Part shown: piece by piece, positions 1-64,000 of the stretch
Layout of the letters: the number at the start of each line of letters is the position of its first letter
Numbering within the stretch: position 1 is the stretch's first letter
Assembly: GCF_014287515.2 (NCBI RefSeq)
Contig: NZ_CP092473.1
Coordinates: forward strand, 236,501 to 300,500
Length of the DNA: 64,000 nucleotides
Source of the DNA: Roseburia rectibacter
Lineage (GTDB): Bacteria; Bacillota; Clostridia; Lachnospirales; Lachnospiraceae
Direction of reading: 5' to 3'
Translations under genes and position numbers: made by a program
The notes under the pieces: model-generated
Told to the model about the DNA's origin: nothing
The model's input: the letters and a program-made list of their open reading frames with translations, nothing else
Database searches by the model: none

Positions 1-2
1 GT

Positions 3-101
3 GAAGAGGATGTTTTGATCAGCAATTATAAGGATGTTGTAAAAACAGAGCATGGGATTCATTTAAGACCATATGAGGCAAAGGTGTTTTACCGGAAATA
101 A
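3..101 (+). CDS. GH13 alpha-glucosidase, C-terminal end only
   Basis: Only the last 32 codons lie in the window; the gene starts upstream of base 1. The visible tail reads ...VLISNYKDV...GIHLRPYEAKVFYRK. This is the ending typical of oligo-1,6-glucosidase / alpha-glucosidase GH13 enzymes, where LRPYEA precedes the C-terminus. Such enzymes hydrolyse short alpha-glucosides in the cytoplasm. The following genes are an alpha-galactosidase remnant and a fructokinase, which fits a raffinose/sucrose/melibiose utilisation operon. The family call rests on a short stretch. Confidence 0.6.
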   Translation, partial: EEDVLISNYKDVVKTEHGIHLRPYEAKVFYRK

Positions 102-177
102 GTTTTACCATTGAATTTTACCAATTATAAAAAGTGGCACTTCTTAATGATATATTTTGTTCGGAAAGGGGAAAATT

Positions 178-1412
178 ATGGCGATCATCATAGATCAGGA
201 GCAGAAACTGCTCACACCGCATACAATTACTTTGCACACAAAAAATACGACGTATCAGATGGCTGTCGGCGCTTATGGACAACTGCTCCATCTGTATTAC
301 GGACCGCGGTTAGACGGTGATATGCGGTATCTTCTGACCTATTATGACAGGGGGGGTTCCGGCAATCCGTATGAGGCAGAGTGCGATAAGACATATTCCA
401 TGGATGCACTGCCGCAGGAATATCCGTGTTTTGGAACCGGGGATTTCCGCAGCCCGGCATTTGTGCTGAAAAATGCAGATGGAAGCTATTGTGCCGATCT
501 GCGGTTCGTATCCTGTGAGGTATGTAAAGGAAAATACCAGATTCCGGGATTTCCGGCAGTTTATGATGAGACCGGGACAGAGAGTGAAACGTTAAAGGTA
601 TATTTAGAGGATGCCGTAAGCGGCGTGCAGGTAACACTGCTTTACGGTGTATTTGCAGAACTTGATATTATTACCAGGGCGGTTCAGATTACCAATCATG
701 GCGATAAGACCGTCCATATTGAAAAATCTGCAAGTGCTGTGCTTGATTTTATGAATGGAGAATTTGATGTCATTCATTTTCATGGCAGACACGGGATGGA
801 GCGGATTTTTGAACGCACGTCCGTGGAGCATGGCAATCAGGTATTTGGCAGCAGGCGTGGCGCTTCGAGCCACCAGCAGAATCCATTTGTGATGCTGGCT
901 GGAAAACAGACAGGGGAGGATGCCGGCGAATGTTATGGCTGTATGCTTTTATACAGCGGCAATTTCAAAGCAGAGGCAGAAAAAGACCAGTATGAGCAGA
1001 CAAGGCTTGTGATGGGCTTATCCGATGAAATGTTTTCCTGGAGATTAGAGCCGGGAGAGACATTTGATACACCGGAGGCAGTGTTAAGCTATTCTGCAGA
1101 TGGTTTTTCTGCGCTTTCCTGGAATCTGCACCGTCTGATCCGAAGCCATATCTGCCGCAGTGCATACCGTGATACGAAAAGACCGGTACTTATCAATAAC
1201 TGGGAGGCAACCTATTTCGATTTTACCGGGTTGAGGTTGTCGGAACAAAGACAGATGGTACAAACGGACAGCACATCAATGAAACACCGAACGCAGTTGA
1301 ACCGGATTACTTCACAGGAGCACAGCTTGTACATGCAGGCGTGCCAATCCCACGCATGGACAACGAGTACCGTGCATGGCAGATGTATATAAAAGAAATG
1401 CAGGAAAATTGA
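178..1412 (+). pseudogene. GH36 alpha-galactosidase with internal deletion and frameshift
   Basis: The first ~347 residues are the N-terminal beta-sandwich and the start of the barrel of a GH36 alpha-galactosidase, ending at RPVLINNWEATYFDFTG (about base 1229). An intact enzyme is roughly 730 residues. The sequence then changes frame: from base 1230 another frame reads ~60 residues containing YFTGAQLVHAGVPIPRMDN and ending at TGA 1410-1412, which resembles a GH36 C-terminus. About 330 residues, including the barrel region that carries the catalytic aspartates, appear to be missing and the join is out of frame. The open frame instead runs to 1392 with an unrelated tail. I chose ATG 178 because GGAAAGGGG lies 6 bases upstream. 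The product should be inactive. A local assembly error cannot be excluded. Confidence 0.75.
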
Positions 1413-1478
1413 GTAACGTCCCAACAACCTCTACCAGAACTTCATCCCCAGCATACGCAGAAGAAAGGAGCACACACA

Positions 1479-2447
1479 ATGAATAAACAATATGATGTAG
1501 TCGCCCTCGGCGAATTATTAATTGATTTTACAGAAAACGGCACCAGTGGTCAGGGCAACCCGGTTTATGAAGCAAATCCGGGCGGAGCACCCTGCAACGT
1601 GCTTTCCATGTTGAACAGATTAGGGCATCAGACCGCATTTTTAGGAAAAGTCGGAAATGACATCTTCGGCAGACAGCTCCGTTCCACCGTGGAATCAGCC
1701 GGGATTAATGTGGAAGGACTTCTGACGGATGAAGATGTGCGCACCACCCTTGCATTTGTTGAGACAAAACCGGACGGTGACAGAGACTTTTCTTTTTACC
1801 GGAATCCGGGCGCAGATATGATGCTTCGGGAAGAGGAAGTCCGGGATGATATTATTGCAGCCGGAAAAATCTTTCATTTTGGTACATTGTCCATGACGAA
1901 TGAGCCGGTCAGAAGTGCGACAAAACATGCGATTGCTGTTGCAAAAGAAAATGGTGCACTCATTTCCTTTGATCCGAATATCAGGGAACCGCTCTGGAAG
2001 GACATGGAGGAAGCAAAAGAGCAGACTGCTTATGGACTGTCCGTTTGTGATATTTTAAAAATATCAGACAATGAGATCCAGTGGTTTTCCGGAAAAGAGG
2101 ATTATACAGAAGGTATCCGTATGCTGCAGCAGACATATCAGATCCCGCTGATTCTGTTATCTATGGGACGGGACGGAAGCAGAGTCTATTATAAAAATAT
2201 GATTGTGGAAGTACCTGCATTTTTACAGAAAAACACGATCGAAACAACCGGTGCAGGAGACACTTTCGGTGCATGCTGCCTGCATTACATATTACAGTAT
2301 GGATTAATGGAACTTACTGAACAACAGTTAAAAGATATGCTTACATTTGCAAACGCAGCGGCATCGATCATCACAACAAGAAAAGGTGCACTGCGCGTGA
2401 TGCCGTCCCTAGAAGAGATTCAAAACTATTTCGAAAGTATTTCTTAA
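1479..2447 (+). CDS. scrK: Fructokinase (PfkB family)
   Basis: A 322-residue ribokinase/PfkB-family sugar kinase. The N-terminal GELLIDF and NPGGAPCNVLSMLNRLG segments and the second PfkB signature ETTGAGDTFGACCL, with its catalytic Asp in GAGD, are intact, as is the N-terminal lid. Bacterial fructokinases of this subgroup make fructose 6-phosphate from fructose released by sucrose or raffinose cleavage in the cytoplasm. The gene follows two glycoside hydrolase genes, which supports fructose as substrate, but PfkB specificity cannot be read from sequence alone. AAAGGAG lies before the ATG. Confidence 0.8.
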   Translation: MNKQYDVVALGELLIDFTENGTSGQGNPVYEANPGGAPCNVLSMLNRLGHQTAFLGKVGNDIFGRQLRSTVESAGINVEGLLTDEDVRTTLAFVETKPDGDRDFSFYRNPGADMMLREEEVRDDIIAAGKIFHFGTLSMTNEPVRSATKHAIAVAKENGALISFDPNIREPLWKDMEEAKEQTAYGLSVCDILKISDNEIQWFSGKEDYTEGIRMLQQTYQIPLILLSMGRDGSRVYYKNMIVEVPAFLQKNTIETTGAGDTFGACCLHYILQYGLMELTEQQLKDMLTFANAAASIITTRKGALRVMPSLEEIQNYFESIS

Positions 2448-2538
2448 ACTTGCTAAGAATGTCTTGGAATTATGCACAGAATCATATAATATATATGGTA
2501 AACCGAAGCGGTGAGCAGTACAGACAGGTGGAGGGAGC

Positions 2539-3231
2539 ATGAAACGGACATTAGGAATGGTATTTTTCCTGGTAGTGTTAGCAGGCACAGCGGGCTGTGG
2601 AGAGAAAAATACTGCAGATATAACTGCACAGGAAAATAATCAGACGGAGCAGACAGAACAGACGTTAGAAGAACATTTTTTCTCGGCAGAACAGGATGAA
2701 CAGAATTATAATGTGCTGGAAGAATTTTCTGAAGATGAGGAATATCCGGAGCTTGCAGCATTTTTAGAGGAATATTATCAGATCCCGGAGGAAGAGTGCA
2801 AAGAGACACGGTATTACTATAATTATACGGATCTTGATGAAGATGGAACGGATGAGATCGTTGCGGTTACGATCGGTGATACGACATCAGATACACGTGG
2901 GGATGCGGCACTTGTTTTAAGACCGGAAGAAAACGGTCAGTTTGAGGTGCTTGGAACATTTCTACAGATCCATACGCCGGTAATGATCAGTGATGAGCTG
3001 GAAAATGGCTGGCATACGATTATTTTTCCAATCTATGGCGGTGGTCAGGAATCCGGATTTATCAGTGCAGTTTATACGGAAGGAACAGGGTATCAGCTCG
3101 ACGAGGAAAGTTTTGTGCGGGAAGAACCAAAAGTTTCCGGTGACAGGATTTTATCGGATAATCTGATCAATGATATGGATACTGACAATTATCTGACGAT
3201 CGCGCCACGTGATACGGAGAGCCAGAACTGA
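2539..3231 (+). CDS. Putative lipoprotein of unknown function
   Basis: A 230-residue protein. Residues 1-20 form a lipoprotein signal with lipobox VLAGTAGC, so the mature protein should be anchored outside the cytoplasmic membrane. A Gln/Glu/Thr-rich linker follows. The acidic segment YTDLDEDGTDEIVAVTIGD resembles the short Asp-rich calcium-binding loop of VCBS/FG-GAP-like repeats. No enzyme motif was recognised. It stands alone between the fructokinase and gdpP, with GGAGG just before the ATG. Confidence 0.7.
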   Translation: MKRTLGMVFFLVVLAGTAGCGEKNTADITAQENNQTEQTEQTLEEHFFSAEQDEQNYNVLEEFSEDEEYPELAAFLEEYYQIPEEECKETRYYYNYTDLDEDGTDEIVAVTIGDTTSDTRGDAALVLRPEENGQFEVLGTFLQIHTPVMISDELENGWHTIIFPIYGGGQESGFISAVYTEGTGYQLDEESFVREEPKVSGDRILSDNLINDMDTDNYLTIAPRDTESQN

Positions 3232-3265
3232 ATACAGCAGGATCAGACTGCAAATGGAAAGAAAA

Positions 3266-3306
3266 GGGAATCGGGCAGATGAGGTGACTGCGTCGGTTCC
3301 TTTTTT
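3266..3306 (+). terminator. Rho-independent terminator after the lipoprotein gene
   Basis: An imperfect stem (GGAATCGGGCAG pairing with CTGCGTCGGTTCC) is followed by TTTTTT, 35 bases after the lipoprotein stop. It separates that gene from the gdpP promoter. Confidence 0.6.
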
Positions 3307-3315
3307 AAAAAGTAC

Positions 3316-3344
3316 TTTATCTTAAGGGGGCAAAATGCTATAAT
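3316..3344 (+). promoter_or_regulatory. Sigma-A promoter of gdpP-rplI-dnaB
   Basis: TTTATC at 3316-3321 and TATAAT at 3339-3344 are separated by 17 bases. The predicted 5' leader to the gdpP ATG is about 85 bases and shows no recognised riboswitch. Confidence 0.6.
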
Positions 3345-3435
3345 TGTTAGCAAAGACTATTCCAAGACGGATGGAAAAGTAAGCAGTGATGAGCACATTT
3401 CCTGCCGTAGGTTTCTTTTTATTTAGGAGAAGACT

Positions 3436-5490
3436 ATGAAAAGTAATAAAGTAAAGCTCAGAGGGAGACTTCGTAAATCTCTCTACTGGCCGATGTTCAT
3501 GACGATTCTTCTGGTATGTATGAATGTTGTCATCTATACGGAAGATATATTGTCAGGTATTATGTTTTCGATATTTACGGCAATCTATTTTGTTGTTTCC
3601 ATGATCGTGTATGTCAGGAATAAGCCGGTGTTGGTTAATGAACTGATCAACTTCGCAACGCAGTACGGAACAGTACAAAAGCAGCTCTTAAATGAGTTTG
3701 AAATACCGTATGCACTCGTCGATTATAATGCAAAGATATTATGGGTCAATGAGCAGTTTACAGAACTGACCGGTAAGGATAAAAAATATCACAAATCGAT
3801 CACGACGATTTTTCCGGCACTGACAAAGGAACTTCTGCAGAAGAGTGATGGAGAGAAATCCATAAACCTCACGCTGAAAGAACAGGATTTTCGTGTTGCC
3901 TTAAAAAGAATCTACTTTGAAGAGTTAAACAGCGTGGACAGTCTTGTTACACTTGATGAGAGTAACGAATATCTGACGGCGGTATATCTCTTTGATGAGA
4001 CAGAAAAGAATCAGTACATGAGAGAGAACCAGGAACAGAAAATGGTTGCTGGTCTTGTATATATCGATAACTATGACGAGGCACTTGACAGTATTGAAGA
4101 TGTCAAAAGATCTCTTCTCGTTGCCCTGATCGACCGGAAAGTCAATAAATATTTTACAGAGCTTGATGCATTAGTCCGCAAAATTGAAAAAGATAAATAT
4201 TTTGTCGTATTTAAGTATCAGTATCTTGCAAAACTCCGCGAAGACCGTTTTAGTCTGATCGAGGATGTAAAGACAGTCAAAGTCGGTAATGAAATGGCTG
4301 TGACACTAAGCATCGGTATTGGTGCCAACGGTGCCAGCTATACACAGAATTATGAGTATGCCCGTATGTCCATTGATCTTGCATTAGGACGTGGCGGTGA
4401 CCAGGTCGTTGTGCGTGACGGCGAGGAAGTCACATATTATGGTGGCAAAACACAGCAGGTAGAGCGCAACACCAGGGTCAAGGCAAGGGTAAAAGCACAT
4501 GCACTCCGTGAGATCATCGAGAGCAGGGAGCATGTGATCATTATGGGACACAGCATCAGTGATGTCGATTCCCTTGGTGCAGCGATCGGTATTTACTGTG
4601 CCGCAAAAGTACTTGGCAAGAAGGCACAGATCGTGTTAAACGAGATTACATCATCCCTGCGGCCGCTGGTAGAGTGTTTTACCGTGGAAAAAGGATACCC
4701 GGCAGATCTTTTTATCAAAAATGAAGAAGCACTTATGCTTACCAATGAAAATACATTGGTGGTTGTTGTGGATGTAAACCGTCCAAGTTACACCGAATGT
4801 CCGGAGCTGTTAAAGCGCACACAGACTGTCTGTGTATTTGACCATCACAGACAGACGAACGAGGTGATCGAGAATCCGGTACTTTCCTATGTGGAGCCGT
4901 ATGCTTCGAGTGCCTGCGAGATGATCGCCGAGGTACTGCAGTATTTTTCCGAAAATATCCGTCTTGCCCCATGTGAAGCAGACTGTATTTATGCCGGTAT
5001 CCTGATCGATACCAACAACTTTATGACAAAGACAGGTGTACGTACTTTTGAAGCGGCAGCTTATTTAAGACGTGCGGGTGCGGAAGTAACGAGAGTGCGT
5101 AAGATGCTGCGTAACGATATGGCAGCTTACAAGGCGCGGGCGGAGGCAGTCCGCCATGCGGAGGTTTATCGTGGTTCGTTTGCGATTTCCATCTGTCCGG
5201 CGGATCAGGTGGAAAGCCCGACAATCGTCTGTGCACAGGCTGCAAATGAACTTTTAAATATCGTGGGCATCAAAGCGTCTTTTGTGCTCACAGAATATCA
5301 GGGAAAAATTTATGTAAGTTCCCGTTCCATTGATGAGATCAATGTACAGCTTATCATGGAGCGCCTTGGCGGCGGCGGACACCTAAACGTTGCCGGAGCC
5401 CAGCTCACCAACTGCTCACTGCAGCAGGCAAAACATATCATTCAGGATACGATCGATGAGATGTTAAAAGAGGGCGATATATCAGAGTAA
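3436..5490 (+). CDS. gdpP: Cyclic-di-AMP phosphodiesterase GdpP
   Basis: A 684-residue membrane enzyme with the GdpP/YybT layout. Two membrane helices lie in about the first 60 residues, a PAS-like domain at ~80-160 ([17 protein letters not shown]), a degenerate GGDEF domain at ~170-335, a DHH phosphoesterase domain ([32 protein letters not shown]) and a C-terminal DHHA1 domain ([12 protein letters not shown]). The family hydrolyses c-di-AMP and so affects osmolyte transport and cell-wall stress. The metal-binding His and Asp motifs look intact. The order gdpP-rplI-dnaB is the conserved Firmicutes arrangement. Confidence 0.95.
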
Positions 5491-5552
5491 CATCAGATAG
5501 AGACCAGACAAAAGCAGCAAAAGAAACAGAAAAGAGAAAGGAAATCAGATAT

Positions 5553-5999
5553 ATGAAAGTTATCTTATTAGAAGATGTAAAAGCATTAGGGAAAAAAGGT
5601 GAGATCGTAAATGTAAGCGATGGTTATGCACGCAATGCGATTTTCCCGAAAAAGTTAGGTGTGGAGGCAACACCAAAAAACCTTAATGATTTAAAACTGC
5701 AGAACCAGCACGCAGACAAAGTGGCACAGGAGCAGTATGAAGCTGCACTGGCACTTGCGGAAGAATTAAAAGATAAAAAAGTTACCGTAAAAATGAAAGC
5801 CGGCGAGGGTGGACGTACATTCGGTTCCGTTTCCACCAAAGAAATTGCTGTTGCAGCCAAAGCACAGCTTGGCATGGAACTTGACAAAAAGAAAATGCAG
5901 TTACCGGAGCCGATCCGTACCTTTGGCGTGACAGAAGTTGCAATCAAGCTTCACCCGAAGGTAGTAGGTAAATTTAACGTACATGTAGTAGAGGGATAG
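5553..5999 (+). CDS. rplI: 50S ribosomal protein L9
   Basis: A 148-residue protein of normal L9 length. The N-terminal domain [36 protein letters not shown] is nearly canonical and is followed by the long connecting helix and the C-terminal domain. L9 binds 23S rRNA near the base of the L1 stalk. It lies between gdpP and dnaB, with only 2 bases to dnaB. GAAAGGAAAT precedes the ATG. Confidence 0.98.
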
Positions 6000-6001
6000 G
6001 A

Positions 6002-7336
6002 ATGGAAGAAACACTGATCAACCGCACGATGCCGAACAGCCGTGAGGCGGAACAGTCGGTCATCGGTTCTATGATCATGGATAAAGATGCGATCCTCACT
6101 GCAATGGAAATGCTCATCAGTGAGGATTTTTATTACAAACAGTATGGAATCCTGTTTGATACCATGGTCGAATTATACAGCAAAGGACTTCCGGTCGATC
6201 TGGTCACTTTGCAGAATAAATTAAAAGAAAAAGATGTACCGGCAGAGATTGCAAGTTTAGAGTTTGTGAGGGATCTTTTAAATGCAGTTCCAACATCGGC
6301 AAATGTAAAATATTATGCCCAGATCGTAAAAGATAACTCCATGCGGCGTAAACTCATCAAATTAAATGAAGAGATCGAAAATGAGTGCTACATGGGAAAA
6401 GAGAGTGTAGAGACGGTCATGGATATTACCGAGAAAAAGGTATTTGATCTGCTTTCCACCCGCGGTGGTGGCGGGGACTATGTACCGATCCGCCAGGTTG
6501 TTATGAACGCACTCGAAAAGATTGAGAACGCAGCAAAAACATCCGGCACCGTTACGGGAATCCCGACAGGTTTTATTGACCTTGACTACCGGACCGCAGG
6601 TTTACAGCCGTCCGATCTGATCCTGATCGCAGCGCGTCCGTCCATGGGTAAAACGGCGTTTGTTCTTAACATTGCGCAGTATGTAGCGTTTCACGAACAT
6701 ATGTGTACGGCGATCTTCTCGCTTGAGATGTCAAAGGAACAGCTTGTAAACCGTTTGTTTTCGTTGGAGTCAAGGGTAGATGCACAGGCACTCAGAACTG
6801 GTAATCTTTCAGACTCTGACTGGGAGAAGCTCATTGAGGGAGCCGGAACAATTGGCAACTCAGAGCTTATCATTGATGATACGCCGGGTATTTCCATTGC
6901 AGAAATGCGAAGCAAATGCCGGAAATACAAATTAGAGCACGACTTAAAATTGATCATCATTGACTATTTACAGTTGATGTCCGGTTCCGGCAGGGGATCT
7001 GATTCCCGTCAGCAGGAGATCTCAGATATCTCCCGTTCCTTAAAGGCACTTGCAAGGGAGCTTTCTGTGCCGGTGATTGCATTGTCCCAGCTATCACGAG
7101 CCGTAGAACAGCGTCCGGATCACCGTCCAATGCTTTCTGACCTGCGTGAGTCAGGTGCGATCGAGCAGGATGCCGACGTTGTTATGTTTATCTATCGTGA
7201 CGATTACTATAACCATGACTCTGAGATGAAAGGAATCTCAGAGATCATTATTGCCAAACAGAGAAACGGTCCGATCGGTACCGTCAATCTGGTATGGCTG
7301 CCGCAGTATACGAAGTTTGCCAATATGGAAAAATAA
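6002..7336 (+). CDS. dnaB: Replicative DNA helicase DnaB
   Basis: A 444-residue hexameric helicase, called DnaC in Bacillus. The N-terminal DnaB domain starts with PNSREAEQSVIGSMI; the RecA-like domain has Walker A (AARPSMGKTAF), Walker B (LIIIDYLQLM) and a conserved DLRESGAIEQDADVVMFIYRDDYY segment. It unwinds DNA at the fork and recruits primase. It is translationally close to rplI (2-base gap), and a terminator follows immediately. Confidence 0.97.
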   Translation: MEETLINRTMPNSREAEQSVIGSMIMDKDAILTAMEMLISEDFYYKQYGILFDTMVELYSKGLPVDLVTLQNKLKEKDVPAEIASLEFVRDLLNAVPTSANVKYYAQIVKDNSMRRKLIKLNEEIENECYMGKESVETVMDITEKKVFDLLSTRGGGGDYVPIRQVVMNALEKIENAAKTSGTVTGIPTGFIDLDYRTAGLQPSDLILIAARPSMGKTAFVLNIAQYVAFHEHMCTAIFSLEMSKEQLVNRLFSLESRVDAQALRTGNLSDSDWEKLIEGAGTIGNSELIIDDTPGISIAEMRSKCRKYKLEHDLKLIIIDYLQLMSGSGRGSDSRQQEISDISRSLKALARELSVPVIALSQLSRAVEQRPDHRPMLSDLRESGAIEQDADVVMFIYRDDYYNHDSEMKGISEIIIAKQRNGPIGTVNLVWLPQYTKFANMEK

Positions 7337-7339
7337 TGA

Positions 7340-7366
7340 AATGCTCAGGTTAACCTGAGCATTTTG
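7340..7366 (+). terminator. Terminator-like palindrome after dnaB
   Basis: ATGCTCAGGTTAACCTGAGCAT is a perfect dyad starting 4 bases after the dnaB stop and followed by a short T run. It ends the gdpP operon and lies directly before structured repeat unit A. Confidence 0.6.
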
Positions 7367-7368
7367 CG

Positions 7369-7677
7369 GTTGGCAGTAAAAGGTGTAGCTAAATTTTTTG
7401 AGTGGAAAATTGCACAAGGCGTATATCCGTTTTGTTCCAATGTCCGAAAATAAGAAAAGCTAAGTATGCCTGCGAGGTGTGTTCACAGAGTGACGTGTAC
7501 GTCTTAAACGCACCATCCGTGGCGCGTTAAGACTTTTGCTGCCATCCGTGGCAGCAAAACACTGAGCTTAGAACAGGCATACTAAGTTTTTCTAATTTTC
7601 TACCAAAGTCACAAAAGAATTTTACGCTTTGTGCAATTTACCAGTCGCTACATTTTGACACACCTTTTACTGCCAAC
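7369..7677. repeat. Solitary structured palindromic repeat (unit A)
   Basis: This 309-base unit fills most of the dnaB-to-MerR gap. Its ends are an 18-base perfect inverted repeat (GTTGGCAGTAAAAGGTGT). Inside it has the same parts as the six units at 15.3-16.4, 36.2-37.3 and 45.5-46.5 kb: a second pair of arms (GAAAATAAGAAAAGC... with GAAAATTAGAAAAAC... on the other strand), the motif GAGTGACGTG, and two hairpins with TCCG loops. It lacks the 342-base core and the partner unit found in the composite copies. No credible gene lies inside. Confidence 0.8.
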
Positions 7678-7723
7678 AGCAAATGTTTCGCACATCCTGT
7701 CGGAATAAGACGAGCGATTTTCG

Positions 7724-7752
7724 TTGTAGACATCCTTTCGAATGCTTATAAT
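7724..7752 (+). promoter_or_regulatory. Sigma-A promoter of the MerR-family gene
   Basis: TTGTAG at 7724-7729 and TATAAT at 7747-7752 are exactly 17 bases apart, 36 bases before the start codon. Confidence 0.65.
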
Positions 7753-7788
7753 ATAGGTTAGCAGATAAAAGGAAGGAGAGGAACCGGA

Positions 7789-8511
7789 ATGGAAAAGGTA
7801 CGTTACATGATTTCCGACGCTGCAAATATTGTAAATGTAGAGTCACATGTATTACGTTACTGGGAGGATGAACTGGAGCTTAATGTTCCGCGAAATGAAC
7901 TTGGGCACCGGTATTACACAAAGGAAAACATTCAGGAGTTCCAGAGGATCAAGGAATTAAAAGAACAAGGATATCAGTTGAAAGCGATCCGTATGATCGT
8001 ACATAATATGTCCCCCGATGCGCAGGCAGAGGTTGGCACTGCACATCCGGGAATAAAACAGGATCTGCACCAGGTTGCATATACGCAGGATGAAAAAGCT
8101 GTCAAGGCGGAGCATCAGTCTGGTCAGGTTACGCGCATTCAGGATGGATATGCTGCAAAACAGGATCAGCATGCAGATTTGAATCCATACACAGATTCAG
8201 GCAGAAATATGCCAGTATCTGCGCAGCATGAGAATCAGAGTGTACTTGATAACACCGATAAAATGGCACAGTTTACAGAATTGATGACGCAGATCGTCGG
8301 AACAGCGATTGCTGCAAATAATCAGGAATTGAGCCGTTGCATCAGCGAAGATGTGGGGGAACAGGTCATCAAGGAAATGAATTATCTTATGAGAGAACAG
8401 GATGAGGCGGATGAGGAACGTTTCCGGAAACTGGATGCGGCGATCCGCGGGAATCTGAAAAAGAAAGAACCCAAAAAAAGATGGGGCAGAAATAAAAAAG
8501 AAAAAGCATAA
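7789..8511 (+). CDS. MerR-family transcriptional regulator
   Basis: A 240-residue protein with an N-terminal MerR-type winged helix (MISDAANIVNVESHVLRYWEDEL...RYYTKENIQEFQRIKELKEQGYQLKAIRMIV, about residues 7-72). A low-complexity polar middle follows, then a helical C-terminal segment and a basic tail (KKKEPKKRWGRNKK). No metal-binding cysteines or drug-binding domain are visible, so the inducer is unknown. It is a single-gene unit with its own promoter and terminator. Confidence 0.8.
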   Translation: MEKVRYMISDAANIVNVESHVLRYWEDELELNVPRNELGHRYYTKENIQEFQRIKELKEQGYQLKAIRMIVHNMSPDAQAEVGTAHPGIKQDLHQVAYTQDEKAVKAEHQSGQVTRIQDGYAAKQDQHADLNPYTDSGRNMPVSAQHENQSVLDNTDKMAQFTELMTQIVGTAIAANNQELSRCISEDVGEQVIKEMNYLMREQDEADEERFRKLDAAIRGNLKKKEPKKRWGRNKKEKA

Positions 8512-8513
8512 AA

Positions 8514-8561
8514 AAACGCTATTGCATTACAGTATGATAACTGGTGCAATAGCGTTTTTTA
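8514..8561 (+). terminator. Strong terminator after the MerR gene, usable on both strands
   Basis: AACGCTATTGCA pairs with TGCAATAGCGTT around a ~20-base loop. Runs of A on the left and T on the right let it end transcription of the MerR gene and of the converging HEPN remnant. Confidence 0.85.
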
Positions 8562-8759
8562 TCATTCGCCATATCCGAAAATAATTATTTTCTCTTTCAG
8601 ATCATCAAAGTAAGGAAGAAGCTCTGGAATCATGCGGCACAGTTCAATGGCACAGTCCTGATTATAATGATGTGATTCGTCATTCCGGAGCCGTAACATG
8701 CGAAGCCATGCATTTTCATCTTCGATCAATCCACGCGTAAGGGCAGCCATAAGAATCAA
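8562..8759 (-). pseudogene. 5'-truncated HEPN protein (HI0074-like), partner of the MNT gene
   Basis: The C-terminal ~65 residues of a HEPN nucleotidyltransferase-substrate-binding-type protein, which is normally about 130 residues. ALTRGLIEDENAWLRMLRLRNDESHHYN contains the R-N-x3-H HEPN motif, so the presumed RNase active-site motif survives. The N-terminal half is absent: the upstream bases run straight into the stop codon of the nucleotidyltransferase gene, in the same frame and only four codons away. The only start is a TTG without a ribosome binding site. Intact MNT-HEPN pairs are type VII toxin-antitoxin modules in which MNT AMPylates HEPN. This copy is probably dead. Confidence 0.65.
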
Positions 8760-8768
8760 TTTTTCGGT

Positions 8769-9065
8769 TCATTTTCCTGTCCTCTCATATAAAATATGTC
8801 CGTCATTTAAAATATCTTTCATCAAAGGTTCACTTACCCTGCCGTCCAGATCAATAATATCCATGTCAAGCAGCGTAAATTCATTGTATTTTAATTCGGC
8901 AAATAAACGGTCAAAGTTATCAGCTCCTTTAATTGCAAGGTCGATATCACTGTAAGGTCCGTTATCTCCTCTGGCACGGGAGCCAAATAGAATGACTTTA
9001 TTTGCATTATATTTTTTACAGCAGGCTATAATATCTTTTTTTATTGCCGGGTCTAATTGACACAT
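8769..9065 (-). CDS. MNT-type minimal nucleotidyltransferase (antitoxin-like)
   Basis: A 98-residue protein with the complete minimal nucleotidyltransferase motif FGSRARGDNGPYSDIDLAI (GS-x10-DxD) and a later Asp in LLDMDIIDLDG that may complete the metal triad. In MNT-HEPN modules this protein neutralises the HEPN toxin by attaching AMP groups. Its partner downstream is truncated, so this may be an orphan antitoxin. No strong ribosome binding site was seen. Confidence 0.75.
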   Translation of the reverse strand: MCQLDPAIKKDIIACCKKYNANKVILFGSRARGDNGPYSDIDLAIKGADNFDRLFAELKYNEFTLLDMDIIDLDGRVSEPLMKDILNDGHILYERTGK

Positions 9066-9214
9066 CGAATCAATAACACTCCATTTTTAAATTTTTATTA
9101 TTCATGACTATTATAACTGATTTGCACCGTTTGCGCATCATATAATTTGTGCAGCATAGTTTATGTAACCGTTTGATTTTCTTGACAGCAGCAAAGATGT
9201 GGATCATTTTCTGG

Positions 9215-9350
9215 AAAATGTTACAGATACTATCTGAAAATAAAAGAAAAATGTACTAAAAAATGTTACAGATATCATATAAAAATTAAAGAAAAATGTA
9301 CTGAAAAATGTTACAATATACATTGAAAAACAAAGAAAAAATGTTAATAT
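9215..9350. repeat. Three imperfect 45-base tandem repeats, AT-rich
   Basis: AAAATGTTACA recurs at 9215, 9260 and 9305, each followed by a similar AT-rich stretch ending AAAGAAAAATGT. The array fills the gap before the truncated ATPase gene, exactly where the missing 5' end should be. Only three units with no variable spacers are present, so this is not a CRISPR. Confidence 0.75.
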
Positions 9351-9362
9351 AAGAGCAGAGAG

Positions 9363-10412
9363 TTGGAAATCCTAATATTGGAGGATGGAAGATTTGATTA
9401 TATAGAATCCGGCTCGCTGTTTGGTGTGCGGTACAAGGATGTCACATCTTATCCGGTTGGCTTTGAACAGATTTTACCAATGTATCCGCTGGATTTTGAG
9501 GAATATTTGTGGGCGAATGGCATACAGAATCATACACTGCAGTATTTGAAATCGTGTTATGACAAAAAGGAAAAAGTATCTGAGACAGTACATGAGACAC
9601 TTTGCAAACTTTTTTACAGTTATCTTGTAGTTGGGGGAATGCCCGAAACCGTACAGATTTATGTTGATACGCATGATATTGCAAAAGTGGTGCTGAATCA
9701 GAGAAGTATTTTAGATCTTTACCGCCTGGATATTGCAAAATATGCTACAGAAAATGAAAAAATAAAGATCAAGGCAATATTTGACAGCATTCCCGCCCAG
9801 TTAAATGAGAAGAACCGGAGATTTAAATTAAACAGTATTAACGCTTCCGCAAGGCATATCAGGTATGAGGACAGCTTTAACTGGTTAGCGGATGCGGGCG
9901 TTGCGTTGCCATGTTATAACGTGACAGAACCACAGGCACCGCTGCAGTTAAGTGAAAAACGAAACCTGTTCAAACTTTATATGAATGATGTTGGACTGCT
10001 TTGTGCTTCCTGTATGGAAAATATCCAGTTTGATCTTCTGATGGGGAATGTTGACGTCAATATGGGAAGTATTCTGGAAAATGCATTTGCGCAAAATCTG
10101 AAATCGAACGGTTTTGAACTTCATTATTATGATTCTAAGAAAATTGGAGAATTAGATTTTGTATTACAAAAAGGACTTCACACAGAACTTGTAGAGATCA
10201 AGTCAGGAAATGACTTCAAAAAGCATCTGGCAATGGATCATGCAATGAAAGTAGAACAATGGAAGTTTGAAAAAAATATTGTATTTTCAAAATCAAATGT
10301 GGTGGAAGAAGGGGAAATCCTGTATTTACCATGGTATATGATCCTGTTTTATAAACAGGAAAGGGAACCGGAAAAGATGATCTATGAGATTGATCTAAGT
10401 GGACTTGTCTAA
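9363..10412 (+). pseudogene. DUF4143-type AAA ATPase lacking its ATPase head
   Basis: This open frame matches residues after about 110 of the common ATP-binding proteins with AAA_14 and DUF4143 domains (usually ~430-460 residues). It starts inside the ATPase domain at ILEDGRFDYIESGSLFGVRYKDVTS, so Walker A and Walker B are gone. It keeps PLDFEEYLWANG, the VGGMPE region, and a C-terminal PD-(D/E)XK-like nuclease fold (GELDFVLQKGLHTELVEIKSG). The first codon is a TTG without a ribosome binding site. The frame is otherwise intact, so the loss looks recent. The role of intact members is poorly defined. Confidence 0.75.
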
Positions 10413-10420
10413 GTAAAAAA

Positions 10421-10457
10421 GAAGCTGTGAAACATAGTTTCACAGCTTCTTTTTGCG
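10421..10457 (+). terminator. Terminator between the ATPase remnant and the ferredoxin gene
   Basis: GAAGCTGTGAAAC and GTTTCACAGCTTC form a 13-base stem with a short loop, followed by TTTTT. With A-rich sequence on the other side it can serve both converging genes. Confidence 0.85.
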
Positions 10458-10497
10458 GTTTCCCGCAAGAGTTCTACTCGCAAAAACTCTTTAAGTA

Positions 10498-10704
<207 letters not shown>

Positions 10705-10824
10705 CTACCGCTTCAGTAGCTTTAGATTATTCTAATACAAAAAAGATGGTATTACAAGTCAAAACCCGAAAAAACCATGTACAAAAATCAGCACAAAATA
10801 ATTGGACTCTGCGGATCTGCCACA

Positions 10825-11862
10825 CTAAAACGTAGAAAAATGATACAGTGTCTTAGAATGGAACGGCTCGTCCGGATGAAGTACGATACTCGGGAAATTC
10901 TCATGATTGATCGCATCTGGGAAATGCTGCGTCTCTAAGCATACGCTGGTGCGGCTGTCGTAAACTTTTCCATTTTTACCAGGCTGCTTGAGCGGCTGAT
11001 TAGCGACATAAAGCTGCATGCCAGGCTGATCTGTAAAACAGGTCATACGGATGCCGCTGTCTTTGGACTGTAATACGGCTGCTTCACGAAGACCGGTTCC
11101 GTTGATCACAAAGTTATGATCGTAAGTGCCAAACTTATGAAGCTGTTCATATTCGGAGTAATAGGCTTTCCCAATCGTGTGCATCACTCTGAAATCAAAT
11201 GGCGTATTGTCTACCGGGATCAGTTTTCCGGTAGGTGCCTGTGAATCATCAAGCTCTGTGATGGAATCTGCATCAATATAAAGTTCGTGAGAAAGGATAT
11301 CACCGCTTCCCTCACCGTTTAAATTGAAATAACCGTGGTTTGTGACATTAAACAAAGTATCCTTATCAGCAGATGCTTCGTATACGATCGAAAGTTCATT
11401 GTCTTCAGACCAGCCATAGGTAACTGTCAGGGTCAGATTGCCCGGATAACCTTCCTCACCGTCGGCAGAATTCATAGTCAGGATCAGTTTGTCATCCTTT
11501 ACTTTTGCATCCCATGGTTTGGAGGCATAACCGATCAGACCTCCATGAAGATGATTGGTTCCACAGTTTACGGCAAGCTGGTATTCTTTCCCATTTAAAG
11601 TAAAATGACCGTCTTTGATGCGGTTTGCAACACGTCCGACTACGGCACCAAGACTTGCGTCATCATTTTCATAGGCAGACATTGTATCCATACCTAGGCA
11701 GACATCTGTTGGTTTTCCGTTACGGTCCGGAACGACGATCTTTACAAGACGGCAACCGAAATTCAGAACCTCTACATAGGCACCTGCCTCATTTTCAAGA
11801 TGGTATATATTAATATTTTCTCCTGCGTTTGTTGTACCAAAATCAGATTTTGTAATTTTCAT
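10825..11862 (-). CDS. galM: Aldose 1-epimerase (galactose mutarotase)
   Basis: A 345-residue protein of normal GalM length. Motifs GRVANRIKDGHFTLNGKEYQLAVNCGTNHLHGG (catalytic-type His) and VTNHGYFNLNGEGSGDILSHELYIDAD are present, with a conserved Glu in the C-terminal CLETQHFPDA segment. It interconverts the alpha and beta anomers of galactose or glucose before phosphorylation. I chose ATG 11862 because GGAAAGGGGG lies 5 bases upstream; an upstream in-frame extension to 11937 has no such site. No other Leloir gene is adjacent. Confidence 0.9.
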   Translation of the reverse strand: MKITKSDFGTTNAGENINIYHLENEAGAYVEVLNFGCRLVKIVVPDRNGKPTDVCLGMDTMSAYENDDASLGAVVGRVANRIKDGHFTLNGKEYQLAVNCGTNHLHGGLIGYASKPWDAKVKDDKLILTMNSADGEEGYPGNLTLTVTYGWSEDNELSIVYEASADKDTLFNVTNHGYFNLNGEGSGDILSHELYIDADSITELDDSQAPTGKLIPVDNTPFDFRVMHTIGKAYYSEYEQLHKFGTYDHNFVINGTGLREAAVLQSKDSGIRMTCFTDQPGMQLYVANQPLKQPGKNGKVYDSRTSVCLETQHFPDAINHENFPSIVLHPDEPFHSKTLYHFSTF

Positions 11863-12093
11863 GAAAACCCCCTTTCCAAACATAACTGTTTGCAGATGAA
11901 CAGTAATAATTATGCCACATTTACGGAAACATAGCAAGTTACAGTTCGGGTTCTATGGTAATTTTGCTGGAAAATCAAGGTACAAATCCGCGAATTATGC
12001 ACACTCTGTTGCCTATTTGGATAAAATGTGCGATAATACAAATGTTTGGGAAAAATAAAAATAAGAATTATATTAGAAAAGAAGTAGTGATAT

Positions 12094-13146
12094 ATGCAGA
12101 CAAAATTAATAAAAATAGACGCAGACGATCCGAATAAGGAGGATATGCAGGAGGCGGCAGAGATCATAAGATCCGGCGGGCTGGTAGCATTTCCGACGGA
12201 AACGGTTTATGGACTTGGCGCAAATGCACTTGATCCGGAGGCGTCAAAACGGATCTATGCGGCAAAGGGACGTCCTTCGGACAATCCGTTGATTGTTCAT
12301 ATATGCAGATTTGAAGAACTTTTATCCATTGCAAAAGAGGTTCCGCCGCAGGCAAAGAAACTGGCAGACGTGTTCTGGCCGGGACCGCTTACCATGATTG
12401 TGTGGAAGAATGAAAAGGTTCCGTATGAGACCACCGGTGGAATGGATACGGTGGCAATCCGCATGCCAAATCATCCTGTTGCGCTTGCACTGATCGATGA
12501 GAGCGGTTGTATGATCGCGGCACCGAGTGCCAATACTTCCGGAAAGCCGAGCCCGACAGAAGCGGCACATGTGGCATTAGATCTTGATGGTAAGATACCG
12601 ATGATACTGGATGGGGGGCCGGTTGGAATCGGTATTGAGTCTACAATCATTGATCTGACGGAAAAGATACCTATGATTCTGCGCCCGGGTTATATTACAA
12701 AAGAGATGTTAGAGGAAGTACTCGGGGAAGAAGTGCGCATTGATCCGGGAATCATTGCTGCGGATTCCACAAAGAAGCCGAAAGCGCCTGGAATGAAGTA
12801 TAAACACTATGCGCCAAAGGCAGATCTGGTGCTGGTTGAGGGAGAACAGGAGGCTGTTGTTGCAAAGATCAATGCATTAGTCAGGGAAAAACAGGCAGCA
12901 GGACTAAAGGTCGGTGTTGTTGCAACGGATGAGACAGAATCTTTGTATCAGGCAGATTATGTGGTGACGATCGGAGCGAGGAGCGATGAGGATGCCATTG
13001 CCAGACATTTATATAAAATATTGCGTGAATTTGATGATTGGAATGTAGATGCGATTTATTCAGAAAGTTTTTCAACACCGAGAATCGGTCAGGCAATCAT
13101 GAACCGGTTAATGAAAGCAGCAGGACATCAGGTGATTCAGGTTTGA
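12094..13146 (+). CDS. ywlC: L-threonylcarbamoyladenylate synthase (Sua5/YwlC type)
   Basis: A 350-residue protein. The N-terminal YrdC domain has PTETVYGLGANAL, GRPSDNPLIVHI, the SANTSGKPSPT segment and IESTIIDLT. The longer Sua5 C-terminal domain follows (PGMKYKHYAPKADLVLV). It makes threonylcarbamoyl-AMP from Thr, bicarbonate and ATP for the t6A37 modification of ANN-decoding tRNAs. The start context is weak (GAAGTAG before ATG). It leads a run with the phosphatase-like gene and upp. Confidence 0.93.
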   Translation: MQTKLIKIDADDPNKEDMQEAAEIIRSGGLVAFPTETVYGLGANALDPEASKRIYAAKGRPSDNPLIVHICRFEELLSIAKEVPPQAKKLADVFWPGPLTMIVWKNEKVPYETTGGMDTVAIRMPNHPVALALIDESGCMIAAPSANTSGKPSPTEAAHVALDLDGKIPMILDGGPVGIGIESTIIDLTEKIPMILRPGYITKEMLEEVLGEEVRIDPGIIAADSTKKPKAPGMKYKHYAPKADLVLVEGEQEAVVAKINALVREKQAAGLKVGVVATDETESLYQADYVVTIGARSDEDAIARHLYKILREFDDWNVDAIYSESFSTPRIGQAIMNRLMKAAGHQVIQV

Positions 13147-13167
13147 TGGGAGAAGGAAGGATAACGC

Positions 13168-13647
13168 ATGAAACAATATAATCGAATCCTGTTTGTCGCG
13201 GAGAATGGAACTTGCCGTGCTCCGATGGCAGCGGGCATACTTGGGGAGTATGTATTAAAACATCCGGTTGAAATCGGTGCGAGAGGAATGGTCGTTTTAT
13301 TTCCGGAGCCGCTCAATCAGAAAGCGGAAGCAGTCATGATCAGCAATGGGATCAATCTGGATGGCTATATGTCGGCACAGCTGACGGAAGAAGATTTTAC
13401 AGAGGACACATTAGTTCTTGTTATGGAACACGCCCAGTTAGAAAAGGTTCTGGAAAAATACGAGAGAGCCAACCCGGAGAATGTATATGTTCTCACGGAA
13501 CTTGTCGGAGATGAACTGGAGATTTTAGATCCGTATGGCGGCAGTCTGCAGGCATATGGGCTATGCTATGAAACAATGAGAAAGACCATCAAAAAGCTGG
13601 TCACTCTTTTAAATGAAGAAAGTAACGAAGGAAGCGAGGAAAATTAA
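13168..13647 (+). CDS. Low-molecular-weight phosphatase-like protein, nucleophile Cys replaced by Ala
   Basis: A 159-residue member of the low-molecular-weight protein-tyrosine phosphatase/arsenate reductase fold. The family P-loop is VCxGNxCRSP; here it reads [10 protein letters not shown], so the catalytic cysteine is Ala while the second Cys and the Arg remain. The general-acid motif DPYGGS is intact (residues ~112-117). As written it should not form the phosphocysteine intermediate and may bind rather than hydrolyse phosphotyrosine or phosphoarginine. In Bacillus the related YwlE sits beside the Sua5 homologue ywlC and near upp, and the same neighbourhood is seen here. Confidence 0.8.
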
Positions 13648-13648
13648 A

Positions 13649-14278
13649 ATGGGAAAAATCGTAGTAATGGATCATCCGTTGATCCAGCACAAAATCGGTA
13701 TCATCCGCAGAGAGGAAACCGGATCAAAAGATTTCCGTACCTTAGTCAGCGAGATTGCAATGCTGATGTGCTATGAGGCAACCAGAGACTTGAAACTTGC
13801 AGATGTGGAGATCGATACACCGATCTGCAAAACGACTGTGAAAGAGTTAAAGGGCAAAAAGCTTGCTGTTGTACCGATTTTACGTGCCGGTCTTGGCATG
13901 GTGGACGGTATGCTGGCAATGATCCCGGCAGCAAAAGTAGGACATATCGGACTTTACCGTGATCCGGAAACATTAGAGCCGGTAGAATATTACTGCAAAC
14001 TTCCGGCAGACTGCGCAAACAGAGAGGTATTTGTGGTAGATCCGATGCTGGCAACCGGTGGTTCATCATCGGCAGCAATCCAGATGCTAAAGGATAAAGG
14101 TGTTAAAAATATTCGCCTGATGTGTATTATCGCAGCACCGGAAGGCGTGAAGAAAATGCAGGAAGATCATCCGGATGTAGATGTATACATTGGAGCTTTA
14201 GATGATCATTTAAACGAGCATGGTTATATTGTTCCGGGACTTGGAGATGCCGGAGACCGTATTTTTGGAACCAAATAG
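13649..14278 (+). CDS. upp: Uracil phosphoribosyltransferase
   Basis: A 209-residue protein of standard UPRT length. [37 protein letters not shown], the PRPP loop [14 protein letters not shown], and the C-terminal uracil-binding [13 protein letters not shown] are all present. It converts uracil and PRPP to UMP. ATG 13649 begins one base after the stop of the upstream gene and is preceded by GCGAGGA, so the two are probably cotranscribed. This salvage step fits the cytosine deaminase at 39-40 kb. Confidence 0.97.
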
Positions 14279-14347
14279 TATGAAAATAATTGACAGCATA
14301 TTTTTATATGGCTGTTTGTGCCGCAGACGTCACAAAGCAGTTTTATC

Positions 14348-14376
14348 GCAGAATCAAATTAATCTGCGGTTTCTCT
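14348..14376 (+). terminator. Weak hairpin between upp and the deaminase gene
   Basis: CGCAGA and TCTGCG pair around an AT-rich 10-base loop, followed by TTTC. It is a poor terminator and may only attenuate read-through. Confidence 0.3.
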
Positions 14377-14410
14377 GATGCAGGAAAACGTCTGCAGAAT
14401 GGAGATCAAC

Positions 14411-14896
14411 ATGAGCGGCAAAAGGAAAGATTATATCAGCTGGGATGAATATTTTATGGGAGTTGCACTGCTTTCGGGAATGCGTTCAAAAGATCCGAAT
14501 ACACAGGTGGGAGCCTGCATTGTCAGCGAAGATCACAAGATACTCTCAATGGGGTATAATGGGTTTCCGACCGGCTGCTCGGATGATGATTTCCCGTGGG
14601 AGCGAGAGGGCGAGCCTTTAGAGAATAAATATTTCTACACTACACACAGTGAGCTGAATGCAATTTTAAATTACCGGGGCGGAAGTTTAGAGGGCGCGAC
14701 GATCTACGTTACACTGTTTCCATGCAATGAATGTGCGAAAGCAATCATCCAGTCAGGAATCCGCAGGATCGTGTATGACAGCGACAAATATGAGACAACA
14801 CCGTCGGTTGTGGCATCAAAGAAGATGCTGAAAGCAGCGGGGGTTGTGCTGCAGCGTTATGAACACACGAATCGCAGGATTGAATTGGAACTGTGA
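14411..14896 (+). CDS. dCMP deaminase family protein
   Basis: A 161-residue zinc-dependent deaminase. The zinc/catalytic motif is HSELNAI (the HAE-type motif) with PCNECAK supplying the two cysteines. SKDPNTQVGACIV and GYNGFPTGCSDDDFPWERE are typical of dCMP deaminase-like proteins (ComEB family). The likely reaction is dCMP to dUMP, feeding thymidylate synthesis. I chose ATG 14411 because GGAGATCAAC precedes it; a start at 14378 lacks a site. Confidence 0.88.
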   Translation: MSGKRKDYISWDEYFMGVALLSGMRSKDPNTQVGACIVSEDHKILSMGYNGFPTGCSDDDFPWEREGEPLENKYFYTTHSELNAILNYRGGSLEGATIYVTLFPCNECAKAIIQSGIRRIVYDSDKYETTPSVVASKKMLKAAGVVLQRYEHTNRRIELEL

Positions 14897-14944
14897 GTAT
14901 AGCTGCAATTATTACATTGTCCATAATTGTAACTTCAATGGCGA

Positions 14945-14995
14945 AAAGCATGCTGGAAAATATTATTTGGATAGATTTTCCGGCATGCTTTTTTT
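14945..14995 (+). terminator. Strong terminator after the dCMP deaminase gene
   Basis: AGCATGCTGGAAAAT pairs with ATTTTCCGGCATGCT around a ~14-base loop and is followed by TTTTTT. Confidence 0.85.
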
Positions 14996-15017
14996 GGGAC
15001 TTATTTTTTCAACAGCA

Positions 15018-15299
15018 TTATTTTTCGCTTAAAGATTTTTTAAGAGTATCTTCTGACCATTCTGCGTGCGTCTGACATAAGAGATAGATTTTATTAACAA
15101 AGGAAATATCTTCGTTGAGTAAATTGGCACAGGTTTCTGCAGGAATGTTTTTGTGAAACATGTTATAGACAGTGTGTATACGGTGTGAGTACTCGCCGTT
15201 AATGTGACCTTGGGATAAGCTTTCAGATAATCCATCTTCATAGCTGTCCCGGCGTTCCATCTTAATATATTCATCCATATCAAATTCTTCTAACAACAT
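15018..15299 (-). CDS. Orphan C-terminal Rpn fragment (RpnS-like small protein) or remnant
   Basis: A 93-residue frame matching only the C-terminal quarter of the three Rpn-family proteins at 25-29 kb (MLLEEFDMDEYIKMERRDSYEDG..., ending with a WSEDTLKKSL-like segment). Similarity to the full-length genes continues upstream only through the ribosome binding site CGGAGGT (to base 15316) and then stops. The ATG at 15299 has GGAGGT 7 bases upstream, the same spacing as the internal ATG of the intact genes. It may therefore still be translated as a stand-alone small protein. The alternative is a decaying remnant left when composite element 1 or a deletion removed the 5' part. Confidence 0.6.
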   Translation of the reverse strand: MLLEEFDMDEYIKMERRDSYEDGLSESLSQGHINGEYSHRIHTVYNMFHKNIPAETCANLLNEDISFVNKIYLLCQTHAEWSEDTLKKSLSEK

Positions 15300-15338
15300 T
15301 CCAACGACCTCCGATGGCTCAGATCATAAAATGCATTG

Positions 15339-16376
15339 CCCGATAAATTGTGGTTTGTTGGGCTATGAGTTCCCCGGCTAAGGGTGGCGTCGCAGTTTTG
15401 TAAGTGGCAAATTGCATCAAGCAGGGACTGTTTTGTTTCCGTTGTCCGAAAATAAGAAACTCTAAGCATGCCTGATTCAGGTTGGGGTGGAGTGACGTGT
15501 GCGTCCTAAATGTGCCGTCCGGGCACATTAGGACTTGTGCTACCGTCCATGGCAGCACAACACTGTGTTACGGACAGGCATCCTAAGAGTTTCTAATTTT
15601 CTTCCAAAGTCACAAAACGAGTCCCGGCTTGATGCGATTCGCCAGCCGCAAGGTTGTGAACCACCCTTAGCTGGGGAACTCATTTTACAACCTTGGGGGT
15701 GCGTAAATTTTTAGTGTTTTGTGTCTGAATCTGATTAAAAAGATATTTCCAAATAACTATATTCAATGGTTTATTATTTGTTTGATAACGTTGGCAAAAA
15801 CTTCAATGTATCCCACTATGCTCATGTTTATTGCCATACACATTTGAAAAAATATTTTGTGTTATTGGTCGGACAATTTACGAAACGATTCTTATAATAT
15901 AATGTAGCATATAAAAATTCTGGGAAGTCATCAGGCTGAATATTAGTGATACAGCACATTAGGATTTTAAGCATATTTCCATTCGTGCAAATGTCAAAAA
16001 TTCACACCCGCGCCCCCGATTTTGAGATGAACCGCCCACCCAAATGGTGTTTCATAACCTGGAGGCTGGCATCTTGCGCAAAGCCGAAGCTGATTTTGTG
16101 ACTTTGGGAGAAAATTAGAAAATCTTAGTGTGTCTGTAGATACACAGTGATGTTCTGCCACGGATGGCAGAACAAGGCAGCATCGAGTCATGGATGACTC
16201 GTTGTTGCCGTTCACGTCACTCCGAAAAAATCTAACTCAGACACACTTAGACTTTTCTTATTTTCGTACAACGGAACCAAAATTAACTCCGGCTTTGCGC
16301 AAGATGCCATTCACAAACCTACGACTCACCATTTGGACGGGCGATTTATTTCATAAACAAACCATCATTTATCGGG
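15339..16376 (-). mobile_element. Composite structured element 1 (units B and C with core)
   Basis: A 1038-base non-coding element. Its ends are imperfect inverted repeats: CCCGATAAATTGTGGTTTG at 15339 and, on the other strand, CCCGATAAATGATGGTTTG ending at 16376. Unit B is 15365-15683 and unit C is 16027-16353; they face each other, and each is itself a long palindrome with two internal hairpins. The core at 15684-16026 is 343 bases and matches, in reverse complement, the cores at 36615-36956 and 45839-46180. No transposase or other convincing gene is inside. It lies between the Rpn remnant and the atp promoter, and no certain target duplication was found. Confidence 0.8.
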
Positions 16377-16466
16377 TTACTTATAATATAGTGCAGATAA
16401 TAGACAAATTTGAAATATTTCTTAACAAAAAGGAAATATTATCTATACAAAATGACGGATATTTGA

Positions 16467-16494
16467 TAGACAAAATGGCGAAAAATGTTATAAT
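16467..16494 (+). promoter_or_regulatory. Sigma-A promoter of the atp operon
   Basis: TAGACA at 16467-16472 and TATAAT at 16489-16494 are 16 bases apart, 30 bases before the first gene of the operon and about 90 bases after composite element 1. A second TATAAT-like block lies right at the element border (~16384). Confidence 0.6.
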
Positions 16495-16523
16495 GAATAA
16501 AGATTGTACTTTATGGAGGAACG

Positions 16524-16775
16524 ATGCAAGTGAGAAAAAACAGAAAGGTGTTTCAGGCACTGACACTGATCCTGCAGTTTGGATTGAATATGATCGTTCC
16601 GATCGTGATGTGCACTCTCTTTGGTACATGGATCGGCAGAAAATATGATATGCTCTGGATCGTGATCCCATTGTTTATCATGGGTGCTCTGGCCGGATTT
16701 ACCAATATTTTTAAAATGGCAAAAAAGATTTACGGACAGGACGGTGGCAGAAATAATGTTACGAAGAATCAATGA
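16524..16775 (+). CDS. atpZ: AtpZ-type ATP synthase accessory protein
   Basis: An 83-residue protein with two membrane helices (~residues 9-36 and 43-63) and the AtpZ/AtpI-like signature FGTWIGRKYDMLW...PLFIMGALAGFTNIFKMAKK. Members head F-type ATP synthase operons and are thought to help c-ring assembly or carry Mg2+/Ca2+. GGAGG lies 5 bases before the ATG. Its 3' end overlaps the next gene by 20 bases. Confidence 0.8.
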   Translation: MQVRKNRKVFQALTLILQFGLNMIVPIVMCTLFGTWIGRKYDMLWIVIPLFIMGALAGFTNIFKMAKKIYGQDGGRNNVTKNQ

Positions 16776-17190
16776 TGCATTGCCGGGACTTGTTTTGGGA
16801 ATTATTGTGTATGGAGTGATCGTGGAATTAGCAGGTGTTTGGTTTGTCACCGACAAAGCCAGGTACACCACGGGACTTCTGATCGGTATCGGTTTAGCGT
16901 GCGGTATGGCAGTCAACATCGCAACTGTATTAAGAGATGCGGTGGAGTTGTATGGAGAGGACAATGCAAAGAAGAAGATCATTGTAAAATCACTGCTCCG
17001 CTATGCTGTTGTTGTGATCGTTTTCTTTATTATGATGGAATGGAATCTCGGAAATCTGATCACTGCGTTTATCGGGGTATTGGGACTTAAGGTATCTGCG
17101 TACTTACAGCCCTTTACACATAGAGTAATACAAAAACTGCAAGGAAGAGGTGATGTATCTTCAGACAGTGAAGATAACAATTTCATATGA
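16756..17190 (+). CDS. atpI: ATP synthase subunit I-like membrane protein
   Basis: A 144-residue protein with four predicted membrane helices (GLVLGIIVYGVIVELAGVWFV; TTGLLIGIGLACGMAVNIATVL; SLLRYAVVVIVFFIMM; NLITAFIGVLGLKVSAYLQPF). Position between atpZ and atpB and its topology fit the divergent AtpI family, which aids c-ring assembly. The start at 16756 (MLRRINDALPG) overlaps atpZ. Sequence similarity within this family is low, so the call is mainly by context. Confidence 0.7.
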   Translation: MLRRINDALPGLVLGIIVYGVIVELAGVWFVTDKARYTTGLLIGIGLACGMAVNIATVLRDAVELYGEDNAKKKIIVKSLLRYAVVVIVFFIMMEWNLGNLITAFIGVLGLKVSAYLQPFTHRVIQKLQGRGDVSSDSEDNNFI

Positions 17191-17203
17191 GGGAGGTGAG
17201 AGA

Positions 17204-17941
17204 GTGAATCATGCAATTCTGATGTCATCCGGAGCCGAAAATATCGACTTTATGATACATGGTATCGTTCAGTACGAGATATTCGGACATAAAGTCTGGA
17301 TCACAACATCGCATGTCTGCATATTGATCGTTATGCTGCTTATGATGGCACTTGCCATTGCAGGAAACCGTGCGATCAAACATGCAAAGGAGATCCCGGA
17401 GGGATTTCAGAATGTTATCGAGCTGATGGTTGAGATGCTTGATAACATGGTAAGCGGCACCATGGGAAAGGTGGCAGCACCGAAGTTTGTCAATTATATC
17501 AGTACCATTTTTATTTTTATTCTTATGAGTAATATATCAGGTCTGTTTGGATTAAGACCACCAACGGCTGACTATGGTACGACACTGGCACTTGGTCTTA
17601 TTACATTCTTCCTGATCCATATCACGCAGTTTAAGAATCTGCCGATCAAGCAGATCTGGACAGATATGTGTTCCCCATTGCCACCATGGCTGCCAATCTG
17701 GTTTCCAATCAATGTGATCAGTGAGATCGCAGTGCCGATTTCATTGTCGCTTCGTCTTTTTGCGAACGTATTGTCAGGAACCGTTATGATGGCATTAGTT
17801 TATGGACTGCTGAGCAAAATAGCAATCATCTGGCCGGCAGCACTCCATGTATACTTTGACTTGTTCTCAGGAGCAATTCAGACGTATGTATTTTGTATGT
17901 TGACAATGACATACATTGGTCAGAACTACGAACAAGAATAA
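17204..17941 (+). CDS. atpB: F-type ATP synthase subunit a
   Basis: A 245-residue protein with five or six membrane helices. The essential Arg lies in the conserved helix segment ISLSLRLFANVLSGTVMMALVYG. Subunit a forms the ion half-channels next to the c-ring. I chose the GTG at 17204 because GGGAGGTGAGA lies just upstream; the ATG 18 bases later is possible. It follows atpI with a 13-base gap. Confidence 0.93.
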   Translation: MNHAILMSSGAENIDFMIHGIVQYEIFGHKVWITTSHVCILIVMLLMMALAIAGNRAIKHAKEIPEGFQNVIELMVEMLDNMVSGTMGKVAAPKFVNYISTIFIFILMSNISGLFGLRPPTADYGTTLALGLITFFLIHITQFKNLPIKQIWTDMCSPLPPWLPIWFPINVISEIAVPISLSLRLFANVLSGTVMMALVYGLLSKIAIIWPAALHVYFDLFSGAIQTYVFCMLTMTYIGQNYEQE

Positions 17942-18220
<279 letters not shown>

Positions 18221-18270
18221 TGAATGGCGCTCCATTCTTGGAATAAAAAAATTGGAAAGGAGGCCGAACC

Positions 18271-18782
18271 TTGGAGGAAATGACAAGACTTTTTGGACTG
18301 GATTTTCAGTTACTGCATGATGTGGTTTTGATGGCGTTAGCAGTATTTTTCTTATTTTTATTCATGTCCAAGATGCTGTTTGAACCGGCACGCAAGCTGC
18401 TGAATGACAGAAAGAACCGTATCGCAGCCGATATTAAGACTGCAGAAACGGACAAACAGGACGCAGCAGCACTCAAAGCAGAATATGATGCGAAGTTAAA
18501 AGAAGTCGATAAAGAGGCAGAGCAGATCTTAAGCGAGGCCCGCAAGACGGCGCAGAAAAATGCAGCCCGCATTGAGAGTGACGCAAAAGAAGAAGCGGCG
18601 CGCATCATAAAGAGAGCCAACGAAGAAGCAGAGCTTTCTAAGAAGCGTGCAATGGATGAAGTAAAACAGGAAATGATCACAGTTGCATCCATGATGGCGG
18701 CAAAAGTTGTTGCAGCAAATATCGATGCGACCGTGCAGGATACGCTGGTAGAAGAAACATTGAAAGAAATGGGTGATTCGAC

Positions 18783-18795
<13 letters not shown>
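18271..18795 (+). CDS. atpF: F-type ATP synthase subunit b
   Basis: A 174-residue protein with one N-terminal membrane helix (~residues 15-34) and a long charged, Ala-rich coiled coil that forms the peripheral stalk. The start is likely TTG 18271: AAAGGAGG lies 7 bases upstream, whereas for the ATG at 18280 the nearest GGAGG is only 2 bases away, too close to work. The 3' end overlaps atpH by 13 bases. Confidence 0.93.
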
Positions 18796-20854
<2,059 letters not shown>

Positions 20855-20896
20855 GCGTAACAAGCAGGACTTCGCCAAAAAAAGGAGGAAGTTGTT

Positions 20897-21760
20897 ATGG
20901 CCTCAATGAGGGACATTAAACGAAGAAAAAGCAGCATACAGAGTACGCAGCAGATCACAAAAGCCATGAAGCTTGTTTCAACCGTAAAACTGCAGAAAGC
21001 AAAAAGCAGGGCAGAACAGACGAATCCATATTCGAATTATATGTACCAGACCGTTACTTCCATGCTTGCAAGATCAGGTGGGATTGACCATCCTTATCTG
21101 AAAAAAGGCACTTCCACAAAGAAAGCGATCGTTGTGATCACATCCAACCGTGGACTTGCCGGAGGATACAATTCCAATTTGATCAAGCTGGTTACCGGAA
21201 GTGACTTTTCCAAAGATGATGTAGAGATCTATGCTATCGGTGGAAAAGGACGTGAGGTATTAGAACGCCGTGGTTATCATATTAAGGAAGATGATTCTTA
21301 TATCATCGAGTCACCATCCTATGATGATGCGGCAGAACTCTGCAAGAAGGTGCTTACGGATTACACCAATGGCACGATCGGCGAGATTTATCTGGTGTAT
21401 ACACATTTTAAAAATACAGTCGTACACGAACCGAAGCTGATGAAGCTGTTACCGATCGAGTTTGATGAAGAAGAACTTGGTGCAGCAGCAGAGGCAAACG
21501 TTCTGATGAATTATGAGCCGAATGAGACAGAAGCACTTGATATGATCATTCCAAAATACGTTACAAGCCTGTTTTACGGGGCACTTGTGGAGGCAGTTGC
21601 CAGTGAAAACGGTGCGAGAATGCAGGCGATGGATTCTGCAACGAGCAATGCAGAGGATATGATCAGTGATCTGACGCTCAAATACAACCGGGCACGTCAG
21701 GGCTCGATTACACAGGAATTAACAGAGATCATTGCCGGTGCGTCGGCAATCTCTGGATAG
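20897..21760 (+). CDS. atpG: F-type ATP synthase subunit gamma
   Basis: A 287-residue central-stalk subunit. MASMRDIKRRKSSIQSTQQITKAMKLVSTVKLQKAK at the N-terminus and the C-terminal MDSATSNAEDMISDLTLKYNRARQGSITQELTEIIAGA helix are the canonical ends of gamma. It couples c-ring rotation to catalysis. AGGAGG precedes the ATG, with a 42-base gap after atpA. Confidence 0.97.
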   Translation: MASMRDIKRRKSSIQSTQQITKAMKLVSTVKLQKAKSRAEQTNPYSNYMYQTVTSMLARSGGIDHPYLKKGTSTKKAIVVITSNRGLAGGYNSNLIKLVTGSDFSKDDVEIYAIGGKGREVLERRGYHIKEDDSYIIESPSYDDAAELCKKVLTDYTNGTIGEIYLVYTHFKNTVVHEPKLMKLLPIEFDEEELGAAAEANVLMNYEPNETEALDMIIPKYVTSLFYGALVEAVASENGARMQAMDSATSNAEDMISDLTLKYNRARQGSITQELTEIIAGASAISG

Positions 21761-21839
21761 CAGATTTTTATATCAGGAAATATTGCCGGCTGTGTTCAGG
21801 CAGATACAGTGGAAAAATATTTCGCAGGAATCTGCATAA

Positions 21840-23264
<1,425 letters not shown>

Positions 23265-23279
23265 TAATGGAGGGTGTGT

Positions 23280-23690
23280 ATGGCAGAAGAAAACAGACTC
23301 TTTCAGGTAGAGATCATTACGCCGGATCGTGTTTTTTATACAGGTGAGGGTGATATGATCGAGTTTACCACTGCCTCCGGTGAGATCGGTGTGTATAAAA
23401 AGCATATTCCGCTCACGACCGTGTTAGCACCCGGCATCGTAAAGATCCACAAGACGGGTGAAGATGACGTGATCGCGGCAGTACATTCCGGCTTTGCGGA
23501 AATTCTGCCGGATAAGGTAACACTTCTCGCAGAGATTGCAGAGTGGCCGAATGAGATCGACAAGAACCGTGCTGAAGCTGCGCGTGCGCGCGCTGAGGAA
23601 CGGCTTGCCCACCGGACAGAGGCAATCGATGTCAAACGTGCTGAATTTGCACTTCGCAAAGCACTGGTGCGTATTGATATTGCAAAATAA
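23280..23690 (+). CDS. atpC: F-type ATP synthase subunit epsilon
   Basis: A 136-residue subunit with an N-terminal beta-sandwich (FQVEIITPDRVFYTGEGDMIEFTTASGEIGVYKKHIPLTTVL) and two C-terminal helices rich in Ala, Arg and Glu that can inhibit ATP hydrolysis. ATG 23280 has GGAGGG about 6 bases upstream; a GTG two codons earlier is too near that site. Confidence 0.96.
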   Translation: MAEENRLFQVEIITPDRVFYTGEGDMIEFTTASGEIGVYKKHIPLTTVLAPGIVKIHKTGEDDVIAAVHSGFAEILPDKVTLLAEIAEWPNEIDKNRAEAARARAEERLAHRTEAIDVKRAEFALRKALVRIDIAK

Positions 23691-23697
23691 GATTTAC

Positions 23698-23727
23698 TTG
23701 ACAGAAATAAAATTTACTGGTTATAAT
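23698..23727 (+). promoter_or_regulatory. Near-consensus promoter directly after atpC
   Basis: TTGACA at 23698-23703 and TATAAT at 23722-23727 are 18 bases apart and match the sigma-A consensus perfectly. The only transcript before the terminator at 23785-23827 is about 95 bases long and non-coding. Confidence 0.75.
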
Positions 23728-23733
23728 ATAGCT

Positions 23734-23827
23734 CCAAAACCATTTTATGGAGTGGACTTTTCTTGAGTGATGAACTCTATTTTTCGCCACACAGCTGCAA
23801 TGATTTGCAACTGTGTGGCGTTTTTTT
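23734..23827 (+). ncRNA. Candidate small RNA or terminated leader before the MATE gene
   Basis: This stretch begins about 7 bases after a consensus -10 box and ends in a strong terminator. It folds into up to three simple hairpins: CTCCA with TGGAG, GAGT with ACTC, and the terminator CGCCACACAG with CTGTGTGGCG. It has no ribosome binding site or usable frame. It could be an independent sRNA or an attenuated leader of the MATE gene 100 bases downstream. No known RNA family was recognised. Confidence 0.5.
23785..23827 (+). terminator. Strong terminator between atpC and the MATE gene
   Basis: CGCCACACAG and CTGTGTGGCG form a 10-base stem with a T-run of seven after it. Confidence 0.9.
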
Positions 23828-23930
23828 GTTGTCAGATTGCACATAAGCAGTCCCGGTTTTGTGGAATCTGCCGATTAAGAAGTCTGAAACCACGATGTGT
23901 CCTCATGTCATGAAACGAAAGGAATGAAAA

Positions 23931-25259
23931 ATGAACCAGAATTTTATGAAAGAGAAACCGGTCATGCCGCTTGTGATCTCCATGGCATTGCCAATGACAT
24001 TTTCCATGTTAGTCAATGCGCTCTACAATATCATTGACAGTTATTTTGTGGCGCGCATCAGCGAAGATGCGATGACGGCACTTTCTTTGGTGTTCCCATT
24101 GCAGAATCTGGTCAATGCAGTTGTTATCGGATTTGCAATCGGAATCAATGCGACAATCGCATATTTTCTTGGAGCACAAAAGCAGAACACGGCGGATAAG
24201 GCGGCGTCGCTTGGAACACTTTTTAATATGATCCACGGACTGATCTTAGCGGTAGTCTGCATTGCAGCCACAGCACCTTTTCTTGCCATGTTTACAGATA
24301 AAAGGTCGATCATAGACATGGGCGCAGCATACGCGCAGATCGTATTTCTTTTTGCAGTACCCAATGCGGCAGGTCTTTGTTTTGAAAAGATTTTTCAGTC
24401 GGTAGGGCGCATGAAAACGTCCATGCTCTGTATGCTGATCGGCTGTGTGACCAATATTATCTTAGATCCTTTTATGATATTTGGAATAGGTTTCTTTCCT
24501 GAAATGGGGATCCGGGGAGCTGCTATCGCAACCGGGATCGGTCAGATGGCTTCTCTTGTCAGCTATCTGCTGTTTTATTTTTTTAAACCGATTCCGGTAA
24601 AGATAAGATGGAAAGATATGAAACCGGAAGCGGAACTTAGCAGGAAAATGTATTCGATCGGTGTCCCGGCAACATTGAGCATCGCGCTGCCGTCTGTACA
24701 GGTCTCTGCATTAAATGCGATTCTTGCGGTTTATTCTGCCAGCTATGTACTTGTACTTGGGGCTTATTTTAAATTACAGACATTTTTATATCTGACAGGA
24801 AATGGTGTCGTGCAGGGGATGCGTCCTCTGATCGGATATAACTACGGTGCGGGAGAGTCAAAGCGTGTCAGAGAAATTTTCCGGTCAGCGCTGGTATTGA
24901 TCGCGGGGGTCATGGTAATCGGAACGATACTTTGTATGGCAGTGCCGCAGACGCTCATTGGATTGTTTACCAGTAATCCGGAGACGATACAATTTGGAAA
25001 AGAGGCGCTTCGTCTGATCAGCATTGGATTTATTGCGTCATCGGTCTCCGTCACGGTATCAGGTGCGTTGGAAGGACTGGGAAAGGGAAAAGAATCGTTG
25101 GTAATTTCTGTGCTCAGGTACATAGCAGTTATTTTACCATTGGCATTTATTTTGAGTAAAATATTGGGGGCTGCGGGCGTCTGGCATGCGTTCTGGATCA
25201 CGGAAGTGGTCGTGGCAGGGATTTCCTATGTGATCTGTAAAAAAGAAATATTTCAGTAA
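23931..25259 (+). CDS. MATE-family efflux transporter
   Basis: A 442-residue protein with twelve predicted membrane helices in two halves. The opening PLVISMALPMTFSMLVNALYNIIDSYFVARISEDAMTALSLVFPLQNLV is typical of MATE Na+/H+-coupled exporters of the DinF/NorM superfamily. The second half shows the equivalent IGVPATLSIALPSVQVSALNAIL. The substrate is unknown. AAAGGAATGAAAA precedes the ATG. It is a single gene followed by a terminator. Confidence 0.9.
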   Translation: MNQNFMKEKPVMPLVISMALPMTFSMLVNALYNIIDSYFVARISEDAMTALSLVFPLQNLVNAVVIGFAIGINATIAYFLGAQKQNTADKAASLGTLFNMIHGLILAVVCIAATAPFLAMFTDKRSIIDMGAAYAQIVFLFAVPNAAGLCFEKIFQSVGRMKTSMLCMLIGCVTNIILDPFMIFGIGFFPEMGIRGAAIATGIGQMASLVSYLLFYFFKPIPVKIRWKDMKPEAELSRKMYSIGVPATLSIALPSVQVSALNAILAVYSASYVLVLGAYFKLQTFLYLTGNGVVQGMRPLIGYNYGAGESKRVREIFRSALVLIAGVMVIGTILCMAVPQTLIGLFTSNPETIQFGKEALRLISIGFIASSVSVTVSGALEGLGKGKESLVISVLRYIAVILPLAFILSKILGAAGVWHAFWITEVVVAGISYVICKKEIFQ

Positions 25260-25260
25260 T

Positions 25261-25313
25261 AAAAACACCTGTAATTATATGTTGTTGGGCATGTAATTAC
25301 AGGTGTTTTTGAA
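25261..25313 (+). terminator. Terminator after the MATE gene, usable on both strands
   Basis: AAAAACACCTGTAATTA pairs with TAATTACAGGTGTTTTT around a ~16-base loop. The A and T flanks allow use by the converging Rpn copy 1 as well. Confidence 0.9.
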
Positions 25314-25360
25314 AATAGAATATGCGTGGAGTGTGTAGTCTGTTGTTTGAAATAATGAGT

Positions 25361-25654
25361 TTAATTTTCTTTTAGTGAATTGTAAAGATCTTCATCTGAC
25401 CAGTCAGGGTGAGCCTGGCACAGTGAATATACTTTATCAATAAAAGCAGTATCCTTGTTAAGCAGTTTAGCACAGCTTTGTGCAGGAATATTTTCCTGGA
25501 ACATGTTGTGGATGATGTGTAATTGCTCAAGACGTTTGCCCTCCGCTAAACCCTCCGCTAAACCCATCGCTAAGCCATCCTCATGTCCATCCGCATAGCT
25601 GTCCCTGCGTTCCATCTTAATATACTCATCCATATCGAATTCTTCCAATAACAT
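25361..25654 (-). CDS. Intragenic small ORF in Rpn copy 1 (RpnS-like candidate)
   Basis: In the same frame as the full gene, an ATG at 25654 lies 7 bases after GGAGGT. It would give a 97-residue protein starting MLLEEFDMDEYIKMERRDSY and covering the GLAMGLAEGLAEG repeat and the helical tail. In E. coli Rpn genes an internally initiated C-terminal protein neutralises the full-length nuclease. Whether this start is used here is an inference. Confidence 0.5.
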   Translation of the reverse strand: MLLEEFDMDEYIKMERRDSYADGHEDGLAMGLAEGLAEGKRLEQLHIIHNMFQENIPAQSCAKLLNKDTAFIDKVYSLCQAHPDWSDEDLYNSLKEN

Positions 25655-26476
25655 ACCAACGACCTCCGATCTGTGTTTGGTGAGAAAATCCTGCAAAATA
25701 CCGTCCCTGATACATTCCTGTACAGCAGCATCCGCTGCCGGTTCTAATGGAATACCGTTTCTGACCTTCGAAGAAATTCTGCCAATCAGGATAGAATATT
25801 CCTCTAAAGTCCGGCATCGTGCCATTAATTCCTGATTGTGTCCATAATTAATGTTGTAAACCCGTGCAGTGCACTCTAAGCAGGGGCGGGTGCTGATGGG
25901 GCTGGACGTATTTTGCGCAGCGGAGTCAGGGACATCAATATCAGAAACAGGCATATCAGTAGTAACGACTGGCTGTCTGGGTGCAGCATCTGTTGTCAGG
26001 TGGTTTGATTCAGCACATATAAACGCATCTGAAAGATGCAGCTCTATGTAATCTTTATTATCTTCCAACGGTTCAACCCCATTATAAAAAATAACAAACT
26101 GGGGAAACGGCAGTGAAAGCAGTTTTTTCCCGTAAATGTTCAGGTTATTTTGTTTGATATAGCTTTCATACTGTTTGCCGAAATAGATCAGTCCGCGGAT
26201 CGGCATGTTTGGGTTTAAGGTACTCTGGTGTTCATACAGATTTAATGTACCACGGACAATAAATGATACATCATTTTTATATCCGAGATAGATCACGTCA
26301 TCGATCGTGTAAAAGATCAGTTCATCTGCATCGTCATAATCTGTCTGATTCAGGGCATTGTATAACTCCAGCAAAACCGGTTTCTCATTAAAAATTCTGC
26401 GGAATAAGGCATCCCGGTACTTCTTCTGCACAAAAACATGTTTTGTGTGACTGCGTTTTCCTTTGTTTTTCCCCAT
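25361..26476 (-). CDS. Rpn-family PD-(D/E)XK nuclease/transposase-like protein, copy 1
   Basis: A 371-residue protein. The Rpn/PDDEXK_2 core occupies about residues 10-150: RDALFRRIFNEKPVLLELYNAL, then VSFIVRGTLNLYEHQSTLNPNMPIRGLIYFGKQY, where Glu-His-Gln matches the E-x-Q form of the PD-(D/E)XK site. A 25-residue Pro/Thr/Asp-rich linker at ~170-195 is missing from copy 2. Near the C-terminus is a Gly/Ala/Glu repeat (GLAMGLAEGLAEGKR), then a helical WSDEDLYNSL tail. Rpn proteins are DNA endonucleases linked to recombination and, in E. coli, phage defence. An internal start at 25654 is listed separately. GGAGAAAACTAC lies before the ATG. Confidence 0.88.
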   Translation of the reverse strand: MGKNKGKRSHTKHVFVQKKYRDALFRRIFNEKPVLLELYNALNQTDYDDADELIFYTIDDVIYLGYKNDVSFIVRGTLNLYEHQSTLNPNMPIRGLIYFGKQYESYIKQNNLNIYGKKLLSLPFPQFVIFYNGVEPLEDNKDYIELHLSDAFICAESNHLTTDAAPRQPVVTTDMPVSDIDVPDSAAQNTSSPISTRPCLECTARVYNINYGHNQELMARCRTLEEYSILIGRISSKVRNGIPLEPAADAAVQECIRDGILQDFLTKHRSEVVGMLLEEFDMDEYIKMERRDSYADGHEDGLAMGLAEGLAEGKRLEQLHIIHNMFQENIPAQSCAKLLNKDTAFIDKVYSLCQAHPDWSDEDLYNSLKEN

Positions 26477-26665
26477 GTAGTTTTCTCCTTTGATTATAAA
26501 AAATTTAAACGTTTTTCACAATAGTTTTCTGAAATAGCTGGCGAAATGCCGGAATGAAAAAGAGTGATATTCAGAAAATGATCTTATGGAAATAAAATCG
26601 AATTGCGATAGATGTAGTATAGCATGAAGATGCTATTATAGACAAGCAGAATATATAGAGAAAAA

Positions 26666-26716
26666 ATCCCTGTAAGTATGCGATAATGGATATATGCTTA
26701 CAGAGATTTTTATAGT
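26666..26716 (-). terminator. Terminator of Rpn copy 2
   Basis: CTGTAAG and CTTACAG arms bracket an AT-rich loop with A and T runs outside, just past the copy 2 stop. The equivalent stem after copy 3 is split by a small insertion element. Confidence 0.65.
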
Positions 26717-27003
26717 GAAATCCATTTTTCTTTTAATGCATGGTAAAGATCTTCATCTGACCAGTCAGGGTGAGCCTGACATAGAGAATACACTTTGCTG
26801 ATAAATGTAACGTCCTTGTCAAGCAACTTAGCACAGCTTTGTGCAGGAATATTTTCCTGGAACATGTTGTGGATGATGTGTAATTGCTCAAGACGTTTGC
26901 CCTCCGCTAAACCCATCGCTAAACCATCCTCATGCCCATCCTCATAGCTGTCCCTGCGTTCCATCTTAATATATTCATCCATATCAAATTCTTCCAATAA
27001 CAT
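26710..27003 (-). CDS. Intragenic small ORF in Rpn copy 2 (RpnS-like candidate)
   Basis: The ATG at 27003 lies 7 bases downstream of GGAGGT and would make a 97-residue C-terminal product. Ribosome binding site, spacing and first 20 residues are the same as in copies 1 and 3. Confidence 0.5.
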   Translation of the reverse strand: MLLEEFDMDEYIKMERRDSYEDGHEDGLAMGLAEGKRLEQLHIIHNMFQENIPAQSCAKLLDKDVTFISKVYSLCQAHPDWSDEDLYHALKEKWISL

Positions 27004-27750
27004 ACCAACGACCTCCGATCTGTGTTTGATAAGAAAATCCTGCAAAATACCGTCCCTGATACATTCCTGTACAGCGGTATCTGCTGCCTGTTCTAATGGA
27101 ATGCCGGTTCTGACCTTCGAAGAGATTCTGCCAATCAGAATGGAATATTCCTCTAAAGTCCGGCATCGCGCCATCAGTTCCTGATTGTGCCCATAATTAA
27201 TATTGTAAACCCGCGCAGTACATTCTAAGCAGGGGCGGGTGCTGATGGGGCTGGATGCAGCATCTGTTGCCAGGTGATTTGATCCGGCATATACAAACGC
27301 ATCCGAAAGATGCAGTTCCATGTAATCTTTATCATTTTCCAACGGTTCAAATCCATTATAAAATATAACAAACTGCGGAAACGGTAATGAAAGCAGCTTT
27401 TTTCCGTAAATGTTCAGGTTATTTTGTTTAATGTAGCTCTCATACTGTTTGCCGAAATAGATCAGTCCGCGGATCGGCATGTTTGGGTTTAAGGTACTCT
27501 GGTGCTCATACAGATTCAGCGTGCCTCGGACGATAAATGACACATCATTTTTATATCCGAGATAGATCACATCATCGATCGTGTAAAAGATCAGTTCATC
27601 TGCATCATCGTAATCTGTCTGATTCAGGGCATTGTACAGTTCCAGCAAAACCGATTTCTCATTAAAAATTCTGCGGAACAAGGCATCCCGGTACTTCTTC
27701 TGCACAAAAACATGTTTTGTGTGACTGCGTTTTCTTTTATTTTTCCCCAT
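26710..27750 (-). CDS. Rpn-family PD-(D/E)XK nuclease/transposase-like protein, copy 2
   Basis: A 346-residue paralogue of copies 1 and 3 with the same N-terminal PDDEXK_2 core (LYEHQST, IRGLIYFGKQYESYIKQ). It lacks the 25-residue linker of the other copies and has a shorter Gly-Ala-Glu tract (GLAMGLAEGKR). It ends KEKWISL, slightly longer than the others. The three genes lie head to tail, each with its own nearly identical upstream region, so they look like tandem duplications rather than one operon. Confidence 0.88.
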   Translation of the reverse strand: MGKNKRKRSHTKHVFVQKKYRDALFRRIFNEKSVLLELYNALNQTDYDDADELIFYTIDDVIYLGYKNDVSFIVRGTLNLYEHQSTLNPNMPIRGLIYFGKQYESYIKQNNLNIYGKKLLSLPFPQFVIFYNGFEPLENDKDYMELHLSDAFVYAGSNHLATDAASSPISTRPCLECTARVYNINYGHNQELMARCRTLEEYSILIGRISSKVRTGIPLEQAADTAVQECIRDGILQDFLIKHRSEVVGMLLEEFDMDEYIKMERRDSYEDGHEDGLAMGLAEGKRLEQLHIIHNMFQENIPAQSCAKLLDKDVTFISKVYSLCQAHPDWSDEDLYHALKEKWISL

Positions 27751-27960
27751 GTAGTTTTCTCCTTTGATTATAAAAAATTGAAACGTTTTTCACAATAGTT
27801 TTCTGAAATAGCTGGCGAAATGCCGGAATGAAAAGAGTGGTATTCAGAAAATGATTTTATGGAAATAAAATCGAATTGCGATAGATGTAGTATAACATAA
27901 AGATATTATTATACAAAAGTAGAATAGAAAGAAAAGATCCCTGCAAGTATGGGATATTGA

Positions 27961-28096
27961 TGTTACTGTTCACAGGCAGGCATTTTCTGAACTGAAAATG
28001 CCGTATGATACAGTGGTGGCAGCAGATTTTGCCGATTTGGAATGCGAAGCATCGGCAAAATCCGTTACTGGAACGAGGTACGAGTGAACAGTAACA
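27961..28096. mobile_element. 136-base MITE-like insertion with target duplication
   Basis: The ends are a perfect 13-base inverted repeat, TGTTACTGTTCAC and GTGAACAGTAACA. It is flanked on both sides by TATTGA (27955-27960 and 28097-28102), a 6-base target duplication. Inside are two strong hairpins (GGCATTTTC with GAAAATGCC; GATTTTGCCGAT with ATCGGCAAAATC). It interrupts the loop of the stem that should terminate Rpn copy 3. It has no coding capacity and would need a transposase in trans. Confidence 0.8.
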
Positions 28097-28137
28097 TATT
28101 GATAAAATGATATACTTACAGGAATTTTAATAAAGCT

Positions 28138-28407
28138 TTATTTTTCTTTTAATGCATTGTAAATATCTTCATCTGACCAGTCAGGGTGAGCATGGCACAG
28201 TGAATATATTTTATTGACAAAATCTGTGTTTTCATTAAGCAGGTCGGCGCAGTTTTCGGCAGGGATGCTTTTTTGAAACAGGTTGTGGACGACGTGTAAC
28301 TGCTCAAGACGTTTGCCCTCGGCTAAGCCATCCTCATGTCCATCCTCATAACTGTCCCTGCGTTCCATTTTAATATACTCATCCATATCGAATTCTTCCA
28401 ATAACAT
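28138..28407 (-). CDS. Intragenic small ORF in Rpn copy 3 (RpnS-like candidate)
   Basis: The ATG at 28407 follows GGAGGT by 7 bases and would give an 89-residue C-terminal protein, shorter than the 97-residue versions because of fewer GLAEG repeats. Confidence 0.5.
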   Translation of the reverse strand: MLLEEFDMDEYIKMERRDSYEDGHEDGLAEGKRLEQLHVVHNLFQKSIPAENCADLLNENTDFVNKIYSLCHAHPDWSDEDIYNALKEK

Positions 28408-29229
28408 ACCAACGACCTCCGATCTGTGTTTGATAAGAAAATCCTGCAAAATACCGTCCCTGATACATTCCTGTACAGCAGCATCCGCTGCCGGTTCTAA
28501 TGGAATACCGTTTCTGACCTTCGAAGAAATTCTGCCAATCAGGATAGAATATTCCTCTAAAGTCCGGCATCGTGCCATTAATTCCTGATTGTGTCCATAA
28601 TTAATGTTGTAAACCCGTGCAGTGCACTCTAAGCAGGGGCGGGTGCTGATGGGGCTGGACGTATTTTGCGCAGCGGAGTCAGGGACATCAATATCAGAAA
28701 CAGGCATATCAGTAGTAACGACTGGCTGTCTGGGTGCAGCATCTGTTGTCAGGTGGTTTGATTCAGCACATATAAACGCATCTGAAAGATGCAGCTCTAT
28801 GTAATCTTTATTATCTTCCAACGGTTCAACCCCATTATAAAAAATAACAAATTGCGGAAACGGCAGCGAAAGCAGCTTTTTCCCGTAAATGTTCAGGTTA
28901 TTTTGTTTAATGTAGCTCTCATACTGTTTGCCGAAATAGATCAGTCCGCGGATCGGCATGTTGGGGTTTAAGGTACTCTGGTGCTCATACAGATTCAGCG
29001 TGCCTCGGACGATGAATGATACGTCATTTTTATATCCGAGATAGATCACGTCATCGATCGTGTAAAAAATCAGTTCATCTGCATCATCGTAATCTGTCTG
29101 ATTCAGGGCATTGTATAACTCCAGCAAAACTGATTTCTCATTAAAAATCCTGCGGAACAAGGCATCCCGGTACTTCTTCTGCACAAAAACATGTTTTGTG
29201 TGACTGCGTTTTCCTTTGTTTTTCCCCAT
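28138..29229 (-). CDS. Rpn-family PD-(D/E)XK nuclease/transposase-like protein, copy 3
   Basis: A 363-residue paralogue, nearly identical to copy 1 in the core and including the 25-residue Pro/Thr/Asp-rich linker. It has the shortest Gly-Ala-Glu tract (HEDGLAEGKR) and a more divergent C-terminal tail (VVHNLFQKSIPAENCADLLNENTDF). Variation between copies is thus concentrated in the C-terminal part. The 3' terminator stem is interrupted by a MITE-like insertion. Confidence 0.88.
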   Translation of the reverse strand: MGKNKGKRSHTKHVFVQKKYRDALFRRIFNEKSVLLELYNALNQTDYDDADELIFYTIDDVIYLGYKNDVSFIVRGTLNLYEHQSTLNPNMPIRGLIYFGKQYESYIKQNNLNIYGKKLLSLPFPQFVIFYNGVEPLEDNKDYIELHLSDAFICAESNHLTTDAAPRQPVVTTDMPVSDIDVPDSAAQNTSSPISTRPCLECTARVYNINYGHNQELMARCRTLEEYSILIGRISSKVRNGIPLEPAADAAVQECIRDGILQDFLIKHRSEVVGMLLEEFDMDEYIKMERRDSYEDGHEDGLAEGKRLEQLHVVHNLFQKSIPAENCADLLNENTDFVNKIYSLCHAHPDWSDEDIYNALKEK

Positions 29230-29490
29230 GTAGTTTTCTCCTTTAATTATAAAAAATTTAAGTGTTTTTCACAATAGTTTTCTGAAATAGCTGGCGAAAT
29301 GCCGGAATGAAAAGAGTGGTATTCAGAAAATGATTCTATGAAAATAAAATTGAATTGCGATAGATGTAGTATACATGGGGAAATCATAAATTGCAAGAAG
29401 AATCTGCCGTTGCACGGATTCACATAGACAAATCAAAACGAATTGTTTATACTTGATTTATGACAACATCACCCAAAAGAGGAGAAATCA

Positions 29491-30105
29491 ATGATTTTAT
29501 ATTTTGTACGTCACGGAGAGACGGACTGGAATGTAAAAAAGAAAATACAGGGCAAGACAGATGTGCCGTTGGATGAGACAGGAAAGCAGCAGGCAAAAGA
29601 GCTTGCGGACATGCTTCTGGATCGGAAAAAGGAAGGGACTCTTCAGGTTGTGCGGGCATATACATCCCCACAGCTTCGTGCAGCACAGACGGCACAGGAG
29701 GCGGCGATCGCGCTTGATATTCCATGTATTGCGGCGGATGGTCTGCGGGAAATGGATATGGGCGACTGGGAAGGCAGAAGCTGGGAAAGCATTACGCAGG
29801 AAAATGCGAAAGAGTATCAGGACTGGGATGCCAACAGGCGTTATGTCCATACACCGCATGGAGAATGTTACAATGAAGTGCTGAGGCGTGCGCTTGATAC
29901 ACTCGGAATGATCTTAGAACGGGAGACGGAAGATGTGTTGATCGTAACGCACAGTGGCGTACTGATGGCATTGCGGTGTTATATTGCCGGACAGGCATTT
30001 GAGGAAATGGGTATCATACGGTATAAGACGAAAAATGCAGAGGTGGTTGAAATTTTTGCGGATGATGTAAAAGATGCGATCGAACGTTTTCAAAAGGGGG
30101 AGTAA
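29491..30105 (+). CDS. Histidine phosphatase family protein (phosphoglycerate mutase-like)
   Basis: A 204-residue branch-1 histidine phosphatase. The catalytic His lies in the N-terminal FVRHGETDWN, with the second His in VLIVTHSGVL and Glu in LREMDMGDWEGRSW. Family members range from phosphoglycerate mutase to broad phosphatases and CobC; substrate cannot be assigned. AAGAGGAGAAATCA precedes the ATG. It is a single gene followed by a terminator. Confidence 0.85.
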   Translation: MILYFVRHGETDWNVKKKIQGKTDVPLDETGKQQAKELADMLLDRKKEGTLQVVRAYTSPQLRAAQTAQEAAIALDIPCIAADGLREMDMGDWEGRSWESITQENAKEYQDWDANRRYVHTPHGECYNEVLRRALDTLGMILERETEDVLIVTHSGVLMALRCYIAGQAFEEMGIIRYKTKNAEVVEIFADDVKDAIERFQKGE

Positions 30106-30178
30106 AGCGTTTATGATCGTGTGAATAACGGAAAGCAGTGTGAAAAAGCAGCGATTAGTATAAATTAGATCAAAAATA

Positions 30179-30245
30179 TAAAGACTGTCGTAAGAAACGG
30201 CTTCCTGGTAAAGAAACAGGACTGATTCTTCCGACAGTTTTTTTG
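30179..30245 (+). terminator. Terminator after the histidine phosphatase gene
   Basis: GACTGTCG and CGACAGT arms, extended by AAGAA/TTCTT and an inner CTGGTAAAGAAACAGG hairpin, are followed by seven T residues. Confidence 0.75.
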
Positions 30246-30274
30246 CACTTTCCACAATTTTTAAAATGAATTTT

Positions 30275-30365
30275 TATGAATGATTTTGACGGATTTTGAT
30301 TGACTATGACGGAACGAAATCATATAATAAAGCTATCAAAGATGAACGAATTTGAACGGTTGTGA
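30275..30365 (+). promoter_or_regulatory. Promoter and likely repressor region of the fructose operon
   Basis: TTGACT at 30300-30305 and TATAAT at 30323-30328 are 17 bases apart. Around them TTTTGAC, TTTTGAT and TTTGAAC recur (near 30284, 30294 and 30350), the kind of TGA-rich repeats used by DeoR-family repressors such as FruR. The encoded DeoR protein is the obvious candidate to bind here, released by fructose 1-phosphate. Confidence 0.55.
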
Positions 30366-30385
30366 ATGAAATTGGAGGAAAAGAT

Positions 30386-31129
30386 ATGCTGACAGAAGAA
30401 AGATTTACAAGAATTTTATCCATACTAGAGAGTATGGGCAGCGTGACCGTTCAGCAGCTTATGACAGAACTGGATGCATCAGAGTCAACGATCCGGAGAG
30501 ATTTAAATACACTGGATGCAAATGGTCAGCTCATTAAAGTCCATGGCGGTGCAATTTTAAAAAACACCTCATACAGTACCGAGGATGACGAAGTCATGCA
30601 GCGTAGAGAACGGAACAAAGGTGCAAAAGAAAAGATCGCAAAATATGCGGCAGGGCTGATCGAACCTGGAGATTTTGTTTATATTGATGCAGGTACGACG
30701 ACGGATCTGATGATCGATTTTATTACGGTCAGACAGGCAGTGTTTGTGACAAATGCGATCACACATGCAAAAAAACTTGCGCAGAAAGGTTGTACGGTAT
30801 ATATTCTTGGCGGCGAGTTCAAGACGGTGACAGAGGCAATCGTTGGAGAGGAAGCTGTTTCTTCGGTTGAAAAATATAATTTTACAAAAGGATTCTGGGG
30901 AGCAAACGGAATCAGTATGCAGCGCGGATTTTCCACACCGGAGTTAAAAGAAGCGCTCGTAAAAAAACGCTCCATGGAGAACTGCAGAGAATGTTATATC
31001 TTAGCAGATGATAGCAAGTTCAATCAGATATCAAGTGTGACATTTGCTCCGTTTGAGAGTGCAAAGGTCATCACGACAGGTCTTACAAAACCTGCGTACC
31101 GTAAATGTAAAAATGTAATTGAAGTATAA
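30386..31129 (+). CDS. fruR: DeoR-family repressor of the fructose operon
   Basis: A 247-residue regulator. The N-terminal DeoR helix-turn-helix is MLTEERFTRILSILESMGSVTVQQLMTELDASESTIRRDLNTL, followed by a sugar-phosphate-binding domain of the ribose isomerase-like fold (DAGTTTDLM, GGEFK...ATEAIVGEEA). Position before fruK and fruA indicates the fructose 1-phosphate-responsive FruR subgroup. I chose ATG 30386 because GGAGG lies 7 bases upstream. Confidence 0.88.
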   Translation: MLTEERFTRILSILESMGSVTVQQLMTELDASESTIRRDLNTLDANGQLIKVHGGAILKNTSYSTEDDEVMQRRERNKGAKEKIAKYAAGLIEPGDFVYIDAGTTTDLMIDFITVRQAVFVTNAITHAKKLAQKGCTVYILGGEFKTVTEAIVGEEAVSSVEKYNFTKGFWGANGISMQRGFSTPELKEALVKKRSMENCRECYILADDSKFNQISSVTFAPFESAKVITTGLTKPAYRKCKNVIEV

Positions 31130-31186
31130 AAAATACGAAGACCTGCGGAACAAAAACGCGGGAAAAGCAGAAAGGAGACTGAGAAA

Positions 31187-32104
31187 ATGATTTACACTGT
31201 TACATTTAATCCATCACTGGACTACATTGTGACAGTTCCGCATTTCACCTGCGGAATGGTCAACTGGACATCAGAGGAGAAGATTTTTCCGGGTGGAAAA
31301 GGAATCAATGTATCCATGGTGTTAAAAAATCTTGGACTGGAGAACACGGCACTTGGGTTTTATGCCGGATTTACCGGAAACGAACTGGAGCGTCTGATCA
31401 GGGAAAAAGGAATCCGGGCGGATTTTATTCCGGTAAAAGAAGGAATGACAAGGATCAATGTAAAAATGCGTTCCGACGAGGAGAGTGAGATCAACGGACA
31501 GGGACCGGCGATATCGGAAGCTGACATCAAAACACTTTATGAAAAACTGGATCGGCTTTCAGATGGAGATGTTTTGGTTATGGCAGGAAGTATCCCGGAT
31601 GTGATGCCGCAGACCATCTACATGGATATCATGAAATATCTTGCAGATAAGGATTTAAAGATTGTTGTGGATGCGACAAAAGATCTGCTCGTAAATGTAT
31701 TACAGTATCATCCGTTTTTAATTAAACCGAATAATCATGAGCTTGGTGAGATTTTCGGTGTGAAAATAACAGAAAAAGAAGATGTGATCACTTACGCAAA
31801 GAAGATGCAGGAAAAGGGCGCAGGAAATGTCCTCGTTTCCATGGCTGGCGACGGAGCAGTGCTGGTTGCTGAAGACGGCAGCATCTTTCAGGCGGAGGCA
31901 CCAAAGGGTAAGGTCGTCAATTCGGTTGGCGCCGGGGACTCCATGGTAGCCGGATTTGTAACAGGTTATTTAAAGACGGGAAGCTATAAAGAAGCTTTCC
32001 AGATGGGGGTTTGTACTGGAAGTGCATCGGCATTTTCAGAGGAACTGGCAACAGAACCGGAAGTTTTGGCGCTTTTAGATAAAAACAAAGGCATATTTAA
32101 GTAG
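31187..32104 (+). CDS. fruK: 1-phosphofructokinase
   Basis: A 305-residue PfkB-family kinase. The N-terminal MIYTVTFNPSLDYIV and FPGGKGINVSMVLKNLG, and the C-terminal NSVGAGDSMVAGFV with catalytic Asp, are standard for FruK. It phosphorylates fructose 1-phosphate, the product of the EIIFru transporter, to fructose 1,6-bisphosphate. AAAGGAG precedes the ATG. It lies between fruR and fruA. Confidence 0.95.
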   Translation: MIYTVTFNPSLDYIVTVPHFTCGMVNWTSEEKIFPGGKGINVSMVLKNLGLENTALGFYAGFTGNELERLIREKGIRADFIPVKEGMTRINVKMRSDEESEINGQGPAISEADIKTLYEKLDRLSDGDVLVMAGSIPDVMPQTIYMDIMKYLADKDLKIVVDATKDLLVNVLQYHPFLIKPNNHELGEIFGVKITEKEDVITYAKKMQEKGAGNVLVSMAGDGAVLVAEDGSIFQAEAPKGKVVNSVGAGDSMVAGFVTGYLKTGSYKEAFQMGVCTGSASAFSEELATEPEVLALLDKNKGIFK

Positions 32105-32106
32105 GA

Positions 32107-32232
32107 GGAGTAAAATCCTCTGCTCCTGCAAGGGCACATGCTATGCAGGCATAGCAGACATTTTGCTTCGCAAAACAAGGAGTAAAATCCTCTGCTCCTG
32201 CAAGGGCAGTCGCATTTTGCTTCGCAAAACAA
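32107..32232 (+). repeat. Duplicated leader block between fruK and fruA
   Basis: GGAGTAAAATCCTCTGCTCC...GCAAGGGCA...ATTTTGCTTCGCAAAACAA occurs twice in direct order (32107-32178 and 32179-32232). The first copy carries an extra 18-base hairpin segment around CTATGCAGGCATAG. Each copy ends in the hairpin TTTTGC-TTC-GCAAAA. The last copy supplies the AAGGAGG for fruA. It may set mRNA stability between fruK and fruA. Confidence 0.75.
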
Positions 32233-32245
32233 GGAGGATTTAAGC

Positions 32246-34183
32246 ATGAAAATCAGGGATTTACTTGCCGTAGAGAGTATTGACTTAAATGGCAAAGTTA
32301 ATGGAAAGAACGAAACCCTTGATGCAATGGTTGCATTGATGGCTAAGAGCGGAAAGATCAACGATGTTGAGAAGTACCGCAAGGGCGTATACGCCAGAGA
32401 GGAAGAAGGAACAACCGGAATTGGTGAGGGAATCGCCATTCCACATTGCAAGTCAGATGCAGTCAGCAAACCTGGTCTTGCAGCAATGGTCATCAAAGAC
32501 GGGGTGGATTTTGATGCATTAGATGGAGAAAAGGTCAGCCTGATCTTCCTGATCGCAGCACCAAATACGGAAGACAACGTACATCTGGATGTACTTAGCA
32601 AGTTATCTGTTCTTCTGATGGATGAGAATTTTACAAGCGGACTTCGCAATGCAAAGACGGTTGAGGAATTTTTAAGTGTGATCGACCGCGCGGAAGCTGA
32701 GAAAGATGCCGAAGAAGAGAAAAAGAACAGCGCAGATACAAAGAATGCGGCAGAGGAGAAAAACACAGAGAATGGAAAGCTGATCCTCGCTGTAACCGGA
32801 TGCCCGAACGGAATCGCACATACTTATATGGCGGCAGAAAATATTGAGAAAAAAGCGAAAGAGCTTGGATGCCGTGTGAAAGTTGAGACAAGAGGTTCCG
32901 GCGGTGCCAAAAATGTATTGACAAAAGCTGAAATTGCAGAGGCTGCATGTATTATTGTTGCAGCGGATACACAGGTTCCGATGGATCGTTTTGCAGGCAG
33001 ACCTGTGATCCAGTGTAAGGTTTCTGATGGAATCAGTAAGGCGGAAGAATTGTTAGACAGAGCGTTAAACGGCAATGTTCCACTGTATCAGGCGAAGGGA
33101 AGCGGTCAGGCAGCAGACAGTGAGGAAGAATCTGACAGCGTTGGACACCAGATTTACAAACACCTGATGAATGGAGTTTCCCATATGTTACCGTTCGTTA
33201 TCGGCGGTGGTATCCTGATTGCGATCGCATTTCTGATCGATGGTTTTGCAGTTGACTTAAACAGCCTTCCATTTGATGAGCGTTCAAACTTTGGTACGAT
33301 CACACCGATGGCGGCAATGTTTAAATCGATCGGTGGTGTTGCATTCGGATTTATGCTTCCGATCTTAGCCGGATTTATCGCAATGAGTATTGCAGATCGT
33401 CCTGGTCTTGCGGTCGGTTTTGTCGGCGGAGCAATCGCGGCAAACGGAACATCCGGATTCCTTGGAGCTCTCGTTGCAGGTTTTGTTGCAGGCTATCTGG
33501 TACGTCTGTTAAAGAAACTGTTTGAGAAACTGCCGGAAGGCTTAGAGGGTATCAAGCCAATGCTTCTCTATCCGGTAATCGGTATCTTTTTGATCGGAGT
33601 GATCATGACTTATGTGGTAGAGCCTCCGATCGGAGCATTAAACGTTATGATCAACAACGGATTAAACAGCATGAATGGTGCAAAGGCAATCCTGCTTGGC
33701 GCACTGCTCGGCGGAATGATGTCCGTAGATATGGGTGGCCCGGTAAACAAAGCAGCATATGTATTTGGTACCGCATCTATCGCAGCAGGCAATTACAATA
33801 TCATGGCAGCTGTTATGGTCGGTGGTATGGTTCCACCGCTTGCAATCGCACTTGCAACCATGTTCTTTAAAAACAAATTTACCGAAGAAGAGAGAAAAGC
33901 AGGACCGACAAACATTGTTATGGGACTTTCCTTTATCTCAGAGGGAGCAATCCCGTTTGCAGCATCGGATCCATTGCGTGTGCTGCCGTCCTGTATCATT
34001 GGTTCCGCAGTTGCAGGAGCATTATCCATGGCATTTAACTGTACATTAATGGCACCACATGGTGGAATCTTCGTATTCTTAACCGTAGGCCATCCACTGT
34101 TATATCTTGTATCCCTGGCAGTTGGTTCTGTTGTAGGATGCGTAATCCTTGGACTTTTAAAGAAGGATGTATCAAAAAGATAG
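32246..34183 (+). CDS. fruA: Fructose PTS transporter, EIIABC
   Basis: A 645-residue three-domain permease. EIIA is at ~1-145 with the phospho-His in GIAIPHCKS; EIIB at ~170-270 with the phospho-Cys in VTGCPNGIAHTYMAAENIE; EIIC at ~295-640 with about ten membrane helices (GGGILIAIAFLIDG, GFVGGAIAANGTSGFLGALVAGFVAGYLV). It imports fructose as fructose 1-phosphate. The order A-B-C is common in Firmicutes. The dedicated HPr and EI genes follow. Confidence 0.95.
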   Translation: MKIRDLLAVESIDLNGKVNGKNETLDAMVALMAKSGKINDVEKYRKGVYAREEEGTTGIGEGIAIPHCKSDAVSKPGLAAMVIKDGVDFDALDGEKVSLIFLIAAPNTEDNVHLDVLSKLSVLLMDENFTSGLRNAKTVEEFLSVIDRAEAEKDAEEEKKNSADTKNAAEEKNTENGKLILAVTGCPNGIAHTYMAAENIEKKAKELGCRVKVETRGSGGAKNVLTKAEIAEAACIIVAADTQVPMDRFAGRPVIQCKVSDGISKAEELLDRALNGNVPLYQAKGSGQAADSEEESDSVGHQIYKHLMNGVSHMLPFVIGGGILIAIAFLIDGFAVDLNSLPFDERSNFGTITPMAAMFKSIGGVAFGFMLPILAGFIAMSIADRPGLAVGFVGGAIAANGTSGFLGALVAGFVAGYLVRLLKKLFEKLPEGLEGIKPMLLYPVIGIFLIGVIMTYVVEPPIGALNVMINNGLNSMNGAKAILLGALLGGMMSVDMGGPVNKAAYVFGTASIAAGNYNIMAAVMVGGMVPPLAIALATMFFKNKFTEEERKAGPTNIVMGLSFISEGAIPFAASDPLRVLPSCIIGSAVAGALSMAFNCTLMAPHGGIFVFLTVGHPLLYLVSLAVGSVVGCVILGLLKKDVSKR

Positions 34184-34290
34184 GAAACGGAAAAGGTAAT
34201 TAAAATCGCAGGCTTTATGTTGCAACAATATAGAGCCTGTGAATATGTAATCATAAAACAATGTGTTATGTACAAAGAAAGGAGAAAATC

Positions 34291-34548
34291 ATGAAAGAAT
34301 TTAAATACGTGATCACAGACAAAGGGGGAATCCATGCAAGACCGGCAGGAGCACTTGTAAAGGAAGCAGCCGCATTTCCATGCAGCATTACCATTGCAAA
34401 AGATGGAAAAGCAGCAGATGCAAAACGTATTTTTGGAGTTATGGGACTTGGTGTAAAATGCGGCGAGGAGATCACAGTCTGCACCGATGGAGAGAATGAA
34501 GAGGCAGCAAGTGCTGCAATCGAGGCATTTTTGAAAGCAAATCTGTAA
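34291..34548 (+). CDS. ptsH: HPr-like phosphocarrier, Ser46 position is Arg
   Basis: An 85-residue HPr. The phospho-His motif GGIHARPAG is intact, so it can accept phosphate from EI. The regulatory helix, normally KSIMGVMSLG, reads KRIFGVMGLG: the Ser46 position phosphorylated by HPr kinase is Arg. Gram-positive HPr uses P-Ser46 as CcpA corepressor, so this copy should be blind to that control. It sits between fruA and ptsI, suggesting a fructose-dedicated HPr. I chose ATG 34291 because AAAGGAG is 7 bases upstream. Confidence 0.92.
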   Translation: MKEFKYVITDKGGIHARPAGALVKEAAAFPCSITIAKDGKAADAKRIFGVMGLGVKCGEEITVCTDGENEEAASAAIEAFLKANL

Positions 34549-34594
34549 AAATTGATAAAAACAGAAATAAAAATCTAAAATGGAGGTAACGGGC

Positions 34595-36220
34595 ATGGAA
34601 CTGCACGGAAAAAGTGTATTCGGCGGAATTGCCATGGGCAGACTGTCTGTCTATCATAAGACGGATAACGCAGTAAAACGAACAAAGATAACGGATATAG
34701 AAGCAGAAAAAAAACGTTTTGAGGATGCAAAAGAAGAAGCCAAAAGGCAGCTTGGTGTTTTCTATGAAAAAGCAGTCAGGGAAGTCGGTGAAGTCAATGC
34801 GGCAATTTTTGAGATGCACCAGATGATGCTGGATGATCTCGACTATGTAGAGTCGATCACAAACATGATCGAAACCCAGCAGGTCAATGCAGAATTTGCA
34901 GTTGCTTCCACCGGAGATAATTTTGCGCAGATGTTTGCTGCGATGGATGATGATTATATGAGAGAACGTGCGGCGGATGTCAAAGATATCTCCAATCGCG
35001 TGATCTCTATTTTACAGGGAAACGGCGATGCAGGCTTAAGCGGTGATGAACCGTTTATCCTTTTAGCGGATGATCTTGCACCGAGTGAGACTGTGCAGCT
35101 TGATAAATCAAAAGTACTTGCTTTTGTAACACGTCACGGTTCCACCAATTCCCACACGGCGATCTTAGCGAGAACCATGAATATTCCGGCATTGATCGGA
35201 GTTGATTTTCCGGAAGAGGGTGTGGACGGACAGTTCGGTATCGTGGATGGATTTGATGCAAAGTTTTTCGTAGAACCGGATGAGGATACGAAAGCGGAAT
35301 ACCGGAAGTTAAAAGAAGAAAATGAGCAGAAGAAACGTCTGCTTCAGGAATTAAAGGGTAAGGAAAATATCACAAGGGATGGAACGAAGATCAATCTTTA
35401 TGCCAATATCGGGGGTGTTTCCGATGTGGCAAATGTACTTGCCAATGATGCGGGTGGAATCGGACTGTTCCGGAGTGAGTTCCTTTATTTAGAGTCGGAG
35501 GATTACCCGACAGAAGAAGCACAGTTTGCAGCATATAAGACAGTTGCGGAAAATATGGCGGGTAAAAAAGTTATTATCCGTACACTTGATATCGGAGCAG
35601 ATAAACAGGTCGGTTATTTTGGCCTTGAGAAAGAAGAAAACCCGGCAATGGGTTACCGTGCGATCCGGATCTGCCTCGACCGCACTGAAATTTTTAAGAC
35701 ACAGCTTCGGGCAATCTACCGTGCCAGCTATTATGGAACGATTGCGATCATGTTCCCGATGATCATTTCCGTAAATGAGGTGAAAAAGATCAAAGAAATC
35801 ATTGCGGAAGTGAAAGCGGGACTTGATGCCGACGGTATTCCGTATAAGGATGTGGAACTCGGTATTATGATCGAGACACCGGCGGCAGTTATGATCAGTG
35901 ATCTTTTAGCGAAAGAGGTTGATTTCTTTTCGATCGGGACAAACGATCTGACACAATATACACTTGCAATCGACAGGCAGAATCCGAAACTGGATAATAT
36001 TTATGATTCACACCATGAAGCAGTCCTTCGGATGTTAAAAATGGTTGTGGATAACGGACATAAGGAAGGATGCTGGGTTGGCATCTGCGGTGAGCTTGGC
36101 GCGGATGAAACGCTCACAGAGACATTCCTTCGGATGGGATTTGACGAACTTTCCGTATCGCCGTCTATGATACTTCGGATCAGGGATAAGATACGAAATA
36201 CAGATCTGTCAGAGAAATAA
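34595..36220 (+). CDS. ptsI: PTS enzyme I (PEP-protein phosphotransferase)
   Basis: A 541-residue EI, close to the usual ~570. The phospho-His motif is RHGSTNSHTAILARTMNIPAL, the PEP-binding segments are GIGLFRSEFLYL and IMIETPAAVMISDLLAKEVDFFSIGTNDLTQYTLAIDR, and the catalytic Cys region is GCWVGICGELGAD. It transfers phosphate from PEP to HPr. ATG 34595 has GGAGG 8 bases upstream. No ordinary terminator follows; composite element 2 starts within 20 bases. Confidence 0.95.
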   Translation: MELHGKSVFGGIAMGRLSVYHKTDNAVKRTKITDIEAEKKRFEDAKEEAKRQLGVFYEKAVREVGEVNAAIFEMHQMMLDDLDYVESITNMIETQQVNAEFAVASTGDNFAQMFAAMDDDYMRERAADVKDISNRVISILQGNGDAGLSGDEPFILLADDLAPSETVQLDKSKVLAFVTRHGSTNSHTAILARTMNIPALIGVDFPEEGVDGQFGIVDGFDAKFFVEPDEDTKAEYRKLKEENEQKKRLLQELKGKENITRDGTKINLYANIGGVSDVANVLANDAGGIGLFRSEFLYLESEDYPTEEAQFAAYKTVAENMAGKKVIIRTLDIGADKQVGYFGLEKEENPAMGYRAIRICLDRTEIFKTQLRAIYRASYYGTIAIMFPMIISVNEVKKIKEIIAEVKAGLDADGIPYKDVELGIMIETPAAVMISDLLAKEVDFFSIGTNDLTQYTLAIDRQNPKLDNIYDSHHEAVLRMLKMVVDNGHKEGCWVGICGELGADETLTETFLRMGFDELSVSPSMILRIRDKIRNTDLSEK

Positions 36221-36237
36221 AAATGCATCAGGGAAAT

Positions 36238-37302
36238 GGGCATATGCTGGTTTGTTTATGAAATAAATCGCCCGCTCAAATGGTGAGTCGTAGGTTTGTG
36301 AATGGCATCTTGCGCAAAGCCGGAGTTAATTTTGGTTCCGTTGTACGAAAATAAGAAAAGTCTAAGTGTGTCTGAGTTAGATTTTTTCGGAGTGACGTGA
36401 ACGGCAACAACGAGTCATCCATGACTCGATGCTGCCTTGTTCTGCCATCCGTGGCAGAACATCACTGTGTATCTACAGACACACAATCTCAATCTGACCA
36501 TTATCAGATTGAGATAGATTTTCTAATTTTCTCCCAAAGTCACAAAATCAGCTTCGGCTTTGCGCAAGATGCCAGCCTCCAGGTTATGAAACACCATTTG
36601 GGTGGGCGGTTCATCTCAAAAATGGGGCGTAGGTGTGGATTTTTGAGATTCGCACGAATGGAAATATGCTTAAAATCCTAATGTGCTGTATCACTAATAT
36701 TCAGCCTGATGACTTCCCAGAATTTTTATATGCTACATTGTATTACATGAATTATTTCGTAAAATGCCAGACAAAATAACACAGAATATTTTTTTCAAAT
36801 GTGTATGGCAATAAACATAGGCATAACGGGATACATTGAGGTTTTTCCAGTATTATCAAACCAATAATAATCTATTAAACATAGTTATTTGGAAATATTT
36901 TTTTATCAGATTCAGACACAAAACACTAAAAATTTACGCACTTCCAAGGGTGTAAAATGAGTTCCCCAGCGAAGGGTGGTTCACAACCTTGTGGCTGGCA
37001 AATCGCATCAAGCCGGAACTTGTTTTGTGACTTTGGGAGAAAATTAGGCAATCTTAGTCTGCCTGTCCGTAACACAGTGTTGTGCTGCCACGGACGGCAG
37101 CACAAGTCTTAATGCCCCCGGACGGGGCGTTTAAGACGCACACGTCACTCCGAGAAACATTAAATCAGGCTGACTTAGACTTGCCTTATTTTCGGACAAT
37201 GGAACAAAACAGTCCCGGCTTGATGCAATTTGCCAATCGAAAACCCCCGGAACCACCCTACACAGAGGAACTCAACTCACACCCAAACCAGCATTTGCCG
37301 GG
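36238..37302 (+). mobile_element. Composite structured element 2 (units D and E with core)
   Basis: About 1065 bases, non-coding. The ends are degraded inverted repeats (left GCATATGCTGGTTTGTTT; right, on the other strand, CCCGGCAAATGCTGGTTTG). Unit D is 36258-36614 and unit E 36957-37275, facing each other; the core 36615-36956 is 342 bases and closely matches the cores of elements 1 and 3. The extra length relative to element 1 comes mostly from a 30-base hairpin inside unit D (36486-36515). It starts within 20 bases of the ptsI stop and may act as its terminator. Boundaries are good to a few bases. Confidence 0.78.
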
Positions 37303-37407
37303 CAGATCATATGCAGTAATTATGGTATAATATGATTATGACCTGGGGATTAACTATGTAAGACAGAGAATAATCAGGTATAAAAAACAGGAACAGGAGA
37401 CACGCAC

Positions 37408-38682
37408 ATGAGCAATTACTTATTGATCAAACAGGGAACGATCCACAATGCCATAGAGGAAGAGCCATTTGTGGCAGATATTCTGGTGGAGAATGGAAAA
37501 ATAAAAAAGATCGCGCCGGTTTTAGAAGGAAAAATCATCAATGATGCGGAAGTGATCGATGCGATGGGAATCGATATTTATCCGGGGTTTGTGGATGCGC
37601 ACTGCCACATGGGATTAGATGGATATGCGACCGGATTTGCCGGGGAGGATTACAACGAATTAGGGGATCCTGTGACACCGCAGCTTTCGGCGGTAGATGC
37701 AGTTAACCCGCAGGATGAGACTTTCCAGATGGCACGCGAAGGCGGTGTGACCTGTGTCTGTACCGGACCGGGCAGTTCGAATGTAATTGGCGGAACATTC
37801 TGCGCTATCAAGACTTACGGAAAACGTGTGGATGACATGCTGGTCAAAGAGAAAACCGCTATGAAGATCGCTTTTGGTGAGAATCCTAAAAACTGTTATA
37901 AGGAAAAAGGTGTTTATTCGAGGATGTCTGTTGCCGCGAAGCTGCGTGAAGCACTGACAAAGGCAAAAATATATGACAGACAGTTACAGGCGGCAGGCTG
38001 CCCGGAAGGCTGGAATGAACTTCAGATGGAACATACATGGGAACAGGCGCAGGAACAAGTGATGGATAATTCACAGAAAACGGACGCGGATATGCAGGTA
38101 GATTTTTCAAAGATGCCGGCATATGATGCAAAAATGGAGGCGCTTCTTCCTGTTATCCGCGGTGAGATGCCGTTAAAAGCCCATGCGCACCGCGCAGATG
38201 ATATCTATACGGCGATCCGTATTGCAAAAGAATTTCATGTGGATCTTAGGATCGATCACACAACGGATGGTGCCCTGATCGCCGATGATCTTGCAAAAGA
38301 AGGATATCCGGTTGCAGTGGGGCCGTCTTTTGGACATGCCACCAAATATGAACTGCGCCATAAAGGATTCCATACACCGGCTGCACTTGCAAAAGCAGGC
38401 TGCCAGGTTTCGATCATTACAGATTCGCCGGTGATCGAGGAACGTTATCTGGCACTCTGTGCAGGACGTGCGGTGTTTAACGGACTCAGTGAGTTTGATG
38501 CATTAAAAGCAATTACGATCAATGCTGCAAAGCATATCGGAATCGAAGACCGCGTCGGAAGCATTGAGGAGGGAAAGGATGCGGATTTTGTCCTGACAAG
38601 GGAAAATCCGTTTGCTGTGGATACTCATATTTTATATACGATCATTGATGGAAATGTGGTGTATCAAGGAGAAAGCGAATAA
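37408..38682 (+). CDS. Amidohydrolase family protein (imidazolonepropionase-like)
   Basis: A 424-residue metal-dependent amidohydrolase. The N-terminal composite domain is followed by the metal motif FVDAHCHMGL; later metal ligands appear in KAHAHRADDI and RIDHTTDG. The C-terminal EEGKDADFVLTRENPF segment is typical of the family. The order of conserved blocks resembles COG1228 imidazolonepropionase-like enzymes of unknown substrate. Its neighbours are cytosine deaminase, a PucR regulator and a transporter, so a cyclic amide or nucleobase derivative is a reasonable guess. CAGGAG lies before the ATG, and a TATAAT box sits near 37326. Confidence 0.8.
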   Translation: MSNYLLIKQGTIHNAIEEEPFVADILVENGKIKKIAPVLEGKIINDAEVIDAMGIDIYPGFVDAHCHMGLDGYATGFAGEDYNELGDPVTPQLSAVDAVNPQDETFQMAREGGVTCVCTGPGSSNVIGGTFCAIKTYGKRVDDMLVKEKTAMKIAFGENPKNCYKEKGVYSRMSVAAKLREALTKAKIYDRQLQAAGCPEGWNELQMEHTWEQAQEQVMDNSQKTDADMQVDFSKMPAYDAKMEALLPVIRGEMPLKAHAHRADDIYTAIRIAKEFHVDLRIDHTTDGALIADDLAKEGYPVAVGPSFGHATKYELRHKGFHTPAALAKAGCQVSIITDSPVIEERYLALCAGRAVFNGLSEFDALKAITINAAKHIGIEDRVGSIEEGKDADFVLTRENPFAVDTHILYTIIDGNVVYQGESE

Positions 38683-38788
38683 AGGCAGCAGAGCATAAAG
38701 GAAAGAGAGGAATTTGTTCTTTAAGAACAAATAAACCGCGTTTTATTCGTACCAGGGAATAAAAAGAAACAGAAGATTTCTCATTTCA

Positions 38789-38817
38789 TTGACGACATTT
38801 CAGACGGATGATAATAT
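38789..38817 (+). promoter_or_regulatory. Promoter upstream of codA
   Basis: TTGACG at 38789-38794 and TAATAT at 38812-38817 are exactly 17 bases apart. The terminator at 38850-38882 lies between this promoter and the codA start, so most transcripts should stop unless the terminator is overcome. Confidence 0.6.
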
Positions 38818-38849
38818 TTGTACATGAAGAACAAACAAGTTAGCAAAGG

Positions 38850-38882
38850 CGCTAAGGCAGATACCTTAGCGCCTTTTTTCAA
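38850..38882 (+). terminator. Terminator or attenuator in the codA leader
   Basis: GGCGCTAAGG and CCTTAGCGCC form a perfect 10-base stem with a 6-base loop followed by TTTTTT. It ends the amidohydrolase transcript and also lies ~30 bases after the predicted start of the promoter at 38789. The hairpin before the NhaC-like gene (41612-41645) has a similar design, including a preceding GCAAAGG. Confidence 0.85.
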
Positions 38883-38993
38883 ACCAGAACAACAAGTTAC
38901 AGATGATGTCATGGTGTTAGCAGGTCAGGACAAAAGAACTGTGAGTAAATGCCTGTATGAAATGCAAATAAAATGGAAGCGAGGAATACAAAT

Positions 38994-40238
38994 ATGAAAA
39001 AATTTACAAATGTGAGATTAAAAGGGGAAAAAGAGCCGGTATCGATCCTTGTAGAGGACGGTAAAATTACAAAAATCGCAAAAGAAATACCACAGGAATG
39101 TGAGACGATCGATGTGGGTGGAAATCTTGTGATTCCGCCATATGTTGATCCGCATCTTCATTTGGATTATGTGTTTACCGCAGATATGGGAGAGCAGAAT
39201 GGTTCGGGAACATTGTTTGAAGGCATCCAGCGCTGGAGTGAATCAAAGGGAAATATGACGGTAGAGCAGATGAAAGCACGCATTTACAGTGGAATCCGCA
39301 AAGAGATGCTTCATGGTGTGCAGGCAATCCGTACACATATTGATGTCACAGATCCGACTTTTACCGGATTAAAGGCAGCTCTTGAAGTAAGGGAAGAAGT
39401 AAAAGACATTTTAGATCTTCAGATAGTTGCATTTCCACAGGAAGGCATGTATGCTTATAAAGGCGGCGATGAGCTGGTGGAGGAAGGTTTAAAGATGGGA
39501 GCCGACTGTGTCGGTGCGATCCCACATTTTGAACTGGCAAGAGAGTTTGGTGAAAAATCCATTCATAAAGTCATTGAGCTTGCAACAAAATATGATAAGC
39601 TGATTGATGTTCACTGTGATGAGACAGATGATACACAGAGCCGTTTTCTGGAGCTTTTAAATGCACTTGCACTGATGGAAGGAATCGGAACAAGGACAAC
39701 AGCAAGCCATACCTGCTCTTTTGGTTCTGCTGATAACAGTTATGCATTCCGCATGATGAAGCTGTTCAAAAAATCCGGGATCAATTTTATTTCCTGCCCG
39801 ACAGAAAATATTTATCTGGAAGGCAGACAGGATACATATCCGAAGCGCCGTGGTATCACGCGTGTGAAAGAACTGAATGATAATGGAATCAACGTCTGCT
39901 TTGCGCAGGATTCCATGTCTGATCCGTGGTATCCGCTTGGAAACGGTAATATGATGATGATATTAGATCATGGTATCCATATTGCGCAGATGATGTCACC
40001 GGAGGAGATTACGAATGATCTTGATCTTGTGACGAGAAATGGCGCTATTACAATGAATATTATGGATCATTACGGAATCGAAGAAGGCAAACCGGCAAAC
40101 TTTATCGTGCTGGATGCAAAGTCAGAATTTGAGGCGATCTGTGAAAGAGCAGGAATCACTGCTTCTGTAAGAAATGGAGAATTTCTGTTTCAAAAGACAC
40201 CTGCACAGGTCACAGGAGCGATTGATTTACTGAAATAG
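38994..40238 (+). CDS. codA: Cytosine deaminase
   Basis: A 414-residue CodA-type amidohydrolase. Metal and catalytic motifs are DPHLHLDYV, DVHCDETDD, ASHTCSFGSAD and the diagnostic FAQDSMSDPWYPLGNGNM. It converts cytosine to uracil plus ammonia in the cytoplasm; upp at 13.6 kb can then form UMP. I chose ATG 38994 because GCGAGGA lies 8 bases upstream; an in-frame ATG at 38973 lacks a site. A PucR regulator follows after 20 bases. Confidence 0.92.
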   Translation: MKKFTNVRLKGEKEPVSILVEDGKITKIAKEIPQECETIDVGGNLVIPPYVDPHLHLDYVFTADMGEQNGSGTLFEGIQRWSESKGNMTVEQMKARIYSGIRKEMLHGVQAIRTHIDVTDPTFTGLKAALEVREEVKDILDLQIVAFPQEGMYAYKGGDELVEEGLKMGADCVGAIPHFELAREFGEKSIHKVIELATKYDKLIDVHCDETDDTQSRFLELLNALALMEGIGTRTTASHTCSFGSADNSYAFRMMKLFKKSGINFISCPTENIYLEGRQDTYPKRRGITRVKELNDNGINVCFAQDSMSDPWYPLGNGNMMMILDHGIHIAQMMSPEEITNDLDLVTRNGAITMNIMDHYGIEEGKPANFIVLDAKSEFEAICERAGITASVRNGEFLFQKTPAQVTGAIDLLK

Positions 40239-40258
40239 TAAAAGGATGTGACAGGGGA

Positions 40259-41425
40259 ATGTTTCAATGCAAGGATCTGCTTTCGCTTACGACAATGTCG
40301 CAGGCGAAAGTGGTTGCCGGAACCGGCGGGATGGAGCGGGGAATTCGCTGGTCCTATAAGGCAGAGAATATTAATTTTGAAAAATGGGTTCATGGTCAGG
40401 AACTTTTGATCATCAGTGGACCGGTAACCCAGCGAAAAAACTTTGATCTGTATCGGACGATTGAAAAAGCAATCGAACTTAAGATGTCCTGTGCACTGCT
40501 TCTTGTAGGAGAGAATTATGTGACGCAGATCGATGAAAAGGTAATAGATTTAGCGGAAAAGAATGATTTTCCGCTTTTTACCATGCCATGGGATGTGCCG
40601 CTTTTGGATTTCTTTGAGGAGCTTGGTCATGCGATTGCTTATTTAGATGACAGGAAAGATATTCAGGACAGTCTGCTTGCAGAGATTATTTTTGGAAACA
40701 GCATTAATGTACATAATATCGAACACAAGTGCCAGCAGATGGGACAGGACATATCCGTGATGGAACAGGTATTTGTGCTTCATCCGGAGGATCTTTCCAA
40801 TGATGAGGTACGTTCTTATGCAGAAGTGTTAAAAGGACTCTTTGCAAAGAAAGAATACCCGGCGATCATTTCCTGTTATGGCGACCGCATGATAGGGTTT
40901 ATGAAGGACTGCAGTGGATGCAGGCAGATCATCACAGAGATATTTGATGAATTTACTGCTTTTTTGCAAAGTGAACATGAGGGAATCTGTTATACGTTAA
41001 ACATTGGAGAAAAGTGCAGCAGTCTTTCAAAACTTCAGAAGAGTTTTCATGAGACGTCGAGGACAAATGCTATTTTAGAGCATATCCACAGAGTAAATGA
41101 AGTAGTGTTTTATGACCAGATGGGATTTTACCGTCTTCTGATGTCCTATGAAAATACAGAGCCGATGAAGCGGTTTGTAGATGAGGTCTTAGGGGAAATT
41201 TTAGCATACGATAAAAAGAACCATACGCAGCTCATCGGGACAATGTGGGCGTATTTTGGCAGTGACTGTAATTTGCAGAGAACAGCAGACAGGCTTTTCT
41301 CACATAAAAATACAGTAAAATACAGACTTCAGCGGATCGAGCAGATCACCGGAAGAGATTTTGATAACCGGTTTGAAAGCCAGGAGCTTTATAATGCGCT
41401 GATGATCTATTATTATATTGAATAA
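40259..41425 (+). CDS. PucR-family transcriptional regulator
   Basis: A 388-residue protein. The N-terminal PucR domain has GMERGIRWSYKAENINFEKWVHGQELLIISG...FPLFTMPWDVPLLDFFEELGHAI; a GGDEF-like middle follows; and the C-terminal helix-turn-helix is AYFGSDCNLQRTADRLFSHKNTVKYRLQRIEQITG. PucR regulators often activate purine or nitrogen-compound degradation genes. It is cotranscribed with codA and faces the NhaC-like gene, so both are candidate targets. Confidence 0.88.
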   Translation: MFQCKDLLSLTTMSQAKVVAGTGGMERGIRWSYKAENINFEKWVHGQELLIISGPVTQRKNFDLYRTIEKAIELKMSCALLLVGENYVTQIDEKVIDLAEKNDFPLFTMPWDVPLLDFFEELGHAIAYLDDRKDIQDSLLAEIIFGNSINVHNIEHKCQQMGQDISVMEQVFVLHPEDLSNDEVRSYAEVLKGLFAKKEYPAIISCYGDRMIGFMKDCSGCRQIITEIFDEFTAFLQSEHEGICYTLNIGEKCSSLSKLQKSFHETSRTNAILEHIHRVNEVVFYDQMGFYRLLMSYENTEPMKRFVDEVLGEILAYDKKNHTQLIGTMWAYFGSDCNLQRTADRLFSHKNTVKYRLQRIEQITGRDFDNRFESQELYNALMIYYYIE

Positions 41426-41537
41426 ACTGGATCTGCTGTCAGAACTCGAAATTATAGTGCAAACAGCAGTGATTTGTCTTTTGGAAACAAAACTGTACAA
41501 AAATATTTGTCTGTCACAGACGAAAATAAAGCTCATT

Positions 41538-41566
41538 CTTGATTCAAAAGGGAAAACCCTTTAAGA
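41538..41566 (+). promoter_or_regulatory. Promoter with embedded palindrome before the NhaC-like gene
   Basis: TTGATT at 41538-41543 and TAAGAT at 41561-41566 are 17 bases apart. The spacer is largely the palindrome AAAGGG-AAAA-CCCTTT (41546-41561), which a dimeric regulator could occupy. A terminator lies between this promoter and the gene, as with codA. Confidence 0.5.
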
Positions 41567-41611
41567 TGGGTATAACGATAAAGGACTTTATTACATACAA
41601 AAAATGGCAAA

Positions 41612-41645
41612 GGGGCCGGAAGGAATACTTCCGGTCCTTTTTTAT
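41612..41645 (+). terminator. Terminator or attenuator in the leader of the NhaC-like gene
   Basis: GGGCCGGAAG and CTTCCGGTCC form a ~10-base stem with a 5-base loop followed by TTTTTT. It is 30 bases before the start codon and ~45 bases after the predicted transcription start. Confidence 0.8.
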
Positions 41646-41674
41646 CTGTAAGCCAGAGGAAAGGATGATTGGTT

Positions 41675-43030
41675 ATGAGCTATGGATTGATTGCTACGTT
41701 AATTGTACTTGTCATTGTGGTTGGTGCGATCACGACAAAAAAATGTGAGGCATTCCTGATTGCCGGTTCTATGGTTGGTGCACTTGTCTTATGGAAACAA
41801 AACTTCCTCACAGAGTGGGTATCCACACTGGAAGGGGTAATGAGTGATGAAGCATATGTTATTCTGATATGTGGATTGTTTGGCAGTCTTGTAGCACTGC
41901 TTACAGCATCAAAAGGAAGTTTTGGTTTTACAAAGATTGTCACAAAAATCTGTAGTACGGAAAGAAAGACGTTATTTACCACATTTCTTTTAGGAATTTT
42001 GATCTTTGTGGATGATTATTTAAATGTTTTATCGATCGGAACTGCAATGAAAGGTTCTTATGATAAGAAGAAAGTGCCGAGAGAAGCACTTGCATACCTT
42101 TTAGACAGCACAGGTGCTCCGGTCTGTGTACTGATTCCGTTTTCTTCCTGGGCAGCTTATTTTGGAGCGATTTTCCTTCAGCAGGACTGTGTTAAGAGTC
42201 TTGCAGGCGGCAGTCTGATGAAAACTTACCTGATGGCGGTTCCGTATTGTGTATACCCGATCGTTGCACTTATTATCGTATTCCTTTTCTGTATGGGCTG
42301 GTTCCCGAAACTGGGTGGAATGAAAAAAGCATATGACCGTGTTGCAGCAACCGGGAAAACATACAGTGATATCAGCAGAAAATACAACATTGGTTCTGAG
42401 TATGGCGAAGAAGAAGGAAGAAGCGTATGGTTCTTTGTAATTCCACTTGCAGTGTTAGTCGACATTGCAGTTGCAACCGGTGATCTTGTGGTAGCAGCGA
42501 TCATTGCAATTCTTGTCTGTATGGTATTATATATAGGAGCAAAGATCATGACATTTTCCGAATTCTGGGATACCTTTGTCAAAGGATTTGCAGATATGCT
42601 TCCGATCATTATTCTTTTAATTTCAGCACTGACTTTCCAGAAGATCGCAAGTGAAATGGAAATGACAGAGTTTTTTGTAGATTTGTGCAAACCGATCATG
42701 TCGGGCGCAGTATTCCCGATGATCGCATTTATCATTGTAGGACTGCTTGCATTTATGATCGCAAATGCATGGGGCGTATGTACACTGGTTGCACCTGTTT
42801 TACTTCCACTTGGTGCAAGTGTTGGAGCAAATATCGTGCTTGTAATGGCAGCAATCCTCTCCGGATGTGCATTTGGAAACCACGCATGTTTTTACTGTGA
42901 CACCACGGTTCTTGCTTCGAACGGTGCAGGAATTGACAACCTTGAGCATGCAGGTTCACAGCTTCCATATGTTTTGATCGGTGCAGCAGTATCTGTGATC
43001 GGATTTTTGATTTTAGGATTGGTAATGTGA
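41675..43030 (+). CDS. NhaC-type Na+/H+ antiporter family transporter
   Basis: A 451-residue protein with about eleven membrane helices. Conserved segments VDDYLNVLSIGTAMKGSYDKKKVPREALAYLLDSTGAPVCVLIPFSSWAAYFG and ILSGCAFGNHACFYCDTTVLASNGAGIDNLEHAGSQLPY match the NhaC/arginine-ornithine antiporter superfamily (COG1757). Members exchange Na+ for H+ or carry organic solutes. Between codA/PucR and a nucleotide kinase-like gene it may move a nucleobase or a degradation product; the substrate is unproven. I chose ATG 41675 over TTG 41669. Confidence 0.85.
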   Translation: MSYGLIATLIVLVIVVGAITTKKCEAFLIAGSMVGALVLWKQNFLTEWVSTLEGVMSDEAYVILICGLFGSLVALLTASKGSFGFTKIVTKICSTERKTLFTTFLLGILIFVDDYLNVLSIGTAMKGSYDKKKVPREALAYLLDSTGAPVCVLIPFSSWAAYFGAIFLQQDCVKSLAGGSLMKTYLMAVPYCVYPIVALIIVFLFCMGWFPKLGGMKKAYDRVAATGKTYSDISRKYNIGSEYGEEEGRSVWFFVIPLAVLVDIAVATGDLVVAAIIAILVCMVLYIGAKIMTFSEFWDTFVKGFADMLPIIILLISALTFQKIASEMEMTEFFVDLCKPIMSGAVFPMIAFIIVGLLAFMIANAWGVCTLVAPVLLPLGASVGANIVLVMAAILSGCAFGNHACFYCDTTVLASNGAGIDNLEHAGSQLPYVLIGAAVSVIGFLILGLVM

Positions 43031-43053
43031 AAATAAGCTCGATAGCTTTTTAC
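43024..43053 (+). repeat. Small leader hairpin of the GTG-AAAA family, site 1
   Basis: GTGAAAATAAGCT and AGCTTTTTACAC form a hairpin with a CGAT loop, followed by GCAGGAATGGAGGTATTATC and the next start codon. Similar hairpin plus GGAATGGAGGAT leaders occur at 43784-43835 and 61104-61190 (other strand), and a related hairpin at 51503-51560. Confidence 0.5.
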
Positions 43054-43075
43054 ACGCAGGAATGGAGGTATTATC

Positions 43076-43696
43076 ATGGAAAAGAAAAAATATATTGTTA
43101 CGATAGCCAGACAGTTTGGAAGCCTTGGACGTCCGATCGCAATGCGGATGAGTGAGAAACTGGGGATCGAATTTTACGACCGCGATATCGTGGAGGAGGC
43201 TGCAAAAAAGCTGAATCTTCCGGTATCAAAAATTGATGAGATCGAGGAGAGCGCAAAGAAAAAAGTAAAAACTAACAGTTTCCGGCGTATGATGTATCCG
43301 CTTGGAACGCAGACGGATGACCTTCAGAATAAATTATTTGATGCACAGCAGAATATCATCAAATTCCTTGCAGAACGGGAATCCTGTATCATTGTCGGGC
43401 GCTGTTCGGATTTTATCCTTGCAGATGAACCGAATCTGCTCCGGATCTATATATATGCACCTTATGAGGCGCGGGTTGCGAACTGTGTCAATGATCTGAA
43501 TATGGATGAAGAGGATGCCCGCAAAATGATCCGTGCGGTGGACGAGGCAAGAGATCATTATCATATGCATTATGCAGGATTTCTTCCGAACGATCAGCGC
43601 TTTAAAGAGATCATGATCGACAGCAGCATGCTTGGGACAGAGGGCACAGCCGATTATCTGGTGGATGCTGTAAAAAGGAAATTTGAGTTAGATTAA
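43076..43696 (+). CDS. Cytidylate kinase-like family protein
   Basis: A 206-residue P-loop protein of the cytidylate kinase-like family (PF13189 type). The N-terminus is TIARQFGSLGRPIAMRMSEKLGIEFYDRDIVEEAAK. The P-loop has GSLGRP instead of the usual GxGKS/T, as in other members of this family, so kinase activity is uncertain. The middle segment IIVGRCSDFILADEPNLLRIYIYAP aligns with the NMP-kinase core. Location after the NhaC-like transporter suggests a link to nucleobase metabolism. GGAGG precedes the ATG. Confidence 0.8.
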   Translation: MEKKKYIVTIARQFGSLGRPIAMRMSEKLGIEFYDRDIVEEAAKKLNLPVSKIDEIEESAKKKVKTNSFRRMMYPLGTQTDDLQNKLFDAQQNIIKFLAERESCIIVGRCSDFILADEPNLLRIYIYAPYEARVANCVNDLNMDEEDARKMIRAVDEARDHYHMHYAGFLPNDQRFKEIMIDSSMLGTEGTADYLVDAVKRKFELD

Positions 43697-43783
43697 AAAA
43701 CGATCTATTGTATAAAATAGTCATGTCTGATATGATGAATCCATATCTATAGTACCAGGTGAAAATAAGTCATGGGGAGACAG

Positions 43784-43835
43784 TGTAAAAATCCATATAT
43801 GGAAGATCTTTTATACGAAGAAATGGAGGATTATC
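43784..43835 (+). repeat. Small leader hairpin of the GTG-AAAA family, site 2
   Basis: GTGTAAAAATCCATATATGG...CTTTTATAC forms a hairpin and is followed by GAAGAAATGGAGGATTATC directly before the start of the VanW-domain gene. CCATATATGG is itself a 10-base palindrome; CCATATATG also occurs at 51512. Confidence 0.5.
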
Positions 43836-44714
43836 ATGACACGAAGAAAATATTGGGTGAAAAAAATATTGCCGTTTCTCACATGTGCTGGTCTTTTGTT
43901 GACAAGTCCGGTGTTTGCCGAGGCTGCAACACAGGCAGAGCGCAGTGCCTATCAGGCGGTGTTTGATGCTGATTACTACCGCAGTGCCTATCCGGATGTG
44001 GCGGCAGCATTTGGAAATAATAAAACGGCACTCTTTAATCATTTTGTAAATTATGGATTAAAGGAAGGGAGAAGCTGTTCTGCAGATTTTAATCCACAGG
44101 CATATCGTGCAAAGTATACAGATCTGCAGCAGGCATTTGATAATGATATGGCAGCATACTGTCGCCATTATGTGTCCTATGGAAAAGCAGAGGGCAGAGA
44201 TGGAGGCGGAAATGTACCTGCCGGTACAGTTACATCAAATACGGCTGCATCCGGAACTGTTGTAACACAGGGAAACGTGATCGGTACCTGTACGACGGAA
44301 TATGATGCAACTGTTCCGAGAGCTGTCAACGTAGAACTGGCAGCAGCTCGCATCAATGGTGTTGTGGTACAGCCGGGACAGTCATTTTCATTCAGTTCCA
44401 CGATTTTACCGCGTACTGCGGCAAATGGATATGTTGTAGCACCGATCTATATCAGTGGTACGGTTGGTACCGGAATCGGCGGAGGTGTGTGCCAGGTATC
44501 ATCGACACTTTATGCTGCAATGCGGTATGCAGGACTTCCGGCAACACAGCGGTATCCACATTCCCTGCCGGTTACATATCTTCCGGAGGGATATGATGCT
44601 GCGATAGCAGGAACGAGCAAAGACCTTAAGTTTACCAATACGTTTTCACAGCCGCTTCTGATCCAGGCATCTGCTGCAAACGGCGTGGTGACAGTGACAT
44701 TGACATTACAATAG
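43836..44714 (+). CDS. Secreted VanW-domain protein with two N-terminal repeats
   Basis: A 292-residue protein. Residues 1-31 form a signal peptide (KKILPFLTCAGLLLTSPVFAEAA). Two ~40-residue repeats follow, FDADYYRSAYPDVAAAFGNNKTALFNHFVNYGLKEGR and FNPQAYRAKYTDLQQAFDNDMAAYCRHYVSYGKAEGR, then a Thr/Val-rich linker. A VanW domain fills ~150-285 (GQSFSFSSTILPRTAANGY, GTGIGGGVCQVSSTLYAA, YLPEGYDAAIA). VanW proteins are cell-envelope associated and their function is unknown. GGAGG lies before the ATG. Confidence 0.85.
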   Translation: MTRRKYWVKKILPFLTCAGLLLTSPVFAEAATQAERSAYQAVFDADYYRSAYPDVAAAFGNNKTALFNHFVNYGLKEGRSCSADFNPQAYRAKYTDLQQAFDNDMAAYCRHYVSYGKAEGRDGGGNVPAGTVTSNTAASGTVVTQGNVIGTCTTEYDATVPRAVNVELAAARINGVVVQPGQSFSFSSTILPRTAANGYVVAPIYISGTVGTGIGGGVCQVSSTLYAAMRYAGLPATQRYPHSLPVTYLPEGYDAAIAGTSKDLKFTNTFSQPLLIQASAANGVVTVTLTLQ

Positions 44715-44738
44715 GAAAGAGAATACATAAGAAAACAT

Positions 44739-45452
44739 ATGCGTATTTTAGTAGTAAATGATGATGGAATTAAAGCACCTGGTATCCATCGTCTTGCAAA
44801 GATGGCTGCGGGACTTGGTGAAGTGTGGGTGGTTGCGCCGGATGCGCAGTGCAGCGCAATGTCACAGCGGATCACTGTGCGTGGAGATTTAGAAGTAAAA
44901 CCATATGATTTTCCGGTTGTGGGAGTAACGGCATATAGTGTGGGCGGAACACCGGCAGACTGTGTGAAAGTGGCATTGGGCTGTCTGATGGAAGAAAAAC
45001 CGGATGTTGTATTTTCCGGCATCAATGCAGGTTATAATGTCGGACGTGATATTTTATATTCAGGTACGATCGGGGCAGCAATGGAGGCTCTCTGCGGCGG
45101 AGTCCCTGCGATTGCATTTTCGGTTGCAGAGGAAGATGAGTGCGAGGTTTTAGATGCGTATTTAGAATCGGTCGCAAAAGAGCTGATTGCTAAAAAGCTG
45201 CCGGAAAATGAGATCTGGAATGTAAATTTTCCGGGATGCACATTAGCAGAATACAAAGGAATCCTGTGGAATCGTATCCCGGATCAGAACCAGTATTACA
45301 GGGATAACTATAAGCGGATGGACAGACCGGATGGAAGCATTATCTTTTCTGCCGCAGGACTCCCGGAAACAGAAGCAGCGGATGGAACAGATGCCGGAGC
45401 GGTTCTTTCGAATTACATATCAGTTGGAACGATTAAGAACATGATGATTTAA
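44739..45452 (+). CDS. surE: 5'/3'-nucleotidase SurE
   Basis: A 237-residue SurE protein. MRILVVNDDGIKAPGI carries the metal-binding Asp pair; VVAPDAQCSAMSQRITV, GGTPADCVKVAL and FSGINAGYNVGRDILYSGTIGAAMEA are the remaining conserved blocks. SurE dephosphorylates nucleoside monophosphates and short polyphosphate. It follows the VanW gene by 24 bases. Composite element 3 begins 39 bases downstream. Confidence 0.95.
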   Translation: MRILVVNDDGIKAPGIHRLAKMAAGLGEVWVVAPDAQCSAMSQRITVRGDLEVKPYDFPVVGVTAYSVGGTPADCVKVALGCLMEEKPDVVFSGINAGYNVGRDILYSGTIGAAMEALCGGVPAIAFSVAEEDECEVLDAYLESVAKELIAKKLPENEIWNVNFPGCTLAEYKGILWNRIPDQNQYYRDNYKRMDRPDGSIIFSAAGLPETEAADGTDAGAVLSNYISVGTIKNMMI

Positions 45453-45490
45453 AAAGATGCTGTTTGTTGCAGGCATTAAAATACGAGTAT

Positions 45491-46523
45491 CCCGCCAAAT
45501 GATGGTTTGTTTATGAAATAAATCGCCCGTCCAAATGGTGTTTCATAGGCTTGTGAATGGCATCTTGCGCAAAGCCGAAGTAATTTTTGTTCCGTTGTAC
45601 GAAAATAAGAAAAGTCTAAGTGTGTCTGAGTTAGATTTTCGCGAAGTGACGTGAACGGCAACAACGAGTCATCCATGACTCGATGCTGCCTTGTTCTGCC
45701 ATCCATGGCAGAACATCACTGTGTAACTACAGACACACTAAGATTTTCTAATTTTCTCCCAAAGTCACAAAATCAGCTTCGGCTTTGCGCAAGATGCCAG
45801 CTGTCAGGTTGTGAACACCATTTGAGTGGGCGGTTCATCTCAAAAATGGGGCGTAGGTATGGATTTTTGAGATTCGCACGAATGGAAATATGCTTAAAAT
45901 CCTAATGTGCTGTATCACTAATATTCAGCCTGATGACTTCCCAGAATTTTTATATGCTACATTATATTATAAGAATCGTTTCGTAAATTGTCCGATCAAT
46001 AACACAAAATATTTTTTCAAATGTGTATGGCAATAAACATGAGCATAGTTGGATACATTGAAGTTTTTGCCAACGTTATCAAACAAATAATAAACCATTG
46101 AATATAGTTATTTGGAAATATCTTTTTAATCAGATTCAGACACAAAACACTAAAAATTTACGCACCCCCAAGGTTGTAAAATGAGTTCCCCAGCTAAGGG
46201 TGGTTCACAACCTTGCGGCTGGCAAATCGCATCAAGCCGAGACTTGTTTTGTGACTTTGGAAGAAAATTAGAAACTCTTAGGATGCCTGTCCGTAACACA
46301 GTGTTGTGCTGCCATGGACGGCAGCACAAGTCCTAATGTGCCCGGACGGCACATTTAGGACGCACACGTCACTCCGCCCCAACCTGAATCAGGCATGCTT
46401 AGAGTTTCTTATTTTCGGACAACGGAAACAAAACAGTCCCGGCTTGATGCAATTTGCCACTCACAAAACTGCGACGCCACCCTTAGCCGGGGAACTCATA
46501 GCCCAACAAACCATCATGTGTAG
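45491..46523 (+). mobile_element. Composite structured element 3 (units F and G with core)
   Basis: About 1033 bases, non-coding. The left end is CCCGCCAAATGATGGTTTGT at 45491; the right end is degraded (CAAACCATCATGTGTAGGA near 46508-46523). Unit F is 45513-45838 and unit G 46181-46499, facing each other; the core 45839-46180 is 342 bases and nearly identical to the cores of elements 1 (reverse complement) and 2. It fills the gap between surE and the LacI-family gene. Confidence 0.8.
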
Positions 46524-46571
46524 GACAGCTCGAAAAATTGCAGCCAGGATTTTAACACAGCATCAGCAAAA

Positions 46572-46640
46572 GGGAGAATATTTATCAGCAGAATTAATGA
46601 TTTTTATTAACGTACCTGATAAATATTCTCTCTTTTGTAT
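46572..46640 (+). terminator. Long inverted repeat before the LacI-family gene
   Basis: GAGAATATTTATCAG pairs perfectly with CTGATAAATATTCTC around a ~30-base AT-rich loop and is followed by TCTTTT. It could end read-through from the element. Confidence 0.6.
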
Positions 46641-46654
46641 AAACTGGGTAAAAT

Positions 46655-46707
46655 TTTAGTAAAACTTTACTAAAGCTATTGAAATCTGTAAAATCGTGAA
46701 ATATAAT
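46655..46707 (+). promoter_or_regulatory. Promoter and candidate operator of the LacI-family gene
   Basis: TTGAAA at 46679-46684 and TATAAT at 46702-46707 are 17 bases apart. Directly upstream, 46655-46674 is a perfect palindrome TTTAGTAAA-AC-TTTACTAAA, the size expected for a LacI/GalR-family dimer site. Autoregulation is the simplest reading. Confidence 0.65.
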
Positions 46708-46728
46708 GCAGAAGAAAGGCGTGATTAT

Positions 46729-47703
46729 ATGGCAACAATCAAAGAGATTGCTAAGCTGGCACATGTGTCAGCTGCGACGGTGTCGAGAGTGTTGAATCAG
46801 GATGAGACATTATCTGTGACACCTGAGGTAAAAAACCAAATAATTAAGATCGCTCATGAGTTGAAATATGTCCCGCCTAAGATGCGTCATGCCAAACGAG
46901 ACAGACAGATCGTCATCGGAGTTGCGGACTGGCATATCGTAAGAAGAGACAGGCCGGATGTGAGTATTACTTCGGCGGATAATTTATCCGGAAGTTTTGC
47001 ACAGAAAGCAGATATTGTATTTTTACGTCTGGTTTACGGAGAGGTAAAGCAGGTGGACGGTATCATTGCATTTGGTTTATTCTCGGAAGTGGAAGTTGAT
47101 TTTTTACGATCACTAAGCACGGAGATCCTGTTTGTTAATTCAGATAAAAAGGATTATGAGTTTGATCAGATCCTCATGGATTACGAGCAGGGATTAAGCG
47201 ATATGGTGCATTATCTGATGGACGAGAAGGAGTATCGCAGCATTGGTTATATTGGCGGTATATATGAAGATGATATGGTGCGTATCGGAGCACGTCGTCT
47301 GAATGGATTAAAGCAGATCCTTCAGAAAAAAGGCTGTTATCAGGAAGGCTATTTTAAGGTCGGAGAGATCAGTCATGAGAGTGGATATTTGCTCACGAAG
47401 GAAATGCTTCTGACAGATGAAGTGCCGGAAGTTCTTATTCTGGGAAATGATGAGGTCGCAGAGGGAGCATTAGAAGCGGTCAAAGAATTAAAATACCGGA
47501 TTCCAAAAGATATTGCGGTGGTGATTTACCGTGATATTGAGACACTTTCGACGAAATATCCGACGTATACAAGTCTTCGCATGCTGCCTGATATTGTATG
47601 GACGACTGCCATAAAGCTTCTTTTAGAGCGGATTTTAGATGGCAGAAAAGATACGATGAAGGTGTATCTGCCAACAAAGCTCGAACTCGGAGACAGTGCC
47701 TGA
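46729..47703 (+). CDS. LacI-family transcriptional regulator
   Basis: A 324-residue repressor. The N-terminal HTH is MATIKEIAKLAHVSAATVSRVLNQDETLSVTPEVKNQIIKIAHELKYVP with the hinge helix following, then a periplasmic-binding-protein-like effector domain (IGYIGGIYEDDMVRIGARRLNGLKQIL, VLILGNDEVAEGALEAVKEL). The phnD-type gene starts 91 bases later with no clear terminator between, so it probably controls that transport operon. The inducer is unknown. GAAAGG precedes ATG 46729. Confidence 0.88.
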   Translation: MATIKEIAKLAHVSAATVSRVLNQDETLSVTPEVKNQIIKIAHELKYVPPKMRHAKRDRQIVIGVADWHIVRRDRPDVSITSADNLSGSFAQKADIVFLRLVYGEVKQVDGIIAFGLFSEVEVDFLRSLSTEILFVNSDKKDYEFDQILMDYEQGLSDMVHYLMDEKEYRSIGYIGGIYEDDMVRIGARRLNGLKQILQKKGCYQEGYFKVGEISHESGYLLTKEMLLTDEVPEVLILGNDEVAEGALEAVKELKYRIPKDIAVVIYRDIETLSTKYPTYTSLRMLPDIVWTTAIKLLLERILDGRKDTMKVYLPTKLELGDSA

Positions 47704-47794
47704 TCATTGGCCGGACAATTCCTGAAAGAGCAACAACAAAAGTGTGCACGCCTGCATGGAAATGGATGCAGGAGAGAGAGGAGAACATTTCATT

Positions 47795-48907
47795 ATGAAG
47801 AAAAAAATTGCTATGTTACTTGCAGCAGCATTATGCATGGGTACATTTGCAGGATGTGGAAACAGCGCATCAAATGATAGCAGCGCAGCAGACAATAATA
47901 CGACAGATAATACAGTAGCTGCAACAGAGGGTTCTGACGTGGCAGCTTCTGCTGACAACGTAAAGATTGATACGTTAAACGTATACTTTGTTCCATCCAG
48001 AGATCCGGACGAGATCGTAACTGCAACAGAACCGCTTGCAAATTTAATGCAGACAGAGTTAGCAGGTTTAGGATATGATATCGGAGAGGTTAAGATCACT
48101 GTTGGTACAACTTTTGAGGCAGTAGGTGAGGCTCTTGCAGCAGGAACCGCTGATGTAGGATTTATCCCGGGCGGTACCTATGTACTTTATGATGATGGAG
48201 CAGATGTGATCTTAACAGCAACCAGAGATGGTTTAAATAAAGACTCTGACAATCCTGCAGACTGGAATGATGGACAGCCTACAGAAGGCATTGACAAACA
48301 GGCAGTTTCTTACCGTGCATTATTTATCGCAGGTCCTTCTGATAAAGGACAGGAACTTGCTGATAAAGTAAACTCCGGCGAAGAACTTACATGGGATGAT
48401 TTAAACAGTGCAAACTGGAGTGTTATGTCATCTTCCTCACCGGCAGGTTATATTTACCCGGCTTTATGGTTACAGGACAGATACCAGAAAGGTATTACAG
48501 ATCTTTCTTCTGCAGTACAGTCTGATTCCTACGCAAGTGCATTTGCAAGACTTGCTTCCGGACAGATCGACGTACTTGTAACTTATGCAGATGCAAGACG
48601 TGACTATGAAGAAAGCTGGACAAGTGAATTTGGTCGTACAAAATCTATCTGGGAAGAGACAAATGTTATCGGTGTAACAGATCCGATCTACAATGATACA
48701 GTTTGTGTCAGCAAGACATCTCCGATCATGGATGACGGCTTAAAATCAGCAATCCAGACAGCACTCATCAATATCGGTAACACAGAGGAAGGTAAGGCAG
48801 TTATCTCTATCTACAGCCACAACGGATATGAGCCGGCACAGTCTTCTGATTATGATAAAGAGAGAGAAGCACAGAAACTGATCCAGGAATTAAGTGCAGC
48901 AAACTAA
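47795..48907 (+). CDS. phnD: PhnD-type substrate-binding lipoprotein
   Basis: A 370-residue lipoprotein. The signal MKKKIAMLLAAALCMGTFAGC ends in lipobox TFAGC; a Ser/Asn/Thr-rich linker follows; then a type-2 periplasmic-binding domain of the phosphate/phosphite/phosphonate family (YFVPSRDPDEIV, EALAAGTADVGFIPGGTYVLY, SSSSPAGYIYPALWLQ, GQIDVLVTYADAR). It captures the substrate outside the membrane for the PhnC/PhnE transporter encoded next. The exact ligand (phosphonate, phosphite or phosphate ester) is not evident. AGGAG lies ~10 bases before the ATG. Confidence 0.9.
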   Translation: MKKKIAMLLAAALCMGTFAGCGNSASNDSSAADNNTTDNTVAATEGSDVAASADNVKIDTLNVYFVPSRDPDEIVTATEPLANLMQTELAGLGYDIGEVKITVGTTFEAVGEALAAGTADVGFIPGGTYVLYDDGADVILTATRDGLNKDSDNPADWNDGQPTEGIDKQAVSYRALFIAGPSDKGQELADKVNSGEELTWDDLNSANWSVMSSSSPAGYIYPALWLQDRYQKGITDLSSAVQSDSYASAFARLASGQIDVLVTYADARRDYEESWTSEFGRTKSIWEETNVIGVTDPIYNDTVCVSKTSPIMDDGLKSAIQTALINIGNTEEGKAVISIYSHNGYEPAQSSDYDKEREAQKLIQELSAAN

Positions 48908-48945
48908 TCGTTACTGGAACGTTTGACAGGGAGTGGACAGTAACA
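48908..48945. repeat. Short palindrome related to the end of the 136-base MITE
   Basis: CGTTACTGGAACG ... GAGTGGACAGTAAC closely matches the last ~35 bases of the MITE at 27961-28096 (CGTTACTGGAACG ... GAGTGAACAGTAAC). GTTACTG and CAGTAAC can pair. It sits directly after the phnD stop and may be a truncated relative. Confidence 0.5.
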
Positions 48946-48982
48946 ACGAAATAATAACAGGCAGTATGACGGGCAGCAGGAG

Positions 48983-49020
48983 GGCTGCTGCAGAGCCGGG
49001 AAACCGGCTTTGCGGCAGCC
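48983..49020 (+). terminator. Intercistronic GC-rich hairpin between phnD and phnC
   Basis: GGCTGCTGCAGAGCCGG pairs with CCGGCTTTGCGGCAGCC around a GAAA tetraloop; only TTT follows. It may partly terminate transcription or protect the phnD mRNA 3' end, giving more binding protein than transporter, as in many ABC operons. Confidence 0.7.
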
Positions 49021-49094
49021 TTTCAATGAGTATACACCTATAAAAAACACACACCATAAAAACAGCAGGTGAAAGAAAGGTTTGGTTTAAATTT

Positions 49095-49856
49095 ATGATC
49101 GAGTTTAAGGACGTATCGAAGGTATATCCGAACGGGGTAGTGGGACTGGACAATGTCAATTTAAAGATCGAACAGGGTGAATTTGTAGCGATCATCGGTC
49201 TTTCCGGTGCAGGAAAGTCCACGTTACTGCGGACGATCAACCGTATGCATGACATCACATCAGGAACTCTGACGGTGGATGGATTAGAGGTTAAGAACTT
49301 AAAAGGAAAAGAGCTTCGTACTTTCCGCAGAAAGATTGGAATGATCTTCCAGTCATTTAATCTTGTCACACGAACAACAGTAATCCGTAACGTATTGATG
49401 GCAAAAGTGCCGGAGATGCCTTTCTGGAGAGTTCTGCTTGGTGTGTTTAAAAAGGAAGACAAAATGCAGGCACTTGAGAGTCTGGATAAAGTCGGTATTC
49501 TGGATAAAGCATATATCCGTGCAGACCAGCTTTCCGGTGGGCAGCAGCAGCGTGTTGCTTTAGCGCGTACACTTGCGCAGAATCCGGAGATCATCTTAGC
49601 AGATGAGCCGGTTGCAGCACTTGACCCGGTAACGGCAAAACAGGTTATGAGTGATTTCAGAAAAATTAATCAGGATATGAATATTTCTATCCTTATCAAT
49701 ATTCATCATGTGGAATTAGCACTTGAATATGCAGACCGCATCATTGGAATCCGCGCCGGAAAGATCGTCTATGACGGCCCTTCCGAAAATGTGACACAGG
49801 ACGTGTTGAACACAATTTACGAAGGAAAGATTCCGGAGAAAACGGAGGAAGCATAA
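49095..49856 (+). CDS. phnC: Phosphonate-type ABC transporter ATPase
   Basis: A 253-residue ABC ATPase of the PhnC family. Walker A is GLSGAGKSTLLR, the Q-loop is MIFQSFNLV, the signature is LSGGQQQR, and Walker B is EIILADEPVAALDP, followed by the H-loop (NIHHVELA). It powers import through the two PhnE-type permeases. Its stop overlaps the next start (TAATG). Confidence 0.93.
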   Translation: MIEFKDVSKVYPNGVVGLDNVNLKIEQGEFVAIIGLSGAGKSTLLRTINRMHDITSGTLTVDGLEVKNLKGKELRTFRRKIGMIFQSFNLVTRTTVIRNVLMAKVPEMPFWRVLLGVFKKEDKMQALESLDKVGILDKAYIRADQLSGGQQQRVALARTLAQNPEIILADEPVAALDPVTAKQVMSDFRKINQDMNISILINIHHVELALEYADRIIGIRAGKIVYDGPSENVTQDVLNTIYEGKIPEKTEEA

Positions 49857-50677
49857 TGGGATTATACGATAAAATATTTAAACCGAAAAAACTTGTGCTT
49901 GCCAACGGCAAGGTTGTGGAAGAAAAATGCTCCCGTGCACCGCTTATCATTCTTTTGGTTCTGATCGCAACATGGATCTCTGTGAAAGTTACAGGTTTTT
50001 CCATGACAACACTTGTGACGAGAATACGGTTTTTCTTTGACATTTTAGCGCAGATGTTCCCGCCGAAAGTCGGTTACATCTCAAGTATCTGGGGACCACT
50101 TTTTGATACGATCAAAATGTCACTGCTCGGCTCTTTTGTGGGTGGTGTGCTTGCGATTCCTTTTGCGATTTTAGCGTCCAGCAACCTGATCAAAAATAAA
50201 GTTGTGATTGGTGTGGTCCGTGTATTTTTAAGTATCGTGCGTACGATCCCGACGCTGGTTGCCGCTCTTATCGCAACATATATCTGGGGACTTGGTACGA
50301 TGGCAGGTACCTTTGCAATCGCAGTATTTACCTTTGCATATGTCGGAAAACAGTTATACGAGATGATCGAGACGGTCGATATGGGGGCATATGAGGCGAT
50401 GGAAGCCATGGGTGCAGGAAAGGCGTACTCCTTTATTTCTGCGATCATGCCGCAGGTACTGCCAGCATACATGTCTGTATGTTTATTCTGTTTCGAGGGA
50501 AATGTGCGTTACGCAGCGATCCTGGGATATGTTGGAGCAGGCGGACTTGGACTGATCTTAAATGAAAAGATCGGATGGCGCGAATATGACAGTGTAGGAA
50601 TGATTCTGATCGTTCTCTTTGGCACCGTTCTTATTATTGAAGCGATCAGCCATTATATCAGAAAGAAATTAACGTAG
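49856..50677 (+). CDS. phnE: Phosphonate-type ABC transporter permease 1
   Basis: A 273-residue permease with six predicted membrane helices. The EAA-like cytoplasmic loop MGAYEAMEAMGAGKAYSFISAIMPQVLPAYMS and NVRYAAILGYVGAGGLGLILNEKIGW are typical of PhnE. Starts at the overlapping TAATG with phnC and is followed after 14 bases by a second permease. Confidence 0.92.
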   Translation: MGLYDKIFKPKKLVLANGKVVEEKCSRAPLIILLVLIATWISVKVTGFSMTTLVTRIRFFFDILAQMFPPKVGYISSIWGPLFDTIKMSLLGSFVGGVLAIPFAILASSNLIKNKVVIGVVRVFLSIVRTIPTLVAALIATYIWGLGTMAGTFAIAVFTFAYVGKQLYEMIETVDMGAYEAMEAMGAGKAYSFISAIMPQVLPAYMSVCLFCFEGNVRYAAILGYVGAGGLGLILNEKIGWREYDSVGMILIVLFGTVLIIEAISHYIRKKLT

Positions 50678-50691
50678 GAGGAACCGGCAAA

Positions 50692-51501
50692 ATGAATGAA
50701 TCAATCAAAAAAATGTACGAGCAGGAACCAAAGACCTGGTACGCAAAGATCATTGTGGCTTTGATTGTTGCAGCACTTCTTGCATGGTCACTTTCTACGG
50801 TTCAGTCTACCGGATCAAACGGAAGCGGACTTTCCGTCGCAGGAAAGATCATCAGCGGAATTTTCCACCCAGATACGAATTTACTGTTTGACCTTTCCAC
50901 ATCCGGTGTTGCTTATCTGTTACTGGAAACCATGTGTATCGCATTCTTAGGAACGATCGTCGGTGCAGTATTATCCATTCCGCTTTCTTTCCTTGCGGCA
51001 GCAAATCTGATGCCGAAGCCGGTTGCACTGATCTTCCGTGTATTTATTATGGCGATCCGTACGATTCCGGCATTTGTATACGGACTTATGTTTATCCGTG
51101 TGACAGGACCTGGACCATTTGCCGGACTGCTCACCATGTCACTCTGTTCGATCGGTATGATCAGTAAAATGTTTATCGAGAGCATTGAGGATCTGGATAC
51201 TAAGATCCTGGAATCATTAGATGCAGCAGGATGTACGATGTTCCAGAAGATCCGTTACGGTATCTTATCCCAGTTGTTCCCAGATTTTATGTCTACTTTG
51301 ATCTATCGTTTTGATATGAATTTAAGAGATGCAACAGTACTTGGTCTGGTTGGTGCCGGTGGTATCGGTGCACCGCTTATCTTTGCGATGAGTGCATACA
51401 AATGGAATCAGGTAGGAGCAATTCTTGCCGGACTGATCGTACTGATCTTAATTATTGAAGTTATCTCATCAAAGATCCGTACAAAATTAGCAAGGGGTTA
51501 G
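50692..51501 (+). CDS. phnE2: Phosphonate-type ABC transporter permease 2
   Basis: A 269-residue second PhnE-like permease with six membrane helices and the loop SLDAAGCTMFQKIRYGILSQLFPDFMSTLIYRFDMNLRDATVLGLVGAGGIGAPLIFAM. Tandem, divergent phnE genes forming a heterodimeric channel are common in Firmicutes. GTAGGAGGAACCGGCAAA precedes the ATG. Confidence 0.92.
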   Translation: MNESIKKMYEQEPKTWYAKIIVALIVAALLAWSLSTVQSTGSNGSGLSVAGKIISGIFHPDTNLLFDLSTSGVAYLLLETMCIAFLGTIVGAVLSIPLSFLAAANLMPKPVALIFRVFIMAIRTIPAFVYGLMFIRVTGPGPFAGLLTMSLCSIGMISKMFIESIEDLDTKILESLDAAGCTMFQKIRYGILSQLFPDFMSTLIYRFDMNLRDATVLGLVGAGGIGAPLIFAMSAYKWNQVGAILAGLIVLILIIEVISSKIRTKLARG

Positions 51502-51502
51502 T

Positions 51503-51560
51503 AGTGCGAAAAATCCATATATGAAAGATTTTACGCACACAAATTTGAGTCGCATACTCA
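51503..51560 (+). repeat. Small leader hairpin of the GTG-AAAA family, site 3
   Basis: GTGCGAAAAATCCATATATG...GATTTTACGCAC forms one hairpin and CAAATTTGAG...CTCAAATTTG a second. The order and the two-hairpin layout match the leader of the LCP gene (61104-61190, minus strand). Confidence 0.5.
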
Positions 51561-51589
51561 AATTTGCAGGTTATTGAAAGGGATAAAAC

Positions 51590-53077
51590 ATGCAGCAGAA
51601 AAAGTTAAAAGTTTATTTTACCTCAGATGTGCACGGATATTTTTATCCGACGACTTATGGGGATATGGATGTAAAACCGGTAGGACTTTTTGGCTGTGCG
51701 GCAGATTTTAACAAGGATGATGAGACACTCATCATAGATGGCGGAGATATTTTACAAGGCTCCGCCTTTGCTTATTACTGCCGTCAGGTTGCAAACTCTC
51801 CGGAAGTGATCGCAGATATTATGAACGACTGCGGATACGATTATTATACACTTGGCAATCATGACTTTAATTACGGACTAGATTATCAGGCGGCATATCG
51901 CAATAGAAATAACGGTGTATGTGTGTGCCAGAATATCATGGATGAGGAAGGAAACATCCTGTTTCCATGGAAACTTCATACGATGAAAAACGGATTGCGC
52001 ATCGGTATCGCTGGTATTGTAACGGATTATGTAAACATCTGGGAAAAAGAAGAAAACTTAAAAGGAATCCATATTACAGATCCTTTTGAGGCAGCGAAGA
52101 GGGCACTTGCCCAGATGAAAGAGCAGACAGATCTTACGATCTGCATTTATCACGGAGGTTTTGAGTGTGATTTAGAAAGCGGAGCGGTGCTTTCTAAGAC
52201 GACTGAAAATGTGGGTTACAGGATCTGTAAGGAACTGGATTTTGATATCTTACTGACCGGACATCAGCATATGTCTGTGCCTGGAAGAGAGCTGTTTGGA
52301 ACTTATACAGTACAGCCATGTGATAATGCAAAAGAATATCAGTATCTGGAGGTCACCGTGACAGAGGATAAAAAGAGCATCAGGTCCGAATTGCGGCAGT
52401 CAGAGCCCACAAAGGGGGCTGGGCTTGCAGATAAATACCGTTCTACGGAAAATTCCGTGCAGGCATGGCTTAATCAGCCAATTGGTCATTTGAGCCGTGC
52501 AATCATGCCGGAAGAAAAGGTAAAAATGGCATTGTATGGCTCACCGATCGCCGATTTTTTAAACCGTATCCAGCTTCATTTTTCGGGAGCAATGTTATCG
52601 TCCGTCGGTCTGGCAAATGAAATCGCAGGTTTCCGCAGTGAAGTGAGCACACGCGATATCATAGCCACTTATCCATATCCGAATACACTTGTGGTCTGTG
52701 AGATCACGGGTGCACAGCTAAAGACAGTAATGGAGCGCAGTGCAGAATACTTTGCATATGATAACGAAGGAAATGTCTGTGTTTCCGACAGCTTCCTGGT
52801 TCCAAAGGTGGAACATTATAATTATGACTATTATATGGGTGTGGATTTTGAAATCAATCCAAAAAACCCGGTCGGAAGCAGGATCGTGGGGCTTTCAAGA
52901 GACGGAAAGCCGGTTTTAGATGAAGATAAATTTACATTATGCCTGAATAATTACCGTTACAGCGGTGCTGGTGGATATGATGTTTACACAGAATGTCCGC
53001 TGGTCAAAGAAATCAATGTGGAGATGGTGGAACTGATCATGGATTATTTCCACGAATATCCATATATTGAGGTGTGA
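51590..53077 (+). CDS. Cytoplasmic 5'-nucleotidase/metallophosphatase
   Basis: A 495-residue bifunctional UshA-type enzyme. The metallophosphatase domain has SDVHGYFYP, IIDGGDILQGS, LGNHDFNYG, IYHGGFE and LTGHQHM; the C-terminal nucleotide-binding domain has the LNNYRYSGAGGYDVY motif. There is no signal peptide, so it should act inside the cell, unlike most of the family. Placed right after the PhnCDE-type genes, it may release phosphate from an imported phosphate ester. Start chosen at ATG 51590 with GAAAGGGAT upstream. Confidence 0.85.
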   Translation: MQQKKLKVYFTSDVHGYFYPTTYGDMDVKPVGLFGCAADFNKDDETLIIDGGDILQGSAFAYYCRQVANSPEVIADIMNDCGYDYYTLGNHDFNYGLDYQAAYRNRNNGVCVCQNIMDEEGNILFPWKLHTMKNGLRIGIAGIVTDYVNIWEKEENLKGIHITDPFEAAKRALAQMKEQTDLTICIYHGGFECDLESGAVLSKTTENVGYRICKELDFDILLTGHQHMSVPGRELFGTYTVQPCDNAKEYQYLEVTVTEDKKSIRSELRQSEPTKGAGLADKYRSTENSVQAWLNQPIGHLSRAIMPEEKVKMALYGSPIADFLNRIQLHFSGAMLSSVGLANEIAGFRSEVSTRDIIATYPYPNTLVVCEITGAQLKTVMERSAEYFAYDNEGNVCVSDSFLVPKVEHYNYDYYMGVDFEINPKNPVGSRIVGLSRDGKPVLDEDKFTLCLNNYRYSGAGGYDVYTECPLVKEINVEMVELIMDYFHEYPYIEV

Positions 53078-53094
53078 TGTATGAAAGAATAAAC

Positions 53095-53123
53095 TTGACA
53101 GAATGCATTCTATGAAATAAAAT
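53095..53123 (+). promoter_or_regulatory. Promoter of the T-box/thrS unit
   Basis: TTGACA at 53095-53100 and TAAAAT at 53118-53123 are 17 bases apart, placed at the start of the T-box leader. Confidence 0.7.
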
Positions 53124-53129
53124 CAAAGA

Positions 53130-53367
53130 AACGCATTGAAGAGAAGAGTACTGATCGGAAATTTTAAAGAGAGAGATACATTTTGGTGTGAGTATCTTAA
53201 AATGGAACTTCAGGAAGACCATCTCTGAGCGGCCCTAATCCGGTCCGGTGATTCCGTTATCATCAAAATGAGTGATTTTCCACATGGAGATAAACGGGGT
53301 GGAACCGCGGATAAAAATGTTTATTCGTCCCTTATACAGATACGTTGTCTGTATAAGGGACTTTTTA
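53130..53367 (+). promoter_or_regulatory. T-box riboswitch, threonine-specific
   Basis: The leader carries the conserved T-box sequence GGGTGGAACCGCGG at about 53299-53312, and a terminator GTCCCTTATACAGA with TCTGTATAAGGGAC plus TTTTT (to ~53367). The stem I specifier loop reads GGAAGACCATC, with ACC (53218-53220) as the specifier, a threonine codon. Uncharged tRNA-Thr binding should favour the antiterminator and read-through into thrS. Confidence 0.92.
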
Positions 53368-53389
53368 GTTTAGGAAAAGGAGATTAATC

Positions 53390-55165
53390 ATGGTAGATTT
53401 TAAAGAAGACGAGAGACTGAATACGCTCAACCATTCCTGTGCACATGTGATGGCACAGGCAGTAAAACACTTATATCCGAACGCAAAGTTCTGGGTAGGA
53501 CCTGTTGTAAAAGAAGGATTTTATTATGATATCGATCTTGGCGATACTGCTGTCAATGATGATGTGATCGCAGCGATCGAAAAAGAGATGAAAAAAGTCT
53601 GCAAAGAAGGTAAAAAGATTTACAGACGTGAGATCTCAAAAGCAGAAGCGTTAGAGCTTTTTAAAGATGATGAGTACAAACTTGACCTGATCGATGGCTT
53701 GGAGGATGGAAATATTTCCGTATACGATCAGGGCGATTTCACGGATCTCTGCCGTGGACCGCATGTTGACAATACCAAATTATGTAAAAACTTTAAACTG
53801 ATCAAATATTCCGGTGTTTACTGGAAAGGTGATGCAAATAACCATGTAATGCAGCGTATCTACGGTGTATGTTTCCCGACTGCAGAAGAGTTAGAGGAGC
53901 ATTTAAAACTCTTAGAGGAAGCAAAAGACCGTGATCACAGAAAGATCGGTAAAGAGATGCACCTGTTTATGTCTGACGATCTGGTTGGACGCGGACTTCC
54001 GATGTTCCTTCCAAAAGGATACACGGTATGGCAGGAACTTGAAAATTATATCAAAGCGAAAGAGCGCAAACTTGGTTATCTTCACGTTATGACACCTTGT
54101 GTTGGTACCGTAAATCTTTATAAAACTTCCGGTCACTGGGATCACTACAAAGAGAATATGTTCCCGGCAATGGAAATGGAGGGTGAATCTTTTGTACTCC
54201 GTCCGATGAACTGCCCGCATCACATGATGATCTATGCGAACAGAATGCATTCCTATAAAGATCTGCCGATCCGTATCGGCGAGATCGCACATGACTTCCG
54301 TTTTGAGGCAAGTGGAACCTTAAAAGGTATCGAGAGAGGAAGACATTTCTGTCAGAATGATGCCCATCTGTTTGTAACACCGGAGCAGATCGAATCTGAG
54401 TTTGCAAAAGTAGTAGAACTGATCTTTGATACTTACAAAGATTTCAATATCACAGATTACCGCTGTGTACTCTCCTTAAGAGATCCGGAAGATAAAGTCA
54501 AATACCATGATGACGATGAAATGTGGAACAACGCAGAGAATGCACTCCGTAAAGTGCTTGACGATATCGGTATCGAGTATACAGAAGAGATCGGCGAGGC
54601 TGCTTTCTACGGACCAAAACTTGACGTTAATGTAAAACCGGCGATCGGTAATGAGTATACACTTTCAACCTGCCAGTTAGACTTCTGTCTGCCGGCAAAA
54701 TTCAACCTGTCTTATATTGACAGCGACGGAACCAAGAAAACACCGGTTGTTTTACACAGAGCGATTTTAGGTTCTCTCGATCGTTTCATGGCATACATTT
54801 TAGAGGAGACAAAAGGAAACCTGCCGTTATGGTTAGCTCCGGTTCAGGCTAAGATCCTTCCGGTCAAGAATGAGGATGAAGAACTTAACGCATATTCTCA
54901 TGACTTATATAAGTATCTGGATGATAGCGGAATCCGTGTTGAGATCGATGAGAGAAACGAGAAACTCGGCTACCGTATCCGTGAAGCACAGATGGAGAAA
55001 GTGCCGTATCTGTTAGTGCTTGGTAAGAACGAAGCAGCTGACGGAACCGTAAGCTACAGACTGCATGGAGAGCAGAATTCCACCACAGTTTCCAAGGAAG
55101 ATTTCCTTGCACTGTTAAAAGAGGATATCCGCACAAAGAAGATCAATCCTGCAGCATTAAAATAA
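53390..55165 (+). CDS. thrS: Threonine-tRNA ligase lacking the TGS domain
   Basis: A 591-residue ThrRS; most are ~640. It begins MVDFKEDERLNTLNHSCAHVMAQAVKHLYPNAKF, the start of the editing domain, so the ~60-residue N-terminal TGS domain is absent. The editing-site HxxxH (HSCAH) and DFTDLCRGPHV are present, as are the catalytic motifs LRPMNCPHHMMIY, FRFEASGTLKGIERGRHFCQNDAHLF and HRAILGSLDRFM, and the anticodon-binding domain at the end. AAAGGAG is upstream and the T-box terminator ends 22 bases before the ATG, so an upstream start is unlikely. Confidence 0.95.
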   Translation: MVDFKEDERLNTLNHSCAHVMAQAVKHLYPNAKFWVGPVVKEGFYYDIDLGDTAVNDDVIAAIEKEMKKVCKEGKKIYRREISKAEALELFKDDEYKLDLIDGLEDGNISVYDQGDFTDLCRGPHVDNTKLCKNFKLIKYSGVYWKGDANNHVMQRIYGVCFPTAEELEEHLKLLEEAKDRDHRKIGKEMHLFMSDDLVGRGLPMFLPKGYTVWQELENYIKAKERKLGYLHVMTPCVGTVNLYKTSGHWDHYKENMFPAMEMEGESFVLRPMNCPHHMMIYANRMHSYKDLPIRIGEIAHDFRFEASGTLKGIERGRHFCQNDAHLFVTPEQIESEFAKVVELIFDTYKDFNITDYRCVLSLRDPEDKVKYHDDDEMWNNAENALRKVLDDIGIEYTEEIGEAAFYGPKLDVNVKPAIGNEYTLSTCQLDFCLPAKFNLSYIDSDGTKKTPVVLHRAILGSLDRFMAYILEETKGNLPLWLAPVQAKILPVKNEDEELNAYSHDLYKYLDDSGIRVEIDERNEKLGYRIREAQMEKVPYLLVLGKNEAADGTVSYRLHGEQNSTTVSKEDFLALLKEDIRTKKINPAALK

Positions 55166-55179
55166 ACAGAAATATGAAA

Positions 55180-55216
55180 ATGCGGTGTGTCCGGCAGGAT
55201 GTGCCGCATTTTTTCA
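55180..55216 (+). terminator. Terminator after thrS
   Basis: AATGCGG and CCGCATT arms with an inner TGTCCGGCAGGATG loop, followed by TTTTTT. Confidence 0.75.
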
Positions 55217-55352
55217 GTCAGACAGGAAACAAAAACCTGATAAATAAATTGTCAAAGATGTATATTGTAATCAAAATTAAATGATAGTAGAATGGTATTA
55301 ATATAAAATCGTTTATGAGAATAAATCAGAAAGAACAAAGGAGGATATTGAT

Positions 55353-56753
55353 GTGACCCTAAGTGGAAAAGTATCATTAAAGGTAAAAATGACGATTCTG
55401 ATTATTGAGATTTTAATAATCGGATTATATGGAGTAGTTGTCGGAGCAAAAAATATGGGTACTATCCGTAATGATGCGATCACCAGCATGGAAGAATATG
55501 TAAGTGAGGAACACCCGGAATATTCCCAGGAAGAAATACAACAGGAACTGCAGCCGATATTGCAGAAAATGCAGCAGGAAAAGAAAGCAAAACAGGATCA
55601 GTTTTTCTATTTTATGGTTATTATGTGTATACTCACGGATATATGGGTACTGTATCTTACATTCGACATTACATTAGGCGTCAAAAGATCTGCGCTGTTT
55701 GCCGAAAAAATGGGACAGGGCGATTTTACGCAGCGTGTGGAGGAAAAATACCTGAAACGTGAAGATGAGATCGGTATTCTTGCACGCAGCATTCGTAACA
55801 TTCATCACAATATGAGACATCTGATCGGCTATGTACAGCGCGAAGCGGATACATTGGATGAAACGGTTGGAACAGCAGAGGCGGCACTGACAAAACTTGC
55901 GGACGAGATCGACAGTGTATCTGGTATCACGCAGGAACTTGCAGCCGGAAATCAGGAGACCGCAGCAGCTGCACAGGAAGTGAATACGATGTCCGGAGAG
56001 ATTGAGGAAGCTGCAAAAGGAATTGCAGAGCATGCACAGGAGGGAAACGGAAAAGTTGACGAGATCCATACCAGAGCGGCTGATACGAAACAAAAGATCA
56101 GTGCAAGCCGTGCAAATATCAGGAAAGTGCATGGGGAAATCAATGACAGCTTATCGGAAGCACTTGAAAATGCAAAAGTCGTGGAGCAGATCGGTGTTCT
56201 TGCGGAGTCCATCATGGGAATCACTTCTCAGACAAATCTGCTGGCTTTGAATGCATCAATTGAAGCCGCAAGAGCCGGAGAGGCGGGAAAAGGATTTGCA
56301 GTTGTTGCAGATGAGATCCGTAATCTTGCGGAGCAGTCGGCGAGCACGGTCGGGAATATCCAGGAAGTGACAGAGCGTGTCCAGACAGCAGTTGCAAGAC
56401 TGACCACAGATGCAAAACGTCTGTTAGAGTTTGTGGGAGGAGACGTCACGGAGAGTTTTGATGATTTTGAAAAAATGGCAGATGATTATAATGAAGATGC
56501 AAACTATGTTGAAGAACTTGTAACGGATTTCAGCGCGGCATCCGAACAGCTTTTAGCTTCGGTCAGCGGAGTGGTTGCAAACATTCAGGAGGTAACGAAA
56601 GCTGCAAATGATGGTGCGGCAAGTACCGGAAGCATTGCAGAGCGTGTTACCAATGTTGATAGACAGGCAGAAGATATGCGTGAACTGATGAAACAGACGC
56701 AGGAGGCATCTTTGATGTTGAGGAAGGACACAAAGAAATTTACGGTTGCATAG
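55353..56753 (+). CDS. Methyl-accepting chemotaxis protein
   Basis: A 466-residue receptor. Two membrane helices (~residues 12-30 and 85-107) bracket only ~55 external residues, so there is no full ligand-binding domain; a HAMP region follows ([25 protein letters not shown]). The signalling hairpin tip is [45 protein letters not shown]. It should couple to CheA/CheW in a motile cell. The start is GTG 55353, with AAGGAGG 8 bases upstream; the overlapping ATG reads straight into a stop. Confidence 0.92.
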
Positions 56754-56890
56754 ACAGGATCAATCTATTGTAAAAAATATTTTGGATAAAGTAAAAATTA
56801 GGACTGCACCACCATTTACTAATTTTAAAAGTTCAAGTAAAATATAAGTAAAAAAAGCAAAATTATGCTTTGTAAGACAGGGAGACTTAT

Positions 56891-58864
56891 ATGTTACGGG
56901 AAAAGATCAAAAATTGGAAAATGGGACTGGCTGCAGTCCTTGTTTTTGTTCTGGTTTTGGGAATGATGGGGATGTCCGGCAGTGTGAAGGCGGCAGACCA
57001 GACGGACTCTAAAATGATTGATATCATGTTTGTGCATGATACACATTCCCATCTGAACAGTTTTTCAACGGTAGTGGACGAAAAACAGGAAATGATCGGC
57101 GGGTTCGCAAGGATCAAGACGCTGATCGATGAACAAAAGGAGAAAAATCCGGATACATTAGTAGTGGATGGTGGAGATTTTTCCATGGGAACGCTGGTGC
57201 AGACCGTTTTTGAGACACAGGCGGCAGAGATTCGGATGTTAGGGGCACTGGGCTGCGAGGCGACAACACTTGGCAACCATGAATTTGATTATCGTTCAAA
57301 GGGACTTGCTAAGATGCTTGAAACCGCGGCGGAAAGCGGAGATACCGTGCCGGAGCTTCTTGTCTGTAATATCAACTGGGATGCCATGGAACAGCAGGGA
57401 CTCTCAGAAGGACAGCAGCAGATCCGTGATGCATTTACGGAATACGGTACGAAAGATTATGTGATGGTGCAAAAGGGCGATGTCCGGGTGGCGCTGCTTG
57501 GCGTATTCGGAAAAGATGCACTGGCATGTGCACCGACCTGTGAACTGCAGTTTACGGATCCGGTGGAAGCAGTAAAAAAGACTGTAGCTGAAATTAAGAA
57601 AAACGAAGATGCGGATATTATCATCTGTCTTTCCCATAGTGGAACTTCAGAAGATGAGTCAAAGTCAGAGGATGAAATTCTTGCAAAAAAAGTGCCGGAT
57701 CTGGATGTGATCATCAGTGGACATACGCATACAAAACTGGAGGAGCCGATTGTACATGGGGATACCTATATCGTTTCCGCAGGGGAATATGGCAAGTACT
57801 TAGGTTCCTTATCGCTGGAACAAAAGGATGATGGGCGATGGGGCATGAAAGAATATCAACTTACTCCGATCGAGACAGATATTGCGGAAGATGCTGCAAC
57901 ACAGGAAGAAATCAATTCTTTTATGGCGACGGTGGATACCGATTATCTGGCACAGTTTGGGTTTACGAGAGAACAGGTACTTGCGGAAAATGATGTAGCA
58001 TTTGACAGCCTGGAGGATCTCTACAACATCCATACCGAGCATAATCTGGGGGATCTCATCGCAGATGCCTATGCTTATGCGGTCACAAACAGTACGGATT
58101 ATAATGGCACTCCCGTGGATGTGGCGATCGCGCCGAGTGGAACGATCCGTGATACCTATACAAAAGGAAACATTACGGTGGAGGATGTGTTTAATTCGTT
58201 TTCACTTGGAATCGGTGCGGACGGTGTGCCGGGGTATCCGCTGATCGAAGCATATCTGACAGGAAAAGAGTTAAAAACTGTGGCAGAAATCGACGCATCC
58301 GTGTCTGATCTGATGACATCTGCACGTTTGTATATGTACGGTTTGCAGTTTACTTACAACCCGCATCGTATGATCTTAAACCGTGTTACCGATGTGTATC
58401 TGCTGGATGCAGATGGCAATCGCAGGGAGTTAGAAGATGATAAAATGTATCGCGTGGTGGCAGATCTTTACAGTGGGCAGATGCTGTCTGCGGTGACGAA
58501 AACATCGTATGGACTGTTGTCTGTTGTGCCGAAAAAGGCAGATGGAACACCGATTGAAAATTTTGAAGATGTGATTTTGACAGATAATGGCGGGGAATTA
58601 AAGGCATGGACGGCGATCGCACATTATATGGAGTCGTTTCCGGATGAAAATGGAGATGGAATTGCGGATATTCCACAATATTATGCCGGATTGCATGAAA
58701 GAAAAGTGGTAGATGATTCGTCTGATCTCATAAAATTAATAAAAAATCCGAATAAATATGCCGTCATGATCGCAGGAATCGTATTGATCGCTATTTTACT
58801 GGTTGTTTTGCTGATACGGTTAGTGTTAAAATTAGTAAAATATCGAACAGGAAAAAGTTTATAG
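56891..58864 (+). CDS. Membrane-anchored extracellular 5'-nucleotidase
   Basis: A 657-residue enzyme with a signal peptide (WKMGLAAVLVFVLVLGMMGMSGSVKAA), a metallophosphatase domain (MFVHDTHSHL, VVDGGDFSMGTLVQ, LGNHEFDYR, CLSHSG, ISGHTHTKL), a 5'-nucleotidase C-terminal domain (ENDVAFDSLEDLYNIHTEHNLGDLIADAYAYA) and a C-terminal membrane helix (VMIAGIVLIAILLVVLLIRLVLKLVKY) with a basic tail. It should dephosphorylate nucleotides or cyclic nucleotides outside the cell. It complements the cytoplasmic nucleotidase at 51.6 kb. The 137 bases upstream are AT-rich. Confidence 0.9.
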   Translation: MLREKIKNWKMGLAAVLVFVLVLGMMGMSGSVKAADQTDSKMIDIMFVHDTHSHLNSFSTVVDEKQEMIGGFARIKTLIDEQKEKNPDTLVVDGGDFSMGTLVQTVFETQAAEIRMLGALGCEATTLGNHEFDYRSKGLAKMLETAAESGDTVPELLVCNINWDAMEQQGLSEGQQQIRDAFTEYGTKDYVMVQKGDVRVALLGVFGKDALACAPTCELQFTDPVEAVKKTVAEIKKNEDADIIICLSHSGTSEDESKSEDEILAKKVPDLDVIISGHTHTKLEEPIVHGDTYIVSAGEYGKYLGSLSLEQKDDGRWGMKEYQLTPIETDIAEDAATQEEINSFMATVDTDYLAQFGFTREQVLAENDVAFDSLEDLYNIHTEHNLGDLIADAYAYAVTNSTDYNGTPVDVAIAPSGTIRDTYTKGNITVEDVFNSFSLGIGADGVPGYPLIEAYLTGKELKTVAEIDASVSDLMTSARLYMYGLQFTYNPHRMILNRVTDVYLLDADGNRRELEDDKMYRVVADLYSGQMLSAVTKTSYGLLSVVPKKADGTPIENFEDVILTDNGGELKAWTAIAHYMESFPDENGDGIADIPQYYAGLHERKVVDDSSDLIKLIKNPNKYAVMIAGIVLIAILLVVLLIRLVLKLVKYRTGKSL

Positions 58865-58889
58865 GTTATTGAAAGGCATGGTTATTAAC

Positions 58890-59669
58890 ATGAGTGCGCA
58901 GGACAGAACAGAAGAAATTTTAAGACAGATGCATATACTGCTTGCAGGCAGTGAGTCTTATGACGGTATTGGCAGTAAAATTATCCTTGATAAAAAAAGA
59001 ATGTTAGAACTGCTTGCTGAGTTAAATAAGGCTATCTATGCCATGATGGATGAGTACGAACTGACGACACAGGGGAAAGACCGTGCCAGACGCGAGGCAG
59101 CGAAGATTGGGGAAGATATCTTAAAAGATGCCAGTGGAAAAGCAGAGGATGTGTATGCTGCGTCCGTTATGTATACAAATGAGGCATTGCGTCATGTGCA
59201 GGAGATCATGCAAAGGGCGACAGATGCCATGCAGGAGATTTATAAGGATGCCAATGAAAAGCTCCAGAAAGAAAAAGATATTGTAAGGCGTGATCAGTCA
59301 GATCTGAAAGGGCATCTGCAGAATCTTGCCGATACGGATAAATATTTAAATTTGATTGAGGATCGCAACCGTGAGATTGAGAAGGAAAGAGCGAAAGAAA
59401 AGGGTGAGATGGAGCCATCCCCTTATACTGCGGTCAAACCGGAGATCAGAATCAATCAGGAGTATTTTGAAAAAGCGGGAATTGTGTCGGAAAATGAACA
59501 GGTGGAAGAAATTCCGGAAGATACCCGGGAGGAAAGTACTCCGAAAGCGGAAGTAAATGTAAATGTCAATCTGGATGCTGAGTATTTTCACTGGAAAGAG
59601 GGCGAAGAACATTCCGGTGAAAAGAAGCCGGAAAAACATTCTTTTTTTTCAAGACATCATAAAGATTAA
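58890..59669 (+). CDS. Coiled-coil protein of unknown function
   Basis: A ~259-residue soluble protein without signal peptide or membrane helix. Residues ~25-170 are predicted long charged helices (LNKAIYAMMDEYELTTQGKDRARREAAKIGEDILKDASGKAEDVYAASVMYTNEALRHVQEIMQRATDAMQEIY), somewhat like DivIVA-type or V-ATPase subunit-like coiled coils; the C-terminal third is acidic and ends in a basic FFSRHHKD tail. It lies between two envelope-related genes. The start is uncertain: ATG 58890 was chosen, but TTG 58869 and ATG 58878 are in frame, and the best ribosome binding site GAAAGG fits none of them well. Confidence 0.65.
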   Translation: MSAQDRTEEILRQMHILLAGSESYDGIGSKIILDKKRMLELLAELNKAIYAMMDEYELTTQGKDRARREAAKIGEDILKDASGKAEDVYAASVMYTNEALRHVQEIMQRATDAMQEIYKDANEKLQKEKDIVRRDQSDLKGHLQNLADTDKYLNLIEDRNREIEKERAKEKGEMEPSPYTAVKPEIRINQEYFEKAGIVSENEQVEEIPEDTREESTPKAEVNVNVNLDAEYFHWKEGEEHSGEKKPEKHSFFSRHHKD

Positions 59670-59681
59670 AAGGAGAACGTG

Positions 59682-59999
59682 ATGTTAGAAAAGCAGGAGA
59701 AAAAAGAATCTCACAAAAAATGGGAAAATCTATATGTTTTTACGGGACGGAAAAGTGACCTGACAACGATGATTTCCATTGCAGTCATAAATCCGATGAT
59801 CCTGTATGTTTTTATCGGGTATGTGGCAGGCAAAAAGATCAGCCTGTCAGCGTTGTTTCTTATTATTGACGGAGTATTGTTTTTACAATGGGGACTGCTG
59901 GTAAAAAGACGCAAAAGAAAGCTGGAGATGCCAATACAGGGAGAGGCAGAACGAATGGATGCCATCAGGAAAAAAATAGATGAACTGGATAATGACTGA
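59682..59999 (+). CDS. Small membrane protein with two helices, unknown function
   Basis: A 105-residue protein. A basic N-terminus is followed by two membrane helices (MISIAVINPMILYVFIGYVAG and LSALFLIIDGVLFLQWGLLV) and a charged C-terminus. No family was recognised. AAGGAG lies 6 bases before ATG 59682, 12 bases after the coiled-coil gene, so the two are likely cotranscribed. Confidence 0.7.
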   Translation: MLEKQEKKESHKKWENLYVFTGRKSDLTTMISIAVINPMILYVFIGYVAGKKISLSALFLIIDGVLFLQWGLLVKRRKRKLEMPIQGEAERMDAIRKKIDELDND

Positions 60000-60002
60000 C
60001 AA

Positions 60003-60040
60003 ACAGAGGGAGACAGCCTTAATGGCCGTCTCCCTGTTTA
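60003..60040 (+). terminator. Terminator between converging genes at 60 kb
   Basis: CAGAGGGAGACAGCC and GGCCGTCTCCCTG pair around TTAAT with T-rich sequence following. It can serve the small membrane protein gene and, on the other strand, overlaps the end of the LCP gene. Confidence 0.65.
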
Positions 60041-61086
60041 TATCCTGTATTGGAAATGATCTGCTGACTGTTAGAAAGCACGGTTGCAGATGGTGTGTAA
60101 TTGTTATCATCAAATAAGAACTGATGTAATTGTGTGACGTTAGAGGCAAGATCACATGGAATAACAACATCACCGATCTTATCGTATTTGTGTGTTGTTT
60201 TTTCATATGGAAAACCGGTTGTATCGCCAATGTTATAACTGAAAATTTTTGCAGCAAGGGCAAGCAGATCCGTGTTAGAAAAACTTGTCTGAATATCTCC
60301 GAAAGCTGCGTTGATCAGTTTGTTGAGTGTCAGAATATTGGATTTCTGGGCTTTTTGCATCATTGCAGTTAAAACGGTACGCTGACGTTCTGTTCTGCGG
60401 TAGTCATCACCGCCACCATAACGGATTCTTGCGTAGGCACATGCCTGTACACCATCTAAGGTGTAAGTTCCACCGGAAGCCGGTGGGGTGGAATTGTGGC
60501 CGGTCAGCTCATTTAACTCTCTCATATAACCGGTCATCAGGCTTGCCTCATCGTCTGTGATCGTGATATCCACACCGCCTAAAAGGTCGACACATTCGAT
60601 GATCGCATTAAAATCGACAGTTACATAATCTGTGATTGCAAGGTCAAGATTTGTATTCAGCATGGAGAGTGCCTGTTCCGGGCCGCCTTTTGCGTATGCT
60701 GCATTACATTTCTGATAAGTACCGCTGCCAGTATCTAAATAAGAATCGCGGTAGACGGATACCAGATTGATCGTATGCTGTTTTGTATCAATGTTCGCTA
60801 ACATGATGACATCGCTGTTTCCCTTGGAGAGACTGCCATTGGAACGATTGTCAAGTCCGAAGAGAGCGATCGTTTTGTAATGAGCCATCGATTCTTTTGT
60901 CTCATCGGAGAGGTCATCATTGATGGAGACATCGTTCATGTCTAACTTATTTTTTTCAATTTTAGATAATTTGGTTGTGATAAAAAGGGCAATGGCGAGG
61001 AGCAGAATGATCACAAACTCCAGAATAAGGAGCATGATCTTTTTCTGCTTCCTGCTTTTGCCTGCAGTGTGCACATTTTTTTTCAT
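60019..61086 (-). CDS. LytR-CpsA-Psr (LCP) family protein
   Basis: A 355-residue protein. A basic cytoplasmic start (KKNVHTAGKSRKQKK) and one membrane helix (IMLLILEFVIILLLAIALFITT) precede the extracellular LCP domain (TIALFGLDNRSNG...NSDVIMLANIDTKQHTINLVSVYRDSYLD; GGVDITITDDEA; YARIRYGGGDDYRRTERQRTVL). The conserved Asp and Arg residues that bind polyprenyl pyrophosphate are present. LCP enzymes attach anionic polymers or capsule to peptidoglycan. GGAATGGAGG precedes the ATG. Confidence 0.92.
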   Translation of the reverse strand: MKKNVHTAGKSRKQKKIMLLILEFVIILLLAIALFITTKLSKIEKNKLDMNDVSINDDLSDETKESMAHYKTIALFGLDNRSNGSLSKGNSDVIMLANIDTKQHTINLVSVYRDSYLDTGSGTYQKCNAAYAKGGPEQALSMLNTNLDLAITDYVTVDFNAIIECVDLLGGVDITITDDEASLMTGYMRELNELTGHNSTPPASGGTYTLDGVQACAYARIRYGGGDDYRRTERQRTVLTAMMQKAQKSNILTLNKLINAAFGDIQTSFSNTDLLALAAKIFSYNIGDTTGFPYEKTTHKYDKIGDVVIPCDLASNVTQLHQFLFDDNNYTPSATVLSNSQQIISNTGYKQGDGH

Positions 61087-61103
61087 AAGAATCCTCCATT
61101 CCT

Positions 61104-61190
61104 GCGCTGTCTTTTTAATAAAAACAACGTTTTTATTTGCATATCAAGTTTGTGCGTAAGCACAAATCTTGCGTGTGAAAAATGTATTTT
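61104..61190 (-). repeat. Hairpin-rich leader of the LCP gene (GTG-AAAA family, site 4)
   Basis: Reading on the minus strand: GTGTGAAAAA with TTTTTCACAC, then CAAGATTTGTGC with GCACAAACTTG, then AATAAAAACG/GTTTTTATT, ending in GCAGGAATGGAGGATTCTT and the start codon. The first two hairpins match those before the nucleotidase gene at 51503-51560. Confidence 0.55.
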
Positions 61191-61326
61191 TTCACACTAT
61201 CCTCCATTTTGTGTAAAACTCTTTGTATTTACAGGAAGGATGTGGAAAAGTCACGGACTTCCTGTCTATACCTGTGTGGGTACGAAAGATATCATAAGGC
61301 GGTTGTACTTTTAATGCAATAAAGTA

Positions 61327-61369
61327 TTTCTTAAATTTGAGGTAAATTTCTTAAATTAAATTAAGAAAT
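61327..61369 (+). promoter_or_regulatory. Candidate response-regulator binding repeats
   Basis: TTTCTTAAATT occurs at 61327-61337 and 61347-61357, 20 bases apart (two helical turns), followed by the inverted half ATTAAGAAAT at 61360. Direct repeats at this period are typical sites for OmpR/PhoB-family regulators, one of which is encoded directly downstream. The stretch 61210-61500 otherwise shows no gene. Confidence 0.5.
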
Positions 61370-61510
61370 GTGGGAAATACTGCATATGCAGCAGCAATTT
61401 AAAGGAATATTAAGAAATCCGCTCTATAACAATTTAAACTTTCCTGTTAAAATAAATGTAAAATCTGGTGTAATACTTAAAGTAAGACACAAAAAGAAGC
61501 GGAGGTTCTT

Positions 61511-62203
61511 ATGCAGACAATTTTAGTGTGTGATGATGATAAGGAAATCGTAGAGGCGATCGAGATATATTTACAGCAGGAAGGATACCATATTTTAAAG
61601 GCGTATGACGGTGAGGAAGCATTGGAAATCTTAAAAGAGAATGAGGTTCATCTTCTGATCATGGATGTGATGATGCCGCGCCTTGACGGAATCCGTGCAA
61701 CTTTAAAGATACGTGAGGAAAGCAGTATCCCGATCATTATTTTATCCGCAAAAACGGAGGATGCAGATAAGATTTTAGGTCTTAATATAGGTGCAGATGA
61801 TTATGTGGAGAAACCGTTTAATCCTCTCGAACTGGTAGCAAGGGTCAAATCGCAGTTAAGACGTTATACCCAGCTTGGAAATGCGGCAGAAAACAGCGCA
61901 TCTGTGTATACAGTGGGAGGATTGTCGATCAATGATGACTTAAAAGAAGTTACGGTGGATGGCGAAGTTGTAAAACTCACACCGATCGAGTATAACATTC
62001 TTCTGCTTTTAGTCAAAAATCAGGGAAAGGTATTTTCTATTAACCAGATTTATGAGAGCATCTGGAATGAGGATGCGATCGGGGCAGATAATACGGTTGC
62101 AGTGCATATCCGGCATATTCGTGAAAAAATCGAGATCAACCCAAAGGAGCCGCGTTATTTAAAGGTTGTGTGGGGTGTTGGATATAAGATTGAAAAGAAC
62201 TGA
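61511..62203 (+). CDS. OmpR/PhoB-family response regulator
   Basis: A 230-residue regulator. The receiver domain (TILVCDDDKEIVEAIEIYLQQEG) has the phospho-acceptor Asp in LLIMDVMMPRLDG and the conserved Lys in VEKPFNPLEL; the C-terminal winged helix has KLTPIEYNILLLLVKNQGKVFSINQIYESIWNEDAIGADNTVAVHIRHIREKIE. Such regulators in Clostridia often control envelope stress or peptide resistance genes. The histidine kinase follows after 63 bases. AAGCGGAGG precedes the ATG. Confidence 0.95.
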   Translation: MQTILVCDDDKEIVEAIEIYLQQEGYHILKAYDGEEALEILKENEVHLLIMDVMMPRLDGIRATLKIREESSIPIIILSAKTEDADKILGLNIGADDYVEKPFNPLELVARVKSQLRRYTQLGNAAENSASVYTVGGLSINDDLKEVTVDGEVVKLTPIEYNILLLLVKNQGKVFSINQIYESIWNEDAIGADNTVAVHIRHIREKIEINPKEPRYLKVVWGVGYKIEKN

Positions 62204-62266
62204 TTCTGGGGAGATTCCGTGCGCTGGTATATAGAATAAGACCCTGCACGGAGATGGAGACTTCAT

Positions 62267-64000
62267 ATGGAAAAAAAATCATACACATATGGCAGTAAGT
62301 TAGCAGGCATGATCCTGCATCTGTTTTTTACGGTAATCCTCACGATCGCCGTATATCTTCTGGCATCGTTGATCAGTAAAAATATTCTGCAGGTAACGGA
62401 TATCGGAACAGATGATTTTTTTAATTCCGGATACTATACAAAATGTATGGAGCAGAAATGCAGTGAACTGACCGATTACCTTCATCTGTTACAAAAAGGT
62501 GATAAGCGGAGTGCGGAGGACGATAAGCGTTATCTGCAGTATACAAATGAGTTTAAGCGTGAAGACACCAATTTCTGTTACTGGTATAAACAGAATGGGG
62601 TGTGGTATACCAACCAGCCGGATTCAGTGGAAGGTCAGGAGTTTGATACACAGACCGTTCTCATGGAGGCAAAGACCATGGGAGATTATCTGCTCTATGA
62701 TATGGAGAAAAAGGAATTTGGCACCGATATCCGCGGCATGGAAAATTATTTTTTTGGCAGTTACAACAATCAGATGTATCTGCCGTTAGAAAATGTGGTG
62801 CTTGTGATCGGGGTGGATACGGATCTGACGGCAAAAGATGATCTGTATGATGCCGAGGTGGAATATGTAAGACTGCATCCGTGGATCAAAGTCAGTATCG
62901 TTGCGGCATTGGTCAGTCTGATGGGATGGGTGTTAAGTCTTGTATATCTGACACTTGCGACCGGACACAGGGATGGAGAAGAAGGAGTTCATCTTAATTT
63001 TATCGACCGGATAAAAACGGAGATCGTGACCGCCGTTTTTATTGCAGCAACCAGTGAACTTATCATGCTTTTGTCCCATGTAAATAATAAAACATGGAAT
63101 GTATCAGGACTTCTTGTTGCATCGGGAACGGTCAGTCTCTTAATTGATGTTCTGTTTCTTATTTTTTACCTGAGTATGGTACGCCGGATGAAGGCGGAAG
63201 TGATGTGGGAAAACAGTCTTGCATGCTGGCTTGTAAGGGGAATGGATAAGTTCTTTGAGAAGAGGACGGTAACGGTACGTGTGCTTGTTGTCTTTGCAGT
63301 TCACATGATCGTCTGTTTTGTGCTTGCCATGGGAGCATTTTATTACCACCAGGTGATCTGTCTGGTGCTGCTTCTGATCTTCAGCGGAATGGAGGCATAT
63401 GCGCTGCTTCGGTCTGCGGTTGAGCATTATCAGGTGTATGAGGGTGTGGAGAAAATTACAGAAGGTGTGTTAAGCAATAAGATTGACACAGAAGGGCTGC
63501 ATGGAGAAGATAAAAAACTTGCAGAGGCGATCAACAATATCGGCAGCGGTCTTTTACATGCGGTGGATGACAGTACGAAAAACGAGCGTATGAAAGCAGA
63601 TCTGATCACGAATGTTTCACATGATATTAAAACACCGTTAACCTCCATTATTAATTATGTTAACCTGATTAAACTTGAACAGATTGATAATGAGCGAGTG
63701 AATGGCTATATCAGGATCTTAGATGCCAAGTCACAGCGATTAAAGCAGCTTACCGAAGATCTGGTCGAGACATCACGTATTACGTCCGGAAATGTCAAAC
63801 TGGATATGCAAAAGATAGATCTGGTGGAACTCATTTATCAGACCGCAGGTGAATTTAACGAAAAATTTGAGGCAAAAGAGCTGACGATCGTTACAAAACT
63901 TCCGAAAACGGAAGTAATGATCCGTGCGGACGGCAGACAGCTGTACCGTGTGATCGAAAACCTTTATAATAATGTTGCAAAATATGCATTGGAAAAAACC
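62267..64000 (+). CDS. Sensor histidine kinase, 3' end outside window
   Basis: At least 578 residues, running off the window. One membrane helix at ~16-38, an external segment of ~170 residues, then five or so further helices between ~205 and 390 (SIVAALVSLMGWVLSLVYLTLA, TEIVTAVFIAATSELIMLL, VASGTVSLLIDVLFLIFYLSM, VLVVFAVHMIVCFVLAMGAFYY). The DHp box is FNVSHDIKTPLTSIINYVNLI-like (NVSHDIKTPLTS), and the N-box NLYNNVAKYA is just visible before the end. GGAGATGGAGA precedes the ATG. It pairs with the response regulator upstream. Confidence 0.92.
   Translation, partial: MEKKSYTYGSKLAGMILHLFFTVILTIAVYLLASLISKNILQVTDIGTDDFFNSGYYTKCMEQKCSELTDYLHLLQKGDKRSAEDDKRYLQYTNEFKREDTNFCYWYKQNGVWYTNQPDSVEGQEFDTQTVLMEAKTMGDYLLYDMEKKEFGTDIRGMENYFFGSYNNQMYLPLENVVLVIGVDTDLTAKDDLYDAEVEYVRLHPWIKVSIVAALVSLMGWVLSLVYLTLATGHRDGEEGVHLNFIDRIKTEIVTAVFIAATSELIMLLSHVNNKTWNVSGLLVASGTVSLLIDVLFLIFYLSMVRRMKAEVMWENSLACWLVRGMDKFFEKRTVTVRVLVVFAVHMIVCFVLAMGAFYYHQVICLVLLLIFSGMEAYALLRSAVEHYQVYEGVEKITEGVLSNKIDTEGLHGEDKKLAEAINNIGSGLLHAVDDSTKNERMKADLITNVSHDIKTPLTSIINYVNLIKLEQIDNERVNGYIRILDAKSQRLKQLTEDLVETSRITSGNVKLDMQKIDLVELIYQTAGEFNEKFEAKELTIVTKLPKTEVMIRADGRQLYRVIENLYNNVAKYALEKT

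What the first reader, a model, noticed from the sequence alone, without database searches (positions are those of the whole stretch)
15339..46523. A ~1.03-1.07 kb composite non-coding element present three times
Seen directly: 15339-16376, 36238-37302 and 45491-46523 share the order short terminal inverted repeat, ~320-350 base palindromic unit, 342-343 base core, second palindromic unit in inverted orientation, terminal repeat. The cores have almost the same length in all three copies and are highly similar; copy 1 lies in the opposite orientation. No transposase or convincing gene lies inside. Each sits between genes, directly after ptsI and surE and before the atp operon. Neither the whole architecture nor the core matches an IS, MITE, retron or riboswitch known to me. 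Inference: a non-autonomous mobile element whose mobility or function depends on large folded arms.
Basis: partly seen in the sequence, partly recalled or inferred. Interest (0 to 1): 0.8.

Follow-up and report, generated by a model that had tools for sequence, protein, structure and literature searches.

The report
Composite palindromic repeat carrying TwoAYGGAY RNAs
A one-kilobase repeat found three times between genes of a gut Roseburia relative is built from two copies of a poorly understood RNA motif facing away from each other around a spacer, and it looks like a small transposon-like element that spreads with the help of machinery not yet found.

Summary
In detail: three 1.03-1.07 kb copies share one architecture and a short terminal inverted repeat. 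The claim that nothing matches a known family fails for the arms: each palindromic unit is a full-length hit to Rfam RF01731, TwoAYGGAY, two per copy, diverging, plus a solo unit at 7439-7607. Part of the spacer is a decayed relative of another palindromic repeat. The nearest held genome carries six more composites and lacks the element at all three window sites. Left units and right units form two separate clades, so the composite was assembled once and then spread whole (weak support for the left clade). No target-site duplication and no transposase were found in what was searched. Best reading: a non-autonomous, MITE/BIME-like element built of TwoAYGGAY palindromes. In Roseburia, close TwoAYGGAY pairs are nearly always head-to-head (18 divergent, 2 tandem, 0 convergent among listed hits; hand count). 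I did not find that described in print. An RNA function is not excluded: the cores keep promoter-like sites facing both units.

The parts
15339..16376 (-). Composite element c1 (unit B left, unit A right; inverted relative to c2 and c3), upstream of the ATP synthase genes
   Evidence: alignment; units
36238..37302 (+). Composite element c2, 17 bases after ptsI
   Evidence: ptsI Pfam
45491..46523 (+). Composite element c3, 38 bases after surE
   Evidence: surE Pfam
15441..15608 (-). TwoAYGGAY (RF01731) in unit B of c1, 123.7 bits
16103..16272 (+). TwoAYGGAY in unit A of c1, 142.9 bits
36340..36503 (-). TwoAYGGAY in unit A of c2, 106.8 bits; this unit carries an extra mini-palindrome at 36486-36515 that is terminator-like on the + strand
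37032..37200 (+). TwoAYGGAY in unit B of c2, 117.3 bits
45594..45763 (-). TwoAYGGAY in unit A of c3, 140.3 bits
46256..46423 (+). TwoAYGGAY in unit B of c3, 127.8 bits
15339..15359 (.). Terminal inverted repeat of c1, paired with 16356-16376 (21 nt, 90% complementary)
16356..16376 (.). Terminal inverted repeat of c1, right end
36239..36261 (.). Terminal inverted repeat of c2, paired with 37277-37299 (23 nt, 83%)
37277..37299 (.). Terminal inverted repeat of c2, right end
45496..45511 (.). Terminal inverted repeat of c3, paired with 46505-46520 (16 nt, 94%)
46505..46520 (.). Terminal inverted repeat of c3, right end
45847..46180 (+). Core of c3 between the two palindromic units
45977..46118 (+). 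Part of the c3 core aligning to a 166-bp CTAG-flanked palindrome of other Roseburia genomes (score 48.5; 0 of 1000 shuffles)
36755..36895 (+). Same part in the c2 core (score 44.0)
15746..15887 (-). Same part in the c1 core (score 48.5)
7368..7680 (-). Solo TwoAYGGAY palindrome (RF01731 at 7439-7607, 127.4 bits) between dnaB and a MerR-type gene
15021..15314 (-). C-terminal remnant of a multicopy gene that ends about 25 bases from the left end of c1
   Evidence: tblastn

Best explanation
The three copies are members of a non-autonomous, palindromic mobile element that works like a MITE or a BIME (inferred). Its building block is a palindrome of about 320-370 bases whose centre is the TwoAYGGAY structure (shown). 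Such palindromes are dispersed between genes in many Roseburia genomes, most often close behind an upstream gene (shown for a sample). The composite arose once, when two units of different TwoAYGGAY lineages came to lie head-to-head around a spacer that also holds a decayed second palindromic repeat (lineages and repeat are shown, the order of events is inferred). The block then acted as one unit with its own terminal inverted repeat and reached new sites in at least two species (copies and missing sites are shown; transposition is inferred). A transposase supplied in trans, not yet identified, must recognise the paired ends (inferred). The lack of a target-site duplication and the matching of the bases next to the stable end within each copy suggest that the two ends pair with each other during transfer or replication, as in single-strand or hairpin-dependent transposition (weak inference).
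For: Seven RF01731 hits of 106.8-142.9 bits against a cut-off of 43. 9 composites in window plus G001 align with sharp ends. G001 has 24 hits = 6 divergent pairs and 12 solos. Flanking genes of all three window sites align to G001 without the element: 181, 310 and 21 bases lie between the aligned blocks where the window has 1515, 1157 and 1107. A and B units each monophyletic in 9 of 9 composites (support 0.92 for B, only 0.23 for A). c2 and G001 copy 3423985 share a diagnostic insertion in unit A although the c2 site lacks the element in G001. In G001 all 9 matches to the composite end with 0-1 mismatch lie on composites. Within-copy identity of the 5 bases outside the anchor is 0.69 against 0.48 shuffled, 0 of 500 shuffles reach it; the next six 5-base windows outwards show no excess. 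Structure: 67 consensus pairs in 31 units, 32 with pair-keeping changes on both sides.
Against: No target-site duplication in 9 composites (best mean 0.46; 164 of 200 shuffles as good). No transposase with matching ends in G001 by pattern, nor in 20 stretches around ends of the commonest solo type (10 ORFs from 8 of them have ordinary or no clear Pfam matches). No site is base-exact empty: at c1 G001 also lacks the 448 bases to its left, at c2 it has other DNA including a hairpin, at c3 about 70 further bases differ, so loss or replacement in G001 is not excluded. Copies are mosaic (c2 core nearest G001 3742385 at 94.0% over 333 columns, its unit A nearest c1 at 96.9%), so recombination between copies also moves sequence. 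Of six G017 units looked at in its close relative G015, one is shared, one is shared but interrupted, one is a shortened remnant, two lie in a 7-kb stretch missing from G015, one has no aligned flanks: no clean case.
Confidence: 0.58

Rival explanations
1. RNA first: the core is a two-way promoter for two divergent TwoAYGGAY RNAs that bind CsrA through GGA-bearing loops, and copies are kept for dose. This works like the CsrB/RsmZ sponges.
For: Published prediction that TwoAYGGAY loops match the CsrA-binding motif (PMC4333381, passages read). Conserved G-A mismatches in the inner stem (positions 5 and 7: 38 of 48 and 39 of 50 units). Promoter-like sites are 8, 5 and 7 in the three regions against 3.4, 3.4 and 3.7 in shuffles (sd about 2), and at matching core places all three copies have one facing unit B (TTGASA-16-TATGCT) and one facing unit A (TTGCCA-16/17-TATTYT). 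CsrA is found in 58 of 62 genomes and in 24 of the 25 with RF01731 (the exception G023 is 68% complete).
Against: RF01731 is in only 25 of the 62, so CsrA presence does not predict it. The cores are 90-97% identical, so shared promoter-like words may be descent alone. Most other head-to-head pairs have short or unrelated spacers. No fixed strand relative to neighbouring genes (7 same, 12 opposite among co-directional solos). The second loop of the composite B units lacks the A of AYGGAY. No G-U excess on the model strand.
Confidence: 0.24
2. Passive repeats: 3' end palindromes that act as transcription terminators or mRNA stabilisers, multiplied by recombination and gene conversion, not by a transposase.
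For: In 20 of 26 co-directional sites the element is nearer the upstream gene's 3' end (hand tally; sign test 0.009). One G015 site keeps only a short hairpin followed by T's where G017 has a full unit. Mosaic identities.
Against: Terminator-like sites are 1, 2 and 0 in the three regions against 1.2, 1.2 and 1.0 in shuffles. Sharp shared terminal repeats and copies at unrelated loci need an insertion mechanism.
Confidence: 0.12
3. Each composite assembles on the spot because solo units insert head-to-head next to earlier ones, so the composite is not a mobile unit itself.
For: Head-to-head pairs occur in G005, G015, G017, G022, G045, G059 and G068; where read they have short or unrelated spacers and no clear shared outer repeat.
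Against: In G001 and the window the pairs share outer repeat, core and separate A and B clades.
Confidence: 0.06

Closest known systems
TwoAYGGAY RNA motif (Rfam RF01731)
   Same: The centre of every palindromic unit is a full-length, high-scoring match; two hairpins with GGA loops on a long stem with conserved G-A mismatches.
   Different: Described as a single RNA candidate (PMC2864571 table: probably RNA, probably not cis-regulatory; passage read). Here it is the centre of a longer dispersed palindrome with varying arms, and two are joined in one repeated element.
MITEs (miniature inverted-repeat transposable elements)
   Same: Short, no gene, terminal inverted repeats, several intergenic copies.
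   Different: No target-site duplication and no cognate transposase found; contains two complete structured units.
REP doublets / BIMEs / REPINs with RAYT transposases
   Same: Pairs of palindromic units in inverted orientation behaving as one repeat (BIME/REPIN features recalled).
   Different: Units are about 320-370 bases, not 20-40 (REP size from the abstract of PMC3733652 in the listing); no RAYT was looked for.
Composite transposon (two IS around a cargo)
   Same: Two inverted units flank a spacer.
   Different: The flanking units carry no transposase.
166-bp CTAG-flanked palindrome of other Roseburia genomes (unnamed; L037, with relatives in L036 and L034)
   Same: Aligns over about 142 bases of the core.
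   Different: In the composite it is decayed and no longer palindromic beyond shuffles.

Membership tests
Rfam RF01731 TwoAYGGAY | Covariance model score above the gathering cut-off of 43 bits | tested here: met
   7 hits, 106.8-142.9 bits
Rfam RF01731 TwoAYGGAY | Two hairpins with AYGGAY terminal loops | tested here: inconclusive
   Both loops present in A units; in composite B units the first loop is AYGGAY, the second lacks its A (alignment)
Rfam RF01731 TwoAYGGAY | Conserved paired structure | tested here: met
   32 of 67 consensus pairs show pair-keeping double changes in 31 units
MITE | Terminal inverted repeats at both ends, shared by copies | tested here: met
MITE | Target-site duplication | tested here: not met
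   No signal in 9 composites against shuffled pairings
MITE | No coding capacity | tested here: met
   Two ORFs of 100 aa or more overlap c1 and c3, none c2; no Pfam match in those two
MITE | Autonomous relative with the same ends | tested here: inconclusive
   None in G001 by end pattern (pairs judged by eye); 20 stretches in three genomes around another end type negative, four of them cut short by contig ends; not searched in all genomes
MITE | Presence/absence at orthologous sites | tested here: met
   Absent from all three orthologous sites in G001, not base-exact
BIME/REPIN | Repeat unit made of inverted palindromic elements | tested here: met
   18 of 20 close pairs divergent, 2 tandem (hand count of listed hits)
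BIME/REPIN | REP units of 20-40 bases with a conserved tetranucleotide | tested here: not met
   Units are about 320-370 bases in the composites; the tetranucleotide was not searched
BIME/REPIN | RAYT (Y1 tyrosine) transposase in the genome | not tested
Composite transposon | Flanking insertion sequences with transposase | tested here: not met
   No transposase in the units
CsrA-binding sRNA | Transcribed RNA that binds CsrA | not testable with these tools
   CsrA gene present in 58 of 62 genomes; binding and transcription unknown

The most novel reading that the evidence does not exclude
TwoAYGGAY is not primarily a regulatory RNA but the signature of a new class of mobile palindromes that propagate as head-to-head doublets and rebuild matching outer arms at each new site, so that terminal bases are copied from one side to the other (an inverted rather than a direct target duplication). 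Hints: divergent geometry recurs in seven further genomes (two of them close relatives); the bases next to the stable end match within a copy beyond shuffles; the 20-base outer arm of the window's solo unit has one match, with 2 mismatches, in the 10-kb matching stretch of G001, right at the site without the unit, though a deletion in G001 explains that equally well.
Probability: 0.13. Interest if true: 0.78.

Novelty: new variant of a known kind. Interest (0 to 1): 0.48.

Why it matters
TwoAYGGAY has been listed since 2010 without a shown function. That it sits at the centre of dispersed palindromes, often in head-to-head pairs, and that one such pair became a 1-kb element with its own ends, gives two testable routes: find the enzyme that moves it, or find the RNA. 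In at least one draft genome (G024) several contigs end inside the repeat, so it also explains some assembly breaks in a common human gut genus.

Tried and rejected
Known RNA family in the core: none (best chance hit E 0.88). Phage origin: no match in phage records and no exact match of one 31-base stretch in viral contigs. Plasmids: only units on a Roseburia sp. 831b replicon. That 31-base stretch in named genomes: 0; the tool says near records may be left out.

Autonomous partner: pattern search for the composite end in G001 with up to 3 mismatches: 69 matches against 36 for the reversed control; the nine with 0-1 mismatch are composite ends, one of four with 2 mismatches is, and two composite ends have 3. 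Apart from the composites I saw no inward-facing pair closer than about 6 kb (by eye). Pattern search for the commonest solo end in 9 genomes: matches in 7. 20 stretches around such ends read: short palindromes, ordinary genes, four contigs ending in or near the repeat; no IS with those ends. 10 ORFs from 8 of these stretches: no transposase family.

Strand test by wobble pairs: if the model strand were selected as RNA, G-U should exceed A-C mismatches. It did not: 118 G-U against 237 A-C in 51 units; in 50 units outer arms 92 against 212, inner stem 25 against 22. Copies are related and positions shared, so this is not a clean test; it gives no support for RNA selection on the outer arms.

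Whole composite as an inverted duplication of one unit: rejected, A and B group with different solo lineages. Clean empty sites in the close pair G015/G017: two 20-kb stretches tested, none clean. A third stretch was fetched but not searched.

Changed on checking: an earlier impression that no promoter-like site is kept in the core was wrong, so the odds of the RNA rival were raised from 0.20 to 0.24 and those of the best reading lowered from 0.62 to 0.58; 'the 12 best end matches' in G001 was mended as above.

Rows dropped: searches used 51 and 50 units: 31 from window and G001 (L075 left out) and 20 of 35 from other genomes in hand (left out: L007, L010, L018, L024 and 11 units of G045, G047 and G055); the tree used the 50. 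One search used 39 sites chosen from the loci in hand, with mechanically called ORFs (the right neighbour of c1 is probably miscalled). Hit lists used for the pair count were incomplete for G017 (47 of 49), G045 (13 of 15), G047 (15 of 22), G055 (11 of 14), G024 (12 of 14), G002 (5 of 7) and G069 (1 of 2), and positions in G042, G052 and G053 were not listed. Composite copies are related, so 18 of 20 overstates independence; collapsing relatives by judgement leaves about 9 of 10 (p 3e-5 for 25% expected).
Full report
What is there. The window holds three copies of a 1.03-1.07 kb element at 15339-16376, 36238-37302 and 45491-46523. In one orientation they align from end to end and similarity stops at a terminal inverted repeat whose stable part reads AAATGATGGTTTGT. 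Each holds two large palindromes and a core of about 325-336 bases. As single-stranded RNA the third copy folds into two large hairpins and a core with weaker structure.

What the arms are. Rfam identifies all six arms, and one lone palindrome at 7439-7607, as RF01731, TwoAYGGAY, full length and far above the cut-off. In each composite the two model strands point outwards. The lone unit folds 12 standard deviations below shuffles. In 31 units from the window and G001 the consensus structure has 67 pairs, 32 with pair-keeping changes on both sides, and G-A mismatches are conserved in the inner stem. The published notes seen on this family are short: a table entry 'probably RNA, probably not cis-regulatory', human gut, gamma-Proteobacteria and Clostridiales (PMC2864571, passage); a prediction that it binds CsrA (PMC4333381, passages); extra covarying pairs in Rfam 15 (PMC11701678, passage); two loops of unlike stability (PMC11661157, passages). 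The searches did not show a paper that describes it as a repeat, as a mobile element or in pairs; most hits were seen as listings only, and subscription papers are mostly not held.

What the core is. About 142 bases of the core align to a 166-bp palindrome with CTAG at both ends found in another genome of the genus (L037 in G066; relatives in G019 and G011), score 48.5 against a shuffle maximum of 20.3; the two halves taken apart also exceed all 1000 shuffles. In the composite this piece is no longer palindromic beyond shuffles. So the composite is made of three palindromic repeats, the middle one decayed. The cores also carry promoter-like matches at matching places, one facing each unit in all three copies; these are consensus matches in related sequences, not evidence of transcription.

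Where it occurs. The nearest held genome G001 has 24 RF01731 hits: six divergent pairs and 12 solos. The six pairs are composites with the same ends; in four the core is shortened. In none of the other 61 genomes searched did a match cover more than about a quarter of the composite. RF01731 itself is found in 25 of 62 genomes of the genus, with stricter filters. The genus is Roseburia: contig C2 of G047 has the length and match position of a Roseburia sp. 831b replicon, and the three closest ptsI loci in named genomes are called Roseburia. From memory the length of G001 resembles R. intestinalis; this was not checked.

Did it move? The genes on both sides of c1, c2 and c3 are syntenic in G001, but the element is missing: 181, 310 and 21 bases lie between the aligned blocks where the window has 1515, 1157 and 1107. 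None of the three is a base-exact empty site. The 9 left units form one clade and the 9 right units another, the left allied to G001 solos of one end type and the right to other solos (support for the left clade is only 0.23). Hence the composite was probably made once and then spread. c2 and one G001 copy share a diagnostic insertion in the left unit although they lie at different loci, and segment identities are mosaic. There is no target-site duplication. The five bases just outside the stable end match between the two ends of the same copy more than between copies (0.69 against 0.48, 0 of 500 shuffles; six further windows outwards show nothing), so the ends are kept paired or are copied from each other.

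Who moves it? Not found. In G001 the nine near-exact matches to the composite end are all composite ends, and no other inward-facing pair at up to 3 mismatches lies closer than about 6 kb (by eye). A second end type, ATTCGGGTGTCAAAAGG, is common to solo units of G001, G005, G023, G024, G045 and G047; 20 stretches around copies of it, in G001, G024 and G047, four of them cut short by contig ends, showed no insertion sequence with those ends.

Geometry. Among listed hits, neighbouring units less than 1 kb apart are divergent in 18 cases (window 3, G001 6, G005 2, G015 1, G017 2, G022 1, G045 1, G059 1, G068 1), tandem in 2 (G017) and convergent in none; this is a hand count, with the gaps in the lists told under Tried and rejected. 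Outside G001 and the window the pairs read have short or unrelated spacers and no clear shared outer repeat (the G022 row of that call was read in the wrong orientation and is not used). Direct repeats may be lost by recombination, but that does not explain the absence of convergent pairs.

Place between genes. Of 39 sites examined, 26 lie between co-directional genes, and in 20 of these the element is nearer the upstream gene's 3' end (hand tally; 0.009 by sign test). The strand relative to those genes is not fixed. c1 abuts the remnant of a gene that has three intact relatives in the window.

Reading. The simplest account is a non-autonomous mobile element assembled from TwoAYGGAY palindromes, working like a MITE or BIME but a member of neither by the features tested. 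The RNA reading is not excluded: CsrA is present in 58 of 62 genomes and the cores keep outward promoter-like sites, but the motif is not in step with CsrA (25 of 62), and the wobble-pair test gave no support for selection on the model strand in the outer arms.

Noticed in passing
window 25361-26476, 26710-27750, 28138-29229 (-) and 15021-15314 (-): Three intact copies (84-92% identical) of a 346-371 aa protein and a C-terminal remnant ending about 25 bases from c1. No Pfam or NCBIfam family reaches its cut-off; of 120 listed relatives (2130 in all) one is named 'predicted transposase YdaD'. From memory it resembles the Rpn/PD-(D/E)XK group; a possible lead for the missing enzyme, but no link to the element's ends was seen.
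   Followed up: partly
L037:1492-1657, L036 and L034: A 166-bp palindrome with CTAG at both ends, with relatives in G019 and G011, not matched in Rfam nor in plasmid records.
   Followed up: partly
window 33080-36234 and 37392-38588: Identity to G001 is 99.1% up to 36234, four bases before c2, and 88.8% beyond the element: the element sits at a step in identity, as if at a recombination breakpoint. Similar steps lie near 8756-9390 and 17954.
   Followed up: no
window 9363-10412: A DUF4143 protein matching PADLOC candidate PDC-S01 only from profile position 108 on; it appears shortened at its N-terminal side relative to G001.
   Followed up: no
window 53127-53335: T-box leader (RF00230, 106.1 bits) on the + strand.
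   Followed up: no
window 7368-7680 against L168: The outer arm of the solo unit is found once, without the unit, at the matching place in G001, where it joins a fragment of another gene; insertion with inverted copying of the target and deletion in G001 fit equally.
   Followed up: partly
L001 about 2277-2292 and L002 about 2276-2607: G017 has about 330 bases where G015 has about 14, with no RF01731 hit listed there; nature unknown.
   Followed up: no
L194 about 450-510: Very short palindrome with the solo end motif and no TwoAYGGAY centre, apparently an internally deleted unit.
   Followed up: no
L010 and L018 (G006): RF01731 hits inside much longer palindromes (688 and 659 bases by self-alignment) than elsewhere in the genus.
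   Followed up: no
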